A stretch of DNA of 64,000 nucleotides. It comes from Deltaproteobacteria bacterium (lineage in GTDB: Bacteria; UBA10199; GCA-002796325; JACPFF01). The stretch covers positions 295,578-359,577 of the forward strand of contig JACPFF010000006.1 of NCBI GenBank assembly GCA_016183065.1, in the 5' to 3' direction. How positions within the stretch are numbered: the stretch's first letter is position 1; each line of letters starts with the position of its first letter. Made by a program: the position numbers and the translations under genes. Of the stretch, positions 1 to 64,000 are shown piece after piece. The notes below the pieces were generated by a model, which saw nothing but the letters and a program-made list of their open reading frames with translations, was not told where the DNA came from and made no database searches.

Positions 1-465
1 CTTCGGGCGAAGGAGGGCATTCGTGGTGTCGCCGCGCGCGACCCAATCCGCGGCGAGGGGACAATTTTTCGCGTCGAGGGAGATCACCAGCAACTGTTCG
101 CGCCGGCGGCCACGGAGTTGTGTGCGATAGCGCTGATAGAGCGCCTCGCTCGAGGCGATCGGCAGAGGGCGGTGCAACGGGGCCTGCTGCCACCGCCGCG
201 CAAACTCAATGATCGCCAGCATGACCCCGGTCTTCACGGGCCCCATCCCGCGCAGTTCCATGAATTGTTCGCGCGAGGTCGTGCCGAGACCGCAGAGTCC
301 ATGAAACGTGGCGAGGAGGCGTTGCGCCAGTGCGGTGACAGACTCTGCGAAGTGGCCATTGCGGAGCACGATGGCAATGAGCTCGGCATCGCTCAGGAGC
401 TCGACACCATGCTGCCACAATTTCTCCCGTGGGCGATCATCAACCGGGAGGTCGGCAATACGCAT
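1..465 (-). CDS. radC: DNA repair protein RadC, JAB/MPN domain protein (3' part missing)
   Basis: The gene runs off the left edge, so 155 N-terminal codons are visible. The start at 465 gives the family's typical opening, RIADLPVDDRPREKLWQHG, then LLSDAELIAIVLRNG, an HhH-like stretch ending MELRGMGPVK, and the start of the JAB domain (LLVISLDAKN). The metal-binding HxHPSG motif expected downstream lies outside the window. RadC/YeeS proteins are common in bacteria; the historical link to DNA repair is weak and the true role is uncertain. It is transcribed divergently from the flavin reductase at 588, across about 120 bp. Family assignment is firm; completeness cannot be judged. Confidence 0.88.
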   Translation of the reverse strand, partial: MRIADLPVDDRPREKLWQHGVELLSDAELIAIVLRNGHFAESVTALAQRLLATFHGLCGLGTTSREQFMELRGMGPVKTGVMLAIIEFARRWQQAPLHRPLPIASSEALYQRYRTQLRGRRREQLLVISLDAKNCPLAADWVARGDTTNALLRPK

Positions 466-587
466 GCGGAGTGCATTTGCAAGAGAGATGCCATCCGCCT
501 ATTGCAGCGATGGTGTCCACCGGCCTCGGGAGTCCCTGCAACACACTGCTTGCGTGGGGTCTTTCTCTCGAGTAGAGAACCACCCCC

Positions 588-1295
588 ATGTCCAAGACTC
601 TGACGGCCGAATATGTCGGATCGACGCGGCTTGCACGCGATGTGCGGGAGTTCCTCTTTCGTCCCGTCGATCCGCCGCTTTTTCATTTTCGCGCGGGACA
701 ATATCTCACAATAGAGATCCCTGCGGAGGATGATGCCCCGCCGCTCTGCCGTTCCTATTCGATCGCCTCGTCGCCGGTCGCCACGGAGACGTTTTCCATT
801 GTCGCGAATCTGGTGCCCACCGGACGGGGATCCCCGTTTCTCTTTGGACTGCGACCCGGGACGCTCATTACCTTCGGCGGTCCGCAGGGGGACTTTGTGA
901 TCGACCTGCGCGGAGATCGGGATTACCTCTTTGTGGCAACAGGCACGGGAATTGCACCATTGCGCGCCATGATGTACGCCCTCTTCGATGCGCACATTGC
1001 CAGGACGATCCAGCTCTTTTGGGGGTTGCGCAACCAGGAGGAGATCTATTTTCAGGACGAGTTTGCGGCGTGGGCGGCCCGCCATCCGCATTTTGCGTAC
1101 GGCGTCACCCTCTCACGGCCAGGGCCGGGATGGCACGGCGCCACGGGCTATGTGACAAGGCTGGTCGAAGAACGGGTGGCGTCGGTCGAGGGACTCGATA
1201 TCTATCTCTGCGGTCATGGCGCCATGATCGAGGCGGTCAAGACTGTGGTCCGGCCAAAAGGGCTCTGTCCCATTCACACGGAACAATATTATTGA
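588..1295 (+). CDS. FAD/NAD(P)-binding oxidoreductase (ferredoxin-NADP reductase fold)
   Basis: A 235-residue two-domain flavoprotein reductase. An N-terminal FAD-binding barrel carries the RxYS signature (RSYSIASS, residues 55-62), followed by an NAD(P)-binding domain with GTGIAPLR (119-126) and the C-terminal CGHGAMIEAV (208-217). The enzyme moves electrons between NAD(P)H and a one- or two-electron carrier. No ferredoxin or oxygenase domain is fused and none is adjacent, so the partner is unknown. It lies 14 bp upstream of trxB on the same strand and is probably co-transcribed with it, suggesting a thiol or redox housekeeping role (inference). The cytosolic location follows from the absence of any signal sequence. 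Confidence 0.85.
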   Translation: MSKTLTAEYVGSTRLARDVREFLFRPVDPPLFHFRAGQYLTIEIPAEDDAPPLCRSYSIASSPVATETFSIVANLVPTGRGSPFLFGLRPGTLITFGGPQGDFVIDLRGDRDYLFVATGTGIAPLRAMMYALFDAHIARTIQLFWGLRNQEEIYFQDEFAAWAARHPHFAYGVTLSRPGPGWHGATGYVTRLVEERVASVEGLDIYLCGHGAMIEAVKTVVRPKGLCPIHTEQYY

Positions 1296-1309
1296 GAAAG
1301 GTGACGGTC

Positions 1310-2251
1310 ATGGCGTCAAATCCACTGCGGCAGAAAGTGATCATTCTGGGGTCCGGTCCCGCGGGTTGCACGGCCGCCATCTACGCGGCGCGCGCCGATC
1401 TCCGGCCCATGGTGATTGAGGGGGTGCAACCGGGGGGGCAACTCACCATGACCACGGAGGTTGAAAATTATCCCGGATTTCCGGACGGGATTCAGGGGCC
1501 GGCCATGATGGAGCTTCTCAAGCGGCAGGCGGTGCGCTTTGGGACGGAGTTTGTGCAGGCGCACATCGATCGCGTCGATCTGTCCAGGCCTCCCTTTCGC
1601 CTCCACGCCGGCGATCGCGAGTGGCGGTGTGATGCCCTGATTGTCGCGACCGGGGCCTCGGCCAAACTCTTGGGCCTGCCGTCAGAGACCGCGCTGATGG
1701 GGCACGGGGTCTCCGCCTGTGCCACATGCGACGGGTTTTTCTTCCGGGATGAACATCTGATTGTCGTCGGCGGTGGCGATACGGCCCTGGAAGAGGCAAC
1801 GTTTTTGACCAAGTTTGCCGCACACGTCACCGTGGTCCACCGGCGTGATTCGCTTCGCGCCTCGAAAGCGATGCAACACCGGGCGTTGCATCATCCCAAG
1901 CTCTCGTTCATCTGGGAGAGCGTGATCGAAGACATTCTCGGCGTCGAAACGCGGAAGGTGCGCGGGGTGATCCTGCGGAATACCAAGACCAACGACCGTA
2001 CGGAACAGGCCTGCGGCGGCGTCTTTGTCGCGATCGGACATCAGCCCAATACCGCACTCTTCGCGGGACAACTCGACAGGAATGCGGTCGGGTATATCCG
2101 CCATCGGGGAGAGAGTACGGTCACCAATATCCCGGGGGTCTTTGTGGCCGGGGATGCGGCCGATCATGTCTATCGCCAGGCCGTCACCGCTGCCGGCACG
2201 GGATGTATGGCGGCGATCGACGTGGAACGATACCTGCAGGCGCGGGGATAA
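1310..2251 (+). CDS. trxB: Thioredoxin reductase
   Basis: 313 residues, the usual length of low-molecular-weight bacterial TrxB, which reduces thioredoxin with NADPH. Visible motifs are the FAD Rossmann loop GSGPAGCTAA (15-24), GGQLTMTTEVENYPGFP near residues 42-58, the redox-active pair CATC (137-140), the NADPH loop VVGGGDTALEEA, HRRDSLRAS, and the C-terminal FAD contact VFVAGDAADHVYRQAVTAAG. The ATG at 1310 is chosen because it begins the alignable region and follows GAGAAAG by about 10 bases; GTG at 1301 is an in-frame alternative. It ends 8 bases before the next start and probably forms one unit with the reductase upstream. Confidence 0.96.
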   Translation: MASNPLRQKVIILGSGPAGCTAAIYAARADLRPMVIEGVQPGGQLTMTTEVENYPGFPDGIQGPAMMELLKRQAVRFGTEFVQAHIDRVDLSRPPFRLHAGDREWRCDALIVATGASAKLLGLPSETALMGHGVSACATCDGFFFRDEHLIVVGGGDTALEEATFLTKFAAHVTVVHRRDSLRASKAMQHRALHHPKLSFIWESVIEDILGVETRKVRGVILRNTKTNDRTEQACGGVFVAIGHQPNTALFAGQLDRNAVGYIRHRGESTVTNIPGVFVAGDAADHVYRQAVTAAGTGCMAAIDVERYLQARG

Positions 2252-2259
2252 CGTTCCAT

Positions 2260-3267
2260 ATGGGCACATGGTTTCGCACATGGGTCGGACAACGGGTATT
2301 GATCGCGTGGTGTGGCTGCGGACTGATCGCCTGCGCGACTATTACAGGGGCTCACGTCGCCCCCTCCACCGGCAAAGCCGGTGGAGCCTCCCCCTCTCGC
2401 GCGCGGTGCGCGCTGGGGAACTTCCTCGTCCACCCGCTGCGCGGGTGCCCGGACTCGGTCGTCGCCACTGCCCCCTCCACCGGCAAAGCCGGGTCAAGGC
2501 CCAGCTCTGCTGGGCCGCGAAGCAGAGTCGAAGACTGTGCGGAGTGTGATGGAGCCTCCCCCTCTCGCGCGCGGTGCGCGCTGGGGAACGGCTCCCACGG
2601 GGTTTGCGTCCCCTCCAGCGGTGTAGCCTCCCCCTCAGCGCCGCGGAGCGGCTTGGCAAAGACACCGGTGGCGGATCGTGCGTCACCGACATTGTGGGAA
2701 GAGGCCGCGTCCTATGCCGACAGTGGCGAGAGCGATCGCCCGCGCAGGGAACGACTCGCCGCGATTCGCGCAGGACGACAGGTTGCCGAGCGCTGTGTGG
2801 CGCAACATCCCACGATGGCGGCATGCTATTACTATCGCGCGGTCTTGACCGGTCTCCACTATCAACTCACGGTGATCGGCTACCAAAAGGGGCTGGCGCG
2901 CATGCTCGCCGATTGTCAGCGGGTGGTGACGTTGGAGCCGGCGTTTGCCGAGGCCGGGGCGTACCGCATCATGGGGCAGATCTATACGCAGATTCCGGAG
3001 ACCGCCTTTCGCCCCGGGAGTCTCACGCGGGATCTCGACCGGGCCATCGGCTATCTGCAACAGGCGGTGGCATTGGCACCGGAGGCCTTTGAAAATCATC
3101 TGGCCTTGTGCGAGGCACAGGTTGCGGCCGCTGCCTGGCAGGATGGGGCCAGGAGTTGTGCCATGGCCGCGCGCCTCGTCCGCCACAAACGGGGAGCAGC
3201 GCAATACGCCGAGTGGCGTGAGGCACTGCGCGTCTTGAAGAAACGCCTTGCGAAGCGGAATCAGTGA
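2260..3267 (+). CDS. TPR-type lipoprotein (TRAP TatT-like) carrying an in-frame repeat element
   Basis: 335 residues. The N-terminus is a lipoprotein signal: a hydrophobic stretch ending L22-I23-A24-C25. Residues of about 27-135 are encoded entirely by a dispersed hairpin element (see the entry at 2339), giving a Ser/Ala/Pro/Gly/Arg-rich, low-complexity stretch. From about residue 137 a genuine helical-repeat domain begins (LWEEAASYA, CYYYRAVLTGL, AYRIMGQIYTQIP, AIGYLQQAVALAPEAFENHLALCEAQVAA). It resembles the TPR-like TRAP transporter TatT family, although no TRAP permease is nearby. If the insert is removed, lipobox and domain are separated by only a few residues. Whether the fused protein is made, or the gene is being lost, cannot be told from sequence. 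Confidence 0.7.
   Translation: MGTWFRTWVGQRVLIAWCGCGLIACATITGAHVAPSTGKAGGASPSRARCALGNFLVHPLRGCPDSVVATAPSTGKAGSRPSSAGPRSRVEDCAECDGASPSRARCALGNGSHGVCVPSSGVASPSAPRSGLAKTPVADRASPTLWEEAASYADSGESDRPRRERLAAIRAGRQVAERCVAQHPTMAACYYYRAVLTGLHYQLTVIGYQKGLARMLADCQRVVTLEPAFAEAGAYRIMGQIYTQIPETAFRPGSLTRDLDRAIGYLQQAVALAPEAFENHLALCEAQVAAAAWQDGARSCAMAARLVRHKRGAAQYAEWREALRVLKKRLAKRNQ
2339..2664 (+). repeat. Hairpin-rich dispersed element, copy 1 (inside lipoprotein gene)
   Basis: The left end is CTATTACAGGGGCTCACGTCG. Modules in order: stem CTCCACCGGC/loop AAA/GCCGGTGGAG (2364-2386); a CGCGCGC-type stem; CACCCGC/TGC/GCGGGTG (2431-2447); and CCCGGACTCGGTCGTCGCC. A second copy of the first stem follows and is interrupted by a foreign palindromic stretch around GGCCCAGCTCTGCTGGGCC. 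After another CGCGCGC stem comes a terminal GCCGCGGAGCGGC module. It is the longest copy in the window, about 326 bp, and has no stop codon in the lipoprotein frame. It resembles Rickettsia palindromic elements in position, not in sequence. Confidence 0.85.
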
Positions 3268-3298
3268 TGTGTAGGACCAACAAAAAGGAGAGTGCTCT

Positions 3299-3715
3299 AT
3301 GGCGAGTCTGAATAAGGCAATGATCCTCGGCAACCTTGGTGACAACCCGGAGGTTCGATCGACCCCCAATGGACAGACGGTGGCAACGCTCCGCATCGCC
3401 ACGAATGAGCGGTGGACCGATAAAGACGGACAGGCCCAGGAGCGAACCGAGTGGCACCGTGTCGTCGTCTGGGGGCGCCAGGCGGAGCAATGCGGGACCT
3501 ATCTCTCAAAAGGGCGGCAGGTTTTTGTCGAGGGGCGCATCCAGACGCGGGAATGGACCGACAAAGAAGGCCATCGTCGGTTTACCACTGAAGTGATTGC
3601 ACAGCGGATCCAGTTTCTCGGCAATCGCGCGGGGGGGAGTGGCAATCCCGCAGCAGATGGCGCGCCGGTACCAAGTCCCATGGGGCCGGCCGACGAGGAA
3701 GACGTCCCTTTTTGA
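3299..3715 (+). CDS. ssb: Single-stranded DNA-binding protein
   Basis: 138 residues. The N-terminal OB fold opens with LNKAMILGNLGDNPEVR and contains WHRVVVWGRQAEQC and GRQVFVEGRIQTREW. A short Gly/Pro linker then leads to the acidic tip DEEDVPF, the protein-interaction tail that recruits replication and repair enzymes. Length and tail are typical of a homotetrameric bacterial SSB. A strong ribosome-binding site (AAAAGGAG, 3283-3290) precedes the ATG. It is convergent with the DUF3187 gene, with 4 bp between the ends, and has no rpsF/rpsR neighbours, so it is a stand-alone ssb. Confidence 0.97.
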   Translation: MASLNKAMILGNLGDNPEVRSTPNGQTVATLRIATNERWTDKDGQAQERTEWHRVVVWGRQAEQCGTYLSKGRQVFVEGRIQTREWTDKEGHRRFTTEVIAQRIQFLGNRAGGSGNPAADGAPVPSPMGPADEEDVPF

Positions 3716-3719
3716 ACCG

Positions 3720-4742
3720 CTACAGTCCGCGCCAGGCGATGCCGGCGCGGAGGATGGCGGTAAAGTCGATCGACGGTCCATTTGGATGGAGATCTTCCGA
3801 AAAACCGACTTCCCAAAAGAAGTCTTCCTCCCCCAGAGCGGCCGGATGATATCCGGTCACACCGAAGACGAGATCGAGCGGTGGGTCCTCCCACTGGCGG
3901 TCGGCTATGCCTGACAATTGCGGCGTTCCCCCGTGGACCTGTGCCTGGAGGGCCACGCTGCGGGAGAGACGATACGCCCCACCCAGGGCATAGGCGAAGG
4001 TTTCGTTGTGCAGGAACGGTTCCAGGTTGGCCTGTCCGCCATTGATGAAATACCCGACATTGAGAAAGCCATACCAGCGGCGCCCCGTTTTTTCGAGCAA
4101 CAACCCCAGGCCATAGTCGAGGCGATTGTTCCCTGTCCCTTTCTTCCGACTCCCGGTCGGCAGTTGCACGGTGGCAAACCAGCCGATGCCCGGTCGCGTC
4201 GGGGTTTCCGGGGCGAGCGCGTGGCGCAGACGGAGCGAGAGATCGCCGAACACGGGGCCGTGTGCCGCCACGGCATATCGCGTGGCCCCCGTGGTCCGGT
4301 CGATCATGTGGACCGCGTAGGTGTTGTTGGCCACCGATTCGCGACCGCCATTGGGAAAGCCGAAGAGATGATGATACCACTGGAGGAATCCGTCGAGAAA
4401 TCCTCCCCACGTCGTTGTGATAGGCAATGTCCCTTCCAGCGTGAACTGATGGCCGAGACCATACGCGATCTCCATCTCAGTCTGCCACTGTTCCAGATCG
4501 ATCTGGACGTTCTCGGTCGGCGTCACGAACTGTTCAAAGATGTTCGAATACTGCGTCGTCATCGCCCATCGCCCATCCCCAGGCGCGTCCGCCACAACCG
4601 GCATCGGCTTCAGCTGCGCAAATTGCAGAGAGAACGGGTGTTGCGACTGGTAGGTGAGCGGTGCGGGAGGATGTCCCCATGCAAACGCCGCGATCGGGAG
4701 GAGGAGTGCACCGCACACGATGCCGTGCACGCTTACACGCAT
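3720..4742 (-). CDS. DUF3187 family outer-membrane-type protein
   Basis: 340 residues beginning with a signal peptide (MRVSVHGIVCGALLLPIAAFAWG). The body has alternating aromatic/polar beta-strand patterns typical of an outer-membrane barrel. It matches the DUF3187 layout: an N-terminal PLTYQSQHPFSLQF, an SNIFEQF stretch, EMEIAYGLG, then GGFLDGFLQWYHHLFGFP followed by NGGRES. Function is unknown for the family. The start at 4742 is chosen for the signal peptide; the upstream open frame is only the neighbouring repeat read through. Repeat copy 2 ends 16 bp before the start codon, so it must lie in the 5' leader or promoter. No good Shine-Dalgarno is visible. Confidence 0.82.
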   Translation of the reverse strand: MRVSVHGIVCGALLLPIAAFAWGHPPAPLTYQSQHPFSLQFAQLKPMPVVADAPGDGRWAMTTQYSNIFEQFVTPTENVQIDLEQWQTEMEIAYGLGHQFTLEGTLPITTTWGGFLDGFLQWYHHLFGFPNGGRESVANNTYAVHMIDRTTGATRYAVAAHGPVFGDLSLRLRHALAPETPTRPGIGWFATVQLPTGSRKKGTGNNRLDYGLGLLLEKTGRRWYGFLNVGYFINGGQANLEPFLHNETFAYALGGAYRLSRSVALQAQVHGGTPQLSGIADRQWEDPPLDLVFGVTGYHPAALGEEDFFWEVGFSEDLHPNGPSIDFTAILRAGIAWRGL

Positions 4743-4758
4743 GGGAGCCCGGTTTCGT

Positions 4759-4946
4759 CTATTACAGGGGCTCGCGTACCCTGCGGCTCCGCCTCCGGGT
4801 ACTTCCTCGTCCACCCGCTTCGCGGGTGCCCGGACTCGGTCGTCGCCACTGCCCCCCCAACGGGCAAAGCCCGTTGGGTCCCCCCCTCTCGCGCGCGGGT
4901 GCGCGCTGGGGGACTTCCTCGTCCACCCGCTGCGCGGGACACCCCT
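4759..4946 (+). repeat. Hairpin-rich dispersed element, copy 2
   Basis: The left end is CTATTACAGGGGCTCGCG. Modules: GTACCC...GGGTAC (4776-4802, containing TGCGGCTCCGCC), CACCCGC/TTC/GCGGGTG (4812-4828), CCCAACGGGC/AAA/GCCCGTTGGG (4856-4878), a CGCGCGC stem, and a second partial CACCCGC/TGC/GCGGG module. The element ends at the stop codon of manC on one side and 16 bp from the start of the DUF3187 gene on the other. It fills essentially the whole 205 bp between them and lies antisense to their transcription. Confidence 0.85.
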
Positions 4947-4947
4947 G

Positions 4948-5829
4948 TTATGCATATTGTTCCAGATAGGGTGTGACGTCGGCATTGACCTGTAACCCTT
5001 CCTCCGTCACCAGGCGATGCACACTCTCCCATGAGCCGATATCGTTCCAGCCGCATTCAACCGGGATCGTGGCCACCCGTTCCGAGTGCTCCATGAGGCC
5101 GTAGTCGATAGAAACGGGGGCTGCTGTGGCAAAAAACGCCTCGGGGGTCGGCGCCATCTTCACGGCGCGATACATCTCGGGCAAATATTGCGCCATCTCC
5201 GCGAGCAGCCGTCGTGCGGACCAGATAAACATGCCGCTATTCCAGTAGAAATGACCACTCGCCAGATAGGCGATCGCGCGTTCTGGTGGTGGTTTTTCCA
5301 CAAAGCGTTTCACGAGAAACGCCCGGGCCGAGAGCGGTTCGCCTTGCTCAATGTAGCCGTATTCTGTTGCCGGTCGGTCGGGCTTGATCCCGAGGGTGAG
5401 GAGGAGGTCATCGCGCTGGGCCATGGCCTCGGCGTGGGCAATGGCGTCCATGAAGGGGGTCGGCTGTAAAATCAGGTGGTCGGCCGGTAGCACGATCATG
5501 ATGGCTTTGGGATCGCGTTGATAGAGACGATATGCGGCCAGCGCAATGGCCGGGGCCGTATTTTTCTTGCACGGTTCGGCGAGGATATTCTCCGGGGGTA
5601 ATGCCGGGAGATGCACGTGGCTGAGCGTCACGTAGCGGTGGTTCGTGGTGAGCCAGATCCGGTCCATCGGAATCACATCGGCAAACCGGGCCACGGTGTC
5701 CTGGAGGAGGCTGCGTGTGCCAAAGAGGCGCAAAAATTGCTTGGGATGTTCCGGCGTTGAGAGCGGTGCAAACCGTCTTCCTTCCCCGCCGGCCAACAGG
5801 ACAACAGACGTATGCGGACCGAGCTTCAT
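4948..5829 (-). CDS. manC: Mannose-1-phosphate guanylyltransferase, apparently C-terminally shortened
   Basis: 293 residues. It makes GDP-mannose from mannose-1-phosphate and GTP for polysaccharide synthesis. Visible features are the nucleotidyltransferase signature LLAGGEGRRFAPLS (12-25), PKQFLRLFG, AEPCKKNTAPAIALAA, VLPADHLI, FVEKP and YFWNSGMF-like FYWNSGMFIW, and VECGWNDIGSWES. Single-domain enzymes usually continue roughly 60-70 residues past GW.DIGSW with small beta strands. Here the protein stops 28 residues later, at a TAA that touches repeat copy 2, so truncation by the element is plausible. It follows purN by 31 bp on the same strand. Sugar specificity (mannose) is inferred from overall motif similarity. 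Confidence 0.82.
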   Translation of the reverse strand: MKLGPHTSVVLLAGGEGRRFAPLSTPEHPKQFLRLFGTRSLLQDTVARFADVIPMDRIWLTTNHRYVTLSHVHLPALPPENILAEPCKKNTAPAIALAAYRLYQRDPKAIMIVLPADHLILQPTPFMDAIAHAEAMAQRDDLLLTLGIKPDRPATEYGYIEQGEPLSARAFLVKRFVEKPPPERAIAYLASGHFYWNSGMFIWSARRLLAEMAQYLPEMYRAVKMAPTPEAFFATAAPVSIDYGLMEHSERVATIPVECGWNDIGSWESVHRLVTEEGLQVNADVTPYLEQYA

Positions 5830-5860
5830 GTGGGCGATCTACCCATGGCCATTGCCTTCG

Positions 5861-6496
5861 TCAAGCCGTTGTGTGTGGCGCGATCCGGACCGTCCGATCC
5901 TCCAGCGTCAGCCGGTGCTCGGCAAACCATTGGACCGCCTGCGGATAAAGCCGGTGCTCCACGGCATGAATGCGATCTGTCAGCGACGCCTCGGTATCGC
6001 CAGGGAGGATCGGCACACGCTGCTGGAGGATCACCGGCCCGGTATCCATTCCTTCATCGACAAAGTGGACCGTGACCCCGGTTTCCGGCACGGCGGCAGC
6101 GAGGGCCTGCCGGATGGCATGGAGGCCGGGAAATTGCGGCAGGAGGGCCGGATGGATGTTCATCATGCGGCCGTGGTATGCGGCAACGACATTCCCCGCA
6201 AGCATCCGCATGAACCCTGCCAGACAGACGAGGGCGATGTCGTACCGTTGCAGCATGGCCATCAGTAGAGCACCATCGTGCACGCGGTCGTGACCTGCGG
6301 GGAGGATCTCCACCGGGATAGCGGCCCTTCGCGCGCGCACAACCGCATGGGCCTCGGGTCGGTCCGTGACGAGGACGGAGACGGTGGCGGCGAGTCTCCC
6401 CGCGGCAATGGCCTCGATGAGGGCCTGGAGGTTGGATCCATGCCCGGACGCCAGGACGGCAATGCGCAAGGGCGCTGATCTTCCAGGGTCAGACAT
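5861..6496 (-). CDS. purN: Phosphoribosylglycinamide formyltransferase (folate-dependent)
   Basis: 211 residues. It formylates GAR to FGAR using 10-formyl-tetrahydrofolate, step three of purine synthesis. Evidence: VLASGHGSNLQALIEAI near the N-terminus, the AGFMRML loop, the catalytic-region motif NIHPALLPQFPG, and VHFVDEGMDTGPVILQ. The start ATG at 6496 overlaps the purM stop by 8 bases (ATGTCTGA), indicating translational coupling; the longer open frame upstream is antisense to purM. Order and overlap with purM are classical for bacteria. Confidence 0.95.
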   Translation of the reverse strand: MSDPGRSAPLRIAVLASGHGSNLQALIEAIAAGRLAATVSVLVTDRPEAHAVVRARRAAIPVEILPAGHDRVHDGALLMAMLQRYDIALVCLAGFMRMLAGNVVAAYHGRMMNIHPALLPQFPGLHAIRQALAAAVPETGVTVHFVDEGMDTGPVILQQRVPILPGDTEASLTDRIHAVEHRLYPQAVQWFAEHRLTLEDRTVRIAPHTTA

Positions 6497-7517
6497 AACG
6501 AATCGGATCGCCATCGGTGGCCGCGACGACCGTGCCGATGTCGCGGGCGGTATGGCCGTGCGCAGCGATCTCTGCCAGCATGGCCTTGACTTCTGTGGCC
6601 GTGCAGACGATGACCAGCCCCACGCCACAATTATAGACCCGCCGGAGCTCGTCGTCGGGCATCGATGCGGCCTCTTGCACGAACGCAAAGGGAGGCGGGA
6701 GTTCCCAGTGCGACCAATCGATCTCGGCCGCACAGCCCGCGGGAAGGATGCGGGGGATATTCCCCGTCAATCCGCCGCCGGTAATGTGCGCGATACCATG
6801 GAGGGCAAACCGGGATCCGAGGGCCAGGATCAGGGGCGAGTAGAGCGCCGTTGGCGCAAGGAGCTGTTCGAGGACCGATCGATCGGTGCGGGGAAACTGG
6901 GCATGGCGCGAAAGACCGGCATTGCTGATGACCGTGCGGAGATGGGAATAGCCGTTACTGTGAAATCCGGTCGATGCGACACCGAGGAGGCGATCGCCAG
7001 GGACGATGGTCCGGCCATCAATGAGCGTGGCGCGATCGACCACACCGACAATAAATCCGGCGAGATCGAAATCGTCGCGCTGGTAGATGCCCGGCATTTC
7101 CGCCGTTTCGCCCCCGACGAGTGCGCAGCGAATCTCGGCGCAGGCATTGGCGATCCCCCGAATGATCTCCGTATGATGCCGTGGTCGCAGCCGGCCCGTG
7201 GCAAAATAATCGAGAAAAAAAAGTGGCGTGGCGCCGGAACAGGCCAGGTCATTGGCACACATGGCGACCAAGTCGATCCCGATCGTGTCGAGCTTTTTGG
7301 CGTCAATGGCCACCCGGACCTTGGTCCCTACGCCATCCGTGGAACTGACGAGGACTGGTGCGGCATAGGCGCGCGGATCAAAGGCCACGTGGGCGGCAAA
7401 GCCGCCAATATTGGAGAGGACGGCCGGGGTATGCGTCTTGGCAACGATCGCTTTGATCGATTCGACAAAGGCGTCCCCCGCCTCGATATTGACTCCGGCC
7501 TCTCTGTATTGATCCAT
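6489..7517 (-). CDS. purM: Phosphoribosylformylglycinamidine cyclo-ligase (AIR synthetase)
   Basis: 342 residues, standard length. It closes the imidazole ring of aminoimidazole ribotide with ATP. Recognisable segments are YREAGVNIEAGDAFVE at the start, VLVSSTDGVGTKVRVA, DLVAMCANDLACSGATPLFF, ALVGGETAEMPG and the glycine-rich HITGGGLTGNIPR. It is the first gene of the minus-strand run purM-purN-manC. Its upstream region, shared with the histidine kinase at 7982, contains repeat copy 3 and an AT-rich promoter block. Confidence 0.96.
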   Translation of the reverse strand: MDQYREAGVNIEAGDAFVESIKAIVAKTHTPAVLSNIGGFAAHVAFDPRAYAAPVLVSSTDGVGTKVRVAIDAKKLDTIGIDLVAMCANDLACSGATPLFFLDYFATGRLRPRHHTEIIRGIANACAEIRCALVGGETAEMPGIYQRDDFDLAGFIVGVVDRATLIDGRTIVPGDRLLGVASTGFHSNGYSHLRTVISNAGLSRHAQFPRTDRSVLEQLLAPTALYSPLILALGSRFALHGIAHITGGGLTGNIPRILPAGCAAEIDWSHWELPPPFAFVQEAASMPDDELRRVYNCGVGLVIVCTATEVKAMLAEIAAHGHTARDIGTVVAATDGDPIRYV

Positions 7518-7624
7518 CGTACGCGTCTTTTTGAGGATTTCTGTGGTAATGTCAATGTCTTCCCTCCGTCATTCGCTCAGGACCGGCGGGACAGCGTCGG
7601 ACCACGATTTGGCGCCGATGATCA

Positions 7625-7829
7625 CTATTTACAGGGGCTCGCGTACCCTGCGGCTCCGCCTCCGGGTACTTCCTCGTCCACCCGCTTCGCGGGTCCCCGG
7701 ACTCGGTCGTCGCCACACCCCCCTCCACCGGCAAAGCCGGTGGAGCCTCCCCCTCACGCTCGCCGTGCTCGCTGGATCGCTTCCCACGGGCGACACGAGC
7801 TGCCGAGGACCACGCGTTTGCCCGTGGGA
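7625..7829 (+). repeat. Hairpin-rich dispersed element, copy 3
   Basis: The left end is CTATTTACAGGGGCTCGCG, with one extra T relative to other copies. Modules: GTACCC...GGGTAC, CACCCGC/TTC/GCGGGT, CCGGACTCGGTCGTCGCC, CTCCACCGGC/AAA/GCCGGTGGAG, and a CACGCTCGCCGTGCTCGCTGG variant of the CGCG stem. It ends with a longer inverted repeat whose arms are TCCCACGGGC and GCCCGTGGGA (about 7782-7829). The first half of that last module recurs in copy 11 (TTCCCACGGGCGAC, with CCGCCGAGG just after). It sits between the divergent purM and histidine kinase genes. Confidence 0.83.
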
Positions 7830-7836
7830 ATCTATT

Positions 7837-7865
7837 TTGACGTTCGAAAATTCAAAAAATATAAG
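7837..7865 (+). promoter_or_regulatory. Predicted sigma-70 promoter for the signalling island
   Basis: TTGACG (7837-7842), 17 bases, then TATAAG (7860-7865): five of six matches in both boxes with ideal spacing. It begins an AT-rich block (about 7831-7970) that contrasts sharply with the surrounding GC-rich DNA and contains further TATAAT-like strings (around 7897-7915). It points to the kinase at 7982, leaving a leader of about 110 bases. It starts about 8 bp from the end of repeat copy 3. Prediction from sequence only. Confidence 0.6.
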
Positions 7866-7981
7866 AGGTAACAAAGTACCAACAGAAAATACATAATGAT
7901 AATATAATTTTATACGCCATGGGTGAATATTCTTTTCATTCTGATCGAGATTGGGTATCATTTGACACTGCGGAGGACGTG

Positions 7982-9190
7982 ATGACTGACGGGGGTGGAC
8001 AACGTCCAGGATCGTGGGAAGCGATGCCACCGGCCGGCGAGGCCGGGCGGGCGCCACAGTCTGATGCGCAGCACGAACAGGTCCAGGCCCTCGTGGCCCG
8101 GATTCATGAACTGGAACGACTGACCGACCTCCTCTCCCGTGGGAAGTATCTCTGGGAATCCACTTTTGATGCCATTCAGGACCCGGTCACGATTATCGAC
8201 CAACAGTACCATATTCAACGGGCCAATCTGGCCACAGCAGGCCGTGCCGGTCTCGATATCCGGAAAGTGATCGGGAAGAAATGTTACGAAACCTTTGCCG
8301 AGCGGCAGACCCCCTGTGAGCGATGCCCGGCCAGCGAGGCCGTGCGGCGGGAGTGGCCGGCGCGTGCAGAACTCGGTTGCCAGATCCGTCAGCGCGATTA
8401 TCAGGTCTTTGCCTACCCCTTTCCCGGGGCCAAGGGGAGTCCCAACGCCGTGGTCATGCATTATCGGGATGTCACGGAAGAACGCCGACTGCAACAAGAG
8501 GTCGTGCAGCAGGAAAAGATGGCGGCCATCGGGATGTTGGCAGGGGGCGTGGCGCATGAGATCAATAACCCCTTGGGCGGGATCTTGGCGTTCACACAGC
8601 TCCTCATGCGCGAGTTTGCCAAAGGGAGCGCTGTCCGGAGCGACTTGGAGGAGATTGAGCGATCGGCCCTGCGGTGCAAAAAAATCGTCCAGGATCTCCT
8701 CGATTTTTCCCGCGTCACCACGGGACAGGAACGCGGCGAGATTTCGTTGTCCCAGGTCTTCGAGAAGGTGCTCGGATTTCTCAAACGGGAGTTGCTCTCG
8801 CAAAATATCACGGTCGCCGTGGAGATCCCCGAGACGCTACCGACGGTCATGGGGGACACGAATCGACTGCAGCAGGTCTTTCTCAATGTGCTGACGAATG
8901 CCGTGCACGCCTTGCCCAAGGGCGGGGCGATCACGATTACCGGGATGCATGACGAGACGCACCAGCGCATTCTTCTCTCCATCCGCGATACGGGGATGGG
9001 CATTCGCTCCGACCATTTACACAAGCTGTTCGATCCCTTTTTTACGACCAAGGAACCCGGCAAGGGGACCGGACTCGGCTTGGCAATTTCCTACCGCATT
9101 ATTCGCGATCATCATGGGACGATCGAGGTCGACAGTCGTGAGGGCGAGGGGACAACGTTCCGGATTGGTCTGCCAGTGGCCAATGCGTGA
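7982..9190 (+). CDS. PAS-domain sensor histidine kinase (NtrB-like, cytosolic)
   Basis: 402 residues. A short helical N-terminus (HELERLTDLLSRGKYLWES) leads into a PAS domain (TFDAIQDPVTIIDQQY) with a Cys-rich lobe: CYETF (101-105) and PCERCP (111-116). Such a CY...PCxxCP lobe is frequent in PAS sensors and may bind a metal or sense redox (inference). HisKA follows with H192 in GGVAHEINNPLGG, then N, G1 (IRDTGMGI), F (FDPFFTTK) and G2 (GTGLGLAIS) boxes. No membrane segment is present. ATG 7982 is preferred over 7919 because of CGGAGGAC five bases upstream. It lies 11 bp before an NtrC-type regulator, its likely partner. Confidence 0.9.
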   Translation: MTDGGGQRPGSWEAMPPAGEAGRAPQSDAQHEQVQALVARIHELERLTDLLSRGKYLWESTFDAIQDPVTIIDQQYHIQRANLATAGRAGLDIRKVIGKKCYETFAERQTPCERCPASEAVRREWPARAELGCQIRQRDYQVFAYPFPGAKGSPNAVVMHYRDVTEERRLQQEVVQQEKMAAIGMLAGGVAHEINNPLGGILAFTQLLMREFAKGSAVRSDLEEIERSALRCKKIVQDLLDFSRVTTGQERGEISLSQVFEKVLGFLKRELLSQNITVAVEIPETLPTVMGDTNRLQQVFLNVLTNAVHALPKGGAITITGMHDETHQRILLSIRDTGMGIRSDHLHKLFDPFFTTKEPGKGTGLGLAISYRIIRDHHGTIEVDSREGEGTTFRIGLPVANA

Positions 9191-9201
9191 GGGAGGGTGC
9201 A

Positions 9202-10587
9202 ATGCAGGAGACGATCCTCATAGTAGATGATGAAGTGGCCATTCGCCGGGCATTGGAACGGTTGCTGACCGATGACGGATATCGTCTCCTCACCGCGAGC
9301 AATGCCGACGAGGCATTGCAGCATGTGGCCCGCGAGCCGATCCAGTGCGCCCTCGTCGATCTTGTCCTGCCGGGACGGAGCGGCATCGAGCTGGTCCGCT
9401 TGCTGCGTGCGCAGATGCCAGACAGCGTGTCGATCGTCATGACCGGATTCGGGACCATCGCCAGTGCGGTCGATGCTATGAAGGCCGGGGCGTTTCACTA
9501 TCTCACGAAACCGTTTGAACTCGACGATATCCGGCAGCTCGTCCAGACGGCACTCGACCACCAGCACCTCCGTGTCGAAAATCGCGAGCTGAAGCGGGCC
9601 GTGCAGACCCGCTATCAATTTGCCAATATTATCGGGCATTCGGACGCCATGCACGGGGTCTTTCGCCTGATTGAAAAGGTCGCAGCCACCGACAGCACGG
9701 TCCTTCTCCTCGGGGAATCGGGGACCGGCAAGGAACTGGTGGCGCGCGCGGTCCATTGTCACAGTCACCGTGCCCAGCATCCCCTCGTCACGGTCAATTG
9801 TGCCGCCATTCCGGATGATCTCCTGGAGTCGGAGCTGTTCGGTCACGTGAAAGGGGCCTTTACGAGCGCGTCGTCGACGCAAGTCGGCAAATTTGTGGCC
9901 GCGCATGGTGGGACGATCTTTCTCGACGAAATCGCCGACATGAGTCCCAAGCTGCAGGTCAAACTGCTCCGCGTCATCCAGGAGCGACGCGTGGAACCGC
10001 TCGGCTCCACACAATCGCAGGAGATTGATGTGCGGATCATCGCCGCCACGAACCATGATCTGGAGTTGGCCATTCAGGAGCGGCGGTTCCGCGAGGACCT
10101 CTACTATCGCCTCAATGTGATTCCGGTCAAACTGCCGCCCCTGCGGGACCGTCGCGATGACATCGCGTTTTTGGCGCAACATTTTCTTGCGCGGTTCAAT
10201 GCGGACAATGGGCGGCAGGTGGAGGGGTTTGCTCCCGAGGTGATCGTCTATTTGACGCAGTACGAATGGCCCGGGAACGTGCGGGAGCTGGAGAACCTGA
10301 TCGAGCGACTCGTCGTGATCAAGGGGCATGGGATCATTGTGCCGGAAGATCTCCCCGCACATATGCTGGAAGGGAGTGTCTCGTTCCAGTCACCCGCCCT
10401 GCATATCCCCGATACCGGCATCTGCTTCAAGGCCGCGGTGACCGAGTTCGAAAATGCCCTGATTTTGCAGGCGCTCGCCAAGACGGGTGGCAACAAGAAC
10501 CGCGCGGCGGGTCTTCTGCAACTGAATCGGACGACGTTGGTGGAAAAAATCAAGAAGAAGCAGCTGGAACGACACGTGGCGGAATAA
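9202..10587 (+). CDS. Sigma-54-dependent response regulator 1 (NtrC family)
   Basis: 461 residues: receiver domain (LIVDDE acidic pair, phospho-acceptor D53, K in YLTKPFE), AAA+ sigma-54 activator (Walker A GESGTGKE, Walker B FLDEIADM, R-finger region REDLYYRLN) and a Fis-type helix-turn-helix (GGNKNRAAGLLQLNRTTLVEKI). It should activate sigma-54 RNA polymerase after phosphorylation by the kinase just upstream. Oddity: the sigma-54-contacting loop reads GAFTSA instead of GAFTGA. The glycine-to-serine change is uncommon; activity may be altered but is not excluded. The start at 9202 follows GGGAGG. Confidence 0.92.
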   Translation: MQETILIVDDEVAIRRALERLLTDDGYRLLTASNADEALQHVAREPIQCALVDLVLPGRSGIELVRLLRAQMPDSVSIVMTGFGTIASAVDAMKAGAFHYLTKPFELDDIRQLVQTALDHQHLRVENRELKRAVQTRYQFANIIGHSDAMHGVFRLIEKVAATDSTVLLLGESGTGKELVARAVHCHSHRAQHPLVTVNCAAIPDDLLESELFGHVKGAFTSASSTQVGKFVAAHGGTIFLDEIADMSPKLQVKLLRVIQERRVEPLGSTQSQEIDVRIIAATNHDLELAIQERRFREDLYYRLNVIPVKLPPLRDRRDDIAFLAQHFLARFNADNGRQVEGFAPEVIVYLTQYEWPGNVRELENLIERLVVIKGHGIIVPEDLPAHMLEGSVSFQSPALHIPDTGICFKAAVTEFENALILQALAKTGGNKNRAAGLLQLNRTTLVEKIKKKQLERHVAE

Positions 10588-10609
10588 TGAATCGTATGGG
10601 AGGGTGCTC

Positions 10610-12040
10610 ATGTACAAAAATACGAATCTCCTGATTGTGGACGACGATGACGCGCTGGTCAAAGTCTTTGAACGCGTGGCGCGTGATGAAGGCCTGACGG
10701 TTGCCGTGGCCCGGTCGGGGACGGAGGCCATCGAGGTCCTCAACCGCCAGGTGATCGAGGCGGCGGTCATTGATATCAACCTGCCTGGATACAGCGGCAT
10801 GCAGCTCCTCGAGTATATCAAGCAGAACCAGTTTCCCACGGAGGTGATTATCATCACCGGGGTGGGGACCGTGGAAACCGCAGTCCGCGCGATCAAGATT
10901 GGGGCGTATGATTATCTGACCAAACCCTTCGACGACGTGACCAAAGTCGTGATCATCATCAATAAGGCGCTGGAAAAATTCCGTCTCATGCAACGGATCC
11001 GGGTGCTGGAGCGCAAAGGGGAGGAGACCTTTGCGTATGAAGAGATCGTGGGGAAGAGTCACAAGATGCGCGACATTTTTTCGACGATCGATAGCGTGGC
11101 GGGGACAACCTCGACCGTGTTGCTCCTGGGGGAATCGGGGACGGGGAAGGAACTAGTGGCACGTGCGGTGCATCGGCGGTCCAAACGGGTGGACAAGCCG
11201 TTCGTCGTCATCAACTGTGCCGCGCTCTCGGAGAGTTTGCTCGAAAGCGAGTTGTTCGGGCACGTGCGGGGATCTTTTACCGGGGCGATCGCCGATAAAA
11301 TGGGGCTCTTTCAGGAGGCCGACGGCGGGACCATTTTTCTCGATGAAATTGCCGAAATTCCTTCCAGCACGCAGGTGAAATTGTTGCGGGTGTTGCAGGA
11401 GGGGGAAGTGCGCCCCGTCGGTGGGGCACAAAACCGGACGATCGACGTCCGCCTCATTGCCGCGACCAATCAGGATCTGGCAGAGGCCGTGACTGAGGGG
11501 CGCTTCCGGGAGGATCTTTACTACCGGCTCAATGTGATTCAACTCTCCCTGCCGCCGCTGCGGGACCGCCAGGAAGATATCCCCCTCTTGGCGTATCACT
11601 TCCTCCAAAAATATGCGAAGAAGCTGGAAAAAGATGTGACCAAGATCGCCATCGAGACCCTGCAGATCCTGCAAAACTATCAATGGGTCGGGAATGTGCG
11701 GGAGCTCGAGAACGTGATGGAACGTGCCGTCGTGCTCGTGCAAGGCGATACCATCACCGTCAGGGATCTGCCGCCTCGTGTGTTGGGCGAGGGATTTTAT
11801 CTCCCGGAGGAACCGACCTCCTCGGATCTGTCGCGCTTTACCTATCAGGAGGCCAAAGAACGGTCGCTCTGGGCCTTTAATCGGGCCTATCTCTCGAATC
11901 TCCTCCGACAGACGCAGGGAAATCTCTCCAATGCCGCACAGCGGGCGGGGATGGATCGGAGCAATTTCAAGAAAATCGTGAAAAAATTCAACATCGACTT
12001 GGGCGAATTTCGCAAAAAATCGAACGTGAGTGAGGTCTAA
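10610..12040 (+). CDS. Sigma-54-dependent response regulator 2 (NtrC family)
   Basis: 476 residues with the same three-domain plan. The receiver has an acidic run D11-D14, D55 in VIDINLPG, and K in DYLTKPFDD. The AAA+ domain has GESGTGKE, the sigma-54 loop GSFTGA (a tolerated variant), FLDEIAEI and REDLYYRLN. The C-terminal HTH is GNLSNAAQRAGMDRSNFKKI, similar to the longer Fis-like ends of ZraR/AtoC-type proteins. ATG 10610 follows GGGAGG; GTG 10604 is an alternative. It overlaps the next regulator by one base (TAATG), so the three activators are translationally linked. Confidence 0.92.
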   Translation: MYKNTNLLIVDDDDALVKVFERVARDEGLTVAVARSGTEAIEVLNRQVIEAAVIDINLPGYSGMQLLEYIKQNQFPTEVIIITGVGTVETAVRAIKIGAYDYLTKPFDDVTKVVIIINKALEKFRLMQRIRVLERKGEETFAYEEIVGKSHKMRDIFSTIDSVAGTTSTVLLLGESGTGKELVARAVHRRSKRVDKPFVVINCAALSESLLESELFGHVRGSFTGAIADKMGLFQEADGGTIFLDEIAEIPSSTQVKLLRVLQEGEVRPVGGAQNRTIDVRLIAATNQDLAEAVTEGRFREDLYYRLNVIQLSLPPLRDRQEDIPLLAYHFLQKYAKKLEKDVTKIAIETLQILQNYQWVGNVRELENVMERAVVLVQGDTITVRDLPPRVLGEGFYLPEEPTSSDLSRFTYQEAKERSLWAFNRAYLSNLLRQTQGNLSNAAQRAGMDRSNFKKIVKKFNIDLGEFRKKSNVSEV

Positions 12041-13419
12041 TGGCATCGCGACTCCTCTGTATTCAAGACGAAGGTGCGGACACACTGGCCGTTCATGCCC
12101 TGTTGGGACAGGGGGGATGGACGGTAAAGACAGCCGGGCCACACGATTACGAGACCCTGCTCCGGTTGGATGTCCCGGACTGTGTGGTGATTCTTGTCCA
12201 ACAGCGTGAGGTGAATGTCCTGCAGATGCTGGAGGCCATCCACGACATCGATGAACATCTCCCGGTGATCATCGTCCTGGTGCAGCCGGGGGTCCTGCAG
12301 GACGTCGTGCAATTCATGAAGGCCGGTGCGCACGATGTCGTCGTCTGGCCGACCGAAACGCCGCATTTCTTGCGTATGGTCGAACATGCGATCCATCTCT
12401 ATCACCTGACCAAGCGGGTGTTCTTGTTGGAAAATCAGGTGGGGGGGTGGCGCGGACGTTTTGACGAGCTGATTGGCCAGGGGGCCAAGATGCAGGAAGT
12501 GTTTCAGATGATTCACACGGTCGCGTCCAGTAATGCCACCGTGTTGATTACGGGAGAATCGGGGACGGGGAAGGAATTGGTGGCACGGGCCATCCACCGG
12601 CGGAGTCAGCGCGGGAAGAACCCGTTCATGGATCTCAACTGCGGGGCCATTCCGCGCGAGCTCCTCGAGAATGAGCTGTTCGGTCATGAGCGGGGGGCCT
12701 TTACGGGGGCCGAGCGGCGCTATTTGGGGTGTTGCGAACGTGCCGACGGCGGAACCCTTTTTCTGGACGAAATCTGCGAGATGGAACCGACCCTGCAGGT
12801 GAAAATTTTGCGATTGTTGCAGGAGCGGACCTATACGCGGGTCGGCGGGACGGAGCGCCTCTCGGCCGATCTCCGTTTCATTGCGGCAACCAACCGCAAC
12901 ATCCACGAAGAGGTTGAAAAGGGACGATTCCGGGAGGATCTCTACTACCGGCTCAATGTGGTGCCAATTCATTTGCCGGCGCTGCGCGATCGACCGGAAG
13001 ATATCCCGATCCTGGCGCGGTGGTTTCTGGAGCGCTTTGCCCAGAAACTGGAAAAGCCCTTCATCGAGTTCGCGCCCGATGTCTTGGAGCTTCTGGTCAG
13101 CTATCAATGGCCGGGCAACGTCCGCGAACTCGAAAACGTCATTGAGCGGATGGTCGTACTCAACAATGACACGCGCGTCCGGATGAAGCATCTGCCGCCG
13201 CATATTCGCAAGGCGCAACGGCGCGGGGATCGTCTCCGTCATCCGGCACAGGTCGCGGTCGACGCCCAGTCGATCTTGCCGCTCGATCTCGTCGAAAAAT
13301 ATGCTATCGAGTCGGCGCTGGAGAAATGTGTGGGGAATGTGAGCGAGGCCGCAAAACGGCTCAAGATCGGTCAGGCCACGCTCTACCGGAAGATCCGGCA
13401 ATACGGTCTACGGAATTAG
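12040..13419 (+). CDS. Sigma-54 activator 3 with degenerate (pseudo-) receiver domain
   Basis: 459 residues. The receiver fold is retained, but the active site is not: the acidic pair is QDE (9-11), the phospho-acceptor position is Leu/Val (VVILVQQREVN, about 52-53) and the conserved Lys is Trp in DVVVWPTE. Phosphorylation is therefore unlikely. The AAA+ domain is intact (GESGTGKE, GAFTGA, FLDEICEM, REDLYYRLN), as is the Fis-like HTH (GNVSEAAKRLKIGQATLYRKI). Regulation by ligand, partner protein or hetero-oligomers with the two regulators upstream is possible (inference). The stop codon touches repeat copy 4. Confidence 0.9.
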   Translation: MASRLLCIQDEGADTLAVHALLGQGGWTVKTAGPHDYETLLRLDVPDCVVILVQQREVNVLQMLEAIHDIDEHLPVIIVLVQPGVLQDVVQFMKAGAHDVVVWPTETPHFLRMVEHAIHLYHLTKRVFLLENQVGGWRGRFDELIGQGAKMQEVFQMIHTVASSNATVLITGESGTGKELVARAIHRRSQRGKNPFMDLNCGAIPRELLENELFGHERGAFTGAERRYLGCCERADGGTLFLDEICEMEPTLQVKILRLLQERTYTRVGGTERLSADLRFIAATNRNIHEEVEKGRFREDLYYRLNVVPIHLPALRDRPEDIPILARWFLERFAQKLEKPFIEFAPDVLELLVSYQWPGNVRELENVIERMVVLNNDTRVRMKHLPPHIRKAQRRGDRLRHPAQVAVDAQSILPLDLVEKYAIESALEKCVGNVSEAAKRLKIGQATLYRKIRQYGLRN

Positions 13420-13665
13420 TGGGGCCCCACGACCCAGCGCGCCCCGCGCGCGAGAGGGGGGGACCCAACGGGCTGTGCCCGTTGGGGGGGCGACGACCGA
13501 GTCCGGGGACCCAGCGAAGCTGGGTGGACGAGGAAGTCCCCGGAGGCGGAGCCGCAGGGGACGTGAGCCCCTGTGTGTGCAGTTCCCCAGCGCGCCCCGC
13601 GCGCGAGAGGGGGGGACCCAACGGGCTGTGCCCGTTGGGGGGGCGACGTGAGCCCCTCCAATAGT
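13420..13665 (-). repeat. Hairpin-rich dispersed element, copy 4 (tandem pair)
   Basis: Two copies in the same orientation. The first (13420-13573) begins with the palindrome GTGGGGCCCCAC directly after the TAG of the upstream gene. It carries a CGCG stem, CCCAACGGGC/TGT/GCCCGTTGGG (13464-13486), ACCCAGC/GAA/GCTGGGT (13509-13525) and GTCCCC...GGGGAC (13536-13562), and ends GTGAGCCCCTG. The second, shorter one (about 13581-13665) repeats the CGCG and CCCAACGGGC stems and ends in the canonical GTGAGCCCCTCCAATAG. It separates the sigma-54 activators from the partner-switching genes. Confidence 0.85.
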
Positions 13666-13703
13666 CGGGGATCTTCCGATGGCGTATCGCAACGGAGGGG
13701 ATC

Positions 13704-14042
13704 ATGGATATCCAGGTGGTCAATCGCGGCGTCGTCTCGGTCATTCGTTGCCAGGGGAGTCTTGATGCCCAGACAGTCGGCCAATTCAAGAAATCCGTGA
13801 CCCCAATCATGGCAGGGGATGCGGCACGGTTGATCCTCGACGGGACGGCCCTAACCTTTATCGACAGCATGGGGCTGGGGGTCCTCATTTCCATGATGCG
13901 GCGCCTGCGCGAACGCAAAGGAGAACTCAAGATGGCGGCATTGACGCCGGACGTGCAATCCATTTTTGAGATCACCCGGTTGAACCGACTCTTCGACATC
14001 TGTCCCACCGTGGATGTTGCAGCACAACGTTTCGCCTCGTGA
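13704..14042 (+). CDS. Anti-sigma factor antagonist (STAS domain, SpoIIAA/RsbV-like)
   Basis: 112 residues, a single STAS domain with the phosphorylatable serine in LTFIDSMGLGVLISM (S55). In partner switching the unphosphorylated form binds the RsbW-type kinase and frees its client; the kinase phosphorylates the serine and the PP2C phosphatase removes the phosphate. The kinase and phosphatase genes follow at 14209 and 14606. GGAGGGG precedes the ATG. The gene is enclosed by element copies 4 and 5 in the same orientation, with copy 5 starting at the base after its stop codon. No sigma-factor gene is adjacent, so the client is unknown. Confidence 0.9.
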   Translation: MDIQVVNRGVVSVIRCQGSLDAQTVGQFKKSVTPIMAGDAARLILDGTALTFIDSMGLGVLISMMRRLRERKGELKMAALTPDVQSIFEITRLNRLFDICPTVDVAAQRFAS

Positions 14043-14199
14043 GTGGGGCCCCACGACCCAGCGCGCGAGAGGGGGGGACCCAACGGGCTGTGCCCGTTGG
14101 GGGGGCAGTGGCGACGACCGAGTCCGGGGACCCAGCGAAGCTGGGTGGACGAGGAAGTCCCCGGAGGCGGAGCCGCAGGGGACGTGAGCCCCTCCAATA
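14043..14199 (-). repeat. Hairpin-rich dispersed element, copy 5
   Basis: Same orientation as copy 4. It starts at the first base after the STAS stop codon with GTGGGGCCCCACGACCCAGCG, then CCCAACGGGC/TGT/GCCCGTTGGG, CCGAGTCCGGGG, ACCCAGC/GAA/GCTGGGT and GTCCCC...GGGGAC, ending GTGAGCCCCTCCAATA. The CGCGCGC module is shortened relative to copy 4. It ends 10 bp before the ATG of the RsbW-like gene, so that gene's ribosome-binding region (AAAGGAACCG) borders the element end. Confidence 0.85.
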
Positions 14200-14208
14200 A
14201 AGGAACCG

Positions 14209-14622
14209 ATGAGCGGTGGACGGTGGCAGTTTGCCATCCAGAATGATCTCCGCTATGTGGCCTGGCTGCGATCCTTTTTCCCCGCGGCTGTCCGGGTGGC
14301 CGACATTCCGCTCAGCGCGAGGGGCTGCTGGCAATGCACGCTGGTACTCGTTGAGGCCGTCAACAACGCCGTGTTACACGGTCACCGTGGGGATCACTCT
14401 CCATGGATCACGATGACCCTGGTGTTGAGACCGAAGCGTGTGCAGATGACGGTGATGAATCCTGGCCCCCCATTTCGTCTCCCGCCGTCGCATCGAGTAC
14501 CACCGCTCGAGCAGACGGACGGCCGCGGACTCTATCTGATCATGGAATATTGCCGGAGAGTCCGGTTGCGTCGGGTGCAGCGCCAGAATATATTGGAAAT
14601 GACCTATGTCGAAACCGCCTGA
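14209..14622 (+). CDS. Anti-sigma factor serine kinase (RsbW/SpoIIAB-like GHKL ATPase)
   Basis: 137 residues, a bare GHKL ATPase domain: N box EAVNNAVLHGH (49-59), a G1 region reading MNPGPPF (83-89) and G2 GRGLYLIMEYC. It should phosphorylate the STAS antagonist and sequester a sigma factor or other client. The G1 box normally starts with Asp (DxGxG/P) that contacts adenine; here it is Asn84, which may weaken nucleotide binding. AAAGGA lies just upstream of the ATG. Its 3' end overlaps the phosphatase gene by 17 bp, supporting one operon for kinase and phosphatase. Confidence 0.85.
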   Translation: MSGGRWQFAIQNDLRYVAWLRSFFPAAVRVADIPLSARGCWQCTLVLVEAVNNAVLHGHRGDHSPWITMTLVLRPKRVQMTVMNPGPPFRLPPSHRVPPLEQTDGRGLYLIMEYCRRVRLRRVQRQNILEMTYVETA

Positions 14623-15880
14623 GACGTTTCATCGCGATGCGCTGGCCGTTGTGCAGCGCTTGAGTCGTGCGATTGTGCGAGCGCCGCGCCTCGAGGATGT
14701 CTGTACGCAGATTCTGCACGAGGTGATGCGGCTCATTCCGGTCGCGAGTGCGTCGATTATGCAATACGAACCGCGGGATCGCACGCTCCGCATCGTGGCG
14801 GCCGTGGGAGTCAAGGCCGAGATTGCGCGCACCGTGCGGGTGCCTGTGGGGGCCGGGATCAGCGGGCAGGTCTTTGCTTCCTCGCAACCGCTCCTGGTGG
14901 ACGATGTGCGACAGGTGCCCGGGGCCTCACGGCGGCGGCGGTACCGCGGGCGCTCCGTGATGGTGGCGCCGGTCTGCTCCGTACCGCTCACCATGGAAGG
15001 TCATCCGCTCGGCGTCATCAACATGACCGACAAGTGTGATGGGACGCCATTTACGCCGCAAGATTTGGCCTTGCTGCAAACGGTCGCCGACCAGGCTGCG
15101 GCCTTCATGCATCTCTGTGCCCTGGCCGATGAAGTCGCGCGTGCGCGTCAGACCGCAGAGTCGCTGACCGTGGCGCGTGATATCCAGCAGGGACTTTTGC
15201 CTCGGGGCAAGATGCACCTTGCCGGGCTGGATGTCGCCGGGCGGTGCATCCCCTCGGCCAACGTGGGCGGGGACTACTTCGATGTCTTTCCTGCGCCGCG
15301 GACCGCCCCGGGCGTGGTCATTGCCGATGTGGCGGGGCATCACCTCGGTGCGGCGCTGACGATGGCCACGGTGCGTGCACTTCTCCGCGCAGAGATGGCG
15401 CAGGCCGAGACCGCGCTCTCCACGGTCTTGGCGCATCTCAATGGGCAACTCTTTGCCGATCTGAGCCGGGCGGAACAATTTCTTTCGATGGTGCTGGTCC
15501 GGTATCATGCCGGAACGCGACAATTGCGCTACGCCAGTGCCGGTCATCCCTTTCCCCTGTTGGTGCGCGGTGGACGGACACGGGTCCTGCGGGGAGCGCA
15601 CGGCGGGGTCCTCGGGGTGTCGCGGGAGGAGTGCTTTCCCGAGGCGACGGTCACCCTCCAGCCGGGGGATGTCATCGTATTATTGACCGACGGGGTGGCC
15701 GGTGTCGAAAATCAGCGTGGAGAGGCCTTTGGAGAGGAACGAATCCGCCGTACGGTAGGGCGGTGCGCCGGACAGCGCGCCATGGATGTGATGGACGCCC
15801 TCGAACGGGCCTTGCACGTCCACGCGGGAGGGGCGGCGTTCCGTGATGATGTCACCATGGTGGTCCTGAAGGTGCGCTGA
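14606..15880 (+). CDS. GAF-domain PP2C phosphatase (RsbU/SpoIIE family)
   Basis: 424 residues: an N-terminal GAF sensor domain (about 20-175; VPVGAGISGQVFASSQPLLVDD split over its centre) and a C-terminal SpoIIE-type PP2C domain. The latter shows VARDIQQGLLP, the metal-binding GGDYFDVF and IADVAGHHLGAAL, YASAGHPFPLL, LLTDGVAGVEN and RDDVTMVVLKV. It should dephosphorylate the STAS antagonist when the GAF domain senses its signal, completing the three-part switch. It is cytosolic, with no transmembrane segment. It overlaps folC by one base (TGATG), so the folate gene is probably carried on the same transcript. Confidence 0.92.
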   Translation: MSKPPETFHRDALAVVQRLSRAIVRAPRLEDVCTQILHEVMRLIPVASASIMQYEPRDRTLRIVAAVGVKAEIARTVRVPVGAGISGQVFASSQPLLVDDVRQVPGASRRRRYRGRSVMVAPVCSVPLTMEGHPLGVINMTDKCDGTPFTPQDLALLQTVADQAAAFMHLCALADEVARARQTAESLTVARDIQQGLLPRGKMHLAGLDVAGRCIPSANVGGDYFDVFPAPRTAPGVVIADVAGHHLGAALTMATVRALLRAEMAQAETALSTVLAHLNGQLFADLSRAEQFLSMVLVRYHAGTRQLRYASAGHPFPLLVRGGRTRVLRGAHGGVLGVSREECFPEATVTLQPGDVIVLLTDGVAGVENQRGEAFGEERIRRTVGRCAGQRAMDVMDALERALHVHAGGAAFRDDVTMVVLKVR

Positions 15881-17070
15881 TGGGATGGAGCTACGACCAA
15901 TTTCTCGATACGCTCACTGCCCGGCAGGAACTGATCGTCCAATTGGGGCTGGAGCGGATGGTCGCGGCCTCCGCACGATTGCGCCATCCGGAGCACCGTC
16001 TGCCGCCGGTGATCCATGTGGCCGGGACAAATGGGAAAGGCTCGACCATTGCCTTTCTCCGATCGTTGCTGGGATCCCCCCACTGCCGTGTGGCCACCTA
16101 TACGTCCCCGCACTTGTGCGACCTGCGTGAACGGATGCAGTGTGACGGGATTTCCATTTCCCCCGAGGAGATCGCGCAGATTGGTGAAGAAGTCGCATGC
16201 CGGTGTCACGATATTCCACTGACCTACTTTGAATATCTCACCCTGATTGCCTTCCAATGGATGACGCGGGATCGGTGCGATTGCCTCCTGTGCGAAACAG
16301 GACTCGGTGGTCGCCTGGACGCGACGAACATTGTGCAACCCGTGCTGACGGTCTTGACGCCGATTGCACAGGATCACGCGGCCCAACTCGGCACCACGCT
16401 CGTGGAGATCGCGCGGGAAAAATGCGGGATTGTAAAGCCGGGGATTCCGGTCGTGAGTGCCCCGCAGAGAGACACCGTGCGGGAGTGCATTCGCGCAGCG
16501 AGTGCCAGCCGGGAGGCCACAGTCTTGTGGGCTGTACCGGTTCCGGCCTCGGTACCACTCGGCCTGGCGGGTGCGCACCAGCGGATCAATGCGGGGGTCG
16601 CGATGGCCGCCGCGCAGTGGCTGCGTGGCGCGGGCTGGAACGTCGCTTCTCCCGGTGTCTTGGGCGCCACGCGCTGGGATGGGCGTTGCGAATGGCTTTC
16701 GACAACGCCTCCCATCCTCTATGATGTCGCCCACAATCCGCACGGCATGGCCGCAGTGATAGACTACCTCCGCACCATCGTGGCAGGACGCCCGGTGACG
16801 GTCTATCTCGGGTCGATGCGTGACAAGCCGATCGCAGAGATGGTCGCAGTGCTGGTCCCCTTCGTCGATCAGGTGGTGGCGGTTGCGCTCCCGTCCGCGC
16901 GCGCGATCGACGCGGAGGCCCTGGCGGCGCTGGTGCGAGAGCATGGATGTGCTGCCGACGTCTGTTCGTTGGACGGGCTGCCGGAGCGCCTGCAGCGTGC
17001 GGACTCTGCGCGCTGTCATCTCGTGACCGGCACGCATCAGCTCTATGCCGTGGCGAGGAGTGCGGTATAG
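15880..17070 (+). CDS. folC: Dihydrofolate synthase / folylpolyglutamate synthase
   Basis: 396 residues of the Mur-ligase-like FolC family, which adds glutamate to dihydropteroate and folates with ATP. Motifs: VIHVAGTNGKGST (P loop, near residue 50), YTSPHLCDLRERMQCDG, LLCETGLGGRLDATNI, TPIAQDHAAQLG, EKCGIVKPGIP, a shortened linker, and YDVAHNPHGM in the C-terminal domain. Residue 396 is slightly short for the family but domain order is complete. The last 28 bp overlap the 3' end of coaE on the opposite strand. Confidence 0.93.
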   Translation: MGWSYDQFLDTLTARQELIVQLGLERMVAASARLRHPEHRLPPVIHVAGTNGKGSTIAFLRSLLGSPHCRVATYTSPHLCDLRERMQCDGISISPEEIAQIGEEVACRCHDIPLTYFEYLTLIAFQWMTRDRCDCLLCETGLGGRLDATNIVQPVLTVLTPIAQDHAAQLGTTLVEIAREKCGIVKPGIPVVSAPQRDTVRECIRAASASREATVLWAVPVPASVPLGLAGAHQRINAGVAMAAAQWLRGAGWNVASPGVLGATRWDGRCEWLSTTPPILYDVAHNPHGMAAVIDYLRTIVAGRPVTVYLGSMRDKPIAEMVAVLVPFVDQVVAVALPSARAIDAEALAALVREHGCAADVCSLDGLPERLQRADSARCHLVTGTHQLYAVARSAV

Positions 17071-17642
17071 ACTTGTGCGACCTGCGCCTGCGTGGCGGAG
17101 AGCGCTCCCGAGGTGTCGACCACAAAATCCGCAGCTGCTTTTTTCTGGTCGAGCGCCATTTGCGTCGCGATACGCTGCTCGGCCTCTGCTGCGGTGCAGT
17201 GATAGCGCGCCATGACGCGATGTCGCTGCGTGGCGTCGTCGCACACGGCAACGACGATGGCATCGAAATCCCAGGGGAATCCCGATTCAAAGAGGAGGGG
17301 GATATCGTAGAGGATCAGCGATGCTCCATCGTGCTCGAGTCGCGCGCTCTCTTCACCGATGCATGTGCGCACCCGCGGATGGACGATCTGTTCGAGGTGA
17401 TGGCGCGCAATGGCATTGGCAAAGACGATGTTTCCCAATGCCTCCCGGTCGATGGTGCCCTGCGGGGTAGCGACCCGTGGGCCAAAACGTCGGAGGATCT
17501 TCTGTTGCAGGGCATGGTCGGTCTCGTAGAGTGCGTGCACGAGTTGATCGGCATCGAGGAGATGGGCCCCGAGTGCCACCAAATATCGACCGACGGTCGA
17601 TTTGCCGGTCGCGAGTCCCCCGGTCAGGCCGACCCGTTTCAT
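17043..17642 (-). CDS. coaE: Dephospho-CoA kinase
   Basis: 199 residues, the usual size. It phosphorylates the ribose of dephospho-CoA in the last step of CoA synthesis. Motifs: P loop GLTGGLATGKST (5-16), LDADQLVH, EQIVHPRV, LILYDIPLLFESG and ARYHCTAAEAEQRIATQ followed by ADFVVDTSG. The ATG overlaps the stop of the upstream hypothetical gene (ATGA, 17639-17642). The 3' end overlaps folC by 28 bp in a tail-to-tail arrangement. Confidence 0.95.
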   Translation of the reverse strand: MKRVGLTGGLATGKSTVGRYLVALGAHLLDADQLVHALYETDHALQQKILRRFGPRVATPQGTIDREALGNIVFANAIARHHLEQIVHPRVRTCIGEESARLEHDGASLILYDIPLLFESGFPWDFDAIVVAVCDDATQRHRVMARYHCTAAEAEQRIATQMALDQKKAAADFVVDTSGALSATQAQVAQVYTALLATA

Positions 17643-18136
17643 GGATCGGTCTCGGGAGGGGATGACGAGGGAGACGTATCCGCCGATGGGGGTGGCTGGT
17701 GTGCGGTTTTGAGGAGGAGAATGAAATCAAGGAGTGGATGGACGGCCTTTTCGCGGAACGCGGCAATTTCCCCGACCAGATGCCCAATGACCGCGGCATC
17801 CTTGGCGATGATGAGGCGACGCAGACGCTCCGTGACCTCTTGCCATTCCGGAGCCAGTCGCTCATGGGTGATCCGGACTTCGGGGTGTTCGAGCGATTGT
17901 TTGTGCATCTCCCACGCCAGGGACCGCGCCATGTCGGCTTCGGTCCATGTGGTGGTAAGGGCCTTGTGGGTATCGATCAGTTTTTGATAGAGCGCGGGGC
18001 GTACCGACCCCAAGACCTCGGCCTCCAAAAATTTTTCCAGAGCCTCGGCCAGACGCAACTCGCGGAGCAACTGGTCTCCTGCCGCTTCCAGGGCATCGGC
18101 GTCACACGAACGTGCTGCATCAATGGTCGTCATCAT
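17639..18136 (-). CDS. Hypothetical helical (TPR-like) protein upstream of coaE
   Basis: 165 residues, not assigned to a named family. The middle is helical and repeat-like (LRELRLAEALEKFLEAEVLG, then SVRPALYQKLIDTHKAL and WEMHKQSLEHPEVRITHERL). The C-terminus is low complexity, rich in Pro and Ser (QPPPSADTSPSSSPPETDP). No signal peptide, so probably cytosolic. ATG 18136 (or 18133) is chosen because everything upstream in frame is repeat copy 6 translated. It overlaps coaE by four bases, so it is translated with it. Comparison of coaE neighbourhoods in relatives would show whether it is conserved. Confidence 0.6.
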   Translation of the reverse strand: MMTTIDAARSCDADALEAAGDQLLRELRLAEALEKFLEAEVLGSVRPALYQKLIDTHKALTTTWTEADMARSLAWEMHKQSLEHPEVRITHERLAPEWQEVTERLRRLIIAKDAAVIGHLVGEIAAFREKAVHPLLDFILLLKTAHQPPPSADTSPSSSPPETDP

Positions 18137-18175
18137 CGAGGACCGCACCGTAATGGAATGGTCTGGCGTCGTCAA

Positions 18176-18346
18176 CGGGGGCAGTGGCGACGACCGAGTC
18201 CTGGCCCCCGCCAGCGCGCACCGCGCGCGAGAGGGGGGGCAGTGGCGACGACCGAGTCCTGGCCCCCGCCAGCGCGCACCGCGCGCGAGAGGGGGGGACC
18301 CAACGGGCTTTGCCCGTTGGGGGGGCGACGTGAGCCCCTGTAATAG
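18176..18346 (-). repeat. Hairpin-rich dispersed element, copy 6, with 58-bp internal duplication
   Basis: The canonical end GTGAGCCCCTGTAATAG is at 18330-18346. Inward lies CCCAACGGGC/TTT/GCCCGTTGGG, then a CGCGCGC stem followed by GCCCCC and CGGTCGTCGCC-type modules. A unit beginning GCAGTGGCGACGACCGAGTC occurs twice (from 18181 and 18239, period 58 bp), identical by eye. The duplicated unit contains one CGCGCGC hairpin plus the CGACGACCGAGTC module. It lies in the leader between the yqaA-like gene and the hypothetical gene, in the transcribed sense of both. Confidence 0.85.
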
Positions 18347-18359
18347 TGGCACGCAGATC

Positions 18360-19061
18360 CTACATCCAGCGAATGAGGATGAATCCGCCAATGAGGAGCG
18401 CAAAAAAGAGGAGCATGCAGAGATTGAAATACCGGTCGATCAGTGCCCGAATCCGTCCCCCAAAAGAGCGGATCAGGAGCGCGACGGCAAAAAATCGGCC
18501 CCCCCGGCCGATGACGGATGCCAGCAGAAATGTCGGCATGGAAATTTCGCAGTATCCCGCGGCAATAGTGAAGATCTTGTAAGGGATCGGCGTGAGCGCT
18601 GCGCCGAGGACGGCCAGGAAGGCATTGTCGTGGTACATGGAGGTCACTTTCCAGAGGACGGCATTGCGATAGACCTGGTGTGAGCCAAAAAAAATCGGGG
18701 TCTGATCCGGCATCATGACGGGCCCTGCGTCTGGTGTCCCCAAAAACGTGCCGCTTCCGCTGAGACCGTCGACGATGACCCGCAGGATCACGGTCATGAC
18801 ATCCTGGAGGGCAAAACCGAGATAATAACCGATCACCCCGCCGAGCACCGAGCCGATCGTGCAGAGGAGGGCAAATTGCATGGCGCGCCCTGGCCGGCCA
18901 AACGTGAGGGCCATGAGGAGCGGATCCGGCGGCACCGGCAGGACACTTGCCTCGGCAATCGCAATACCGACGAGCGCCCGTCGGGCGCCACGGCGATCGG
19001 CCCACGAGAGGACCCAGTCATAGAGATGACGCATCACGCGCATGGCGGGCGCGTCTACCAT
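18360..19061 (-). CDS. YqaA-family membrane protein (DedA/SNARE-associated type)
   Basis: 233 residues, hydrophobic with about five membrane segments. The YqaA hallmark PLLMALTFGRPGRAMQFALL, a GSVLGGVIGYYLG helix and TPIPYKIFTIAAGYCEI followed by GRGGRFFAVALLI fit the VTT/DedA-like superfamily, thought to act in lipid or small-molecule membrane traffic. It is longer than typical YqaA because of an insert of about 35 residues between the second and third conserved blocks (GLSGSGTFLGTPDAGPVMMP and onward). ATG 19043 is an alternative start. The 3' end is 14 bp from repeat copy 6. Confidence 0.8.
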   Translation of the reverse strand: MVDAPAMRVMRHLYDWVLSWADRRGARRALVGIAIAEASVLPVPPDPLLMALTFGRPGRAMQFALLCTIGSVLGGVIGYYLGFALQDVMTVILRVIVDGLSGSGTFLGTPDAGPVMMPDQTPIFFGSHQVYRNAVLWKVTSMYHDNAFLAVLGAALTPIPYKIFTIAAGYCEISMPTFLLASVIGRGGRFFAVALLIRSFGGRIRALIDRYFNLCMLLFFALLIGGFILIRWM

Positions 19062-19118
19062 GTTTGCTCGCGGGTGTATATTCTGATGATGGGGACCTCG
19101 AAAAACCGTCCATCTGCC

Positions 19119-19889
19119 TCAGCGCCGCAGTGCGGCTGGGCCGTCGGGTGCCACGGTGGCGCTCGTGTCGATCTTGCCGAGAATGAGCATCATCATGAAA
19201 CGCCCCACACCGAGAAGATTCTCGGCCGGCGGGCATTTGGCGGTCTCCTGCTGATAGAGCGGATGTCGTGAGGCCTCGGCGAGGAAGAGCGATTGCACAT
19301 CGAGTCCGTAGGGAATGGCCATGAGATTCGTTTGAAACTTCCAGTCGAGACGCATCGTCTCCCAGGCATCGGTGTCGCGTTCAAGATGGAGTTTCGAAAA
19401 CCGGATCCAATGGATCGGCCAGCCATCCCACGCCTCCGCATCGCCATCCGCATGTTGGAGATACGCTGCGCGCGGATTGTCGCGACACGCCTCCACGACC
19501 TCGCTCTCGGTCGCGCTGCTGCACCACTGCGTGGCCCGCTCCGTTGACACGGGCGTGATCTTTGGCGGGGCATCGGACTCTGGGACGGTAACAATCGAGT
19601 AATCAAAACCGCAGCCCTTCTTCTGCTGTGTGGCCGGTGGGCGGAATTCCATCCGCATCTGGCGGAGTGTTGGGACCGTCTCCCTGGCAGACCGTTCCGC
19701 GACGAGGGTGAGCCTGAGCTCGGTCCCCTCCGCACAGTAAAAGTCCCCCTGAAAGAGTCGGGTCGGTTTCGCCCCCGCGATCGTGCACCGCACGGTCCCC
19801 GAATACGACGCCTCTTCCGTGCCGGCCAGTTTTTTGGCCGCGACCTGGAGAAAGCCGTCGATCAATCGTTCGTCACACGTGAGTGCCAT
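19119..19889 (-). CDS. Hypothetical protein
   Basis: 256 residues, not recognised. No signal peptide or membrane helix is obvious. It contains four to six scattered cysteines (C5, CTIAG, FYCAEG, KGCGF, WCSSAT, ACRDN), alternating beta-like and charged stretches, and a hydrophobic C-terminal helix (NLLGVGRFMMMLILGKI). The pattern TEEASYSGTVRCTIAG with LFQGDFYCAEGTELRLTLVA suggests an immunoglobulin- or lipocalin-like beta domain, but this is only an impression. It is divergent from hemX across 83 bp and precedes the yqaA-like gene by 57 bp on the same strand. Confidence 0.55.
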   Translation of the reverse strand: MALTCDERLIDGFLQVAAKKLAGTEEASYSGTVRCTIAGAKPTRLFQGDFYCAEGTELRLTLVAERSARETVPTLRQMRMEFRPPATQQKKGCGFDYSIVTVPESDAPPKITPVSTERATQWCSSATESEVVEACRDNPRAAYLQHADGDAEAWDGWPIHWIRFSKLHLERDTDAWETMRLDWKFQTNLMAIPYGLDVQSLFLAEASRHPLYQQETAKCPPAENLLGVGRFMMMLILGKIDTSATVAPDGPAALRR

Positions 19890-19972
19890 GACGCGCCGCC
19901 ATAGAGAGCGTTCGCGCTGCCGTCAACACGCAGTGCGTTAAATTCGGAGGCCGACCACTGACCGCACCCCGC

Positions 19973-20806
19973 ATGGGGCGTCGCTTGACTTTGCCGGAGA
20001 GGTTCAATATCCGCGCGTTGATGCCGACGATCTGCATCCTCCCGGGATTGGTCTTGTACGGCGTGGCCACACTCCTTGGCTGGGTGCACGAGTTTGGCCT
20101 CTGGCCGACCGGTCGGCCATGGGGAGTACGCCTCTTTTGGACGGGATTTCTCCTGCAGACGATCTATCTCCCCTTTGCGATTTTTTGGGCGGGGGCCCCC
20201 TATTTCGCGCATCGCGGGATCACGATCGGCGTTTTGGCGTGGGGCTGTGCAGCTGCCTATGCCGTGCTCCTTCGTCATCCACGGTGGCAAGCGCTCGGGA
20301 GCATTTTTTTCCCCCTCATCTTTCTCCTCCTTCTGCTGTCGATGATGGAATCAGCCCCCTTCCGGGGCGCGATGCACGCAGAGACCACCGCGATTCTCCC
20401 GATCCACCTTGCCTTGGCCATGTCGGCGATGGCGCTCTATGTGATCAGCTTTCTCTGCGGCGTAGTCTATCTCTGGAGCGAGCGGCGTCTCAAATCCCGG
20501 CGCCCCGCCGCGCGCTGGCTTCGCATCCCGTCGCTCCCCGTGCTCGAGGGGACGCTGGGGCGGCTCTTGACGATCGGCTACGTCATCCTGACCCTGACAC
20601 TGATCACCGGAATGCTCTTAAGTGTGGTGTTCCCCGGTGCAGGATCGGCCATGGGACATCGATGGTGGGCCCTCGGGGCGTGGGTGATTTATGGCGTGGT
20701 CCTGCAACGCCGACTGACACGTGGGTGGCGTCGGCGCTGGATTCCCCTCTCACTGGCCGGTTTTGCCGTCATCCTCTTCTCTTTTCTGGAGGTGCATGGC
20801 ATATGA
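19973..20806 (+). CDS. CcsA/HemX-like cytochrome c assembly membrane protein
   Basis: 277 residues with about eight hydrophobic helices. The C-terminal half matches the CcsA/HemX family: HLALAMSAMALYVISFLCGVVYL split over one helix, LGRLLTIGYVILTLTLITGM, then HRWWALGAWVIYGVV with the tryptophan-rich signature. HemX-type proteins upstream of hemA are common and are thought to affect GluTR abundance or cytochrome c maturation; which applies here is unknown. The start is uncertain: ATG 20021, closer to the first helix, is an alternative, and neither has a good Shine-Dalgarno. It overlaps hemA by ATGA. Confidence 0.82.
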   Translation: MGRRLTLPERFNIRALMPTICILPGLVLYGVATLLGWVHEFGLWPTGRPWGVRLFWTGFLLQTIYLPFAIFWAGAPYFAHRGITIGVLAWGCAAAYAVLLRHPRWQALGSIFFPLIFLLLLLSMMESAPFRGAMHAETTAILPIHLALAMSAMALYVISFLCGVVYLWSERRLKSRRPAARWLRIPSLPVLEGTLGRLLTIGYVILTLTLITGMLLSVVFPGAGSAMGHRWWALGAWVIYGVVLQRRLTRGWRRRWIPLSLAGFAVILFSFLEVHGI

Positions 20807-22074
20807 ATGCCGGCGAACAACTCCTCTGTTGGGGCGTCAATCATGAGCGGGCGCCGATCGCCGCGCGTGAGACGATTGCCGTGGCCGCTGGCCAGCATGA
20901 TGCCTGGCTCAAGGGGTTTCGCGATGCGGGACTCGCGGAGATTGTGCTCCTCAGCACCTGCAATCGGACGGAACTCTATGCCATGATTGATGCCACCAAT
21001 GACGCGATCGTCAAAAAAACCCTCGGCACGATGGCTCCCCAATCGGGGACCATTTTTGCCGAGTATGGCTATCGGCATCGCGAGACAGCGGCCTTTCGGC
21101 ACCTCGTCCGTGTGGCGAGCAGTCTCGACTCCCTGGTGGTCGGTGAGCCCCAAATCCTTGGGCAGGTCAAGTCGGCCTATGATCGTGCCTGTGCCATGGG
21201 GACCGTGGGCCGATGGCTCCACGGGTATTTTCAGCGGGCATTCCGGATTGCCAAGCAGGTTCGGACAGAAACCGGCGTCGGATCCCAGCCTGTCTCCGTC
21301 GGCTCGGTGGCCGTCGCATTGGCCGGGCAGATTTTTGGGACGTTGGAGTCGTGCACCGCGCTGGTTCTCGGTGCGGGCGAGATGGGCGAGCAGGTGGCTC
21401 AATATCTCCGATCCGCTCAGATTGGGAGATTGTTGGTGACGAGCCGAACGACGACGCGCGCCACGGAGCTGGCCCAGCGCTACGGAGGGCGGCCGGTCCC
21501 GTGGGTGGCGTGGGAAAGCGCCCTGGCCGAGGCGGATATTGTCATCTGCAGTGCGGCGGCCCCCCATCTTCTCATTGGGCCGGGCCAGCTCGATCAGGCC
21601 CGTGGGTGTCGCCAGGACCGTCCCATCTTTTTGATCGATATTGCCCTGCCGAGGAATATCGACGAGGCGGTGACCAAATTGAATGGAGTGTATTTGTACG
21701 ATCTTGATGACCTGAAGGCGGTTGCGGACGAGCATCTCCAGATGCGGCGCGCTGCCGTGGACGAGGCCATTGCCCTGGTCGAGACCGCGGTTGACCAGCA
21801 CTGGCGGGCATTGACCAATGGGAACGGCCCTATTGTCGCCTCCCTCCACCGCAAATGTGAAGAGATTCGGACCGAGGAATTGGCCAAGACCTTCGGACGG
21901 CTTGCCGCCATTGATCCCCAGTTGCGGACGGCCTTCGAGGCCTGCACAGAGGCGATTGTCTCCAAGATTCTCCACGATCCGATCCTCTCGGTAAAGGAGG
22001 GGGGAGCGGAGGCCGCCAGTCCCGATGAGGGCCGACTCGCCAGTGATTGGCTCCGCCGGTTGTTTCGATTGTAA
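20803..22074 (+). CDS. hemA: Glutamyl-tRNA reductase
   Basis: 423 residues. It reduces glutamyl-tRNA to glutamate-1-semialdehyde, the first step of C5 tetrapyrrole synthesis. Motifs: GVNHERAPI, catalytic cysteine C53 in LLSTCNRTELYA, VASSLDSLVVGEPQILGQVK, the NADPH loop VLGAGEMGEQVA, and DIALPRNIDEAV followed by a dimerisation helix region. The start ATG is part of the ATGA overlap with the upstream gene, with GGAGG at 20788-20792. The end is 43 bp before repeat copy 7. No hemC/hemD follows inside the window. Confidence 0.96.
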   Translation: MNAGEQLLCWGVNHERAPIAARETIAVAAGQHDAWLKGFRDAGLAEIVLLSTCNRTELYAMIDATNDAIVKKTLGTMAPQSGTIFAEYGYRHRETAAFRHLVRVASSLDSLVVGEPQILGQVKSAYDRACAMGTVGRWLHGYFQRAFRIAKQVRTETGVGSQPVSVGSVAVALAGQIFGTLESCTALVLGAGEMGEQVAQYLRSAQIGRLLVTSRTTTRATELAQRYGGRPVPWVAWESALAEADIVICSAAAPHLLIGPGQLDQARGCRQDRPIFLIDIALPRNIDEAVTKLNGVYLYDLDDLKAVADEHLQMRRAAVDEAIALVETAVDQHWRALTNGNGPIVASLHRKCEEIRTEELAKTFGRLAAIDPQLRTAFEACTEAIVSKILHDPILSVKEGGAEAASPDEGRLASDWLRRLFRL

Positions 22075-22117
22075 GGACACCGCAATAAACGTCACCCCGA
22101 CAAAAAGCCGGGGGCCA

Positions 22118-22193
22118 CTATTGGAGGGCTCACGTCGTCCCCCAACGGGCAAAGCCCGTTGGGTCCCCCCCCTCGCGCGCGCGGTGCGCGCTG
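22118..22193 (+). repeat. Hairpin-rich dispersed element, copy 7 (short form)
   Basis: Left end CTATTGGAGGGCTCACGTCG, one G shorter than the consensus, then CCCAACGGGC/AAA/GCCCGTTGGG and a CGCGCGCGGTGCGCGCTGG stem, where it stops. It has only two hairpin modules. The right end runs straight into the first of two 22-bp direct repeats (22194). It lies 43 bp downstream of hemA. Confidence 0.83.
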
Positions 22194-22347
22194 GAAACTC
22201 CCGGGTACGTCATACGCTGCGCAACACCTTGAGACAACTGGGGATTTCAGGTGTGCATGGGGACTCCCAGCGGGGGACACGGACGCGCCGTGGCTGACCA
22301 CCGACGAAACTCACGAAACTCTCGAGAAACTCCCGGGTACGGCATAC
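22194..22347. repeat. 22-bp direct repeat pair (132 bp apart) beside copy 7
   Basis: GAAACTCCCGGGTACGTCAT (plus AC) at 22194-22215 recurs at 22326-22347 with one mismatch (G for T). The left copy begins exactly where repeat copy 7 ends; the right copy begins the only gene-like segment of this stretch. The 110 bp between contains CACGAAACTCTCGAGAAACT-like short internal repeats and no open frame of note. A local duplication, or a duplication caused by insertion of the element, would explain it. Confidence 0.6.
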
Positions 22348-22574
22348 ACTATGTAGACGATTTTGCCTTTGTGGACAAACAGATTCCCGGGAGCGTGTGG
22401 CGCATCGATCAGGTGATTGCGCATCTGAAACAGGCGGGCGTCAAGCACGTGATCGTGGCCTCGGGCGACTCGCTGGAGGCCCTTCAGGAGGACCCGGCCT
22501 GCCAAGGGGCGGATGGCTTTGCGCCCGAGAAAATTCCGGACAGTCTGCACCCGTGGGGTCGCAAGGACTCGTAA
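22326..22574 (+). pseudogene. Probable gene fragment, faintly phosphatase-like
   Basis: An open frame of about 83 codons that reads like real protein (HYVDDFAFVDKQIPGSVWRI, then DQVIAHLKQAGVKHVIVA) and ends at TAA 22572-22574. The spacing of aromatic/DD, PGS and LKQAGVKHVI loosely recalls the N-terminal half of dual-specificity phosphatases, but the catalytic HCxxxxxR segment is absent. The upstream codons are non-homologous DNA from the repeat region. Most likely a decayed remnant; the family guess is weak. Most of 22075-22784 otherwise holds only repeat copy 7 and this debris. Confidence 0.3.
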
Positions 22575-22592
22575 TGGTCAGGAGGACAATCG

Positions 22593-22788
22593 ATGGAACA
22601 ATCCCTCGGACACATCCTGCATGATCTGCGGGGGCATTACAGATCGTGATGACCTTTGTGCGCTCCATCGACGATGGCACGCATTGACGGAGGCGCAACG
22701 AGAACTGCGCGGGTATTGTCACTCCAACCTGGACAGACTGCGCCACGAACTCGACGCCATCCATAACCATCACCATCAGGGACTCTAG
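22593..22788 (+). pseudogene. Small ORF, possibly frameshifted
   Basis: A strong ribosome-binding site (GGAGG, 22581-22585) precedes ATG 22593, but that frame gives only 18 codons (MEQSLGHILHDLRGHYRS) before TGA. In the +1 frame, DNA from about 22613 to the TAG at 22786-22788 encodes CMICGGITDRDDLCALHRRW and then HALTEAQRELRGYCHSNLDR, a CxxC...CxxH pattern like a small zinc-binding domain. Either the small protein starts elsewhere or a single-base indel has broken it. It meets the convergent lipoprotein gene end at 22785. Confidence 0.35.
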
Positions 22789-23579
22789 AACGTGAAGGAA
22801 CCTGTTTTGGTCCCACTCAGATTAAACGCTTGATCACAGGCGGAGATGCATCCCGAAACGCTGTCGCTGTAGGTCGCGGAACTTGTCCCCACCGTGATAG
22901 TCACGGTCTCCTCAAAATCGATGGTCATATTGCAAATTTTCGTGGACCCATTCTCGATAAATCCGAGGAGGAATTCCTCGCTTAAACTGCTCGTCAAGGT
23001 GCTCACGGTCGTTTTGATCTGCACAGAGGCGGATGTCGACGTTGTTTCCTCAATCAAAATGCCCAATTTTCCGTCCATGCTCATATTGTTGAGACTGCTT
23101 CCGCCGTTGAACGCATCACAATTCAGTATAACCGTCTGCCCGGCAAGACTTCCCAGATCGATGGAAGAAGCCTTGATCTGACAACTTCCTCCACCATCGG
23201 AAGAGAGGTCAGTCCCCAAAATGGTCGCCACCGTGGAGGTCCCCGTATCGCCCGAGAAAGCAGGTTCAGAACAGGACGTTGCCGTTGTCACCGTGATTGC
23301 CTTTTTGGAAGGGAGAATCAGCGAGACCCCTTTGGGGATGGAGAGACTCAAGCTGGGGAGACTCAGACTTGCACTGGCCGACATGAGGCTGAGGGCCGAC
23401 GATGCCGCACTGACGACCGTGTCACCCATATCCTCTGCTTGCGACGAGCTGACCGTTGTGTCGGAACTTCCACCTGTCGTGTCGGAACCGCCGGCTGAGG
23501 AATCCGCAGCAGTCGATCCCCCACAACCGGAGAGCGCCAGAAGGAATGAGATCAAAAATGCACTCTTACAACCTTTCAT
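22785..23579 (-). CDS. Hypothetical Ser/Thr-rich lipoprotein
   Basis: 264 residues. Lipoprotein signal peptide with lipobox L16-S17-G18-C19 (MKGCKSAFLISFLLALSGC). The first 60 mature residues are Ser/Thr/Gly/Asp-rich linker (GGSDTTGGSSDTTVSSSQ). The rest is beta-rich with cysteines in pairs (SCSEP, SCQIK, LNCDAF, KICNM, GCISACDQAF), probably disulfides in the periplasm or on the surface. No family recognised. It shares a TTE/TTA-rich post-lipobox linker with the lipoprotein at 26879, which may be a distant relative in style only. Confidence 0.65.
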   Translation of the reverse strand: MKGCKSAFLISFLLALSGCGGSTAADSSAGGSDTTGGSSDTTVSSSQAEDMGDTVVSAASSALSLMSASASLSLPSLSLSIPKGVSLILPSKKAITVTTATSCSEPAFSGDTGTSTVATILGTDLSSDGGGSCQIKASSIDLGSLAGQTVILNCDAFNGGSSLNNMSMDGKLGILIEETTSTSASVQIKTTVSTLTSSLSEEFLLGFIENGSTKICNMTIDFEETVTITVGTSSATYSDSVSGCISACDQAFNLSGTKTGSFTF

Positions 23580-23831
23580 TCCGCGACAGATACCAGATCT
23601 GGAGCGCTATAGGAACATTTTTTATTCAGAGAGCTGACGGCGTCCTGGCGTCGAGCGGCGCCTGTGGTCAGTGCCCCACAATCATGTTGTTCCATGGGGT
23701 GGGCGTGGTATGGTATGCGCCCCTGAGACTGGAACGATGTGGGTAAGAAGTGCATGGATGGCATGAGCAGGCAGGACGGGGCTGGCATAGAAGGTCCTGA
23801 GGCAGCGAGAAAGTGAAGGAGGCGCGGGCAT

Positions 23832-24674
23832 ATGTTCAGAAGACCGTCTATAATTCGCAACCGGTCTCGTTGGTTCGTCACTCTGGCCGTCTCAGTCGTG
23901 ATATGCAGCACACACTGCACGACACTTCGCGAAGCACATCGGCAGGCTTTGGCCGGAGCACAGCCCTCGCCCCATCAGGCACGGCCCCATCCTGGCGAAG
24001 TGTTGGATCAGTATCGCGCAGCGGTGCGTGCAGACATCCTGCGCCATTGGGTCCATGAAGGGTGCGAGAAGGCTGTGGTGATTGACGTCCGGATTGCCGC
24101 GGATGGACGGGTTGTCCAGCAGTCACTGCAAACACCAAAGGCCGATGCGGTGTGTCTTGAGCGTGCCGTGACGGCACTCCAGCAGGCGTCTCCACTCCCT
24201 GTTCCATCTCCGTCGATCCGATCCAGAGTCTTGTCGGAGGTGTTCCGTGTGACGTTTCGACCGAAACCGCAAAACAATACTCCACCATCAGCACGTCCCG
24301 AAGAGTTCTCCTCACCGCCATTGGTTGTGGACGCGATCTCACCTGAATTGGGACAATATCTCTCCACGGTATTGTTGCGTGTCTCGCAGGGGTTTCCCTG
24401 GCCAGCGACGTGTACGGGTGTTGAGCGGGTTACGCTCCATGTGCAAGTAGATGCCACAGGTCGTGTGCAACATATGAGTAATGAACTGCCATCGGTGCCA
24501 CGAGCGTGCGTCAAGGCCATTGTCACGCGGGTGCGTTCCGTGTCACCATTTCCACCACCGCCCGGAAACATGCGCTATGCTGCCCGCTTTGATGGATACA
24601 TTGAAATGACAATCTCTGCGCCAAGCGTCTCACATCCAGATGAAAGCAAGGGTGACCCCAGGAGGATGCCATGA
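23832..24674 (+). CDS. Periplasmic protein with two TonB/TolA C-terminal-like domains
   Basis: 280 residues. An N-terminal signal or anchor (RWFVTLAVSVVICSTHC, a possible lipobox STHC) is followed by two tandem alpha/beta units of the TonB-C/TolA-C type. Unit 1 (about 57-145) has YRAAVRADILRHWVHEGC and KAVVIDVRIAADGRVVQQSL; unit 2 (about 165-260) has LLRVSQGFPWPATCTG and VTLHVQVDATGRVQHMSNEL. Each unit has a conserved central Cys pair. These domains usually contact outer-membrane receptors or Tol proteins; no ExbB/ExbD or TolQR is nearby. AAGGAGG precedes the ATG. It overlaps ric by ATGA. Confidence 0.65.
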   Translation: MFRRPSIIRNRSRWFVTLAVSVVICSTHCTTLREAHRQALAGAQPSPHQARPHPGEVLDQYRAAVRADILRHWVHEGCEKAVVIDVRIAADGRVVQQSLQTPKADAVCLERAVTALQQASPLPVPSPSIRSRVLSEVFRVTFRPKPQNNTPPSARPEEFSSPPLVVDAISPELGQYLSTVLLRVSQGFPWPATCTGVERVTLHVQVDATGRVQHMSNELPSVPRACVKAIVTRVRSVSPFPPPPGNMRYAARFDGYIEMTISAPSVSHPDESKGDPRRMP

Positions 24675-25384
24675 CACGATTTCACGCAGCCAGTGTTGTC
24701 GGGAAGATTGTCGCAGAACGGCCGGACTTGGCCAGGGTCTTTGAGGCCCATGGCGTGGACTATTGTTGTGGCGGGAAACGGTCGGTGCAGGAGGCCTGTC
24801 AGGCCCGGGGCCTCGACCTGGGGCAATTGCTCGAGGCACTGCATGTCGCGGCGGCGGAGGGTGGCGAACCGCATCCTGTCGATCCAGCAACCTTGTCGCT
24901 CAGTGCATTGGCGGATCACATCGAGCAGACGCACCATCGGTATCTGCGCCGGGAGTTCCCACGGCTCGACACGCTGACCGAGAAGGTCGCGCGCGTCCAC
25001 GGGGAAAAGGAACCGCGCCTGCGAGAGGTTCGCCGTGTGGTCTTGCAGCTCACCGAAGAGCTCATGAGTCACATGCTGAAGGAAGAGCGGATCCTCTTCC
25101 CGATGATTCGCGCACTCGACACCGATGGCCCCAGGCCGGAGTTTCACTGTGGGACGATCGCCCATCCGATCCTGCAGATGGAAGTCGAGCACGACGATGC
25201 GGGGGCGTCTCTCGCACAACTCCAAACGCTGACCGACAACTTTACCCCTCCCGCATGGGCATGTACGACCTATCGCCTTCTCGTTGATGCGCTGAAAACC
25301 CTGCAACAGGATCTGCATCAACATATCCACAAGGAGAACAATATTCTCTTCCCGCGGGCCTTGCAGCTGGAGGCGGCGGGCTGA
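24671..25384 (+). CDS. ric: Iron-sulfur cluster repair di-iron protein (RIC/YtfE/ScdA)
   Basis: 237 residues. An N-terminal ScdA_N domain carries the signature GVDYCCGGKRS, followed by a hemerythrin-like four-helix domain with di-iron ligands in HTHHRYLRREFP-type (TIEQTHHRYL), LMSHMLKEERILFPMI, EVEHDDAG and HQHIHKENNILFPRA. RIC proteins repair Fe-S clusters damaged by nitric oxide or oxidative stress in the cytosol. It is translationally coupled to the TonB-C-like gene upstream (ATGA overlap, AGGAGG). NO-responsive control, for example by an NsrR or FNR-type site, was not identified. Confidence 0.94.
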   Translation: MTRFHAASVVGKIVAERPDLARVFEAHGVDYCCGGKRSVQEACQARGLDLGQLLEALHVAAAEGGEPHPVDPATLSLSALADHIEQTHHRYLRREFPRLDTLTEKVARVHGEKEPRLREVRRVVLQLTEELMSHMLKEERILFPMIRALDTDGPRPEFHCGTIAHPILQMEVEHDDAGASLAQLQTLTDNFTPPAWACTTYRLLVDALKTLQQDLHQHIHKENNILFPRALQLEAAG

Positions 25385-25555
25385 GCACTCCGTATCGCGT
25401 TCATCGGGGGATCCGAATCTCCACGACGAAACCGTCGGTGGACCGATTGCAGAGTGAGCGCTGCCACGATCCTCGGGGGGAGGCCTGCACACAGGCCTGC
25501 GCAAAAAAAATTGCACGGGCTTCCGGTATTTGCTATAGACGCTTCCACTGTGGCG

Positions 25556-26662
25556 ATGGGGGATGGAGAGAGAGCGACGGAGTGCCATGCGACGGGAGAG
25601 GTCCTCCAGCCGCAGCATCGAGTCGTGTTGCGCGCGGTGCGCGAGCATCTGCGTCGATGTATCCCCGCGGGTCCTCTGACCGCCCTGTGTGAACGATGGC
25701 TGACACAGTTGGAAGACCATCTGCAGGAGCATGGGTCGGCCCCGTGCATTGATGTCCCGTACCTGGTTGCCCAAGGACTCGGAGCGAATGCCGAAAAGAC
25801 CCGGACAGTGGCCGTCTTCGCGACCTCCATCTTTCTCGGTTGTGATCTGCTCGATGATTTTCATGATCAGGCATGGCCTCGCGAGCTACGGTCCGCGTCG
25901 GTGAACACGGTCTCCCTGGCCGGTTCCTTGTTGCTCTCGGTCATACCGACGCTGGTGATTGCGGAGATTCCCGATCTCTCCGACGCCGGGCGTTTTCATG
26001 CCTGTCGCATGGTCGCGGAATATTTGCAGCGGATGGCTGGCGGACAGGCCGATGATTTGCGGTCGCCATGGAATCCCGAGCTCTCCATCGATGCCACCCA
26101 GTCGCGCATGATGGCCAAAAGCGGGGAAGAGATGGCGCTTTTTTGTCATTTCAGCGCGCTCGTGACCGGATGCGATGCCCATCTCCAGCAGGAGTGTGCG
26201 CAATTCGGGCGCGAGATGGCCATGGCCCTGCAAATCATCTCCGATCTGACCGATCTCTTCGAGAAACCGGTCAGTACGGATTTGCAGCAGGGGACCGGGA
26301 CACTCCCGCTCGCATTGCACCTGGCACGATTGGAGACAGGGGCGCGGAAGGCCTTCTGCGGTCTTTGGCGGGAGAGTGCGCACTCTCCCGCGGCGAGAAG
26401 GCGCCTCCAATGGGCCATGTGCGATTCTGGCGCCGTGGCGCATGCGGCCGTCATGATCGAGTCCTATGGTGAACGAGCGAAGGAGCGCTTGCACGGACTC
26501 CCGCTCCACCCCGCGTCACAGCACGCGCTGCAAGAGGAGATCGCGACCCTCTCCCGGTATGCCTTGGCTCATCTGCAGGCTTTTTTGCACCATGAACCGG
26601 AGAAACCGAGTGATCCTCTGTTTCTTCATTCTCGCACGTTACGAAAGGAGCGCACGCGATGA
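25556..26662 (+). CDS. Polyprenyl synthetase-family protein (ComQ-like)
   Basis: 368 residues from ATG 25556; GTG 25454 is an in-frame alternative adding an unconvincing N-terminus. The isoprenyl synthase fold is indicated by FLGCDLLDDFHDQAW (first Asp-rich motif DDxxD, 100-104), AGGQADDL, MALQIISDLTDLFEK (second motif degenerate, SDLTD 229-233) and GTGTLPLALHLA. The second Asp motif lacks the full DDxxD, a trait shared with ComQ, the enzyme that prenylates a Trp in ComX pheromones, and with inactive paralogues. It overlaps the following 72-residue peptide gene by ATGA, the arrangement of comQ-comX. Function as a peptide prenyltransferase is inference. Confidence 0.7.
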   Translation: MGDGERATECHATGEVLQPQHRVVLRAVREHLRRCIPAGPLTALCERWLTQLEDHLQEHGSAPCIDVPYLVAQGLGANAEKTRTVAVFATSIFLGCDLLDDFHDQAWPRELRSASVNTVSLAGSLLLSVIPTLVIAEIPDLSDAGRFHACRMVAEYLQRMAGGQADDLRSPWNPELSIDATQSRMMAKSGEEMALFCHFSALVTGCDAHLQQECAQFGREMAMALQIISDLTDLFEKPVSTDLQQGTGTLPLALHLARLETGARKAFCGLWRESAHSPAARRRLQWAMCDSGAVAHAAVMIESYGERAKERLHGLPLHPASQHALQEEIATLSRYALAHLQAFLHHEPEKPSDPLFLHSRTLRKERTR

Positions 26663-26877
26663 CGCATGAAAACACCGCAGTAGTCTTGGAGGCCCTCAGG
26701 CACGATTCCGCGCTGTTACGCGCATTGACGGAGGATGCGGACAGGGCGTTGGATCACCTGCAGATCCCCATCGGTGCCGACGAGCGGGCGTTGTGGAAGA
26801 CGTTGGCGGGCAAACTGGGCGCGACAGCGTCCATCACGGCAGAAAGGACGAAGGGCATTGCCCTTCTGGGGATGTAA
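26659..26877 (+). CDS. 72-residue peptide, possible prenylated-peptide or RiPP precursor
   Basis: Start overlaps the prenyl synthase stop (ATGA) with AAGGAG upstream, so translation is well supported. The sequence is a leader-like amphipathic helix block (VVLEALRHDSALLRALTEDA, ADRALDHLQIPI, then ADERALWKTLAGK). Its L..D..L..AL....AL..L pattern recalls Nif11/NHLP-type RiPP leaders. The single Trp is W46; the C-terminal tail after Gly51-Lys-Leu-Gly is TASITAERTKGIALLGM. No Cys. No signal peptide. A partner of the upstream ComQ-like enzyme is the simplest reading, but a plain small helical protein is possible. Confidence 0.6.
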   Translation: MTHENTAVVLEALRHDSALLRALTEDADRALDHLQIPIGADERALWKTLAGKLGATASITAERTKGIALLGM

Positions 26878-26878
26878 C

Positions 26879-27787
26879 ATGCGAAACTTTGCACAACGAA
26901 CCGTGGTCGTTTTTCTGATCGTGGGCCTCCTCGGGTGTTCCGGGAGTACTGCGAGTGATACGACAGAGACGACCGAGACCACCACGGCCACGTTGAATGA
27001 TTTGACCACATTCGTCCAATGGGCAGGCCATACGTGGGACGATCTGGTGGCGCAACTGAGCGTGTCAAAGGCCTTCAGTGTTGATTTTCCGATTCCCTGC
27101 GCCGGCGGGGGCACCATCACGTCGGATGGAACCACGATCTCGCTCAACGACTGCACGGAGACCTATGGGGAGACGACCTATGTCACGCGCGGCACCTATA
27201 CGGTGACAACGTCCGGTTCGCTCACCACGCACGCCTGGGAACAGAGTATTATCGTGGACGGCAGTACCACCTTTTCGTGCACCGGTTCCGTCAGCTTTAA
27301 CACGAGCGATGATCTTGTGGCGTTTGACTACTCCGGCACATTCACGAGCGGGACCTTCCGACTGACCGGGACGGTGGCCGACAATAGCGACGGGACGAGC
27401 GATTGCATCTTCTCCGTCCTCCTCGACGGCGAGGCCTGGCAGGACGGCCTGTTCGACGATACCGACTTGGACGCCCTGACGGAGACGCAGGTCGACCAGG
27501 CCTGCACGGACGACGATGACCCGGCGTGTGCGACCCTCGAGTGTGCGAACGATTTCCAGTGCCAGCTCTTTGCCGATGACAATACGAGCGATGAATACGA
27601 GACCGGGAACATCGAGTGCGCCTCCGGATGTTGCGCCCTGAAGAGCAGTGTCAGCGAATGTCCAGACTCGGCGCCCTGCAGCACCGATTTCCAGTGCCAG
27701 CTCTTTGCCGATGATAGTACCACGGACGTCTTTGAAACCGACAATGTCACCTGTGCCGATGACGGCTGTTGTGCGGTCGTGGAGTAA
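26879..27787 (+). CDS. Lipoprotein with duplicated Cys-rich C-terminal motif
   Basis: 302 residues. Lipobox L17-L18-G19-C20 after MRNFAQRTVVVFLIVGLLGC, then a Thr/Glu-rich linker (TTETTETTTATL). A beta-rich middle domain (about 60-205) follows. The C-terminal 90 residues hold two near-copies of the motif DFQCQLFADDNTSDEYETGN / DFQCQLFADDSTTDVFETDN, each ending in a CC pair (GCCAL, GCCAV). Six to eight disulfide-capable cysteines suggest an exported, stable surface domain. It starts one base after the stop of the 72-residue peptide gene, so it is the third gene of that operon. No named family. Confidence 0.68.
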   Translation: MRNFAQRTVVVFLIVGLLGCSGSTASDTTETTETTTATLNDLTTFVQWAGHTWDDLVAQLSVSKAFSVDFPIPCAGGGTITSDGTTISLNDCTETYGETTYVTRGTYTVTTSGSLTTHAWEQSIIVDGSTTFSCTGSVSFNTSDDLVAFDYSGTFTSGTFRLTGTVADNSDGTSDCIFSVLLDGEAWQDGLFDDTDLDALTETQVDQACTDDDDPACATLECANDFQCQLFADDNTSDEYETGNIECASGCCALKSSVSECPDSAPCSTDFQCQLFADDSTTDVFETDNVTCADDGCCAVVE

Positions 27788-27839
27788 GCGACGTGTCTCC
27801 GTGATCGGTTTTTACGAAATGCGGGCGACTACTGTCTGA

Positions 27840-28673
27840 TTACTTATCGGCTTGTGCCCGTGGAAGTGTCACGCCATTAGTCGACGGGAGGGTTCTCTGG
27901 GCGATCCAGCGCCCTTGATCGGCGTTCACACACAGTGTCCGATACCCTGTGGCCAGGGAGAGGCCTTGCGCCACGGTTGTGAGGGAGAGTGTCGCCATGC
28001 CCGGGCCTTTCACCGGAAAGACCGGGGTCATGGTCCATCCCGCATCGCTGTGGTGCAGGTCGCCGTAATAGATCCGGTCGCATTCTTTCCAATCTACGGT
28101 GTCGGTGGCAGCGATGAGTCGCCCCTTTTCCGTATCAAAGCTCAGTTGTCGATACGATGTCGTGGTCAGCACGACCGTGTCGGGGAGGAAGTTTTCTTGG
28201 GGATCCACCTCGGTGCGTAACAGCCACATAATATGGGATGCGCTGACGGATACGAGGTGGGGACGGGCAATGATCTCCGTAAATGGAACCGCGGCGATTC
28301 GGTGACCGTCTTTGAAAAAGATGAGGGCATCGAAATCCTCAGATATCGCGCCGTCGTGGATGACCTGCAAGTGTCCAGTCGCATCAAAAGAGGCGAGTGG
28401 CATGCCCTGGATGAACAGGGCCCGCCGGCCATCCTGCGAGGGCCAGAGATACCCGCTCCCACCGCCATCGAGGGCAATGTTCTGCAGGAGCTGATTGTTG
28501 GCAGCAGTCAGCCGAAAACCGCGACAAGGTCCGCCTCTCGGGCTTTGAATATTGGCGATATCATAGGACGCGGGCGGATGTTTGGCAATGCATTGGTAGG
28601 CGATGGAGTCGGCATGCACGATGCGTGTCGAACCACAGCATGCGGCGACCATCAGTAAGAGTAGCTTTGTCAT
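27840..28673 (-). CDS. Hypothetical secreted protein
   Basis: 277 residues with a Sec signal peptide (MTKLLLLMVAACCGSTRIVHA, cleavage probably after VHA). The mature part is beta-rich with repeated blade-like strands (GYLWPSQDGRRALFIQGM, LIFFKDGHRIAAVPF, SVSASHIMWLLRTE, LSFDTEKGRLIAATDT), suggestive of a beta-propeller fragment, and cysteines C28, C50, about C199 and C244. No family recognised. It is convergent with the lipoprotein operon ending at 27787 and divergent from the MFS gene at 28873 across about 200 bp with no confident promoter. Confidence 0.6.
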   Translation of the reverse strand: MTKLLLLMVAACCGSTRIVHADSIAYQCIAKHPPASYDIANIQSPRGGPCRGFRLTAANNQLLQNIALDGGGSGYLWPSQDGRRALFIQGMPLASFDATGHLQVIHDGAISEDFDALIFFKDGHRIAAVPFTEIIARPHLVSVSASHIMWLLRTEVDPQENFLPDTVVLTTTSYRQLSFDTEKGRLIAATDTVDWKECDRIYYGDLHHSDAGWTMTPVFPVKGPGMATLSLTTVAQGLSLATGYRTLCVNADQGRWIAQRTLPSTNGVTLPRAQADK

Positions 28674-28872
28674 GCGAGGAACCTACCGAAAAGACCGGTT
28701 TTTTCCAATGAAAATCCCGCAAAATTTCCGGGGCGCACCACAATCGCCTTGACACGATGTGCCATCGTGGCTACTCGTTCTGCACGGAGAGTACGGCAGC
28801 ACGGCGGCGTAGCTGCGGTGTCGCCGGCGGGGTCTGTATCAGCAGGCGGTGTCTTGACACGAGAGGTCACTG

Positions 28873-30276
28873 GTGCGTGATAGCGTGAAGCCGCTGTGGC
28901 GCGTGGTGTTGCTGTTGCAATGCGGTCAAGGTGCGCTCAATGGCCTCTTCCTCTATACATGGGGCCCCTATTTCTACGACCGTTTTTCCGTCACGGGTTC
29001 GGTGCAGAGTGCGCTCGTCATTGTGATGGTCCTCTTTGCCCTGCGTCAGGCATTGGTCGCGCTGATGGAGGTCCCGGTCGGGGCATTGGCCGATACGATC
29101 GGACGGAGTCGTGTCGTGATGCTCTCCTTTGCGGTGCGGTGTGCGTTTTTTCTCTCCATGGTGGCCCTCGCCTTTTGTGACACGCTCTTTACGGCGGTCT
29201 TCTGGGCCGGTGCGGCGAGCCTCTGTTATGCCGCCGGCTATACGCTCTTCAACGGGGCGTTTTCTGCGTGGTGCGCGGAGGCGATGCGCGCCTGTGCGCC
29301 GGATGTCCCCTACAGCTGGATGGCCGCGCGGTACATGATCTATCAATCGATCGGCGAAATGGCGGGTGCGGTGCTGGCCATTCTCCTCTATCTGCACGGG
29401 ATGCCGTTCGGGGCCTTTTTGTGCGGGGCCGCGGTGGCATACGGCCTCATGGCCGTCGGGATCTCGCGGATGGCAGAGACCCGCGCGGTTGCCCCTGTGG
29501 AGCAGAGCCCGCGCTACGACCTGGCCACGCTCGTGCGTATGATCGGTCTCCGGATTGCCGACAGCGTCACGGTCGTCCGGCAGTTGCCGGTGATGCTCTG
29601 GGTGACACTCACCTACGGCGCCTTCATGTTCCTCATGAGTCTGGTGCTCCATCTCTGGCCCATCTACCTGCGGGAGATCGCCGGTGCACAGCAACTCGGC
29701 CCGGCCTGGGTTGGGATTGCACTCCTCTGCCTCGTCATTCTGCTCGCAAGCGCCAAGGGTTTTGCGGTGGTCAACGACCGCCTGATTCTGCGGGCCGCGG
29801 GAAATCAGGCGCGATTCGCCATGTATCGTTGGGTCCTCTCGGGCGCGGCCACGCTCAGTGCCCTGAGTGTCGGGTGCTTGAGTAGCGTGACGGCCTTTGC
29901 GGGGGAGCCGCCGTTGGGTCTTCTCATCTTTGCGATCGGGAGTGTCCTCTGCAGCGCGGGAATCATCATGTCGTGTTACGATATTGTGATCAATTCGCTG
30001 ATCGGACCGGAGTGCGCAGCGGATCGCGCCACCATCCTCTCCGGTGGGAGTATGGTCCGCAGCCTCCTGACCCTGCTCCTTGCAGTCCCCGCGGGTGGTA
30101 TCAGCGCGGAGCATTCACCGATGGGGTGGTCGATCCCGGCCGTGATCCTCGGGATCGCCGGGCTCATGGCCCATCGGGCGCTTGGAGACCATGCCCGCGG
30201 TCGTGGGGCGACAACAGACCGCGCGGAATCTCCGGGTGCCATGGAGATGCGCACGGCGCAGCCGCCGGAGGGGTGA
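28873..30276 (+). CDS. MFS transporter
   Basis: 467 residues with about 12 hydrophobic helices. The major-facilitator loop-2 signature appears as EVPVGALADTIGRSRVVM (after helix 2), and TM1 begins LWRVVLLLQCGQGALNG. Substrate cannot be told. The GTG start at 28873 has no strong ribosome-binding site; the first helix begins within eight residues, so a later start is unlikely. It ends two bases before a histidine kinase gene, so transporter and kinase are probably co-expressed, which may mean the transporter takes part in signal sensing (inference). Confidence 0.85.
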   Translation: MRDSVKPLWRVVLLLQCGQGALNGLFLYTWGPYFYDRFSVTGSVQSALVIVMVLFALRQALVALMEVPVGALADTIGRSRVVMLSFAVRCAFFLSMVALAFCDTLFTAVFWAGAASLCYAAGYTLFNGAFSAWCAEAMRACAPDVPYSWMAARYMIYQSIGEMAGAVLAILLYLHGMPFGAFLCGAAVAYGLMAVGISRMAETRAVAPVEQSPRYDLATLVRMIGLRIADSVTVVRQLPVMLWVTLTYGAFMFLMSLVLHLWPIYLREIAGAQQLGPAWVGIALLCLVILLASAKGFAVVNDRLILRAAGNQARFAMYRWVLSGAATLSALSVGCLSSVTAFAGEPPLGLLIFAIGSVLCSAGIIMSCYDIVINSLIGPECAADRATILSGGSMVRSLLTLLLAVPAGGISAEHSPMGWSIPAVILGIAGLMAHRALGDHARGRGATTDRAESPGAMEMRTAQPPEG

Positions 30277-30277
30277 C

Positions 30278-31315
30278 ATGCGGCTCTACGAACGATTGAT
30301 CATCCTGATGGTGCCGCTCATCCTCCTCCCGTCGGCACTGATTGCGGTCGTGGCCCTCGTCATCTACCAGCACCCGGAGCGCATTGGCGCCGATCAGACG
30401 TGGATCGTGGAAATGGTGGTCGGTGTCATGCTCGTGGCCATCACGATCGTTAGTCTGTGCGTCTTGCGCAGCGCGGTGGCGTCGGTGGCGCGGCCGATCC
30501 AGCGCGTCGAAGAGATGGCGGCGGCGATGGCGGTCGGCGCACGCGACGTGCCGATGACCATCGATCCCAAGGCCGAAGGGGAGGCCGCGCATTTGCTCCG
30601 GGCCATGGCGCAGTTGCAATCGGTCCTGCGACAGTATGAAGAGGACTTGCGGCAAAAGTCGGCGGATGAGGCCACCGGGCAGCTTGCCGCGCAGGTGGCG
30701 CACGACATCCGATCGCCACTGGCCGTCTTGCGGACGCTGGGATGCCGGATCCGCGATGTCGAACGGGAGAGCGGGGTCAATCTGGCGAGTGCGCTCTATG
30801 TCCGGACCATCGGACGCCTGGAGGCCATGGCCGATGAACTGCGCGCCGTGGCCCGGGCGAAACAGGTCGACCGGATTTCGAGCGATGTGGTGACGGTGTT
30901 GCAACGGACCATCGACGAGGTGCGCGCAGGCCTTGGGACCCATGTGCAGTTTCAATATGTGGGACCGTCGGAATTATGGGCCGCGATCGATGTGGAGAAA
31001 TTCGCCCGTCTTCTCACCAATCTGTTGCACAATGCCATCCAAGCGATCCCGGAGGATCGGTCCGGGCTGGTCGTTGTTGAAATGACGGAACAGGCGGGGA
31101 CGTTTGCCCTCTCGGTGCGGGATAACGGGAGCGGGATTGCCACGCACGTCCTCCCACAGATTTTTTCCCGCCATTTCACGACCAAGGGGGAGCACGGGAC
31201 GGGTCTGGGCCTGGCCTATTGTAAAGAGGTGGTCGAGGCCCATGCCGGGGCGATCCTGGCCCGCAATCGCGAGGCCGGCGGAGCCGAATTCCTCGTCACG
31301 CTGCCACGATTCTGA
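30278..31315 (+). CDS. Membrane-bound sensor histidine kinase
   Basis: 345 residues: TM1 (about 8-30), a periplasmic loop of only about 12 residues, TM2 (about 43-63), a HAMP-like linker (RPIQRVEEMAAAMAVGARD), HisKA with H142 in QVAHDIRSPLAVLR, then N box LLHNAIQAIPED, G1 VRDNGSGI, F FSRHFTTKG and G2 GTGLGLAYCKE. The minimal loop means no extracellular sensor domain; it may sense the membrane itself or the MFS protein encoded two bases upstream. No response regulator is adjacent, so it is an orphan kinase here. Confidence 0.88.
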   Translation: MRLYERLIILMVPLILLPSALIAVVALVIYQHPERIGADQTWIVEMVVGVMLVAITIVSLCVLRSAVASVARPIQRVEEMAAAMAVGARDVPMTIDPKAEGEAAHLLRAMAQLQSVLRQYEEDLRQKSADEATGQLAAQVAHDIRSPLAVLRTLGCRIRDVERESGVNLASALYVRTIGRLEAMADELRAVARAKQVDRISSDVVTVLQRTIDEVRAGLGTHVQFQYVGPSELWAAIDVEKFARLLTNLLHNAIQAIPEDRSGLVVVEMTEQAGTFALSVRDNGSGIATHVLPQIFSRHFTTKGEHGTGLGLAYCKEVVEAHAGAILARNREAGGAEFLVTLPRF

Positions 31316-31327
31316 TCGCTGTTCCGA

Positions 31328-31407
31328 GACCAAGCCGCACTGCGGCGTTGAAGGGGAGGCTCCAGCGGCTTTGCCGCTGGAGGGGGCGACGTGAGCCCCT
31401 CCAATAG
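31328..31407 (-). repeat. Hairpin-rich dispersed element, copy 8 (short form)
   Basis: Canonical end GTGAGCCCCTCCAATAG at 31391-31407. Inward: CTCCAGCGGC/TTT/GCCGCTGGAG (31360-31382), then GAAGGGGAGG and a GCCGC/ACT/GCGGC terminal hairpin next to GACCAA. It starts 13 bp after the kinase stop codon. The stem arm CCAGCGGC differs from other copies at several positions, each compensated on the other arm. Confidence 0.85.
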
Positions 31408-31485
31408 TGGAATTGCGGCTAGACACGGTGTGGCATGGGTGTTAGAGACGGCCCGTGGTGGGTGTGTATGAGAAGGAGCGGACCC

Positions 31486-31725
31486 ATGACAGAAGAACAG
31501 ATTGATCATCTTCGACATGAGTTATCGACCTGTGCCCACCATATTCGCGGGGAATTGGCCACACTCCTCGCCCTGGCCCAGCAACTGGGACAACCGACCA
31601 AAAATGTGACGCGCCTCCGTGCCATTGCCGAAGAAAAAGTCCACGGGTTGGCCGAGATTGCGAACCGGCTCTCGCATCTGGCGGCCCGTGTGGATCGCGA
31701 CATCACTCACCGTGCAGCATCGTAA
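31486..31725 (+). CDS. Hypothetical 79-residue protein bracketed by elements
   Basis: 79 residues, all helical by composition (EEQIDHLRHELSTCAHHIRG, ELATLLALAQQLGQ, LRAIAEEKVHGLAEIANRLS). ATG 31486 is preceded by AAGGAG; the upstream GTG/ATG at 31435/31468 add a Trp/Arg-rich stretch that looks non-native. The helix with HHIRGELATLLALAQQLGQ vaguely recalls a histidine-kinase dimerisation helix (HIRGEL...), but no ATPase follows. Unknown function. It sits alone between element copies 8 and 9, which have the same orientation. Confidence 0.5.
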   Translation: MTEEQIDHLRHELSTCAHHIRGELATLLALAQQLGQPTKNVTRLRAIAEEKVHGLAEIANRLSHLAARVDRDITHRAAS

Positions 31726-31749
31726 TCGTCCATCGACTGTTGCTCTCTG

Positions 31750-31917
31750 TGGGGCCCCACGGGCTCACGCCTGTGGCACCCTGGGGGGAGGCTTCGCCTG
31801 AGCACGACACCCCCCGGACTAACGTCCGGGGCCCCACGACCCAGCCGCACCGCGGCGTTGAAGGGGAGGCTCCAGCGGCTTTGCCGCTGGAGGGGGCGAC
31901 GTAAGCCCCTCCAATAG
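31750..31917 (-). repeat. Hairpin-rich dispersed element, copy 9, with extra outer module
   Basis: Canonical end GTAAGCCCCTCCAATAG at 31901-31917, then CTCCAGCGGC/TTT/GCCGCTGGAG, a GCCGC/ACC/GCGGC-type hairpin with CGTTGAAGG, and CCCCACGACCCAGC. Further out is a block unique to this copy: GTGGGGCCCCAC (31749-31760), CACGGGCTCACGCCTGTGG, AGGCTTCGCCT and CCCCGGACTAACGTCCGGGG-like palindromes. It follows the 79-residue ORF by about 25 bp and precedes the symporter gene by about 70 bp. Confidence 0.82.
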
Positions 31918-31986
31918 TGGTCTCAATGCCGTCCGGGTATGGACGAGTCGTGACCGCGACCCAGCAAGGTGTGGAGAGGAGGGACT

Positions 31987-33369
31987 ATGCTTGAAACGAT
32001 TGAACGCGTATTGAGTCAGGCCGTGGGGTTCATCTGGAATTGGCCGGTCGTGATGCTCTGCCTTGGCGGTGGGCTCTATTTCACCGTGCGTCTCGGGTTC
32101 ATCCAGTTTCGCGGATTTCCGCATGCGCTGAAAGTGGTGGCAGGGCGGTACGATCGTGCGGGCGAACCGGGCGCGATTTCGCATTATCAGGCGCTCTCGG
32201 CGGCGCTCTCCGCCACGGTCGGGTTGGGGAACATCGCCGGCGTCGCCATTGCGGTCAAGATGGGAGGGCCTGGTGCCGTCTTTTGGATGTGGATGATCGG
32301 CCTGTTGGGGATGGCCACCAAATTCACGGAATGCGGACTGGCGACCCATTTTCGCACCACGCTCCCCAGCGGGGAAGTGCGCGGTGGGCCGATGTACTAC
32401 ATTGTGCGTGGATTGGGGGCCCGGTGGCGTTGGTTGGCCATCCTCTTCTCCACCTTCTGTGTCATTGCCTCCTTTGGCATTGGCGATATGTTTCAATCCA
32501 ATCAGACGGCACAGGTGTTGCGGGATTACTTCGGTGTGCCGGTCTGGGTCACGGGGGGCGTGATGGCCGCCCTGGTGGCGTTGGTGATCATCGGCGGCAT
32601 TCGACGGATTGGCCAGGTCGCCGGGTATCTCGTGCCCTTCATGTGTGCGACCTATGTCATCGGTGCCGGCATCATCTGTCTGATCCATTTTGGCGAGTGG
32701 TGCGCGATGTTGGGCGTGATTGTGCGCGATGCCTTTTCCCTCCGTCCATTGGTTGGCGGCTCATTAGGGGCGGTGATCATCATCGGCGTCCGTCGCGCCC
32801 TTTTTTCGAGCGAATCGGGATTTGGTTCTGCGCCGATCGCACACGCGGCCGCGCGTTCGGAGGTTGGCATGCGACAGGGCTTTGTGGCACTGCTCGAACC
32901 GTTCATCGATACCATCGTTGTCTGTAGTGCCACGGCCAGCGTCATATTGCTGAGTGGCACGTATCTCAATAGTCAGGCCGATGGTGTCAGCCTCACGGTG
33001 CAGGCGTTTGACCACTTCTTTCCAGGATTTGGCAGCATCTTCGTTTCCTACGCCGTGACCCTCTTTGCCTTCTCGACGGCCATCTCGTGGTCCTATTACG
33101 GAGAGGTGAGTGCCCATCACCTCTTTGGCGAGCGGGCCGTGGCCCCCTATAAATGGTGCTTTGTCCTCTTTTTCTTTATCGGGGCCATCTGGACATTGAC
33201 GCCGATCATGAATTTTTCCGATGTTGCCAATGCCTTGATGCTGATTCCCAACGTCCTGGTGCTCTTTGCGCTCTCCAATGTCGCGGCACGATTGACCGGA
33301 GACTATTTTGCAAAATTGCGGCGGAAAGAGTTTACAATGGATCCCGTCCGCCGGGTAAAAACCGGATGA
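31987..33369 (+). CDS. Sodium:alanine/glycine symporter (AGCS family)
   Basis: 460 residues, about 11 helices. Family marks: LGGGLYFTVRLGFIQFR near the N-terminus, the core motif ALSATVGLGNIAGVAIAV, GPGAVFWMWMIGLLGMATKF, and GFGSAPIAHAAARS with GMRQGFVALLEPFIDT. It imports small neutral amino acids with sodium across the inner membrane. ATG 31987 follows GAGGAGGG; the earlier GTG adds nothing recognisable. It overlaps the tRNA-dihydrouridine synthase gene by ATGA (33366-33369). Confidence 0.92.
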   Translation: MLETIERVLSQAVGFIWNWPVVMLCLGGGLYFTVRLGFIQFRGFPHALKVVAGRYDRAGEPGAISHYQALSAALSATVGLGNIAGVAIAVKMGGPGAVFWMWMIGLLGMATKFTECGLATHFRTTLPSGEVRGGPMYYIVRGLGARWRWLAILFSTFCVIASFGIGDMFQSNQTAQVLRDYFGVPVWVTGGVMAALVALVIIGGIRRIGQVAGYLVPFMCATYVIGAGIICLIHFGEWCAMLGVIVRDAFSLRPLVGGSLGAVIIIGVRRALFSSESGFGSAPIAHAAARSEVGMRQGFVALLEPFIDTIVVCSATASVILLSGTYLNSQADGVSLTVQAFDHFFPGFGSIFVSYAVTLFAFSTAISWSYYGEVSAHHLFGERAVAPYKWCFVLFFFIGAIWTLTPIMNFSDVANALMLIPNVLVLFALSNVAARLTGDYFAKLRRKEFTMDPVRRVKTG

Positions 33370-34532
33370 TCCAATGGTTCTGGAACCACCTCCCGCGGCC
33401 CATCCTCGGTCTTGCACCGATGGATGGGGTGACGAATGCGCCGTTTCGCGCGATTACCGCGCGGTATGGACGTCCGGATGTCATCTTTACCGAGTTTGTC
33501 CCCATCGATGGACTCATGCATCGTGCCACCCGTCTCCTGACCGATCTGGTCTATGCCGAGTCCGAGCGTCCCGTCGTGGCGCAGATCTACGGTAACGATC
33601 CCGGTGGATGTTATGCGATCGCGCATTTGGTCTGCGAGCTGGGATTCGACGGGCTCGACATTAATATGGGCTGCCCGGCACGCAATGTCGCCAGCCGCGG
33701 GGCCGGGGCGGGATTGATACGGACGCCACAGATTGCCCAGGCCATGATCCGTGCCGCGCAACGGGGGATCACCGACTGGAGTCACGGGCAGACGCTGTTG
33801 CAGGCGGGTGTGCCGACGGCGATTGTCGAGGCTGCGGCCACCATTTTTCGACAGCGGCCGGAGAGACGATGCGATCGACGGGAACCCATTCCCGTTTCCG
33901 TGAAGACGCGCCTCGGATACGACACCGCCGTGGTGCGCGACTGGATCGCGACGCTGCTCGAGGCCGCACCAGTCGTGATCAGTCTCCATGGGCGGACGCT
34001 GACCCAGATGTATCGCGGTGAGGCGGATTGGGACGCCATTGCCATGGCGGCGGAGATCGTCCATCAGACGTCCACACTGGTGCTCGGCAATGGCGACCTC
34101 GGTGAGGCGAGTATCATGGAGCAGCGTCTGCGCGAGACGAACGTCGATGGCCTCTTAGTGGGGCGCGCGGCGATCGGGAATCCGTGGATCTTTCGCATGG
34201 CCCCATGGCTCCGTCGCCGGATGGCGGGTGATGCCACGGCCGCGGCAGTCCCTCCCCCGGACGCCCGATCGCCCGATGAGGCCCTTGCGGTTTTTGTGGA
34301 ACATGCCGAGGCCATCGAGGCCGCGGTCCATCCAAAGGCCTTCACACAACTCTTTCGTTTTGTGAAACCCTATACGCAAGGGCTCCCCAACGCCAACGTG
34401 CTGCGTACAGAGTGCTACCAGATCCGATCCGCTGCTGAGCTGAAGCGACTCGTGCGGCGATGCCAGCGGCATCATGACGCGGCGTGCACGGTGTCGAGCC
34501 GTGTTGTCTGCCAGGGGCGTCTGGAAAAATAG
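33366..34532 (+). CDS. dus: tRNA-dihydrouridine synthase family protein
   Basis: 388 residues. FMN enzyme reducing uridines in tRNA D loops. Evidence: LGLAPMDGVTNAPFR at the N-terminus, VVAQIYGNDPGG, DINMGCPARNVASRGAGAG with the catalytic-type cysteine, VSVKTRLGYD, ISLHGRTLTQMYRGEADW, and GLLVGRAAIGNPWIF. It carries an insert of about 30 residues between the DINMGCP and VKTRLG blocks (SHGQTLLQAGVPTAIVEAAA onward), compared with DusA/B/C. Coupled to the symporter by ATGA. The last 61 bp overlap the oppositely oriented SNF gene. Subfamily (A, B or C) not decided. Confidence 0.9.
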   Translation: MIQWFWNHLPRPILGLAPMDGVTNAPFRAITARYGRPDVIFTEFVPIDGLMHRATRLLTDLVYAESERPVVAQIYGNDPGGCYAIAHLVCELGFDGLDINMGCPARNVASRGAGAGLIRTPQIAQAMIRAAQRGITDWSHGQTLLQAGVPTAIVEAAATIFRQRPERRCDRREPIPVSVKTRLGYDTAVVRDWIATLLEAAPVVISLHGRTLTQMYRGEADWDAIAMAAEIVHQTSTLVLGNGDLGEASIMEQRLRETNVDGLLVGRAAIGNPWIFRMAPWLRRRMAGDATAAAVPPPDARSPDEALAVFVEHAEAIEAAVHPKAFTQLFRFVKPYTQGLPNANVLRTECYQIRSAAELKRLVRRCQRHHDAACTVSSRVVCQGRLEK

Positions 34533-35971
34533 AACGCCACGAGCAGTGTTGCGAGGAGCCAGCCACCCCCAATAGCGAGAATGGCCGGGATGGGATACCC
34601 GCCGTACGGCGTCTGGATCTCTTCATATACCCCGACGCCGAGGAGAATGGTCATCATGGTCGGTGTGAAGATCGTCAGGCCGAACGCCACGGGCCAACCG
34701 ACCGGATGACTCGAGTGTGCATTGACATAGGCAATAAAGGTCTCTTTCCCCAGGACGCGCGTGACGAGCAGACATTGGAGCAGGGCTACGGCAATGACGC
34801 CGAACTGGTTGATGAAGTGATCGACGAGATCGAGCCAGTAGAGGCCACTGCCGGTTGTAAAGAGAATGCCGAGCAGAAAACCGACGAGGCACGTCCCGTC
34901 GACGATCCGTTTGCGCGACCAGGAGAACTTGTCTTGCGCGGAGGCGATAAAGGCTTCGCCCATTGCAATGCTCGACGTAATCCCGGCAATGAGGAGTGCA
35001 ATGAAGAAGAGAAAGGCAAAAAAGTGTTGCCCACCGGGTAATTGGTTGATCGCCTCAGGATAGGCAACAAAACTGAGGCCGATGCTTTGACTGACGACCT
35101 CACTCACCGGTTTCCCCGCACGCAAGGCCATGAAGCCGAGGAGAGAAAAGACGGCAAAGGCGGCAATCACTTCCACCGCGCTGTTGGCAATGCCGACGAT
35201 GATGGCGTTGGCCTTGAGGTTGGTCTTCTGGGGGAGATAGCTGCCATACGCGATCATCATCCCGTAGCCGAGTGAGAGGCTGAAAAAAATGTGTCCAAAG
35301 GCATTGCGCCAGATGGTCGGATCCCAGAGGCGCGAGAAATCGGGGGTGAGATAGGCCTTGATCCCCAGGCTTGCACCCGGCAGGGTGAGGCTCCAACCGA
35401 CGAGGAAGAGGATCAGCACGAAGAGGAGCGGCATGCAGATCCGGCCAGCCAGTTCAATGCCGCGCGTAATGCCGCGGCGCAGGATGTACCAGTTGATGGC
35501 CCAGATGCACGCCAGCCCGATGAAAATGCGCGGGTTGATGGAGCCAAAGGAAAAGGGACCATCGGTTTTTTGGAGAAATTGCTCAAAGAAGAAGGTGTTC
35601 GGGTCGCTCCCCCACGCCAGGTTGGCCCCAAAGGCGAGGTAGTTGAGGCACCATGAAAGGACCACATTGTAGTAACAGGCGATGGCAAACGCCGTGAAGA
35701 TGACGGCCCACCAGCCAAGCCACTCCCACCCGGGGTGGACGCGTGCAAAGGCAAGTGGTGCAGACCCCTGCTCCCGGTGGCCGAGTCCGTGTTCCATGAT
35801 CATCAGTGGGAGGCCGACCAGGAGGAGGGCGATGAAGTAGGGGATGAAAAATGTCCCACCACCACTCGTGTAGGCGACATACGGAAATCGCCAGATATTC
35901 CCGAGGCCCACTGCGCACCCAATGGCGGCACACAAAAACCCGGTCCGTGTTTTCCACTGTTCGCGTCCCAC
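34472..35971 (-). CDS. Sodium-dependent transporter, SNF (LeuT-type) family
   Basis: 499 residues, about 12 helices. The N-terminal signature GCAVGLGNIWRFPYVAY is the sodium/substrate site of neurotransmitter:sodium symporters. Later blocks: GLPLMIMEHGLGHREQGS, FSLSLGYGMMIAYGSYLP, and LLIAGITSSIAMGEAF with the TM8 sodium ligands. Probably imports an amino acid or related compound. Tail-to-tail overlap with dus of 61 bp. Upstream (35972-36210, about 240 bp, divergent from maf) holds element copy 10 and no clear promoter. Confidence 0.92.
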   Translation of the reverse strand: MGREQWKTRTGFLCAAIGCAVGLGNIWRFPYVAYTSGGGTFFIPYFIALLLVGLPLMIMEHGLGHREQGSAPLAFARVHPGWEWLGWWAVIFTAFAIACYYNVVLSWCLNYLAFGANLAWGSDPNTFFFEQFLQKTDGPFSFGSINPRIFIGLACIWAINWYILRRGITRGIELAGRICMPLLFVLILFLVGWSLTLPGASLGIKAYLTPDFSRLWDPTIWRNAFGHIFFSLSLGYGMMIAYGSYLPQKTNLKANAIIVGIANSAVEVIAAFAVFSLLGFMALRAGKPVSEVVSQSIGLSFVAYPEAINQLPGGQHFFAFLFFIALLIAGITSSIAMGEAFIASAQDKFSWSRKRIVDGTCLVGFLLGILFTTGSGLYWLDLVDHFINQFGVIAVALLQCLLVTRVLGKETFIAYVNAHSSHPVGWPVAFGLTIFTPTMMTILLGVGVYEEIQTPYGGYPIPAILAIGGGWLLATLLVAFYFSRRPWQTTRLDTVHAAS

Positions 35972-36060
35972 CGTGCGCTCTCTTGTTAGCCCTCTCTGGT
36001 TGCATGAATCACAGTCTTACGATAAGTGTACCTTTTCGCACAGCTTTTCGCGTGCGTCAA

Positions 36061-36100
36061 CTATTGGAGGGGGAGGCAAAGCCCCCTCCAGCGGCACAGT
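36061..36100 (+). repeat. Hairpin-rich dispersed element, copy 10 (minimal form)
   Basis: CTATTGGAGGGGGAGGCAAA... The canonical left end leads directly into a single hairpin GGAGGGGG (36066-36073) / AGGCAAAG / CCCCCTCC (36082-36089), followed by AGCGGCACAGTG. It seems to have lost the CTCACGTCG segment, fusing the end with the right part of a first-stem module. It lies between the divergent SNF and maf genes and is the smallest copy. Confidence 0.65.
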
Positions 36101-36210
36101 GACCGACGCATTCCCGGTGTGCCTGGCTCCACCGGAGCCAGTGTGCCCGGAAACGCCCCCATTGAGCGCTGCGGTGTGGCGTTGGCCATGGGCGGCGAAG
36201 GGGATCGGCT

Positions 36211-36840
36211 ATGCAATTGATCTTGGCATCGGGATCGCCACGACGGGCAATGCTCCTCGCACAATTGGGGCTTCCATTTCAGGTTGTTGTGCCGACCATT
36301 GAGGAGATTGTTCCCGACGGGATGATGCCGAGGGAGGCGGCAGCGCATTTGGCCATGGCCAAGGCGCACGCGGTGGCGAGTGGCCATGAGGATGCACTGG
36401 TGATCGGGAGTGATACGATGGTGGTCCTGCAGGAAGAGATCCTTGGAAAGCCAGCCTCGGATCAGGAGGCCGCGGTCATGCTGACCCGGTTGCAGGGGCG
36501 CACGCACACCGTGATGACCGCCGTGGTCGTCTGTCACGCGGTATCGGCCCGGTCGTGGTCCCATGTTGACTGTGCGGAGGTCACCATGAAGCGACTCACG
36601 ACCACGGAGATCGCGGCTTATGTGGCGACGGGCGAGTCGCGCGACAAGGCCGGCGCGTATGCCGCGCAGGGCGAGGGCGCGCGTCTGATTGCGGCCGTGT
36701 CGGGGGATTTTTTTGCAGTCGTTGGACTTCCTGTGCGCGCCACCATCTCCTTGCTGGAGCAGGCCGGGTTGTCGGTGACCGCGAATGTCGACGCCATCTA
36801 TTCCAGGGGCTCACGTCGCCCCCTCCATCAGCGAAGCTGA
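36211..36840 (+). CDS. maf: Maf/YceF nucleotide pyrophosphatase with element-encoded C-terminus
   Basis: 209 residues. Maf proteins hydrolyse non-canonical or modified nucleoside triphosphates. Motifs: LILASGSPRRAMLL, SDTMVVLQEEILGKP, ML.RLQGRTHTVMTAVVV-type (LTRLQGRTHTVMTAV), and ESRDKAGAYAAQGEGA. The native domain ends near TISLLEQAGLSVTANVDA. The last 14 residues, IYSRGSRRPLHQRS, and the TGA at 36838-36840 are read from repeat copy 11, the stop lying inside its hairpin. The enzyme core seems intact. Flanked by element copies 10 and 11 in the same orientation. Confidence 0.9.
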   Translation: MQLILASGSPRRAMLLAQLGLPFQVVVPTIEEIVPDGMMPREAAAHLAMAKAHAVASGHEDALVIGSDTMVVLQEEILGKPASDQEAAVMLTRLQGRTHTVMTAVVVCHAVSARSWSHVDCAEVTMKRLTTTEIAAYVATGESRDKAGAYAAQGEGARLIAAVSGDFFAVVGLPVRATISLLEQAGLSVTANVDAIYSRGSRRPLHQRS

Positions 36841-36909
36841 TGGAGCCTCCCCCTCTCGCGCGCTGTGCGCGCTGGGGAGATTCCCACGGGCGACGGGAGC
36901 CGCCGAGGG
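36798..36909 (+). repeat. Hairpin-rich dispersed element, copy 11 (overlaps end of maf)
   Basis: Left end CTATTCCAGGGGCTCACGTC, then CTCCATCAGC/GAA/GCTGATGGAG (36823-36845), a CGCGCGCTGTGCGCGCTGG stem and the outer module TTCCCACGGGCGACGGGAGC with CCGCCGAGG (to about 36909), which matches the outer module of copy 3. The first stem differs from every other copy at several base pairs while remaining perfectly paired. It provides the stop codon of maf. Confidence 0.83.
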
Positions 36910-36963
36910 CGGGGAAAAAAGGCATTGTCTCTCTAGAAGGGCTGTGCCATACGGCAACGCCAT

Positions 36964-38022
36964 ATGCCAGTCCCGATCTCACAACAATTTCGTGTGGCCT
37001 CGTATGTCTTGAAGCAGAAAATTTTGCGGCGCAGACGGTATCCGCTCGTGCTCATGCTGGAGCCGCTCTTCCAGTGCAATCTGGAATGTGCAGGGTGCGG
37101 GAAGATTCAATATCCGACGGAGATCCTGAAGCAACGGCTTTCGGTTGCCCAGTGTCTGGCCGCCGCAGAGGAGTGTGGGGCCCCGATCGTCAGTATTCCT
37201 GGGGGGGAGCCCTTGATCCATCCAGAGATGCCGAACATTGTCGAGGGATTAATTGCCCAGAAGCGATACATTTATCTCTGTACCAATGCCCTCCTTCTCA
37301 AACAAAAATTGGACCTTTTTACGCCAAATACCTTTCTGACCTTTAGCGTGCATCTCGATGGGTTGAAGGTCGAGCATGATCTCTCCGTCTGCCGCGAAGG
37401 GACCTTTGACCGTGCGGTGACGGCCATGAAAGAGGCGCTGGCGCGTGGATTCCGCGTGACAACGAATACGACGCTCTTTGACGGGGCCAATCCGGAGCGG
37501 GTGCGGGCATTGTTTGATTATCTGATGGAACTCGGGGTCGAAGGGATGATGGTCTCGCCGGGGTACAGCTATGAAAAGGCCCCAGACCAAGGGCACTTCC
37601 TCCATCGGGAGCGCACGTACGAACTTTTCCGCGCTATTTTTCGCGATCGCAAACGGTCGTGGCGTTTCAATCAATCACCGCTCTTCATCGAGTTCCTCAT
37701 GGGGAAACGACACTATCATTGTACGCCATGGGGAAACCCCACGTACAACGTCTTCGGGTGGCAGAAACCGTGTTATCTGCTCGGTGAGGGCTATGCCCAG
37801 AGTTTTCAAGAGCTGATGGAAACCACTGATTGGTCAGCCTATGGCACGGATCGCCACGAGAAGTGCCGTGACTGCATGGTCCACTGCGGATTTGAACCGA
37901 CCGCCGTCGATGAGACCTTTGCCAGTTTCAAAGGTTTTGCCGATACCGTCCGATTGACCCTCAATCCCAACAACGATGTGGCCCCGCTGCTCCAGCCGCG
38001 TGGGTTGCACCATACGGTGTAA
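36964..38022 (+). CDS. hpnH: Adenosyl-hopene transferase (radical SAM, hopanoid synthesis)
   Basis: 352 residues. HpnH joins a 5'-deoxyadenosyl group to diploptene, the first committed step to extended (C35) hopanoids. The N-terminus VPISQQFRVASYVLKQKIL and LVLMLEPLFQCNLECAGCGK contain the radical SAM cysteines C38, C42, C45. Further family blocks: ECGAPIVSIPGGEPLIHPE, YLCTNALLLKQKLDLF, TFSVHLDGLK, EGMMVSPGYSYEKAPDQ, FNQSPLFIEFLMG and HCTPWGNPTYNVFGWQKPCY, ending CRDCMVHCGFEPTAV. No squalene-hopene cyclase or other hpn gene is in the window. Its 3' end is 2 bp from that of pbpC. Confidence 0.95.
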   Translation: MPVPISQQFRVASYVLKQKILRRRRYPLVLMLEPLFQCNLECAGCGKIQYPTEILKQRLSVAQCLAAAEECGAPIVSIPGGEPLIHPEMPNIVEGLIAQKRYIYLCTNALLLKQKLDLFTPNTFLTFSVHLDGLKVEHDLSVCREGTFDRAVTAMKEALARGFRVTTNTTLFDGANPERVRALFDYLMELGVEGMMVSPGYSYEKAPDQGHFLHRERTYELFRAIFRDRKRSWRFNQSPLFIEFLMGKRHYHCTPWGNPTYNVFGWQKPCYLLGEGYAQSFQELMETTDWSAYGTDRHEKCRDCMVHCGFEPTAVDETFASFKGFADTVRLTLNPNNDVAPLLQPRGLHHTV

Positions 38023-38024
38023 AG

Positions 38025-40376
38025 TCACAACGGCGTCAGCCGGATGTCGATGGTGTGTTGGTCGGAGTATCCATTGTCATCGACCACCCGGAGGCCAAAC
38101 CGCCCGGGCTGTGCGGTCCAGAACAGGGCGCGATTCGGGGGCGATGATCCCAGAAAGGTCTGGTCGGCAAACCAGTAGAGTTGCCGGGTCCCCGCATCGC
38201 TGATCGCTTTCAGGGCAATGCGATTGCGATCCGCAAGGTCCTCTCGCACGTAGTAGATCACGTCAGGTTTTGGAGAGACGATGTGTGGAGCCTTGCCCGC
38301 GATCGTTCGGATCTGCAGCGGACAGTCGGGGGGATAGGGTGGCGGTTCACGGCGGGGGAGGCCGGCCAGGCGAAAGAGGGCCGCAAGATCAGAAGGCCAG
38401 AACTCGAAGACCTCCGTGCGTACCGCGGTCGATGGCGTTGAGGGACAGGCCCGGAGCCCGGTGGCCACATCGATGGCCATGTCGCGGTGGATTCCGCATT
38501 GGCGGATCGGGGAACGGCCGGGAATGAACCACGTGGTCCGTGTGCGGAGACAGTGGGGGCCGGGTAAGTCGCCGGAGGTCGCACAGACCGGCACCCGTCG
38601 CAGGTTCGCATTGCGCGGTGGGTTGCCGGCGAGTAACGGCGGTGTGGTGGTCTCTACAGGAAGCTGATGGACCAGGGTGAAAAAAAGCGGGGCCGCGACT
38701 TCGCGGCCCACGAGGATCGGGTCACTCTTTCCGTCAAAATTGCCGACCCAGACGGCGATGACATACGGCCCGCGAATGCCGACGGTCCAGGCATCGCGAT
38801 GGGCAAACGAGGTCCCGGTCTTCCAGGCAACGGGAATGGCATGGCCGTGGCGCGCCAAGGCGTCGTCTCCGGCGAGACGGGGATTGGTCTTCAACATGTC
38901 GAGCACGAGGAAACTCGCTTCCGGGCTGATCAGCGATGCCATCGGCGCTGGCGGGGGTGCCGCGGTAGTATAGCGGAGTGGCTGTAGTCGTCCCTGGTTC
39001 GCCAGCATGGCGTAGAGACGGACCAGCTCTTCCATCGTGACCTCGGCACCGCCCAACACCGTGGTGAGTCCATAAAATGCGGGCTCCCGGAGGTTGCCGA
39101 TCCCGGCACGCTGCAAGAAATCGTAGAATGACGGGGCGCGCAGTTGCGCGGCAATGGCGACGGCCGGAATATTGCGGCTCCGGACCAGGGCATCGCTGGC
39201 AGCGATGGGGCCGACGCACTGGTGGTCGAAATTTTCCGGATCGTATCCGCCGAAGCTTGTCGGGGAATCTTTCAGGAGACTGTACGGATGGATCAATCCC
39301 TGATCGATGGCGAGCGCATACGCAAAGGGTTTGAGTGCCGATCCGGGAGAGCGACGCGCCCGGGTGCCATCGACTTGGCCCTGAATCGTGTCATCGAAAA
39401 AATCGGCGGACCCGAGCGAGGCCTCCACCGCCATCGTCTCCCAATTGAGCACCATCACGGCCGCATTCCGGATGCCGACATGACGATGCCGCTCGACAAA
39501 ATGCCGCACCTGGCGTTCCACCGTGTGCTGCAGATCGAGATCAATCGTGCTGATGATCGCCGATGGAGTCGGAGATTGGGCCAGGAGTCGATTGACGACA
39601 TGCGGGGCCTCGAAGGGGATGTCCGCGCGTGAATCCACATGGAGCGGGACTTGCAGCACGGCGTGCAGCGTTTCTGGGACGTGATGCGTGGCGTCCCAGG
39701 CCCGGAGCAGACGCTGGCGCGCGACATGCATCGCACGTTGTGCGTGCAGCTCGCGCCGGTCCGGCGTCCGGAGGCTGGGACTCTGCGGCAAGACCGCCAG
39801 TGTCAGGATTTCGGGGAGGGTCAATTGCGCCGGCGGCTTGCGGAAGTAGATGAGACTGGCGGCGCCAATCCCCTCGATATTGCGTCCGCACGGCATGAGC
39901 GTGAGATACGCGGCCAGGATCTCCTCTTTGGAATACGCGTGTTCGAGTCGGACGGCCTCGAGGATCTGGCGGAATTTGCCGCGCACGGATCGTGTCTCGC
40001 GGCGGTCACGCAGGCGGACCACCTGCATCGTGATCGTCGAGCCTCCGATCGGTTGGTGCGGGTGGCGGACGGTCTGATAGGCGGCGCGCAACAACGAGAC
40101 GGGATTGATGCCGGGATGATGCCAGAAAAAGCGGTCCTCTTTGAGGAGGAGCGCCTCGGTGAGGTGCGGGGTCACATGGGCGAGCGGGACGAAGAGCCGG
40201 TATTGTTCATCGGCGGCCAGCGTGAGCCGGAGGAGCCGGTGATGGCGATCATAGACGGCCTGCGAGAGCGGGATGTGATCGAGCAACGGCGGCTTGCCGG
40301 AGAGCACCAGCGCAGACCATCCCAGGAGGGAGAGACCGCAGCATACCAGGAGGCCGCGGAACGGATGGCGTCTCAT
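38025..40376 (-). CDS. pbpC: Penicillin-binding protein 1C
   Basis: 783 residues: signal anchor (about 8-26), GT51 glycosyltransferase with EDRFFWHHPG (80-89) and GGSTITMQVVRL (111-122), transpeptidase with SxxK at S346-K349 (SPGSALKPF), SRN (400-402) and KTG (519-521), and the C-terminal BiPBP_C domain typical of PBP1C (VISPKPDVIYY-like HIVSPKPDVIYYVRED, DNGYSDQHTIDIRL). It polymerises and may cross-link peptidoglycan. Its start overlaps the stop of the alpha-2-macroglobulin gene by ATGA; this pairing is widespread in proteobacteria. Confidence 0.95.
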   Translation of the reverse strand: MRRHPFRGLLVCCGLSLLGWSALVLSGKPPLLDHIPLSQAVYDRHHRLLRLTLAADEQYRLFVPLAHVTPHLTEALLLKEDRFFWHHPGINPVSLLRAAYQTVRHPHQPIGGSTITMQVVRLRDRRETRSVRGKFRQILEAVRLEHAYSKEEILAAYLTLMPCGRNIEGIGAASLIYFRKPPAQLTLPEILTLAVLPQSPSLRTPDRRELHAQRAMHVARQRLLRAWDATHHVPETLHAVLQVPLHVDSRADIPFEAPHVVNRLLAQSPTPSAIISTIDLDLQHTVERQVRHFVERHRHVGIRNAAVMVLNWETMAVEASLGSADFFDDTIQGQVDGTRARRSPGSALKPFAYALAIDQGLIHPYSLLKDSPTSFGGYDPENFDHQCVGPIAASDALVRSRNIPAVAIAAQLRAPSFYDFLQRAGIGNLREPAFYGLTTVLGGAEVTMEELVRLYAMLANQGRLQPLRYTTAAPPPAPMASLISPEASFLVLDMLKTNPRLAGDDALARHGHAIPVAWKTGTSFAHRDAWTVGIRGPYVIAVWVGNFDGKSDPILVGREVAAPLFFTLVHQLPVETTTPPLLAGNPPRNANLRRVPVCATSGDLPGPHCLRTRTTWFIPGRSPIRQCGIHRDMAIDVATGLRACPSTPSTAVRTEVFEFWPSDLAALFRLAGLPRREPPPYPPDCPLQIRTIAGKAPHIVSPKPDVIYYVREDLADRNRIALKAISDAGTRQLYWFADQTFLGSSPPNRALFWTAQPGRFGLRVVDDNGYSDQHTIDIRLTPL

Positions 40377-43300
40377 GGCTTCTGCTCGGCGGGCGATGCA
40401 GGAGTCGGGGTTGCCGCTGCCGGGCTGATGGTGAGCGTCTCCGTGACACCGCGCGATTGCACGTCCGGCTGATACATGGCCTCGCCAAAGGTCGGGGGCA
40501 CCTGAAAGGTCCCGGGATTCACGGCGCGGGTCTCATAGACGAACTCGGCGGCATCCCGCGTGACCGTGCCGTAGAAAATCGCGCGGTCCTCCCGGATGTC
40601 GATATATTCCGGGGTCCAGCGGTGCTGCATAGCGAGGGCGCTGTGCCCCTGACGCACGGCATCCATGTCGTGGATCTCCAGGCCTGCAGGCAACAGGTCG
40701 ACCACGGTGACCGGCCCGGTGATATGCCGATCCACGGCACGCACGCGGAGATGGACAAAGACGGCATCGCCCACGGCAACGTCGGCCACCGGCTCGTGTG
40801 CGGCATTCGTCAGCTGACGCGTGATTTCCAGTCCGGTGTGGCGTGGTGTCTTCGCGACGCTGCGATCAAATCCGCGTTGAATGATCTGATAAAAGATCGG
40901 CTGTGTGCCTCCACTCCGGATGCGGAGTGTGACGGCCGTATCGTCAAAGAGCGCCGACGTGACCGCCCCCGTCATCGGTGATGCGAGCGGGAACCATGTG
41001 TCATCCGCGTGTGCCGCCTCAAGAATCATCGGGAGTGTTTCGTCCGATGCTCCGCCCTGGCCTGTCGGTGCTCCCCCGGTGGTGTGTGCCAGGGCGGAGA
41101 GGGCAAGCAATGCATACGCCGCGCTTACCGTGTGGTAGCGTTGTTGTTCCAGGGGACGGATCAACTGGTGCAACTCCTCTGCGGAGAGCTGCCGGGCGTT
41201 CGTCGGGAAATGCCGTGCAAGGAGGTACATGTAGAGCGCATCCTGACTGGCGGGCGAGAGAAAGAAATCGGTCTCGTCGTCTTCGTCCGTCTCCTCCAGC
41301 GTCTTCCAGGTATAGGCCTTGCGATAGTGTTGCGCAGGCTTCGACTGTTTCAGCAGCTGATGCGTCGCTGCGATCAGCGTCCCCGTGAGGGATTGTTGCC
41401 ACGCCTCGTCGTCGTGTTCCTGCAGGTATTGCATCACATTGGCCAGATAATTGGAGGTCACCTCGCCACTCCGCGTGCGCAGATATGTGGCATAGGCATA
41501 GAGATGCGCATTGACCATCTCCTCAATCGGTTCCTCAAGAAACCGCCCGATGAAGGCCAAGGCACGCTGTTGCATGTCGCGAGTCCCCTCGGCAAACTCC
41601 GCAGGGAGTTCGAGGAGCAGATGCGTGGCATAGAGCGTGGTGAAGAGGGTGAGGGGATCGTCCATCAACGTTTCCTCACTCTGGCGGCCTGAGCCGGCAT
41701 CCGGCCAGTAGCGAAAGGCCCCGTTTCCCCGTTGGCGGCTGCGCAACAGCGAGAGGAGACGCGCAACGTTCGCGTTCAGATCCGCGGCATCGACCCGGAA
41801 TTCCGGATGTTGCAGGGCCGCAAGCGCGGCCACGCCGCGGCTGACCAGCTGTTCCGTGCAGCCGTAGGGGTATTCGCTCAAGTAATGGGCAAGGCCGCGA
41901 CCGATGCCGTGGGGCACGGGGGCGGCGGTCACTTCCATGGTGCGCAGGTCGGGATAGAGCTGGCGCGGCGGTGTCACCGTCACCTGATCCCGATCCGTGA
42001 AGCCCGTAAGCACCGTCGATTGGTAGGCCGCAGCCGGGCGCACGCTCAGTGAGGTGGATGCCGTCCGTGTGGCCGTGTCGTGTGTGGCGCTGAGTTCGAT
42101 CCGTTGTTCACCCAGATGATCGCCGGTGACACAGGTGAATTGCACCGCGCGTTCCTCGCCTTCCGGAATCGTGACGGTCTGCGTCGGTTCGCCGTCCACG
42201 TGCAATCCCTCGGTCGGCGAGACGGCCACCGTGACCCGTGCGGATGCGCCGGACCCCTCCACCTGGTTGGCGACCACGGTGCTCATCTGGAAGCGGTCTC
42301 CCGGTGCCGAAAAGAGCGGCAGCGTCGGTGTGAGGACGAACGCCCCACGGACGGTCGTTGCTCCTTCCGCGACGCCGATATGGGCATCGTTCACGGCAAC
42401 GGCCATGACCCGCATTCGGCCATCAAAGGAATTCGGGACGGTGATCCGGTATTCTCCGCCGTCCGGTCCTGCGGACACCAGACCAGACCAAAAGGCGACG
42501 GGCGGTTCGGTACGGCGCCGGAAGGGATTGAGGTTGTTGCCGAGGAACTTGTAACTCTGATCGCCGCCCGGTGCGGCACTCTGCTGGTAGAGGGCATATT
42601 CGGGCATGATCAGGTCGAGCGTCTGGAAGGTGCGCACTTCCAGGGCCCGTTTTTGAAAGAAATGCGCGAGGGGATCCGGCGTGGGATAGCCGGCAAACTG
42701 CAAAATCCCCTCATCGACCGCCCAGAGGACGATCTGCGCGGGTTGCGCGGTGCGATAGCGGATGACGAGGTCGTCGCCAGGTCGCACGAGCTCCGGGACT
42801 TCCAGGGTGAGTGGCTCTTCTCTTTCGGTGTGCGCAATCGCGAATGGCACAACACCGTAGGAGAGAGGACTCACATAGATCTCCTTGGACTCGCCATCGC
42901 GAATCAACGCGACATTGAGGTACGCACCCCCTTCCAATCCTGGCGGGATGTCGATCGTTTGCACGCTCGTTGGGGTGTCGGTCGTAAACCATTTTTGTGC
43001 ATAGATCCGGTCCCGTTCAATCGTGATGAGTCCGGTGCCGACATAGGGGGCCTCAATCTGCAGCGTGATGGATCCCCCCGGGGCATACGTTGGTTGATCG
43101 AGCGCGAGGGTCAGTTCAGCACTCCGATCGAGCGCGCGCGTCACGTTAGTGGCACCGGCCACAGAAAAGGGGATTTGCGCGACCTTGGTGTGGAGCGCAT
43201 CGTAGAGACGGAGCACAAACGTGCCACCCTCCGTGGTGGGGACGGGATAGTTCCATCCGTCCGCGGACCACGCCACGGTCTCTTCCGACACGACCTCTTC

Positions 43301-46204
43301 CTTGAGGAGAGACTGGTATTTCAGGGTGCCATCGGCCTGTTCAATCAGAGTCGAAATATATCGTTGCCGAATGAGTTCCGCACGGATCCCTTCCTGGTCC
43401 TTTTGCTGCAGGTCGTGATCCACGGCAATGATGTGGACGGTGTGGGTGCTCTGCCGCGGCAACAACGAAAGCGTGGCATCCGCATGATACCCGACCAACG
43501 TGTCGAGCGGCGAGACCAGGACGGCCGTACTGGACTCGACACTCCGCCCGCCTTCTGCGGAGAATCCCCGGGCCAGAAATTCTAGCAGATAGGTGGCGCG
43601 GGCAAAACGATCGAGGGCAAAATCAAAAGTCGTCCGCCCTTCGGCATCGGTCTGCTGCGGTGCGAGGTCCTCTGATTGGAGGTTTTCGAATTTAAGCGGA
43701 TTGAAAAAGGTATATGCGGCATACCCCGCGAGTGCCGGATAGGCGGGCCGCAAGGTCAGCGTCGCCGCGACCTGACGCTCGGAGGCCGGTGTGCCATACA
43801 GATTCATGAGCGCGACCTCACCCTGCAAGGCATCGGGGTGGACCCAGCCCCGAGGAAGGGCCTTGGAAAATTTCGTGGTCATTTTCATCTGATCCGGGAG
43901 GAACTCTTCCACTTTGACCGCGGTCGATCCGAGATATTTCCGGGTCTCCTCCTCATCGTCAGTAGCCAGTTCGCGCTCGGAGCGGACCAGATAGGCATTG
44001 ATGGTGTACGTCCCTGTCAGTCCCGCAGTATCGGTCTGGTACGCCATGTCCATGTAGCCCGAGGGGGGAAGGGAGAATTTCTCCCGCTGGACGGTCAGTC
44101 CGCGGGGATCCTTAACGACGATTTCGATCGGGATGTTTTCGAGCGGCTGCCACTCGGAGGCCTTGACAATCATGCCGGCTTGCAGTGCTTCGCCCGGTCG
44201 ATAGATGCCGCGATCGGAGAAGAGATAGGCCGTCAACTGTTGTTCCCCGAACAATTGCTCCCCTTCCACATCAAAATTGGAATAATTCAATTCGCGCTCC
44301 GCCTTGCGAAAGGGGAGAAAGGCGACGTCCTCGTCATGACTGGCGATGATCACGACGGGTGTCCGTTCGCGCCGCAGTTCTCCCAAGGGGGGGAACGTGG
44401 CCGCCCCATCCTGGCCACTGGTGATGGTGTGAATCTGCAGGCCATTCTTCGCAACGATGGAGACCTGGACGCCGGGCAATGGCCTCCCCTGCGATAATGA
44501 ATAGGCAAAGACCACATGGGCGTTGTTGGCAAACTGTTTGTGGAGGAGTCCGATGTCGGTGACGAGGACGAGTCGCCGATCCATGGCATCGGGAGAGGAT
44601 TCGTCATCCTTGGGGTCTCCCTCCTCGGCAGGGGCCCAACCCCTGGCGGTCATGAGAAAGAGGCCACGACGCGATGCCAGATATCTCCCCATATCGATGA
44701 CGCTATAGTGTGCACGGGCCAGATCGGTTGTGCCCAGTTGCAGGCTCTCCGTAAAGATCTCCGCAATGTTTTCTTCATCAAGACTGCCGGGAAGTTTCAG
44801 GGCGGAGAAGTCTCCGACGCTCTCCACCGCAAGGTCGTGGATGTCATCCGGCAAGACCCGGGCGAACTCGAGCTGCGCGCGGTGGATGCCACGACTTTGC
44901 AGGGAGAGCTTTCGCGCCCCATGGAGGGCCAGGAGGGCGCCGGCGGGGGTGAAGTGGAGTTCAGTGGGAAAATCGGGCGCGGTTACGAGCTCGGCATACG
45001 TTTCTCCCAACCGATAGCCACCGAAGGCCATCAGGCCCTTCTCCACCTGCACATGGAGGGTGGTACCGGGCGGTTGTCGATAGCGACACGAGAACAACAC
45101 GGTCGAGGGCTCGATCGTGGGGAGCGCCGTACACGGAACGGCTGTGGCCGTGGCAAGGATCTCCGGTGTCACGTCACTGACACTCTCCCACGGAATCGCT
45201 GCTGCATGGTCCGGCAATGCCGTCTCGACATCGGCGACATCGGACGGGAGATCCGATTCTTCCTGCGCGGTCCGTTCGGGGAGTGCAGCGAGCGCCAGAT
45301 GCCGTTGCAGATCGTCCGGAATGACGCTCCCCCGGAACCGAATGCTCAGGATCTGTTCGGGATCGTCCTCGGCATTGCGGACAATCTGCGTGGTGATGGT
45401 TTCGACACGCAAGAACGTCTCCGAGCCCAGGATGGCGGCGGTATGCCCTACTGTGGCACTCAACCGCGCGCCACCCAGCGCGGTGCGCAGGCGGTCATCC
45501 ACCTGGAGATGTGCGAAGCGATCCTTTGCCGCGAGTGTGATATTTTCCGAATGGAGGTAGACTTCCCGGAGATGCTGATCCGTGCGGAGCGTGAAGGGGA
45601 GATGTATGGCACCGCGTCTGGAGGTCTCTTCATCGGTGAGTTCCATGGCGATCCGTCCGTCCAGGTCCTCCTGTTGCACGGGGTGGGAGAACCGGATGGT
45701 GCCGACCACCTTTTTCCGATCGGCGTCCTTCGGGTCCTGATAGAAACTGAAACCCGTGATCTCTGCGCGAAAGAGGGGCGTTGCAAAATGAAAGGTGTCT
45801 GTGGGAAGCGGGGCGTGTTCGGCAAAGAGATCCGGCCCGGTCTCCACGGTGTACGCGGTGGCGGCGGGCCAGTCGTCGCGTGGCCGGAAGACGAGGGTCC
45901 GGTCATCGTCCCATCTCCACGTGCCGGCCATGGGCGGGGTCAGACGGATTCCCTCTCCGACGGTCTTTCCGACGGCCGCGAGTGGTGCCACCGATTGGCT
46001 GAAGGTCAGACGGACCGGGTCGGGTTTGAGTTCCTTATCATAGGCGGTCACTCCCGGTTCCGCGATCTTGACCGTGATCCCGGTGCTCTGTGGCCGGGGC
46101 GTCCACCAGTGGGTGACAAGCGCGGCAAGCCCCACCACGAGGAGGACCATGCCGAGACCAAATCCGGTGGCGCTTCGATACTGACGGAGGTGAGACCACG
46201 TCAT
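40373..46204 (-). CDS. yfhM: Bacterial alpha-2-macroglobulin (YfhM type)
   Basis: 1943 residues. N-terminal membrane anchor or lipid-less signal (TM about 12-32), MG-type beta domains, a bait-region-containing centre (around TEEEDDER-like acidic stretch) and a thioester domain with the intact CTEQ motif at 1449-1452 in [11 protein letters not shown]. Macroglobulins trap proteases in the periplasm and protect the envelope while PBP1C repairs the wall. ATG 46204 follows AAAGGAGTC; upstream frame is antisense to oppF. No Cys directly after the signal, so unlike E. coli YfhM it seems anchored by a helix, not lipid. Overlaps both oppF and pbpC by ATGA. Confidence 0.93.
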
Positions 46205-47193
46205 GCGGGACTCCTTTCCAATCGGTGACAGGCGGCAGAGTGTTTCGGCGCGTATTCCTTGAATAACGGGGCGATGGTGGCACAGTGTGCCAGGGCGACA
46301 GGGCAGCGGGTGTGAAATGGGCACCCCGACGGCGGTCGCAGCGGGCTTGGGAGATCGCCATGCAAGACCGTGCGGTGTCGCTGTTGCTCAGCACGGGGAT
46401 CCGGAATTGGGATGGCCGAGAGGAGGGCCTGCGTGTAGGGATGTTGCGGATGCGCATAGATCTCCGCGGCCGGTGCCAGTTCGACCACGTTCCCCAGATA
46501 CATGACTGCGATCCGGTCGCTCATATGCCGGACCGCGGCGAGATCATGGGAGATGAAGAGATAGGTCAGGTGCAATTCGTGCCGCAGATCGACGAGGAGA
46601 TTCAGGATTTGCGCCTGGATCGAGACGTCGAGCGCGCTCGTCGGCTCATCGGCCACGAGAAATTCCGGTCGTGCCGCCAACGCGCGCGCAATGCCGATAC
46701 GCTGGCGTTGCCCGCCGCTGAATTCGTGCGGGTATCGGCGAATGAACCGTGGATTCAGCCCGACCCGTTGCATGAGGGATTGCACGGCCGATTGCACGGC
46801 ACTTCCCCGCGCCACATGATGGAGGCGGATCGGTTCCGCAATGATGGCGCCGACGGTCATGCGCGGATTGAGCGAGGCATACGGATCCTGGAAGATCATC
46901 TGAAAGTGGCGACGCATCCGGCGGAGTCCCTCCCCGCGCAGCTCGGTGAGCGGCGTGTCGCGAAAGAAGACGCGGCCGGACGTCGGGCGGATCAGTTGCA
47001 GCAGGGCACGCCCCGCCGTCGATTTTCCGCAACCGCTCTCGCCGACCAACCCCAGGGTTTCACCACGGTGGATGACCAACGAGAGGCCATCGACCGCCCG
47101 GACGACCCCGAGCGTTTTCCGGCGCAAGACCCCGCAGTGCACCGGAAAATGGACATGGACGTCTTCCATGGTGATGAGCGCTTCGTCTGCCAT
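46201..47193 (-). CDS. oppF: Oligopeptide ABC transporter ATP-binding protein OppF/DppF
   Basis: 330 residues. ABC ATPase with Walker [16 protein letters not shown] loop [15 protein letters not shown], signature [15 protein letters not shown], Walker [13 protein letters not shown] and H loop ISHDL, plus the C-terminal oligopeptide-transport extension with [10 protein letters not shown]. The HFPV..GVLRR N-terminus is typical of the F subunit. It is the last gene of the oppB-C-D-F run and overlaps the alpha-2-macroglobulin start (ATGA), so uptake and periplasmic protease defence share an operon. Confidence 0.95.
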
Positions 47194-47199
47194 ACGGTG

Positions 47200-48183
<984 letters not shown>

Positions 48184-48195
48184 CAGCGTGTTCCG

Positions 48196-49122
48196 TTATC
48201 CTTTATGCATCCGCGGGTCGAGCGCATCCCGCAGTCCGTCGCCGAGAAAATTGAGCGAGAGGAGGAGGAGTGCCAGGACAAGACTCGGGGCAATCAGGAG
48301 CCAGGGGTAGATCTCCATGGCCTGTGCCCCATCCGAGGTGAGCGACCCCAGACTGGCCATCGGCGCCTGCACGCCGAGCCCCAAGAAACTCAAGAACGCC
48401 TCTTCCAGGATAATGCGCGGGATCGTGAGGGTCGTGTAGATGATGACCGGCCCCAAGGTGTTGGGGATGAGGTGCCGCACGATAATGCGCCGCCGGGTGC
48501 ACCCGACCGATTGCGCTCCCTCGACAAACTCCTTGTGCCGGAGCGAGAGCACCTGGCCGCGGACGATCCGTGCCATGGTCAGCCACTGGACCGCGCCCAG
48601 GGCGAGAAAGAGGATGAGGATGTTGCGGCCGAAGATCGTCATCAGGATGATGACAAAAAACATGTACGGGAGACTGTACATCACATCGACAACGCGCATC
48701 ATGAGCGCATCGAGTGTGCCGCCGACAAAACCGGCAATCGAGCCCCAGAGCACGCCAATGCAGAGACTCACACAGGTGGCAATCATGCCGACGGCAAAGG
48801 AGATGCGCAATCCATGCACCGTCCGTGTCAGCAGATCGCGGCCGAGGTCGTCTGTGCCAAACCAGTGCGCGAGACTCGGGGCCTGGCCGATCCGCGTGAA
48901 ATCGATCGCGTCAAAGGGGTATGGGACGATCCATGGCGCGAGCAGGGCGACGAGGGCCAGGACGCTGACGAGGCTGAAACTCCACGCGGCGAGCCGGTTG
49001 CGGCGGAGACGGTACCACGCATCGCGCCAGAGGCTCGTCCCGCTTTCGAGGTGCGTGTGATCGAGATCGAGCCCCGTTTCTTCGGTATGCGCGCGCGCCT
49101 GGGAGACGTCAGAGAGGGTCAT
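48196..49122 (-). CDS. oppC: Oligopeptide ABC transporter permease OppC/DppC
   Basis: 308 residues with about six helices. N-terminal cytosolic segment then LRRNRLAAWSFSLVSVLALV, HWFGTDDLGRDLLTRTVHGL (the OppC hallmark), the EAA loop region VEGAQSVGCTRRRIIVRHLI, and ILEEAFLSFLGLGVQAPMAS. Forms the channel with OppB. ATG 49122 overlaps the oppB stop by ATGA; longer upstream frame is antisense noise. Confidence 0.95.
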   Translation of the reverse strand: MTLSDVSQARAHTEETGLDLDHTHLESGTSLWRDAWYRLRRNRLAAWSFSLVSVLALVALLAPWIVPYPFDAIDFTRIGQAPSLAHWFGTDDLGRDLLTRTVHGLRISFAVGMIATCVSLCIGVLWGSIAGFVGGTLDALMMRVVDVMYSLPYMFFVIILMTIFGRNILILFLALGAVQWLTMARIVRGQVLSLRHKEFVEGAQSVGCTRRRIIVRHLIPNTLGPVIIYTTLTIPRIILEEAFLSFLGLGVQAPMASLGSLTSDGAQAMEIYPWLLIAPSLVLALLLLSLNFLGDGLRDALDPRMHKG

Positions 49123-50045
49123 CGCGTGGCCTCCCGTACCCGGGGATCGATGAGCAGATAGAGGAGATCGACACAGAGATTGCAGGCCAGAATGAGTCCG
49201 CTGAAGAAAATGACCATCCCGAGTGTGACCGTATAATCCCGATTGAGCGCACTCTGGACAAAGTGGCGTCCCAGGCCCGGAATGTTGAAAATTTTTTCCA
49301 CGACGAGGGATCCTGACAGGAGAAAAGCCACGGCAGGGCCAAGATACGAGATCACCGGGAGGAGCCCGCCGCGGAGCATGTGGCGTACGATAATGACCCG
49401 TTCGCGGAGCCCCTTGGCACGTGCCGTGCGGATGTAATCCTGCCCGAGGACTTCCAGCATGCCGCCGCGTGCCAGACGGGCGATGGACGCGGCGTACACA
49501 ACGCCGAGGGTCAGCGAGGGGAGGAGAACCGCACTGGGCGTATCCCATCCGGCGATCGGGACCCAGCCGAGCTTGAGGCCGAACAGATACTGCAGGAGCG
49601 GACCGACGACAAAGTTGGGAATCGAGACACCGGCAATGGCCAGTCCCATGGCGACATAGTCCCACGCCGTATTGTGCCGCAGCGCGGCCACGATGCCGAA
49701 CGTGAGCCCGAACACGAGGGCAAATGTGAGGGCCAAGGTCCCCAACTGCAGGGTGATCGGCAGGCCGTCGGCAATGAAATCATTGACGCTCCGGTCCGCG
49801 TATTTGTAAGACGGTCCGAGATCGCCGTGCATGGCGATGTCGCTGATGTACCGAAGATATTGTGTGAGCAAGGGTTCATCGAGATGGTATTTGTGTGCGA
49901 TATTTTTCTGCACATCGAGGGGGAGTGTCCGTTCCAGATCAAAAGGGCCACCGGGGGCAAGGCGCATCAAAAAAAAGGCGAGCGTGACAATGACCCACAG
50001 AACAAGTAACGAACCACCGAGCCGTTGGACCACGTACCGAAGCAT
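49119..50045 (-). CDS. oppB: Oligopeptide ABC transporter permease OppB/DppB
   Basis: 308 residues, six helices. Starts MLRYVVQRLGGSLLVLWVIV with the conserved FFLMRLAPGGPFD, then LGPSYKYADRSVNDFIADGL, FGLKLGWVPIAGWD, the EAA loop region RTARAKGLRERVIIVRHML and EKIFNIPGLGRHFVQSALNR. Start codon could also be ATG 50063 (six residues longer). Either way its start lies within 18 bp of, or directly abuts, the start of the divergent oppA at 50064, so its promoter must be inside oppA or transcription is leaderless. Confidence 0.94.
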   Translation of the reverse strand: MLRYVVQRLGGSLLVLWVIVTLAFFLMRLAPGGPFDLERTLPLDVQKNIAHKYHLDEPLLTQYLRYISDIAMHGDLGPSYKYADRSVNDFIADGLPITLQLGTLALTFALVFGLTFGIVAALRHNTAWDYVAMGLAIAGVSIPNFVVGPLLQYLFGLKLGWVPIAGWDTPSAVLLPSLTLGVVYAASIARLARGGMLEVLGQDYIRTARAKGLRERVIIVRHMLRGGLLPVISYLGPAVAFLLSGSLVVEKIFNIPGLGRHFVQSALNRDYTVTLGMVIFFSGLILACNLCVDLLYLLIDPRVREATR

Positions 50046-50063
50046 GCAATGGGGGTATGACAT

Positions 50064-51683
50064 ATGTGGCGTGCCAGTGCAAGAAAAGGGCTCCCCGGGG
50101 TATTGCTCGTCGCGCTGTTGGGCGCACCGATGGCAGGCTGTCAGCGCTGCGTGTCGACCTCGGTACCGCCCAAAACCGCCTCGGAGCGGGTACTCAATTT
50201 TAACAACCTGGCCGAGCCGGAATATCTCGATCCGGGCATGGTGCAGGGGAATGTCGAGTACAATCTCTGCATGGCGCTCTTTGAGGGGCTGTTGGTCCCG
50301 GATCCAAAGACCGCCGAACCGATCCCTGGCGTCGCCGAGCGGTGGGAGATGGCGAAAGATGGGCGGGTCTATACGTTCCATCTCCGGCGCCATGCGCAAT
50401 GGAGTGATGGCCATCCGGTCACGGCCCATGATTTTGTCTATGCCTGGGAACGGGTCCTGAATCCGGAAACCGGGGCACCGTTTGCCTACATCCTTTATTA
50501 CCTCAAGAATGCCAGGGCCTATAATCTCGGGACGATGACGGATCCGCGTGCGCTCGGCGTCCGCGCCGTGGACGACCACACCCTGGAAGTCACCCTGGAG
50601 CACCCGACGACCTTTTTCCTCAAGCTCCTCCCGTTGATGACCTATATGCCTGTGCCGCGCTGGGCCATCGAGGCACACGGGCCGTTGTGGACGCGACCCG
50701 AGCATATCGTCACCAATGGCCCGTTCGCGCTCACGGCGTGGATTCCCTATAAAGAAATCCTCGTGAAACGGAGCCCAACCTATTGGGATGCCGCATCGGT
50801 ACGATTGGCGGGCGTCCGTTTTCATCCCCTCGAAGAGAAAGAGACCGCACTCAAAATGTATCTGGCCGGGGAACTCGATGTCGATTGGGAGCTCCCGGTG
50901 TTGAAGATGAGCGAACTCCGGTCCCATCCGGAGATGGTGGAAGGGCCGCGGTTTGCGCTCTATTTCTACCGACTCAATACCGCGCGGCCACCGCTCGATG
51001 ATCCGCGCGTCCGTCGTGCACTCGCCATGGCGATCGATCGGGAGACGCTGGTCAATCAGTACCTGCAGCAGACGCAAATCCCGACGGACACACTCATGCC
51101 CGCCGGCGTGCCACAGTATCGGTATCCGCAGGGGCCGGGGTTCCATCCGCAGCAGGCCCGTGAATTGTTACGGGCGGCCGGTTTTGCGGATCCTGCCACC
51201 TTTCCGCCGTTGACCATCCACTACAATACGGACGACCGGCACAAACTCATTGCGCAGGTGATCCAGCAGATGTGGAAGACGCATCTCGGGATCTCGGTGC
51301 AACTCTTCAATGAAGAGTGGAAGTCCTATCTCAAGACGTGGCAGACCAGGAATTACGAGATTTCGCGGGCGGGATGGGTGGGGGATTACGTCGATCCGCA
51401 AAGTTTCCTCGATCTCTTTACCTCGACCTCCACGCAAAATGCCACGGGATGGGGGAACCCCGAATATGACCGGTTGGTCGAGGCGGCCAGTGCGGATCCG
51501 GATCAGGCCCGGCGCTATGCGCTCCTTGAGTCGGCGGAGACCCTCTTGCTCGATGAAATGCCGATGGTGCCGATCATGACCTATATCAAAATGATGTTGG
51601 TGAAGCCGGCGGTGAAGGGGATCTATTCGAATGTCCTCGATCTCCATCCCTTGAAAACCGTCTCTTTTGACATGACACCATAA
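50064..51683 (+). CDS. oppA: Oligopeptide-binding lipoprotein OppA, copy 1
   Basis: 539 residues. Lipoprotein signal with M23-A24-G25-C26, then the SBP family 5 fold: LNFNNLAEPEYLDPGMVQGN, GVAERWEMAKDGRVYTFHLR, AHDFVYAWERVLNPETGAPF, TNGPFALTAWIPYKEILV, and RVRRALAMAIDRETLV. Binds peptides in the periplasm and feeds OppBCDF encoded divergently. The close relative starting 23 bp downstream arose by tandem duplication. Confidence 0.94.
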   Translation: MWRASARKGLPGVLLVALLGAPMAGCQRCVSTSVPPKTASERVLNFNNLAEPEYLDPGMVQGNVEYNLCMALFEGLLVPDPKTAEPIPGVAERWEMAKDGRVYTFHLRRHAQWSDGHPVTAHDFVYAWERVLNPETGAPFAYILYYLKNARAYNLGTMTDPRALGVRAVDDHTLEVTLEHPTTFFLKLLPLMTYMPVPRWAIEAHGPLWTRPEHIVTNGPFALTAWIPYKEILVKRSPTYWDAASVRLAGVRFHPLEEKETALKMYLAGELDVDWELPVLKMSELRSHPEMVEGPRFALYFYRLNTARPPLDDPRVRRALAMAIDRETLVNQYLQQTQIPTDTLMPAGVPQYRYPQGPGFHPQQARELLRAAGFADPATFPPLTIHYNTDDRHKLIAQVIQQMWKTHLGISVQLFNEEWKSYLKTWQTRNYEISRAGWVGDYVDPQSFLDLFTSTSTQNATGWGNPEYDRLVEAASADPDQARRYALLESAETLLLDEMPMVPIMTYIKMMLVKPAVKGIYSNVLDLHPLKTVSFDMTP

Positions 51684-51706
51684 CGAGGACCATGCGGAGG
51701 GGGACG

Positions 51707-53338
51707 ATGGAGCATTGCTATCGGATGTTGGGCGTCGGGCTGATGGCCGTGATGATCACCGGCGCGTGTTCGCGCACGACAACGAACGCGCAGGACGGGA
51801 CGGCCGGCGCCGGCAACGGCACGCGACAGGTGGAGACGGCCCGGTATCTCAATTTCAACAACTGGAATGAACCGGAGTATCTCGATCCCGGATTGAGCAG
51901 TGGCATCTACGAATCGAATATCATCCGCAATCTCTTTGAAGGGCTTGTGGGGCATGACCCCCGCGATGCGAGCCCGCAGGCCGCGGGTGCCGAACGGTGG
52001 GACATTTCCGCTGACGGGCGGCACTATACCTTTCACCTCCGAACCACCGCGCGCTGGACCGACGGCAGACCCGTGACGGCGCACGACTATGTCTATGCCT
52101 GGGAACGGGTCCTGAATCCCAAGACGGGATCGAAATATGCCTTTGCCCTCCACTATATCAAGCATGCGCGTGACTATAACACGGGCCGTCTGACCGATGC
52201 GAGTCGGCTCGGCTTTCGCGCCGTGGATGACTTCACCCTGGAGGTGACGCTGGAGACGCCGACCCCCTTCATGCTCGCCTTTATGTGCTATCCCACGTTT
52301 TTCCCCGTGCCGCGCTGGGCCATTGAGGCGCATGGGGCGCGTTGGACACAGCCGGAACATCTGGTGTCCAACGGGGCCTTTGCGCTCCGGCGGTGGGTGC
52401 CCTACAAAGAGATCCTCCTCGTCAAAAACGACCGTTATTGGGATGCCGCGCGCGTGACGCTCCCTGGCGTGCGGTTTCTCCCCATTGAAGACAAAGAAAC
52501 GGCCCTCAAGATGTATGCCGCCGGTCAACTCGATATCGACTGGGAACTCCCGGAAGCAAAGATCCCGTCGCTCCTCACACACCCCGATTATGTCGGAGCG
52601 CCATATTTTTCGACCTACTTTTATAATTTGAACACGACAAAACCACCGCTCGACGACGTCCGGGTCCGCCGTGCCCTGACCATGGCGATCGACCGCGAGA
52701 CGCTGATCAATGCCTATCTGCAGCGGACGCAGGCGCCCGCGACCGGGTTTGTGCCATCGGTGGGCAATGGCTATCACCCCGCAGCGGCCTTCGCGTTTGA
52801 TCCCGCACAGGCCAAGCGGTTGATGGCGGAGGCGGGGTATCCGGGCGGTGCGAATTTCCCGGTACTGGAACTCCATTACAACACGAGTGAGCATCACAAA
52901 CAGGTGGCCCAGATCGTGCAGCAGATGTGGAAAGAGCACCTCGGGATCTCCGTGGTCCTCCATAATGAAGAGTGGAAGACCTATCTCAAGACGCAACAGC
53001 TGATGCAGCACCAGATCTCACGGGCCGGCTGGGTGGGAGACTATCTCGACCCCAACACCTTTTTGGAAATGTTCCGGCGTGCATCGACGATCGATCATAC
53101 GGGCTGGAAGAATGCGGAGTACGATGGTCTGCTCGATCAGGCCATGTTGGAGCGGGACACGAGAAAACGGATGGCATTTCTCCAGCAGGCCGAGGCGCTT
53201 CTCCTGCGCGAGGCACCGATCATTCCGATCTATGTCCATGTGAAACATATGCTCATCCGTCCCTCGGTGCGCGGCGTTTCCCCGAATCCCATGGATGTCC
53301 ATCCGATGAAGGCCGTGACGATGGCGGAGGGGGAATAA
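51707..53338 (+). CDS. Oligopeptide-binding lipoprotein OppA, copy 2
   Basis: 543 residues, lipobox T18-G19-A20-C21. Same SBP family 5 architecture and close in sequence to copy 1 (LNFNNWNEPEYLDPGLSSG, AHDYVYAWERVLNPKTGSKY, VRRALTMAIDRETLINAYLQ). Differences cluster in the linker after the lipobox and in ligand-facing segments, so a second peptide specificity is plausible. ATG 51707 is favoured over 51692 because GGAGGGGG lies just upstream. Convergent with the small membrane protein at 53345. Confidence 0.93.
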   Translation: MEHCYRMLGVGLMAVMITGACSRTTTNAQDGTAGAGNGTRQVETARYLNFNNWNEPEYLDPGLSSGIYESNIIRNLFEGLVGHDPRDASPQAAGAERWDISADGRHYTFHLRTTARWTDGRPVTAHDYVYAWERVLNPKTGSKYAFALHYIKHARDYNTGRLTDASRLGFRAVDDFTLEVTLETPTPFMLAFMCYPTFFPVPRWAIEAHGARWTQPEHLVSNGAFALRRWVPYKEILLVKNDRYWDAARVTLPGVRFLPIEDKETALKMYAAGQLDIDWELPEAKIPSLLTHPDYVGAPYFSTYFYNLNTTKPPLDDVRVRRALTMAIDRETLINAYLQRTQAPATGFVPSVGNGYHPAAAFAFDPAQAKRLMAEAGYPGGANFPVLELHYNTSEHHKQVAQIVQQMWKEHLGISVVLHNEEWKTYLKTQQLMQHQISRAGWVGDYLDPNTFLEMFRRASTIDHTGWKNAEYDGLLDQAMLERDTRKRMAFLQQAEALLLREAPIIPIYVHVKHMLIRPSVRGVSPNPMDVHPMKAVTMAEGE

Positions 53339-53344
53339 TGGCCG

Positions 53345-53548
53345 TTATGGCCAGAAGAGCAAGAGTGTCAGGAGTCCCCCGACGACACAGGCGGCCCAGG
53401 GATTGGGGATGAAGTATCCAAAAACCATCAGCGCAACGCCGAGCAACATGTGTCGACCGCTCAATGCACGCCGCCCGTAACGCCAGGCTCCAAAACCGAT
53501 GAAGCCAAAAAAGATCCCAACCACAATCGCTGACATGTCGAAGGACAT
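53345..53548 (-). CDS. Small two-helix membrane protein
   Basis: 67 residues with two hydrophobic helices (IVVGIFFGFIGFGAWRYGRR and LGVALMVFGYFIPNPWAACV). It fits a small conserved family of about 65-residue inner-membrane proteins with GFIGF..WRYG followed by a GL..M..PYF-like turn, sometimes labelled amino acid transport protein without evidence. Function unknown. Ribosome-binding site is weak. The 141 bp upstream to the kinase gene end contain nothing recognisable. Confidence 0.6.
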   Translation of the reverse strand: MSFDMSAIVVGIFFGFIGFGAWRYGRRALSGRHMLLGVALMVFGYFIPNPWAACVVGGLLTLLLFWP

Positions 53549-53689
53549 GTGTGGCGCCTCCCGCGATCAGAATGACAGATCTCGCCACGGGTGACAATGC
53601 CGATCACTTCGACGCACTCCCGTGGAGCAAGGGGATTCTCGGCAAGAATCCGCCGTGGAGTGGCAAGGCGTCCATTCACCACATGGGAC

Positions 53690-56600
53690 TTACAGCTGTG
53701 GCATCTCGTATTGAGCCCGCAGGCGTTGAAACTCCGCCTCTTCCTCCGCGGTTCGGGGATAGGCCACCCGATCTTCGAGGAGATGGAGGAGCCGGGCCGC
53801 CTCGGACCGCTGGCCGCGATCGTCGGCCATTTCGGCGGCGGTGAAACGGATGCAAAACCGGTATTTGCGCAGTTGTTGCGGATGCGCTTCTGCCAGGGCC
53901 CAGGCACGATCCAACGCGTGTGACACACCGGCCCAGTCCTGACGGAGCCGGGCGCATTCGCCGATCAATTGCGACAGCGTACACCGATACTCGTCCTGCG
54001 AAGCCGGTGGTAATCCGGCTTTCTCGGCACAGGCAAACGCCGCCTGGAACTGGGCTTCCGCCGCATTGACCCGCCGTTGTTTGAGCAGGCCATGGCCGAT
54101 GTTGCACCCGATGATCACCACGGCGGGAAAGTCCGCGATGCGGTACGCCAGAGGGAGGGCGCGTTCCCACCAGTCAATCGCTCTCTCCAGCGCGTGTTGT
54201 GCGGCATGGAGGGCGCCGAGGCCGTTATAGAGGACGATGAGGAGCCGCAGATCCTGGGCCGCCCGGGCCGCCGGTATGGCGTCGTTGTAGGCTCTCTCGG
54301 CCTGGCGGAATTTCCCGAGTTCGCCCCACGCCGTGGCCACGACATTTTGCCGACTCGCCACCTGCAAGGGCGAGCGCTCGATATCCAGGAGGTGTAGTTC
54401 CGCCTGGGCCTGTGAAATGGCCGCGTTATGACGACCCTGCAGCAATAAACATTGGCCCAATTCGGTGTTGTCCACCTGGCGTTGTTCCTCGGCGGAGAGT
54501 CGTTGCTGGGCCTCCCAGATCTCCCGATATCGCGTCTCCGCCGTCTCCAGTTCCCCCAGGAACATGTCGGTCCGCGCGCGAAGATTGCCCAGACGTAACG
54601 CCAGTGGTCTGGAGACGTGGCCCATGTCGGATGAGGCACGCACCGTTGCCAGACATTCGTCCGCCCGTGCGATGTGATGATGCCGCAGCGCGCACATGAC
54701 CTGCAACTCGCAGGCCTGGAGCCACTCGTGCGGCATCACTGCACGCTCTGGTTCTAGCTGGGCCAGCAGTTGCGCGATGGTCTGGTCACAGGTATCGAGC
54801 TGATCCGCCTGCATCTGCAACCGCGCGACGAGAAAGAGGAGCGCGCGGCGGTATGCCTCCGTGATGCGGCCGTTCAGCAGTCCCTGGAGTCGACGGATGG
54901 CCGGAACGACCTGTTCATGGCATCGGGCATAGTCACACCACCGTACGAGTGCCGCCTGGGCCGTCTCTGGATCACGACTCTCCGCGAGATGATGATCGAT
55001 CACGTGCGGGGCCTCTCCCGTTTCTTGGAGGTGGATGGCGATTTTTTCATGCCATGACGCGCTCTCCTCCGGGGAGAGCTGCTCGCGCACGGCCGCGGCC
55101 AGCAGGGGATCGGGGATGTCGAGTACTCCCTGGCCGGCGTGATACTGCAGGGTCACCCAGCCCCCTTGGCAGAGCGGCGCCAGGTGTTGCCGGAGAAATG
55201 GCGGCGCAAAAAACGATTCCAGATCCGGCATCGTCACCGGTCTCCCCCAGACACTGAGACACTCCAGGACGGAAAGCCCTGCGGGGGGTATTGCCTCCAA
55301 CACGGTCTCCACATGGCGCATCAGCAATTGCGGCAGAGGGACATCGTCGAGATCGATCGTAATATCTTCGAATTGTGAGGCCTGCCAGCGACCGCCGGCA
55401 TCCACCAGCATCTGCCGGTGGACCAGTTCCTGGGCCAGATGGTGCACCAACGCGGGGCACCCATGGGTGCGTTGCATGACGACCGGAAGCAGGCGCTCTC
55501 TGGCAGCGGGTGGCAGGGGGGCAATGGTCTCCAGATAGCGTACCACCTGCTCTTCGGTGAACGACTCTAGTGCGAGCACATGTGGGGCAAACCCTTGCTC
55601 GATCTCGTCGGAAAGGCGGGTTGTCCCGACACAGAGGAGGACCCGGGGGAGCGTCCCTCGTGACAAGCGTTCACCGAGCGTCATCAACAACGTCCGGAGT
55701 TCGGGCGCTGATGGGTGATCCATGACGACAGGGAGGTCGTCCACCAGAAAGAGTGTGGGGGTGTTGGGGACCGTTGCGAGGCACTGGACGAGCTGTGTGA
55801 GAAACGTCTCGATCGTGGGATCCTCCTCCCCCCACAGGGTGCGCACCTGGTATTCCAGGAGCTGCGCCTCATACTGCACTCGGTGCAGCATGGTGGTTTT
55901 TCCCATTCCCACCGCGCCCGTGAGAGAGACGACCGGAGAAGAGATGGCCCATCCCGTTGGTGCCGTGCCGTCCAACCACTGCCGCAATTGATCGATCTGG
56001 GCCTCGCGCCCAATCAAGACGGCGCCGGTTGGGAGATAGGCGTGTGCGGTGGCTCTCTCTTCAATCGGGAGTGGCTGCGCTGTCAGCAGGGCCAGGTGTC
56101 GTAAGGCATGATCGGCACTGGCATAGCGGTCGGTCGGTGCCTTCGCCAGCAGGGTCTGGACGAAGGTGTCGACGCTCGCCGTGACAGCGGCGTTGCGGGT
56201 CGAGGGACGTGGCGGATGGTGTCGCAGGTGGCACGCACGGGCATCCTCCATGGTCACGGCCTGAAAGGGGTTCTCGCCCGTCAGGGAGCGATATAGCACC
56301 ACGCCCACGGCATACAAATCCGCACGACCGTCGGCCGGTTGTCCCAGAAAAAACTCCGGCGCCATATAGCTCGGCGTGCCAGCGACCTCCATCGAGGGGT
56401 GGAGTGCGGCCAGTCCGAAATCGATCACCTTGACGGTTGCGATCCCCTCTTCATGACTGACCAAAAGGTTACCTGGCTTGATATCGAAATGAAATACGCC
56501 CCGATTGTGCAGATAGGCCAAGGCCCGCAAGACCTGAGCGGCAAGGTGGAGGGTCTGCTCGATCTGCGCCGGTTGGACGACCGCCAGGATCGGTTGGCCC

Positions 56601-56908
56601 GTAATGAGCGGTGTCGTGAAGAAGTAGCCGAACGTGGAATCCCGGCCGAAATCAAGGACGGGATTGATATGGGGATGTGCCAATTCCGCGAGCAGGGCAA
56701 ATTCGCGCTTGAAGCGCACCACATCGGCATCTCCACGGCCATAGGCCAGGAGTTTGAGCGCCACGGTCCCACCGCGCAGGGTATCGTCGGCCCGCCACAC
56801 CTGCCCGAATCCGCCGCGTCCCAGGCAGTCGTGCAGACGATACCGCCCGTCGACGATCCGTCCAGGCCGCGGTTTGCGCGCCTTGCTCTTGTGCAGCAGT
56901 GTCTCCAT
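53690..56908 (-). CDS. Ser/Thr protein kinase-AAA ATPase-TPR signalling protein (PknK-like)
   Basis: 1072 residues. Hanks-type kinase (about 22-275): GRGGFGQV, K52 in ALKLLAYG, catalytic HFDIKPGN with D141 (a non-RD kinase, Phe before Asp), DFG at 162, YMAPEFF. Then a linker and a STAND/AAA-type ATPase (P loop GAVGMGKT 330-337, Walker B LFLVDDLP), and a long helical TPR-like C-terminus (about 650-1070; LGQCLLLQGRHNAAISQAQA, LYNGLGALHAAQHALERAID). The layout matches PknK-type and myxobacterial kinases with sensory TPR arrays. ATG 56908 begins closest to the kinase domain; 56959 is an alternative. Lies directly downstream of the 688-residue gene. Confidence 0.9.
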   Translation of the reverse strand: METLLHKSKARKPRPGRIVDGRYRLHDCLGRGGFGQVWRADDTLRGGTVALKLLAYGRGDADVVRFKREFALLAELAHPHINPVLDFGRDSTFGYFFTTPLITGQPILAVVQPAQIEQTLHLAAQVLRALAYLHNRGVFHFDIKPGNLLVSHEEGIATVKVIDFGLAALHPSMEVAGTPSYMAPEFFLGQPADGRADLYAVGVVLYRSLTGENPFQAVTMEDARACHLRHHPPRPSTRNAAVTASVDTFVQTLLAKAPTDRYASADHALRHLALLTAQPLPIEERATAHAYLPTGAVLIGREAQIDQLRQWLDGTAPTGWAISSPVVSLTGAVGMGKTTMLHRVQYEAQLLEYQVRTLWGEEDPTIETFLTQLVQCLATVPNTPTLFLVDDLPVVMDHPSAPELRTLLMTLGERLSRGTLPRVLLCVGTTRLSDEIEQGFAPHVLALESFTEEQVVRYLETIAPLPPAARERLLPVVMQRTHGCPALVHHLAQELVHRQMLVDAGGRWQASQFEDITIDLDDVPLPQLLMRHVETVLEAIPPAGLSVLECLSVWGRPVTMPDLESFFAPPFLRQHLAPLCQGGWVTLQYHAGQGVLDIPDPLLAAAVREQLSPEESASWHEKIAIHLQETGEAPHVIDHHLAESRDPETAQAALVRWCDYARCHEQVVPAIRRLQGLLNGRITEAYRRALLFLVARLQMQADQLDTCDQTIAQLLAQLEPERAVMPHEWLQACELQVMCALRHHHIARADECLATVRASSDMGHVSRPLALRLGNLRARTDMFLGELETAETRYREIWEAQQRLSAEEQRQVDNTELGQCLLLQGRHNAAISQAQAELHLLDIERSPLQVASRQNVVATAWGELGKFRQAERAYNDAIPAARAAQDLRLLIVLYNGLGALHAAQHALERAIDWWERALPLAYRIADFPAVVIIGCNIGHGLLKQRRVNAAEAQFQAAFACAEKAGLPPASQDEYRCTLSQLIGECARLRQDWAGVSHALDRAWALAEAHPQQLRKYRFCIRFTAAEMADDRGQRSEAARLLHLLEDRVAYPRTAEEEAEFQRLRAQYEMPQL

Positions 56909-56983
56909 GCACACCCCCACCGTGCGCCAATACCCCGAAGTGCTGCCGGACGCAATCACGGCGACGCGGGGGTGTCAATGGGA

Positions 56984-59050
56984 TCACTGCTTGGCTAATG
57001 TTTTCAGTGCGAGGAAATGGTGCGGGAACAACCCGATGACAGAGACCGGAAGGTCCGACGGCAGGTGATGAATGATGTCGGGAATATGTCCCGCTCCCAC
57101 CCGAAACAACACTACGCACGGTTTTTTTGGTGAGGGCGGAAGTCTTTCAATACGTTGCGCCAATTGATTTGCCATGAAGATACTGCGTTCGCGCGTGAGC
57201 CATGCTCCTCGCTTTGTCAATTCGGGGGTGTCGACCCGCTGCAGCTTCTGATGTTCGATGGACATCTGTTCATCGTCGAGCGGCCAATAGGTATCGTCTG
57301 ATGTCCCCAAGACACCGAAATATGTCAGGCGTAAAGTGGTAGGTACGAAACTATAATCAACACAGAAATGAAAGTTTGCGGATTCTCTTGGACCACACTG
57401 TGCTTCAAGAAATGGCTCTTCTTGCATCAGGGTTTTGATACGGTCCACCAAATGATCCTCTGCCCAATCATTCCGGATTTGATGCAGGATAGATTGCGGC
57501 CATGTCGGTTGTGATGCGGCACGCCGGGCTCGCGCCAACTCTTGCTGGAAGAACTCCTCGCGTGCTTCCAGCCCAATGATCGGTTGAATACGCTCTGGTT
57601 GTCGTGACAGCCAATTAAACAACCTGAGATAATCAAGTGCTTGTTCCCTAGAGTCATGGCTTTCAGGAACGAGCATGACCACCGTGGGACTTTCCTTGGC
57701 GATCCGGGCATAAAATAGCCGGTGTCCCGGGACGTCTTCCATGGGCCAGTCTTGATCAGCGGTAAAAGCGCTGAGCCGCAGTTGTTGCGTGAGATACTGT
57801 GCGACCTCTTGCGGATTTGTGGGGGGCGAGGGGAGGGTTTGAATGGGAGGGTTGGGCTCGTTTGCAGCGCACTGGATCGAGGTCCCGGTAGGATGCATCA
57901 GCTGTTGACAGAAAAACTGCATCGCCGGGTCAAAAGCCTGCTGCACCGCCTCGGGAACCAGGTCAGGATGGCGCATGAGGTGCCTCCGCACTCGGCCGAA
58001 GAGATCCAGATAATACGGAATTTTCTCCGAATATGGTGGGAGCGATTGCGCGAATCTTGCTTCAAGGAACACCGAGAACACATCTGCGGCGGGCAATTTC
58101 TTTTGGTGGGCATCGACTGCTCTCACCACCGGCAGACAGAGCGCTGGCCCGAACCGGCCCGTCAGAGGAGACGGATCCCCGGTATCGCGTGTCGATGGCT
58201 TGACGGTTGCCTCAAAAAGTTTCTCGGTATTCGCGACAGCGGCGGAACTCCCCACGACCAACGCGTGGACTTTATTCCCGAAGAGTTCACATTCGATGTC
58301 GTCCTCCAGCATCGTCTGGTCTGCACGGTGCTGTTGCAGCGCTGCATGGCACAGCGTACGAGGGACAGCCTGCGTCATCGGCAGCGCCACGCCCATCTCT
58401 TCTTGCAGAGGATTTTGGAGGATCTCTTGCGGTGGCGGTTGAATGCCGAAGCATCCATGCTCAAGGCCTGCGAGCATGCCGGCAACGAAGTAGTCGAACC
58501 CCTCCTCTCGGAACGGGATCGGGGGATGGCCCGCCTGGACCCAATCGTTATGCACGGCGCCAGCGGTGTAGATGATGCTCCAGACCGCCGCAAAAAAAAT
58601 CTGCTCCTCCGGTGTCACATCGTCTTTCTTCTCAAGCACAGCGAGGAGCCGATCGATCATCGGTGCAATGTCCCGCATCCTACGGCCAAAATGCGCAATA
58701 ACACCTGCCAGCGCTGTGCGGTGACGAGGCTCCCGTAGCACCGGCAGGCCGGCGGCCGCACGGTTGTTCAATCTCGATGTGATGAGCTGTGCCCGGAGTT
58801 CCTGCAGCGCCGCGTGGCCGCGCTCAAGTGCGCCGCGACAGGCTGCCGCTTCGGGGTGACGACGACAGCGCTTCGAGAGAAAATCAGTGGCTTCCAACAG
58901 GAGATCACCATCGGCGCGCGCGTATGTGAGCGCTTTTTTCTCGATAGGCGTTCGTTGTCGTAGAGGCGTCTCGTCGATATACGAGACATTCACCGTCTCA
59001 GCCGCGGCCGGAATACTATCGAGTGCGCTCACGGTGCCCCCCCACGCCAC
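56984..59050 (-). CDS. Unknown protein with TraB/EreA/ChaN-like C-terminal half
   Basis: 688 residues. The first 430 are helical and not recognised (RTPIEKKALTYARADGDLLL; a cluster of acidic and aromatic residues). The C-terminal 250 carry a pattern of the TraB/erythromycin-esterase/ChaN superfamily: VVMLVPESHDS (E463, H465) followed by IQPIIGLEAREEF, then late RERSIFMANQLAQRIERL and VVLFRVGAGHIPDII (H655). Family members bind haem or hydrolyse esters/peptides; which applies is unknown. No signal peptide. Between the kinase and the 148-residue gene on the same strand, so possibly one regulatory unit. The superfamily placement is inference from spaced motifs. Confidence 0.55.
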   Translation of the reverse strand: MAWGGTVSALDSIPAAAETVNVSYIDETPLRQRTPIEKKALTYARADGDLLLEATDFLSKRCRRHPEAAACRGALERGHAALQELRAQLITSRLNNRAAAGLPVLREPRHRTALAGVIAHFGRRMRDIAPMIDRLLAVLEKKDDVTPEEQIFFAAVWSIIYTAGAVHNDWVQAGHPPIPFREEGFDYFVAGMLAGLEHGCFGIQPPPQEILQNPLQEEMGVALPMTQAVPRTLCHAALQQHRADQTMLEDDIECELFGNKVHALVVGSSAAVANTEKLFEATVKPSTRDTGDPSPLTGRFGPALCLPVVRAVDAHQKKLPAADVFSVFLEARFAQSLPPYSEKIPYYLDLFGRVRRHLMRHPDLVPEAVQQAFDPAMQFFCQQLMHPTGTSIQCAANEPNPPIQTLPSPPTNPQEVAQYLTQQLRLSAFTADQDWPMEDVPGHRLFYARIAKESPTVVMLVPESHDSREQALDYLRLFNWLSRQPERIQPIIGLEAREEFFQQELARARRAASQPTWPQSILHQIRNDWAEDHLVDRIKTLMQEEPFLEAQCGPRESANFHFCVDYSFVPTTLRLTYFGVLGTSDDTYWPLDDEQMSIEHQKLQRVDTPELTKRGAWLTRERSIFMANQLAQRIERLPPSPKKPCVVLFRVGAGHIPDIIHHLPSDLPVSVIGLFPHHFLALKTLAKQ

Positions 59051-59177
59051 CGCTACGACACCCTATTGCTCGTGTCAACGCGTATGTTATGGCATGCCCT
59101 CTCGCACGGAAGACCTCCGCACGTCTGCATCACGAGCACCATGGCGCGGCACGTTCACGTCAGCGGGCATGGTCGAC

Positions 59178-59624
59178 CTACTGAGCGGTTCTGTCCGAAG
59201 AGGGGGTGTCCTCCGTGCGGCCGGGAGAAAGCACTGTGTCTCTCTTGCCGTCGGTGGTGGGAGTGGGATCATAAAACAGATTCGCGGGACGATCCAGCGG
59301 CATTGAATACAAGGGCAGGTAGACGGGATCTCCCTCTTTCGCCGTTTCGTATTCACCAAACTGTGCCGCTGTAATAATTTTGAACCGCAAATATCTTGTC
59401 TTGGCCGCATCATTCATGAGAGGCCACTGCTTCTTGAGATCGCTCCCCATCTCTGTGCGATACACGTCGGCGGCACAGGTGTTGGGGGCCTTCTCTTTCG
59501 CGCAGTTTGTAGCAAAGTACATTTCCAGCGGTGGAAATTTTTTGACCGCTTTGATACATTCCTTCATGTCGGGCTGTTCCACGCCCAGTGCGTGACAGAT
59601 GCCTACTGCGGTGATGGGGGCCAT
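59178..59624 (-). CDS. Hypothetical protein
   Basis: 148 residues, unrecognised. Starts MAPITAVGICHALGVEQPDM and contains cysteines at about 10, 23, 41 and 50 (C in GICHAL, KECIKAV, TNCAKEK, NTCAADV), then a basic/aromatic middle (DLKKQWPLMNDAAKTRYLRF) and a Pro/Thr/Asp-rich tail. No signal peptide or helix array. AAAGGAACACG precedes the ATG. It lies 127 bp upstream of the 688-residue gene on the same strand. The start at 59651 is excluded because it adds sequence without a ribosome-binding site. Confidence 0.55.
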   Translation of the reverse strand: MAPITAVGICHALGVEQPDMKECIKAVKKFPPLEMYFATNCAKEKAPNTCAADVYRTEMGSDLKKQWPLMNDAAKTRYLRFKIITAAQFGEYETAKEGDPVYLPLYSMPLDRPANLFYDPTPTTDGKRDTVLSPGRTEDTPSSDRTAQ

Positions 59625-59825
59625 ATCGTGTTCCTTTCCTGTGTAAAGCACGCCATGTGCTCTACGGGGCTATTTTTCATATTATCGGACGTTGTGAGGG
59701 AAAGTTGCGTCGTTTCTGAAAAAAAAGAGGTTCTGCGTGTGAGGGATGCCGACAGCACCGGGGCGCTTTGACGGGGCGCAGTCCAGTTTTCATGGGGCTT
59801 ACGGCCATGGCCCCCCCCAAATCCC

Positions 59826-59853
59826 TTGACTTCCATGCGCCAAAACTTATAGA
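59826..59853 (+). promoter_or_regulatory. Predicted sigma-70 promoter for tRNA-Val
   Basis: TTGACT (59826-59831), 16 bases, TATAGA (59848-59853). Five-of-six and four-of-six matches with near-optimal spacing, about 140 bases upstream of tRNA-Val on the same strand. The stretch between is strongly GC-rich, including a GGGGGGGGAT run and GAGCGCGGGCCGCGTGAGC; no stem similar to the dispersed element was found there. The 59625-59825 part of this gap holds nothing else recognisable. Confidence 0.55.
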
Positions 59854-59992
59854 GATCTCCGCCGCATGGACGTTCGGTGGTCAAGGAAGCGAGCGGCGGC
59901 CTTTGCGGCGGGCGAGCGAGGGGTCTGGGGGGGGATCGCAGGAGCGCGGGCCGCGTGAGCGGTCGAGCGCGGCGTGGGCCCCCGATGGGAAG

Positions 59993-60066
59993 GGGTGCGT
60001 AGCTCAGTTGGTTAGAGTACTACCTTGACATGGTAGGGGTCACAGGTTCGAATCCTGTCGCACCCA
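59993..60066 (+). tRNA. tRNA-Val (anticodon GAC)
   Basis: Complete cloverleaf of 74 nt: acceptor GGGTGCG/CGCACCC (59993-59999 with 60059-60065), D arm GCTC...GAGT, anticodon stem CTACC/GGTAG enclosing TTGACAT (anticodon GAC, reads GUC and GUU), T arm ACAGG-TTCGAAT-CCTGT, discriminator A. The CCA end is not encoded. No other tRNA lies nearby, so it is a solitary tRNA gene just upstream of thrS. Confidence 0.96.
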
Positions 60067-60159
60067 CAGCAGGACGAAAGATGAGACCTATGATGCGTTT
60101 GTGGCACGATCGACACACCTATTTCGCAGCTTCGCGAATGGTGCCCGTGGTATCTCCGT

Positions 60160-61911
60160 ATGGTCTGTAGGTCCGGGCACGAAGATCATCCTCTCGAACG
60201 GATGCGACACTCATGCGCCCATGTCATGGCGGATGCGGTGCAGCAGCTCTTTCCCGCGGCCAAAATCACGATTGGCCCGGTGATCGAGCACGGCTTCTAT
60301 TACGATTTTGACTTTCCGCAGGGCTTTACCCCGGAAGATCTCCCGCGGATTGAGGCGCGGATGCGGGAGATCATTGTCCGCGACCATCCCTTCGCCCGCG
60401 AAGAGGTCTCGAAGGCCGAGGCCCGGTCGCTCTTTGCCGCAAAAGGGGAATCCTATAAACTGGAGATCCTCGATGGGATCTCGGACGACCGCGTCACGCT
60501 CTACCGTCACGGCGACTTTGTCGATCTCTGCAAGGGCCCCCACGTGGAGCGGACGGGCGCCATCAAGGCGATCAAGCTCCTGAAGGTCTCCGGCGCCTAT
60601 TGGCGTGGCAATGAAAAAAATCCGATGTTGCAGCGCATCTACGGGACGGCCTTCGATACCGAGGAGGCCCTGCAGGAGTACGTGCATCGTCTTGAGGAAG
60701 CCGAACGACGCGATCATCGCAAACTTGGGGCCCACCTTGGTCTCTTCAGCACCATGGACCAGTACGGCCCGGGGCTGATCCTGTGGCATCCCAAGGGGGC
60801 CCGCGTCCGGCGCGTCATTGAGGACTATTGGCGCGAGGCCCATCAGCGTGCAGGGTATGAACTCGTCTATTCGCCGCACATTGCGCGCCTCGATCTCTGG
60901 AAGACGAGCGGCCATTGGGACTTCTACCGCGAGAGCATGTATTCCCCCATGGATCTCGATGGGGTGGCATACGAACTCAAGCCGATGAACTGTCCCTTTC
61001 ATATCCAGATCTTTCAGAAAGAGGCCCTGAGTTACCGGGATCTTCCCATGCGGATGGCGGAATTGGGGACGGTCTATCGCTATGAACGCTCGGGGGTGTT
61101 GCACGGTCTCATGCGGGTGCGCGGGTTTACGCAGGACGATGCCCACATCTTTTGCACGCCGGAGCAGCTTCAGGCCGAGGTTCGCGCAGTCCTGCAGTTT
61201 GTCCTCGCCATGCTGTCGACCTTTGGTTTCACGCAGTACGACATCGTTCTCTCCACAAAACCGGAGAAGTATGTCGGCACGGATGATCTGTGGGATCGTG
61301 CCACGGCGGCGTTGGAGGGGGCACTCACGGCACAGGGGGTCGCGTATACGGTCGATCCCGGGGAAGGGGTGTTTTACGGCCCGAAGATCGACGTCAAGAT
61401 CCGCGATGTCCTCGATCGTGCGTGGCAATGCTCCACGATCCAGGTCGATTTTAATCTTCCGGAACGGTACCAGATCAGCTATGCCGGCGCCGATGGTGCG
61501 AAGCATCGGCCGATTATGGTCCACCGGGCGTTGCTCGGTTCGCTGGAACGGTTCTTTGGGATCCTCATTGAGCACTACGCCGGAGATTTCCCCCTCTGGC
61601 TGGCGCCGGTGCAAGCCGTCGTGATTCCGATTACCGATAGCCAAGGGGAGGTTGCACAACGGCTCGTCGCGGCGTGCCGGGCAGCGGGCCTGCGGGTCGA
61701 CTGCGATCTGAGTCAGGAAAAACTCGGTGCCAAGATCCGGCAGGCCGAGCTGCAGAAGATTCCATACATGTTGGTGCTCGGTAAACGGGAGGCCGAGGCG
61801 GGGACCGTCTCGGTGCGGTCCCGTAAAGACGGCGACCGTGGTGCGATGACCCTGGAGGCGTGTGTTACGCATTTGGTCAACGCCAATCGTGTGCCGCAGG
61901 GAAAGAGATAA
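60160..61911 (+). CDS. thrS: Threonyl-tRNA synthetase lacking the N-terminal TGS domain
   Basis: 583 residues. Begins directly in the editing domain (HxxxH: HSCAH, 17-21), followed by FYYDFDFPQGFTPEDL, the class II catalytic core (motif 2 region LKPMNCPFHIQIF and YRYERSGVLHGLMRVRGFTQDD, motif 3 GSLERFFGILIEHYAG) and the anticodon-binding domain (VIPITDSQGEVAQRL, VDCDLSQEKLGAKIRQAEL). The usual TGS domain of about 60 residues is absent; no upstream frame encodes it. Start could be ATG 60160 or 60202. Heads a translation cluster with infC, rpmI, rplT, pheS. Confidence 0.95.
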   Translation: MVCRSGHEDHPLERMRHSCAHVMADAVQQLFPAAKITIGPVIEHGFYYDFDFPQGFTPEDLPRIEARMREIIVRDHPFAREEVSKAEARSLFAAKGESYKLEILDGISDDRVTLYRHGDFVDLCKGPHVERTGAIKAIKLLKVSGAYWRGNEKNPMLQRIYGTAFDTEEALQEYVHRLEEAERRDHRKLGAHLGLFSTMDQYGPGLILWHPKGARVRRVIEDYWREAHQRAGYELVYSPHIARLDLWKTSGHWDFYRESMYSPMDLDGVAYELKPMNCPFHIQIFQKEALSYRDLPMRMAELGTVYRYERSGVLHGLMRVRGFTQDDAHIFCTPEQLQAEVRAVLQFVLAMLSTFGFTQYDIVLSTKPEKYVGTDDLWDRATAALEGALTAQGVAYTVDPGEGVFYGPKIDVKIRDVLDRAWQCSTIQVDFNLPERYQISYAGADGAKHRPIMVHRALLGSLERFFGILIEHYAGDFPLWLAPVQAVVIPITDSQGEVAQRLVAACRAAGLRVDCDLSQEKLGAKIRQAELQKIPYMLVLGKREAEAGTVSVRSRKDGDRGAMTLEACVTHLVNANRVPQGKR

Positions 61912-61926
61912 CGAAAGGAGCATCCT

Positions 61927-62523
61927 ATTCGTAAGCGTGAACCACAATTGCGGGTGAATCAACGGATTCGCATCCCCGAGGTCCGGTTGATTGGTCCTGA
62001 AGGGGAGCAGATGGGGATTTTCCAGACCCGGGATGCCATGCGCAAGGCCGAGGACTGCGGGCTCGATCTCGTCGAAATTTCCCCGACGGCAAAACCGCCG
62101 GTCTGTCGCATCATGGATTTCGGCAAGTATAAATATGAGCAGGCCAAGAAACAGCATGCGGCGCGCAAACAGCAGGTGACGGTCCAGCTCAAGGAAGTCA
62201 AGATGCGTCCCTCGACCGGCGAGCACGACCTTGGCGTGAAATTTACCCGGATTCGGGAGTTTTTGGCACATGGCTGCAAGGTCAAGGTGACGGTGCAATT
62301 TCGGGGACGCGAGCTGGCGCATCGGGGGCGGGGGCGCGAACTCATCGATCGTATGGTGACGGAAATGACCGAATATGGGGTGCCAGAACAATCGGCGCGG
62401 TTTGAAGGACGGTTTCTTTCCGTGACACTGGCGCCAGAGCGACATCGAAAAGAGAAGAAACCGTCGAAGGAGAAGAGCGATGCCAAAATTGAAAACAGTC
62501 AGCGGCGCCAAGAAGCGATTTAA
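61927..62523 (+). CDS. infC: Translation initiation factor IF-3, ATT start codon
   Basis: 198 residues counted from ATT 61927. The protein begins (as in most IF-3) KREPQLRVNQRIRIPEVRLI, then GLDLVEISPTAKPPVCRIMD, FGKYKYEQAKK and the C-domain VKMRPSTGEHDLGVKF, VTVQFRGRELAHRGRG. The ATT is preceded by AAAGGAG at 61914-61920 with a six-base spacer and no in-frame ATG/GTG with a comparable site; in other bacteria infC's rare AUU start permits autoregulation by IF-3. A tail of about 20 basic residues after the domain overlaps rpmI by 44 bp. Confidence 0.94.
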   Translation: MRKREPQLRVNQRIRIPEVRLIGPEGEQMGIFQTRDAMRKAEDCGLDLVEISPTAKPPVCRIMDFGKYKYEQAKKQHAARKQQVTVQLKEVKMRPSTGEHDLGVKFTRIREFLAHGCKVKVTVQFRGRELAHRGRGRELIDRMVTEMTEYGVPEQSARFEGRFLSVTLAPERHRKEKKPSKEKSDAKIENSQRRQEAI

Positions 62524-62677
62524 GCGGACCGGGACGGGGAAGATCAAACGGAGTCGGGTCAATCGCCGTCACATCTTGACGAGCAAGGCGCAGAAGACCA
62601 AACGGCGGCTTCGGGCACCGGGACTCGTGAGCGAGGTGGATCTCCCCGCCGTCAGGCAGATGATGCCGTATGGATGA
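62480..62677 (+). CDS. rpmI: Large ribosomal subunit protein bL35
   Basis: 65 residues: MPKLKTVSGAKKRFKRTGTG start, IKRSRVNRRHILTSKAQKTK, LRAPGLVSEVDLPAVRQMMP. Length and basic character fit bL35. AAGGAG upstream lies inside the infC coding sequence. The 44-bp overlap of infC and rpmI reading frames is longer than usual. Confidence 0.95.
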   Translation: MPKLKTVSGAKKRFKRTGTGKIKRSRVNRRHILTSKAQKTKRRLRAPGLVSEVDLPAVRQMMPYG

Positions 62678-62728
62678 CCCATGGCATGATGCGGGAATGG
62701 ATACGCAGGTTTGCGAAGGAGGAGTGAT

Positions 62729-63079
62729 ATGCCGCGAGCAAAGGGTGGAGTCAAGACACGGCGGCGCCATAAGCGGGTGTTGAAGGCCGCAGAAGGGTAT
62801 GTTGGCGCCCATAGCACATTATATCGGACCGCGCAGGAACGGGTGGATCGGGCGCAGGCCTATGCCTATCGTGATCGCCGCGTCCATAAGCGCGAAATGC
62901 GGGCGTTGTGGCAGACGCGCATTGGCGCCGCGGCGCACCCCTGTGCGCTCTCCTATAGCCGGTTTATGCATGGCCTGAAGCGGGCGGGGATTGCGCTGGA
63001 CCGCAAGGTCCTGGCGGAACTGGCGATCCGGGATCCACAGGATTTTGCGGCATTGGCTGCGGTCGCAAAACAGGGGTAA
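62729..63079 (+). CDS. rplT: Large ribosomal subunit protein bL20
   Basis: 116 residues: PRAKGGVKTRRRHKRVLKAA, GYVGAHSTLYRTAQERVDRA, YRDRRVHKREMRALWQTRI, YSRFMHGLKRAGIALDRKVL. AAGGAGG precedes ATG 62729. In other bacteria bL20 represses rpmI-rplT translation through mRNA structure; no obvious recognition hairpin was identified in the short gap to rpmI. Confidence 0.97.
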   Translation: MPRAKGGVKTRRRHKRVLKAAEGYVGAHSTLYRTAQERVDRAQAYAYRDRRVHKREMRALWQTRIGAAAHPCALSYSRFMHGLKRAGIALDRKVLAELAIRDPQDFAALAAVAKQG

Positions 63080-63082
63080 GGG

Positions 63083-64000
63083 ATGGGAGATGGGGTGCTG
63101 CAGGAGTTGGGTCGCCTCGAGGCCTTGGCGCGTGCAGAGCTCACTGCCATTACGACCGCCGAGGAGCTGCAGGCCTTGCGGGTCCGGTTTCTCGGTCGCA
63201 AAGGGCTCCTGACCACGATCCTCCGACAGATGGGGACCGTGCCGGCGGCGGAAAAACCGCTCGTGGGTCGTCGCGCGAACGACGTCAAGGCGATGTTGGA
63301 AGCGTCGCTCGATGCCCACCGCGAGACGTTGGCGCATGCGAGCATTGCTGCGGCCCTCACCGACCGCCTCGATATGACCCTGCCAGGGCGGCGTCCCGCG
63401 ACGGACGGTCACGAACATCCGATTCGTCAAATGACACGCCGGGTGTTGGCCATTTGTACCGATCTCGGTTTTTCGATCTTTGACGGACCGGAAGTAGAAT
63501 CCGAACAGCATAATTTTGAGGCCCTCAATATGCCGGCCGATCATCCGGCGCGCGACATGCAGGATACCTTGTATGTCGAGGCCGGGGCATGCCAACGCCT
63601 GTTACGGACCCATACCTCACCCGTGCAGATCCGGGTCATGCTGGCACAGCCGCCCCCGGTCCGGATTGTGGCACCCGGTGCCGTGTTCCGCCGGGATGCC
63701 GATGTGACGCATTCCCCCATGTTTCATCAGGTCGAGGGACTCTATGTCGATCACGGTGTCACGTTTCAACATCTGAAAGGGACCCTGTTGCAGGTACTGG
63801 AACGACTCTTTGGCGAGGGGATCTCTGTGCGGTTTCGTCCGAGTTTCTTCCCCTTCACCGAGCCCTCGGCGGAAATCGATCTCGGCTATCATCGGGATGC
63901 CCACGGGATGCGTTTGGCGCGGCATGGTGCGGAGCCCGTGACCGACTGGTTGGAGATTCTCGGATGCGGCATGGTCGATCCGGCGGTCTTTGAGGCGGTC
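63083..64000 (+). CDS. pheS: Phenylalanyl-tRNA synthetase alpha subunit (3' part missing)
   Basis: 306 codons to the right edge. N-terminal coiled-coil (ELGRLEALARAELTAITTAE; VRFLGRKGLLTTILRQMGTV), then the class II core: HPIRQMTRRVLAICTDLGF, EVESEQHNFEALNMPADHPA, LLRTHTSPVQIRVM, GAVFRRDADVTHSPMFHQVE and FFPFTEPSAEIDLGY, ending WLEILGCGMVDPAVFEAV. GGGG(A)AAGGG-type ribosome-binding sequence 3 bases after the rplT stop. pheT presumably follows outside. Residues normally occupied by Cys in the CF.C.G.G segment read YHRDAHGMR here, as in many non-enteric homologues. Confidence 0.95.
   Translation, partial: MGDGVLQELGRLEALARAELTAITTAEELQALRVRFLGRKGLLTTILRQMGTVPAAEKPLVGRRANDVKAMLEASLDAHRETLAHASIAAALTDRLDMTLPGRRPATDGHEHPIRQMTRRVLAICTDLGFSIFDGPEVESEQHNFEALNMPADHPARDMQDTLYVEAGACQRLLRTHTSPVQIRVMLAQPPPVRIVAPGAVFRRDADVTHSPMFHQVEGLYVDHGVTFQHLKGTLLQVLERLFGEGISVRFRPSFFPFTEPSAEIDLGYHRDAHGMRLARHGAEPVTDWLEILGCGMVDPAVFEAV

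Follow-up and report, generated by a model that had tools for sequence, protein, structure and literature searches.

The window, i.e. the whole stretch of 64,000 nucleotides analysed here, belongs to a MAG of 1.97 Mb in 30 contigs, 88.8% complete, which is referred to below as the host genome. Its spacers contain a series of hairpin-rich copies of one element, about 47 to 323 bp long, which share a 21-bp end, CTATTRSAGGGGCTCRCGTCG. A search allowing up to 3 mismatches found 8 matches to this end in the window, versus 0 in 100 shuffles; they are located at 2339, 4759 and 36798 on the plus strand and at 13664, 14200, 18346, 31407 and 31917 on the minus strand. Three divergent copies, starting at about 7625, 22118 and 36061, were recognised by reading the sequences, so that eleven loci are present in all. 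Two of them touch coding sequence: copy 11 provides the final residues and the stop codon of a Maf-family gene (36211-36840), and copy 1 overlaps an unassigned ORF (2203-3267). An earlier note, made from the letters of this DNA, had described eleven loci with a common end, lying in spacers and twice within coding sequence, and number, lengths and positions all agree with that description.

The modules are arranged in the order left end, hairpin 1 (GGGGC-loop-GCCCC), hairpin 2 (CTCCACCGGC-AAA-GCCGGTGGAG and variants), CCTCCCCCTC and hairpin 3, the latter with variable stems. Copy 1 (2339..2661, plus strand) shows in its first part the CTATT end, hairpin 1, hairpin 2 (CTCCACCGGC/GCCGGTGGAG) and a GCGCGC hairpin 3, followed in its second part by the spacer module TCCTCGTCC...GGACTCGGTCGTCGCC and a second hairpin block. 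In copy 2 (4759..4938, plus) the CTATT end is joined to an alternative hairpin, GTACCCTGCGGCTCCGCCTCCGGGTAC, and then to hairpins 2 and 3; copy 3 (7625..7800, plus) has the same architecture and a 3' tail, GGGCGACACGAGC, in which the left end recurs in inverted orientation. Copy 4 (13419..13664, minus) is a tandem pair of complete blocks and, like copy 5 (14043..14200, minus), terminates at GTGGGGCCCCAC. Copy 6 (18177..18346, minus) consists of the core and, after it, a tandem duplication of 58 bp, copy 7 (22118..22200, plus) of the CTATT end minus 1 bp and hairpins 2 and 3, and copy 8 (31329..31407, minus) is the shortest full core, with hairpins 1 to 3. Copy 9 (31749..31917, minus) adds the hairpin module CCCCGGACGTTAGTCCGGGG to the core and terminates, again, at GTGGGGCCCCAC. 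Copy 10 (36061..36108, plus) is reduced to a CTATTGGAGGGGGAGGC hairpin and a AGCGGCACAGTGACCGACG module, while in copy 11 (36798..36909, plus) the Maf reading frame continues into the CTATT end, which encodes its final residues and stop codon, and a 3' tail, CGGGCGACGGGAGC, is present.

A repeat finder independently recovered the modules, as direct and inverted repeat families at the same places. The sequence GTGGGGCCCCAC, at which three copies terminate, occurs 3 times in the window versus 0.27 expected. Additional blocks, e.g. TCCTCGTCCACCCGCTTCGCGGGTGCCCGGACTCGGTCGTCGCC, are found in this host, and tandem repetition and exchange of blocks account for the length range of the copies.

Some other features of the window were recorded. 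Copies 4 and 5, in the same orientation, bracket a STAS-domain gene (13704-14042) in a cassette-like arrangement (13664-14043), and a single small gene in 31407-31749 is bracketed in the same manner by copies 8 and 9. Three tandem paralogous genes at 9712-12710, with segments 66-70% identical, are probably sigma-54-type response regulators, judging from a translated motif; two adjacent paralogous genes at 50640-52731, with segments 72-80% identical, probably encode solute-binding proteins. A 73-bp direct repeat (74% identical) lies within one reading frame at 27550-27757.

The anatomy of the element was established on copies from many genomes. It measures about 80 bp or more and comprises three hairpins and about 20 nearly invariant bases; the core used in the searches, CTATTNNAGGGGCTCRCGTCGCCCCC plus two hairpins, covers about 80 bp. 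The stretch from AGGGG to CCCCC is almost invariant over 42 copies, an invariance partly due to sampling, as the loci were found by that pattern. The CTATT side, a fixed terminus, shows a sharp conserved boundary at positions -9 to -1, beyond which there is no conservation. The opposite end differs between copies and is built from hairpin modules. The terminus reads CTATTNNA in the host genome and YTATTATA elsewhere. Some copies close with GGGCGACGNGAGC, a 3' tail forming an inverted repeat with the left end; most have no such tail. Of 76 long ORFs that run into the CTATT side in non-host genomes, 27 have their stop codon among its last 10 bases, in many cases a TAG formed by the element; these are mechanical ORFs in GC-rich DNA, and the figures are indicative only.

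Changes in hairpin 2 always affect both sides of the stem and never one alone, and no G-U intermediate was found among the stems counted. Hairpin 3 occurs with some 24 distinct perfect stems, besides a single non-palindromic form that is frequent. We infer that the lack of G-U intermediates fits a DNA hairpin, maintained by selection or by templated repair, more than an RNA.

In the host genome the end has 123 matches with up to 2 mismatches, versus none for a reversed control pattern, so that the modules are not restricted to the genes of the window. As the earlier note had proposed, a covariance model of the core was run over the genome and its relatives: it gave hits in 24 of the 46 genomes of the class, probably GTDB UBA10199, with 104 copies in the host genome (all of the candidates that were scored), 73 in another genome and 1 to 22 in each of twenty-two more. 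Copy number differs inside one genus, 7 versus 1. Among the matches listed, the exact core with hairpin 2 is found in Nitrospirae/Nitrospiria, Nitrospira sp. and Troglogloeales MAGs, in Syntrophus, Syntrophorhabdus, Syntrophobacterales and Bdellovibrionales MAGs, and in MAGs titled 'Deltaproteobacteria'; the exact 19-mer was present in just 2 of 118 evenly drawn Nitrospirota genomes. No match to the element was found in phage, viral contig and plasmid records. This patchy presence, combined with a near-identical core across phyla, points to horizontal spread between lineages. In an Rfam scan of the window only a tRNA reached the gathering score, with no match to the element, and in a literature search largely confined to journals outside subscription no paper describing this hairpin family was found.

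Evidence of mobility was obtained from Nitrospirae MAGs whose orthologous loci share roughly 80-88% identity. Several of these sites carry the element in one MAG and an uninterrupted spacer in another. At one of them (L054), the element's TCATAG takes the place of the final codon and stop of an ORF, and the corresponding sites L068 and L193 have CCCTGA; the unannotated ORF is presumably, by resemblance, a nucleoside diphosphate kinase gene. At another site, independent copies lie in opposite orientation in two genomes and a third genome has none. Within the host genome, the reading frame of an IS200-like TnpA is broken by a composite copy (L321, G000:C8:65.8-66.2 kb). Neither a clear nor a short target duplication was seen at comparable occupied/empty pairs. 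The occupied and empty sites and the interrupted ORF show insertion or loss, rather than a mechanism. Copies adjoin gene ends, and their spread within the genome and between lineages is supported by copy number, occupied and empty sites and patchy distribution. The notion of a non-autonomous palindromic mobile family, put forward earlier, gains from each of these observations, although the interpretation given at that time overlooked both how widely the element is distributed and the duplicated, recoded gene ends described below.

Flanks of 254 loci were compared with each other. A direct repeat scoring at least 20 was found in 16 of them, versus none of 1264 mismatched flank pairs; at random positions 0.4% reach such a score, mostly because of neighbouring tRNAs or coding repeats. 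Some of the 16 are element copies in tandem, repeats within coding sequence or adjacent tRNAs; the remainder, together with one locus found later, was retained as gene-end loci. These number eleven of about 250 non-host loci, and in each of them the repeated piece is a gene end that extends up to the CTATT terminus, to within some 11 bases of the core. The coding cases, named by sequence recognition with no family search, involve rplL (L062), mraZ (L076), a STAS gene before rsmH (L007), a glpA-like gene (L008), an unassigned C-terminus QDHVMELKDLLG (L136) and the C-terminus EAAKIILNPS (L412). The others concern tRNA-Arg (L020), tRNA-Met (L194), tRNA-Thr (L082, L224) and tRNA-Gly (L145). In 10 of the 11 loci the hairpin-3 side carries the intact gene and the CTATT side the fragment, and the inserts measure only about 80-150 bp. 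Because about 4% of non-host loci and none of 73 loci in the host genome carry a gene-end duplication, this may be a side process.

Several candidate duplications were discarded. The short ones at L117, L175, L185 and L352 (Syntrophus, Syntrophorhabdus) are tandem copies of the element itself, and at L133 the pair consists of two different tRNA genes. An apparent homology of the few codons preceding the duplicated stretch, and a target apparently copied into hairpin 3 (L352), were likewise rejected, as both can be the element's own end.

Over the five coding cases analysed, the codon differences comprise 30 synonymous and 4 non-synonymous ones, although one copy is severed from its gene. If changes are treated as random in one copy, the probability of so few non-synonymous changes is 0.00025 or less in 4 of the 5, while L008 differs weakly from random decay (P 0.025). 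The mraZ duplicate starts with 7 identical codons, after which 9 of 12 are changed; the corresponding figures are 7 and 7 of 8 for L007, and 14 and 4 of 6 for rplL, so that in these three cases the changes are restricted to one end. The stop codon is also changed between duplicate ends. At L145 the 5' half of tRNA-Gly is identical and the upstream regions differ; the tRNA duplicates, of 33-50 bp, show few changes. At L136 a long identical stretch is absent, and rplL at L062 shows three ends in succession. Exact flanking repeats of 17 bp and 25 bp are found at L213 and L174. Both sides of the mraZ (mraZ-STAS-rsmH), STAS and rplL (with the downstream spacer) loci are syntenic with relatives, which makes a random join unlikely.

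Differences that in most coding cases are almost purely synonymous, stop codon included, suggest that the ends diverged as functional ends in separate lineages, and the most likely reading of these alignments is that two gene ends evolved apart and were then brought together. Comparison with the nearest relatives did not separate the foreign from the native end. The genomes concerned are all MAGs, or appear to be, and strain mixing in assembly is for this reason a residual possibility. As a separate observation, a different hairpin, GAGNATCTGGCTTTGCCAGTNCGAGCGAA, follows mraZ in G034 (L325, 2007-2035; also L103) and is followed in turn by a recoded mraZ-end fragment (DELGL stop); other hairpin families, too, may have gene-end fossils beside them.

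The fixed CTATT junction, the duplication and its recoding can be accommodated in the following scheme, of which the donor, the order of steps and the enzyme are inferred. A new copy would arrive on DNA of a diverged relative, with the element beside a homologous gene end. The CTATT terminus would be joined into the recipient gene, by an enzyme cutting or joining at CTATT and presumably encoded elsewhere, and the other side would be closed by homologous recombination in a conserved, identical stretch of 20-60 bp. The recipient gene would then end with the donor's synonymous 3' end, followed by the element, with the old end left beyond it on the CTATT side. Taken as a whole, a family of non-autonomous mobile hairpin elements of about 80-330 bp, with reduced copies, spreading horizontally and repaired by anchoring in homologous gene ends, is a reading in which we place middling confidence. 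The stricter version, in which a protein-less bacterial element spreads between species with the synonymous neighbouring gene end, or is repaired together with it, by a nuclease acting in trans, is put forward tentatively.

Other explanations were weighed against this scheme. Membership of the REP/BIME or CGTC-REP superfamilies, with movement by RAYT or by a broad set of transposases, might be considered given the position near stop codons, the composite structure and more than 100 copies. An unpaired CGTC is also found inside the hairpin 1 loop, and CGTC REPs too have no dedicated transposase according to PMC3733652, where Rickettsia palindromic elements are placed among them. The resemblance extends to short, abundant palindromes that are intergenic beside stop codons and occasionally intragenic. 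REPs as defined there are single hairpins of 20-40 bp with a terminal tag, whereas the element has at least about 80 bp, three hairpins and no such tag. GTAG is absent from the hairpin foot. The CGTC does not form an unpaired terminus to a stem of 8-9 bp that begins with A-T pairs, with a loop of 4-5 and a CCA tail, and both stems and tail differ from those of a CGTC REP. The recoded gene-end duplications are a feature of the element for which the accessible text of PMC3733652 has no counterpart among REPs. Movement by RAYT/TnpA-REP, a gene for which the earlier note had advised looking, was not supported either, since Y1_Tnp genes show no association with the element: the exact core adjoins none of 12 Y1 loci inspected, and the only Y1 locus with a copy is interrupted by it. 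Y1_Tnp genes are equally common in genomes without the element and missing in some that have it; Y1 was not found in the element-bearing G034, G036, G038 and G016 and is frequent in the element-free G003, some of the compared genomes being incomplete. The single RAYT-like gene of the host (212 aa; L320, G000:C2:1000-3000) is flanked by its own inverted pair of GGGTACGTCATAC, which indicates a second, RAYT-linked repeat family in that genome; two GGGTACGTCATAC-like repeats lie beside copy 7, at 22194-22218 and 22326-22350. On present evidence the CTATT-acting enzyme does not belong to the Y1/RAYT family, and we regard the REP assignment as improbable. The association screen, which covered Y1_Tnp only, yielded no mobilising enzyme. 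With REP-like behaviour, absent tags and Y1 genes that do not track it, the element is classed as a variant among non-autonomous palindromic repeats: it appears to work like REPs and MITEs, with no membership of a named family shown. The earlier statement that it is unlike known named repeats thus holds for Rfam and, as far as testable, for the GTAG and CGTC definitions of PMC3733652.

The main rival is a MITE-like insertion by a transposase producing a long, variable target-site duplication (17-60 bp), with recoding by later recombination with a diverged strain. In its favour, the duplicate lies on both sides and ends exactly at the CTATT terminus, and the exact repeats at L213 and L174 and the little-changed tRNA duplicates fit as well. 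On the other hand, synonymous recoding close to the gene end is seen in 4 of the 5 coding duplicates analysed, all five are inexact, identity over any long stretch is missing at L136, and occupied/empty pairs show no clear duplication. The fixed short target-site duplication of MITEs was not found, the 17-60 bp repeats being confined to a few loci, and an unsystematic look at the fetched loci revealed no autonomous transposon with the same ends. This rival is accordingly held possible, on the less likely side. Integrative elements that attach at gene 3' ends, as e14 and phage 21 do at icd, could leave scars with recoded gene ends and tRNA targets, typical of integrase sites, and could even explain the three successive rplL ends, the hairpin being a remnant after loss of the interior. 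That one hairpin lies beside many different genes, that neither an integrase gene nor an att core common to the loci was seen, and that most copies have no duplication make such an origin very improbable. Equally little credit can be given to a non-mobile, functional structured RNA or terminator under selection: stable hairpins with covariation and a location after genes would suit it, but the two-sided stem changes without G-U intermediates and the variety of hairpin-3 stems fit DNA hairpins, copies occur in both orientations, within reading frames and in the IS200-like ORF, and species of one genus differ in copy number as reported above.

The hairpin element was compared with further systems. 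Rickettsia palindromic elements are palindromic and able to insert in frame into genes; they differ from the present element in sequence and structure, and its in-frame cases appear rare. For mitochondrial double-hairpin elements, gene-end replacement is, to our knowledge, not known. These and other repetitive hairpin elements of mitochondria share with it the nature of short, mobile, multi-hairpin DNA with no enzyme of its own, and differ in sequence and host, as far as the available text of e.g. PMC2800124 goes. At gene ends the pattern resembles that of the fungal mitochondrial mORFs, which replace gene C-termini (PMC3630166, after Allomyces atp6). In mORFs the gene gains a foreign, mostly synonymous end, and the native one comes to lie past the insert; in the bacterial element, two synonymous ends from separate lineages are seen in 4 of the 5 coding cases, with the foreign end not distinguished. 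mORFs encode a homing endonuclease, whereas the bacterial element contains no such ORF in its inserts of about 80-150 bp.

How palindromic repeats with no transposase, e.g. the CGTC REPs, spread is a stated open question in Di Nocera et al. 2013 (PMC3733652). On this question the element provides evidence at the level of single loci: empty sites, a fixed terminus, and fossils recording recombination with a diverged relative, which make the insertion step testable. With its near-identical core in several phyla, the element might serve as a marker for gene flow between uncultured bacteria. If the proposed scheme is true, the target gene would survive with a foreign C-terminus or tRNA half, its own end remaining as a fossil, and the process would parallel, in bacteria, the gene-end replacement of mitochondria.

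Follow-up and report, generated by a model that had tools for sequence, protein, structure and literature searches.

The window analysed here is a stretch of 64,000 nucleotides, near the left end of which lies a lipoprotein gene whose start codon is preceded, 8 bases upstream, by the stop of a TrxB-like gene. The frame of the lipoprotein gene stays open up to position 3264 across a long insert made of repeated palindromic sequence. The gene, the parts of its insert and its conserved neighbour are as follows.

2260..3267, + strand: lipoprotein gene, 335 amino acids plus stop (ATG at 2260, TGA at 3265-3267)
2260..2334, + strand: signal peptide with lipobox LIAC, from sequence; the codon of Cys25 is 2332-2334
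2339..2656, + strand: composite palindromic repeat, read in frame +0 (ITGAHVAPSTGKAGGASPSRARCALG...), with more than 50 copies in its own genome
2347..2364, + strand: core GGGGCTCACGTCGCCCCC, kept across phyla
2365..2385, + strand: hairpin 1, TCCACCGGC-AAA-GCCGGTGGA, from sequence and covariation
2399..2413, + strand: hairpin 2, GCGCGC-GGT-GCGCGC, from sequence
2427..2447, + strand: module B, CGTC followed by the hairpin CACCCGC-TGC-GCGGGTG, from sequence
2550..2589, + strand: second copy of the hairpin-2 segment, identical to 2382-2421 (repeat family D6)
2622-2661, + strand: third, degenerate copy of the hairpin-2 segment (repeat family D6)
2671..3264, + strand: conserved helical domain 3' of the insert, 27-43% identical to the listed relatives
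3299..3715, + strand: SSB gene, conserved neighbour

As originally predicted, the insert follows the lipobox cysteine (C25) in frame and without a stop codon, and the reading frame is unbroken from the ATG to the TGA. The N-terminus reads MGTWFRTWVGQRVLIAWCGCGLIAC|ATITGAHVAPSTGKA..., the junction peptide is LIAC-ATITGAHV, and the insert lies between the cysteine and the first helix of the domain, in front of WEEAASYA. Sequence homologous to other copies of the repeat covers positions ~2339-2656 (the right edge is approximate, 2657-2670), or about 106 codons, close to the 109 codons of the original prediction, and frame +0 is the only open frame in this copy. The domain had been taken for a TPR domain; no TPR model matches it, and a Pfam search of the domain gave no match of any kind. 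In translation, the insert would lengthen the tether that joins the lipid anchor to the folded domain by about 106 residues.

The lipoprotein gene is present in a single copy in its own genome. A first scan of genome contigs with the lipoprotein as query found no relative; among 60 related genomes, 38 have a match. The SSB gene adjoins the lipoprotein gene in 15 of the 20 loci examined, the locus in the window counted, and the same gene is therefore being compared. Every orthologue read over its whole length starts with a signal peptide, in many cases with a lipobox-like cysteine at the same place, and the domain begins about 20-30 residues past the cysteine. None of the fully read orthologues carries the extra stretch, not even that of G001 (L043), which alone in the set belongs to the same family; this indicates that the insert was gained in this lineage. 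The search for orthologues free of the insert, a check named in the original prediction, came out in its favour.

The element is a mosaic in which a left end (CTATTACAGGGGCTCACGT) is followed by the core, hairpin 1, hairpin 2 and module B. Second and third rounds of the same modules, partly deleted, follow in the lipoprotein copy, and module B occurs without hairpin 1 in the inserts of the pyrE and carA genes. Elements begin with CTATT.. and end with ..GTGGGGCCCCAC; the left-end motif recurs while the right ends vary. Hairpin 1 covaries, with 88% of positions paired in 26 distinct gapless copies from other genomes as compared to 72% in partner shuffles, and its loop is AAA in 21 of these 26 copies. 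When translated, frame +0 is rich in Gly, Ala and Ser and carries the motif ..TIxGAHVAP.., frame +1 is rich in Arg and frame +2 in Pro; the frame +0 peptide is probably disordered. No Rfam family matched the element up to E=1 in positions 1-40000 of the window. Elsewhere in the window, at 35355-35427, there is a sub-threshold match to the Fibro-purF RNA (26.7 bits, gathering threshold 60).

DNA searches of the 1.97-Mb metagenome-assembled genome (MAG), which is 88.8% complete, gave 53 matches at E<=0.001, the best of them 96% identical over 263 nt, and peptide searches of the same genome gave more than 100 matches. The DNA matches exclude a chance resemblance. The window itself contains these further copies.

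4748..4950, + strand: intergenic, near the 5' end of a DUF3187 gene
7626..7800, + strand: intergenic
13423..13667, - strand: intergenic
14043..14199, - strand: intergenic
18177..18350, - strand: intergenic, with a 58-nt tandem duplication
22114..22199, + strand: intergenic
31328..31410, - strand: intergenic
31750..31920, - strand: copy with a tail module bounded by GTGGGGCCCCAC
36790..36890, + strand: copy at the 3' end of the gene called at 36250-36840

The last of these copies provides the gene at 36250-36840, which looks by eye like a Maf/nucleotide-phosphatase, with its last codons and its stop, in another frame. Three consecutive ORFs of about 460 amino acids at 9202-13419, with repeats about 1.42 kb apart (families D2 and D7), are apparently tandem paralogues.

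The position of the elements relative to genes was surveyed in 700 kb (contigs C15, C24 and C29), with genes called by a codon model and clusters of at least 60 nt, a procedure without frame bias. The midpoint lies outside called genes in 48 of 56 clusters, in sequence of which only 10.7% is intergenic; two of these 48 belong to genes that the model starts too late, namely the lipoprotein gene and Slt. Seven of the 56 elements are inside genes, all on the same strand and in frame +0: the lipoprotein, Slt (a lytic transglycosylase gene with the insert behind the signal peptide, as in the lipoprotein), MurF, a LysM lytic transglycosylase, PyrE, a cupin-like protein and a 426-aa ORF. Among 53 elements, frame +0 is open in 48, +1 in 40 and +2 in 46, and the three reverse frames are open in 29, 13 and 26, so that seven out of seven cases in frame +0 has a probability of about 8e-4 if the forward frames are considered and about 4e-5 if all six are. 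All interruptions with coding flanks that a scan of the 700 kb found were in frame; the frame-shifted pairs that it listed lay between different genes.

The expectation that the same element would occur inside other genes was borne out genome-wide, where forward-frame searches gave 14 fusions in frame +0 and 2 in the second frame (+1). Frame +0 peptides added squalene/phytoene synthase, CarA, AcpS, a 3309-aa PKS-like ORF, an ABC ATPase (N-terminal insert) and two ORFs that match no family. From the other forward frames came only two internal cases, one in an alpha/beta-hydrolase-like ORF and one in a CinA-like ORF. Among these 16, the ABC, HK-like, C23 and PKS-like cases are known from open reading frames alone. 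Because the number of queries per frame was unequal genome-wide, more weight can be placed on the 700-kb count. The other frames were considered as coding and rejected, since +1 gives only the two internal cases and some C-terminal ones and all ORFs from +2 are C-terminal or spurious. Any long open frame running antisense to a real gene was set aside as spurious.

Comparison of the interrupted enzymes with PDB sequences by phmmer aligns both halves of each and leaves the insert unaligned. The breaks are as follows (residues on either side, query against structure).

MurF: 145|205 against 122|126 of 1gg4_A
CarA: 218|265 against 176|194 of 1cs0_B
AcpS: 78|164 against 66|73 of 3hqj_A
PyrE: 83|142 against 99|121 of 4paw_A
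Squalene/phytoene synthase: 126|203 against 63|92 of 8is6_A

The cell-wall enzyme MurF (junction peptide EMIATIAGAHVAPSSGK) is single in this genome and matches TIGR01143 in two pieces, model positions 1-99 and 102-418, with 399.5 bits together. Of 44 relatives, 39 have a TIGR01143 match above the cut-off that is unbroken across model positions 99|102, and in 35 of those 39 it covers the whole model, the remaining relatives being fragmentary. CarA is also a single copy and scores far above the cut-off; its length was dropped as a proof by itself because it varies among the relatives. The idea that AcpS is the sole PPTase was rejected, as the genome has other PF01648 matches. The fused proteins are probably made and presumably work.

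DNA matches to the element are present in 24 of the 60 relatives. A pattern scan of GTDB species genomes with the core pattern GGGGCTCNCGTCGCCCCCTCC returned at least 106 stretches, and among the matches listed the exact core occurs in Nitrospirae, Nitrospiria, Syntrophus, Syntrophobacterales, Syntrophorhabdus, Deltaproteobacteria and Bdellovibrionales. The exact core is found in MAGs of several phyla (Nitrospirota, Desulfobacterota, UBA10199-type and others); one short acidobacterial contig is also among the core matches listed, and single core matches in MAGs could reflect contamination. One core-carrying record, MGRG01000007 (RIFCSPHIGHO2_01_FULL_43_49), presumably corresponds to UBA10199 in GTDB. 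No printed trace of the core was found in the literature.

Some of the copies in other genomes also keep the frame of a gene that they interrupt, but are read there in reverse (..EGEAPxALPxEGATRAPVI..). The proteins concerned are LeuRS (leuS_bact, 996 bits), RecB (882 bits), a TIGR03960 radical-SAM protein, an RF-1/ArfB-like protein, a GltD-like protein and three in which the insert lies at the edge of the family match: AmtB (directly behind the signal peptide), a UvrD/PD-(D/E)XK protein and a Proton_antipo_M protein. The original prediction had reasoned that a linker behind a lipid anchor is where an insert would do least harm. This agrees with the lipoprotein, the Slt-like gene and AmtB, but the copies in MurF, PyrE and AcpS lie in folded domains. 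The interrupted RecB gene (L146, 1583-5467) and UvrD/PD-(D/E)XK helicase-nuclease gene (L151, 3468-6425) echo the preference for repair genes that has been reported for intragenic REPs (PMC3733652). At four loci of Syntrophorhabdus and Syntrophobacterales MAGs (L120, L131, L167 and L104), a small hairpin, CACCCGC..GCGGGTACCCGG-like, is nested in the first element. From this nested second hairpin, modules seem to insert into one another.

Sequence from the left flank recurs to the right of the element at four loci, over 44 (L096), 27 (L142), 22 (L111) and 21 nt (L136), and no flanking duplication of such size was found in mismatched controls. Clear flanking duplications are confined to a few copies, and CCACCATTGCAGG is present on both sides of the murF insert. 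These repeats suggest target duplications, possibly long and variable, and are too thin to name a mechanism, although it seems plausible that the element moves by transposition. At L096 (~4644) and L142 (~1754, reverse strand), where the 44- and 27-nt duplications of neighbouring sequence flank the elements, these adjoin by eye the end of a ribosomal-protein gene and the 3' end of a tRNA. A Y1/RAYT transposase was considered as the mobilising enzyme and rejected, since PF01797 is found alike in carriers and non-carriers among the 60 relatives; the genome itself has two PF01797 genes, one of them a fragment abutting a copy of the element. At L174 (2294-2500), the 5' part of a broken Y1 (IS200-like) transposase gene passes directly into an element cluster. 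No transposase tied to the element was found.

The most serious alternative for the lipoprotein is that the element lies 5' of the true coding region and that translation starts at TTG 2653 or GTG 2668, the ORF with the lipobox being fortuitous or a dead remnant. Both start codons stand right behind the element and the codon-usage gene finder does begin the gene at 2653, a late start explained by element codons that look non-coding; moreover, many N-terminal REPs have turned out to be really extragenic, a warning given in the literature (PMC3733652). The original prediction had named such a downstream start as its refutation. The two codons are possible starts, but their use would discard a signal peptide and lipobox that recur in many orthologues and that the window keeps in frame, and it would leave the internal cases of MurF, PyrE and CarA unexplained, so we regard this alternative as unlikely. 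A stretch so rich in GC and so low in complexity might also be an old native linker that resembles a repeat by composition only. Since another locus matches it at 96% over 263 nt, more than 50 copies exist and the orthologues have no counterpart, this is scarcely conceivable.

Two further alternatives concern the interrupted genes as a whole. They could be dead or dying, with the frame kept by chance; insertion within enzyme domains and the incompleteness of the MAG (88.8%) speak for this. Yet MurF is the sole copy and its halves reach 399.5 bits together, CarA is far above its cut-off, the lipoprotein domain is intact and the 700 kb hold no out-of-frame interruption, which makes general decay quite improbable. 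Alternatively, the element could be removed or skipped after transcription, by RNA excision or by ribosomes bypassing the hairpins, to leave normal proteins. Strong hairpins and inserts in enzyme domains would favour such a route, but removal needs no open insert in phase, whereas every internal case is in frame, stop-free and strongly biased to one frame, and no Rfam family matches in positions 1-40000; we consider it very improbable.

The reading that we prefer, with considerable confidence, is that of a non-autonomous palindromic repeat which usually resides between genes and is tolerated within them only as an in-frame linker. A modular repeat of this type would spread by copying or transposition through some enzyme, and most insertions would land between genes or be purged elsewhere. 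Intragenic copies would survive only where the frame is kept and the added peptide is harmless, and the Gly/Ala/Ser-rich frame +0 would be retained more often than the Arg-rich +1 or the Pro-rich +2. What lets genes tolerate this family may be the near absence of stops from its sense strand, together with a frame that encodes a linker-like peptide. It is possible, though we put this forward as a tentative extension, that the repeat is common to several phyla and tuned so that one frame (one reverse frame elsewhere) is a benign linker, that it colonises single-copy core genes and supplies them with linkers and loops, and that it moves leaving long and variable flanking duplications.

In-frame palindromic repeats have so far been mainly a curiosity of Rickettsia, with scattered REP cases elsewhere. 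The family described here, of which we found no earlier description, interrupts about 16 genes in a single genome, and several of these encode core enzymes. It offers a natural experiment in insertion tolerance, marking sites where MurF, CarA, PyrE, LeuRS and RecB accept 20-100 extra residues, and bears on the question whether new protein segments commonly arise from mobile repeats. A gene caller may shorten genes of this kind, and it did so with the lipoprotein here.

Several known systems share features with the element. Enterobacterial RU/ERIC sequences are likewise small mobile repeats with open frames joined in frame to ORFs (PMC2759123), but the fusions quoted are mostly small or putative loci, whereas core enzymes are interrupted internally here. 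MITEs carry terminal inverted repeats and a target site duplication; in the element, the left-end motif recurs, right ends vary, and flanking duplications of 21-44 nt are seen in a few loci. GTAG-tagged REPs, which RAYTs mobilise, are palindromic, mosaic (BIME-like), mostly intergenic and at times intragenic, as are the present elements; in contrast, no GTAG end was recognised here, no RAYT gene flanked by copies was found and the occurrence of Y1 transposase genes does not follow that of the element.

Di Nocera et al. (2013, PMC3733652) report CGTC-tagged and GTAG-tagged REPs of which some lie within genes, with recB and other repair genes prominent among them. The CGTC-tagged type resembles our element in having CGTC beside a short hairpin, in being mostly intergenic with some intragenic copies (recB-type) and in having no known transposase (PMC3733652). 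In the element, CGTC touches the stem in module B (2427-2430) and is 6 nt away from it in module A (2355-2358). However, CGTC-tagged REPs are units of 20-40 nt, as compared to the long mosaics seen here, and are defined by a stem of 8-9 bp starting with AT, a loop of 4-5 nt and a CCA-type tail (PMC3733652); the stems here start with TCC or CAC, the loop is 3 nt and there is no CCA tail.

The Rickettsia palindromic elements (RPEs), to which the original prediction likened the insert, measure about 150 bp and interrupt Rickettsia genes without loss of frame, and in R. conorii almost half of them are found within ORFs (PMC10969869); RPE-4 and RPE-6 fall in the CGTC type (PMC3733652). Range and architecture do not agree: the hosts here are sediment and groundwater lineages of several phyla, with no Rickettsia among the matches listed in the core pattern scan, the core is different and the modules form mosaics, inserts reach about 106 residues, and about one in eight copies in this genome is intragenic as compared to nearly half in R. 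conorii. The likeness holds for the way of working, since in both systems palindromic repeats are inserted in frame in unrelated genes, contribute a recurrent peptide and leave proteins that seem functional (PMC10969869, PMC3733652). It is in this respect, without implying kinship, that the element appears to resemble the RPEs.
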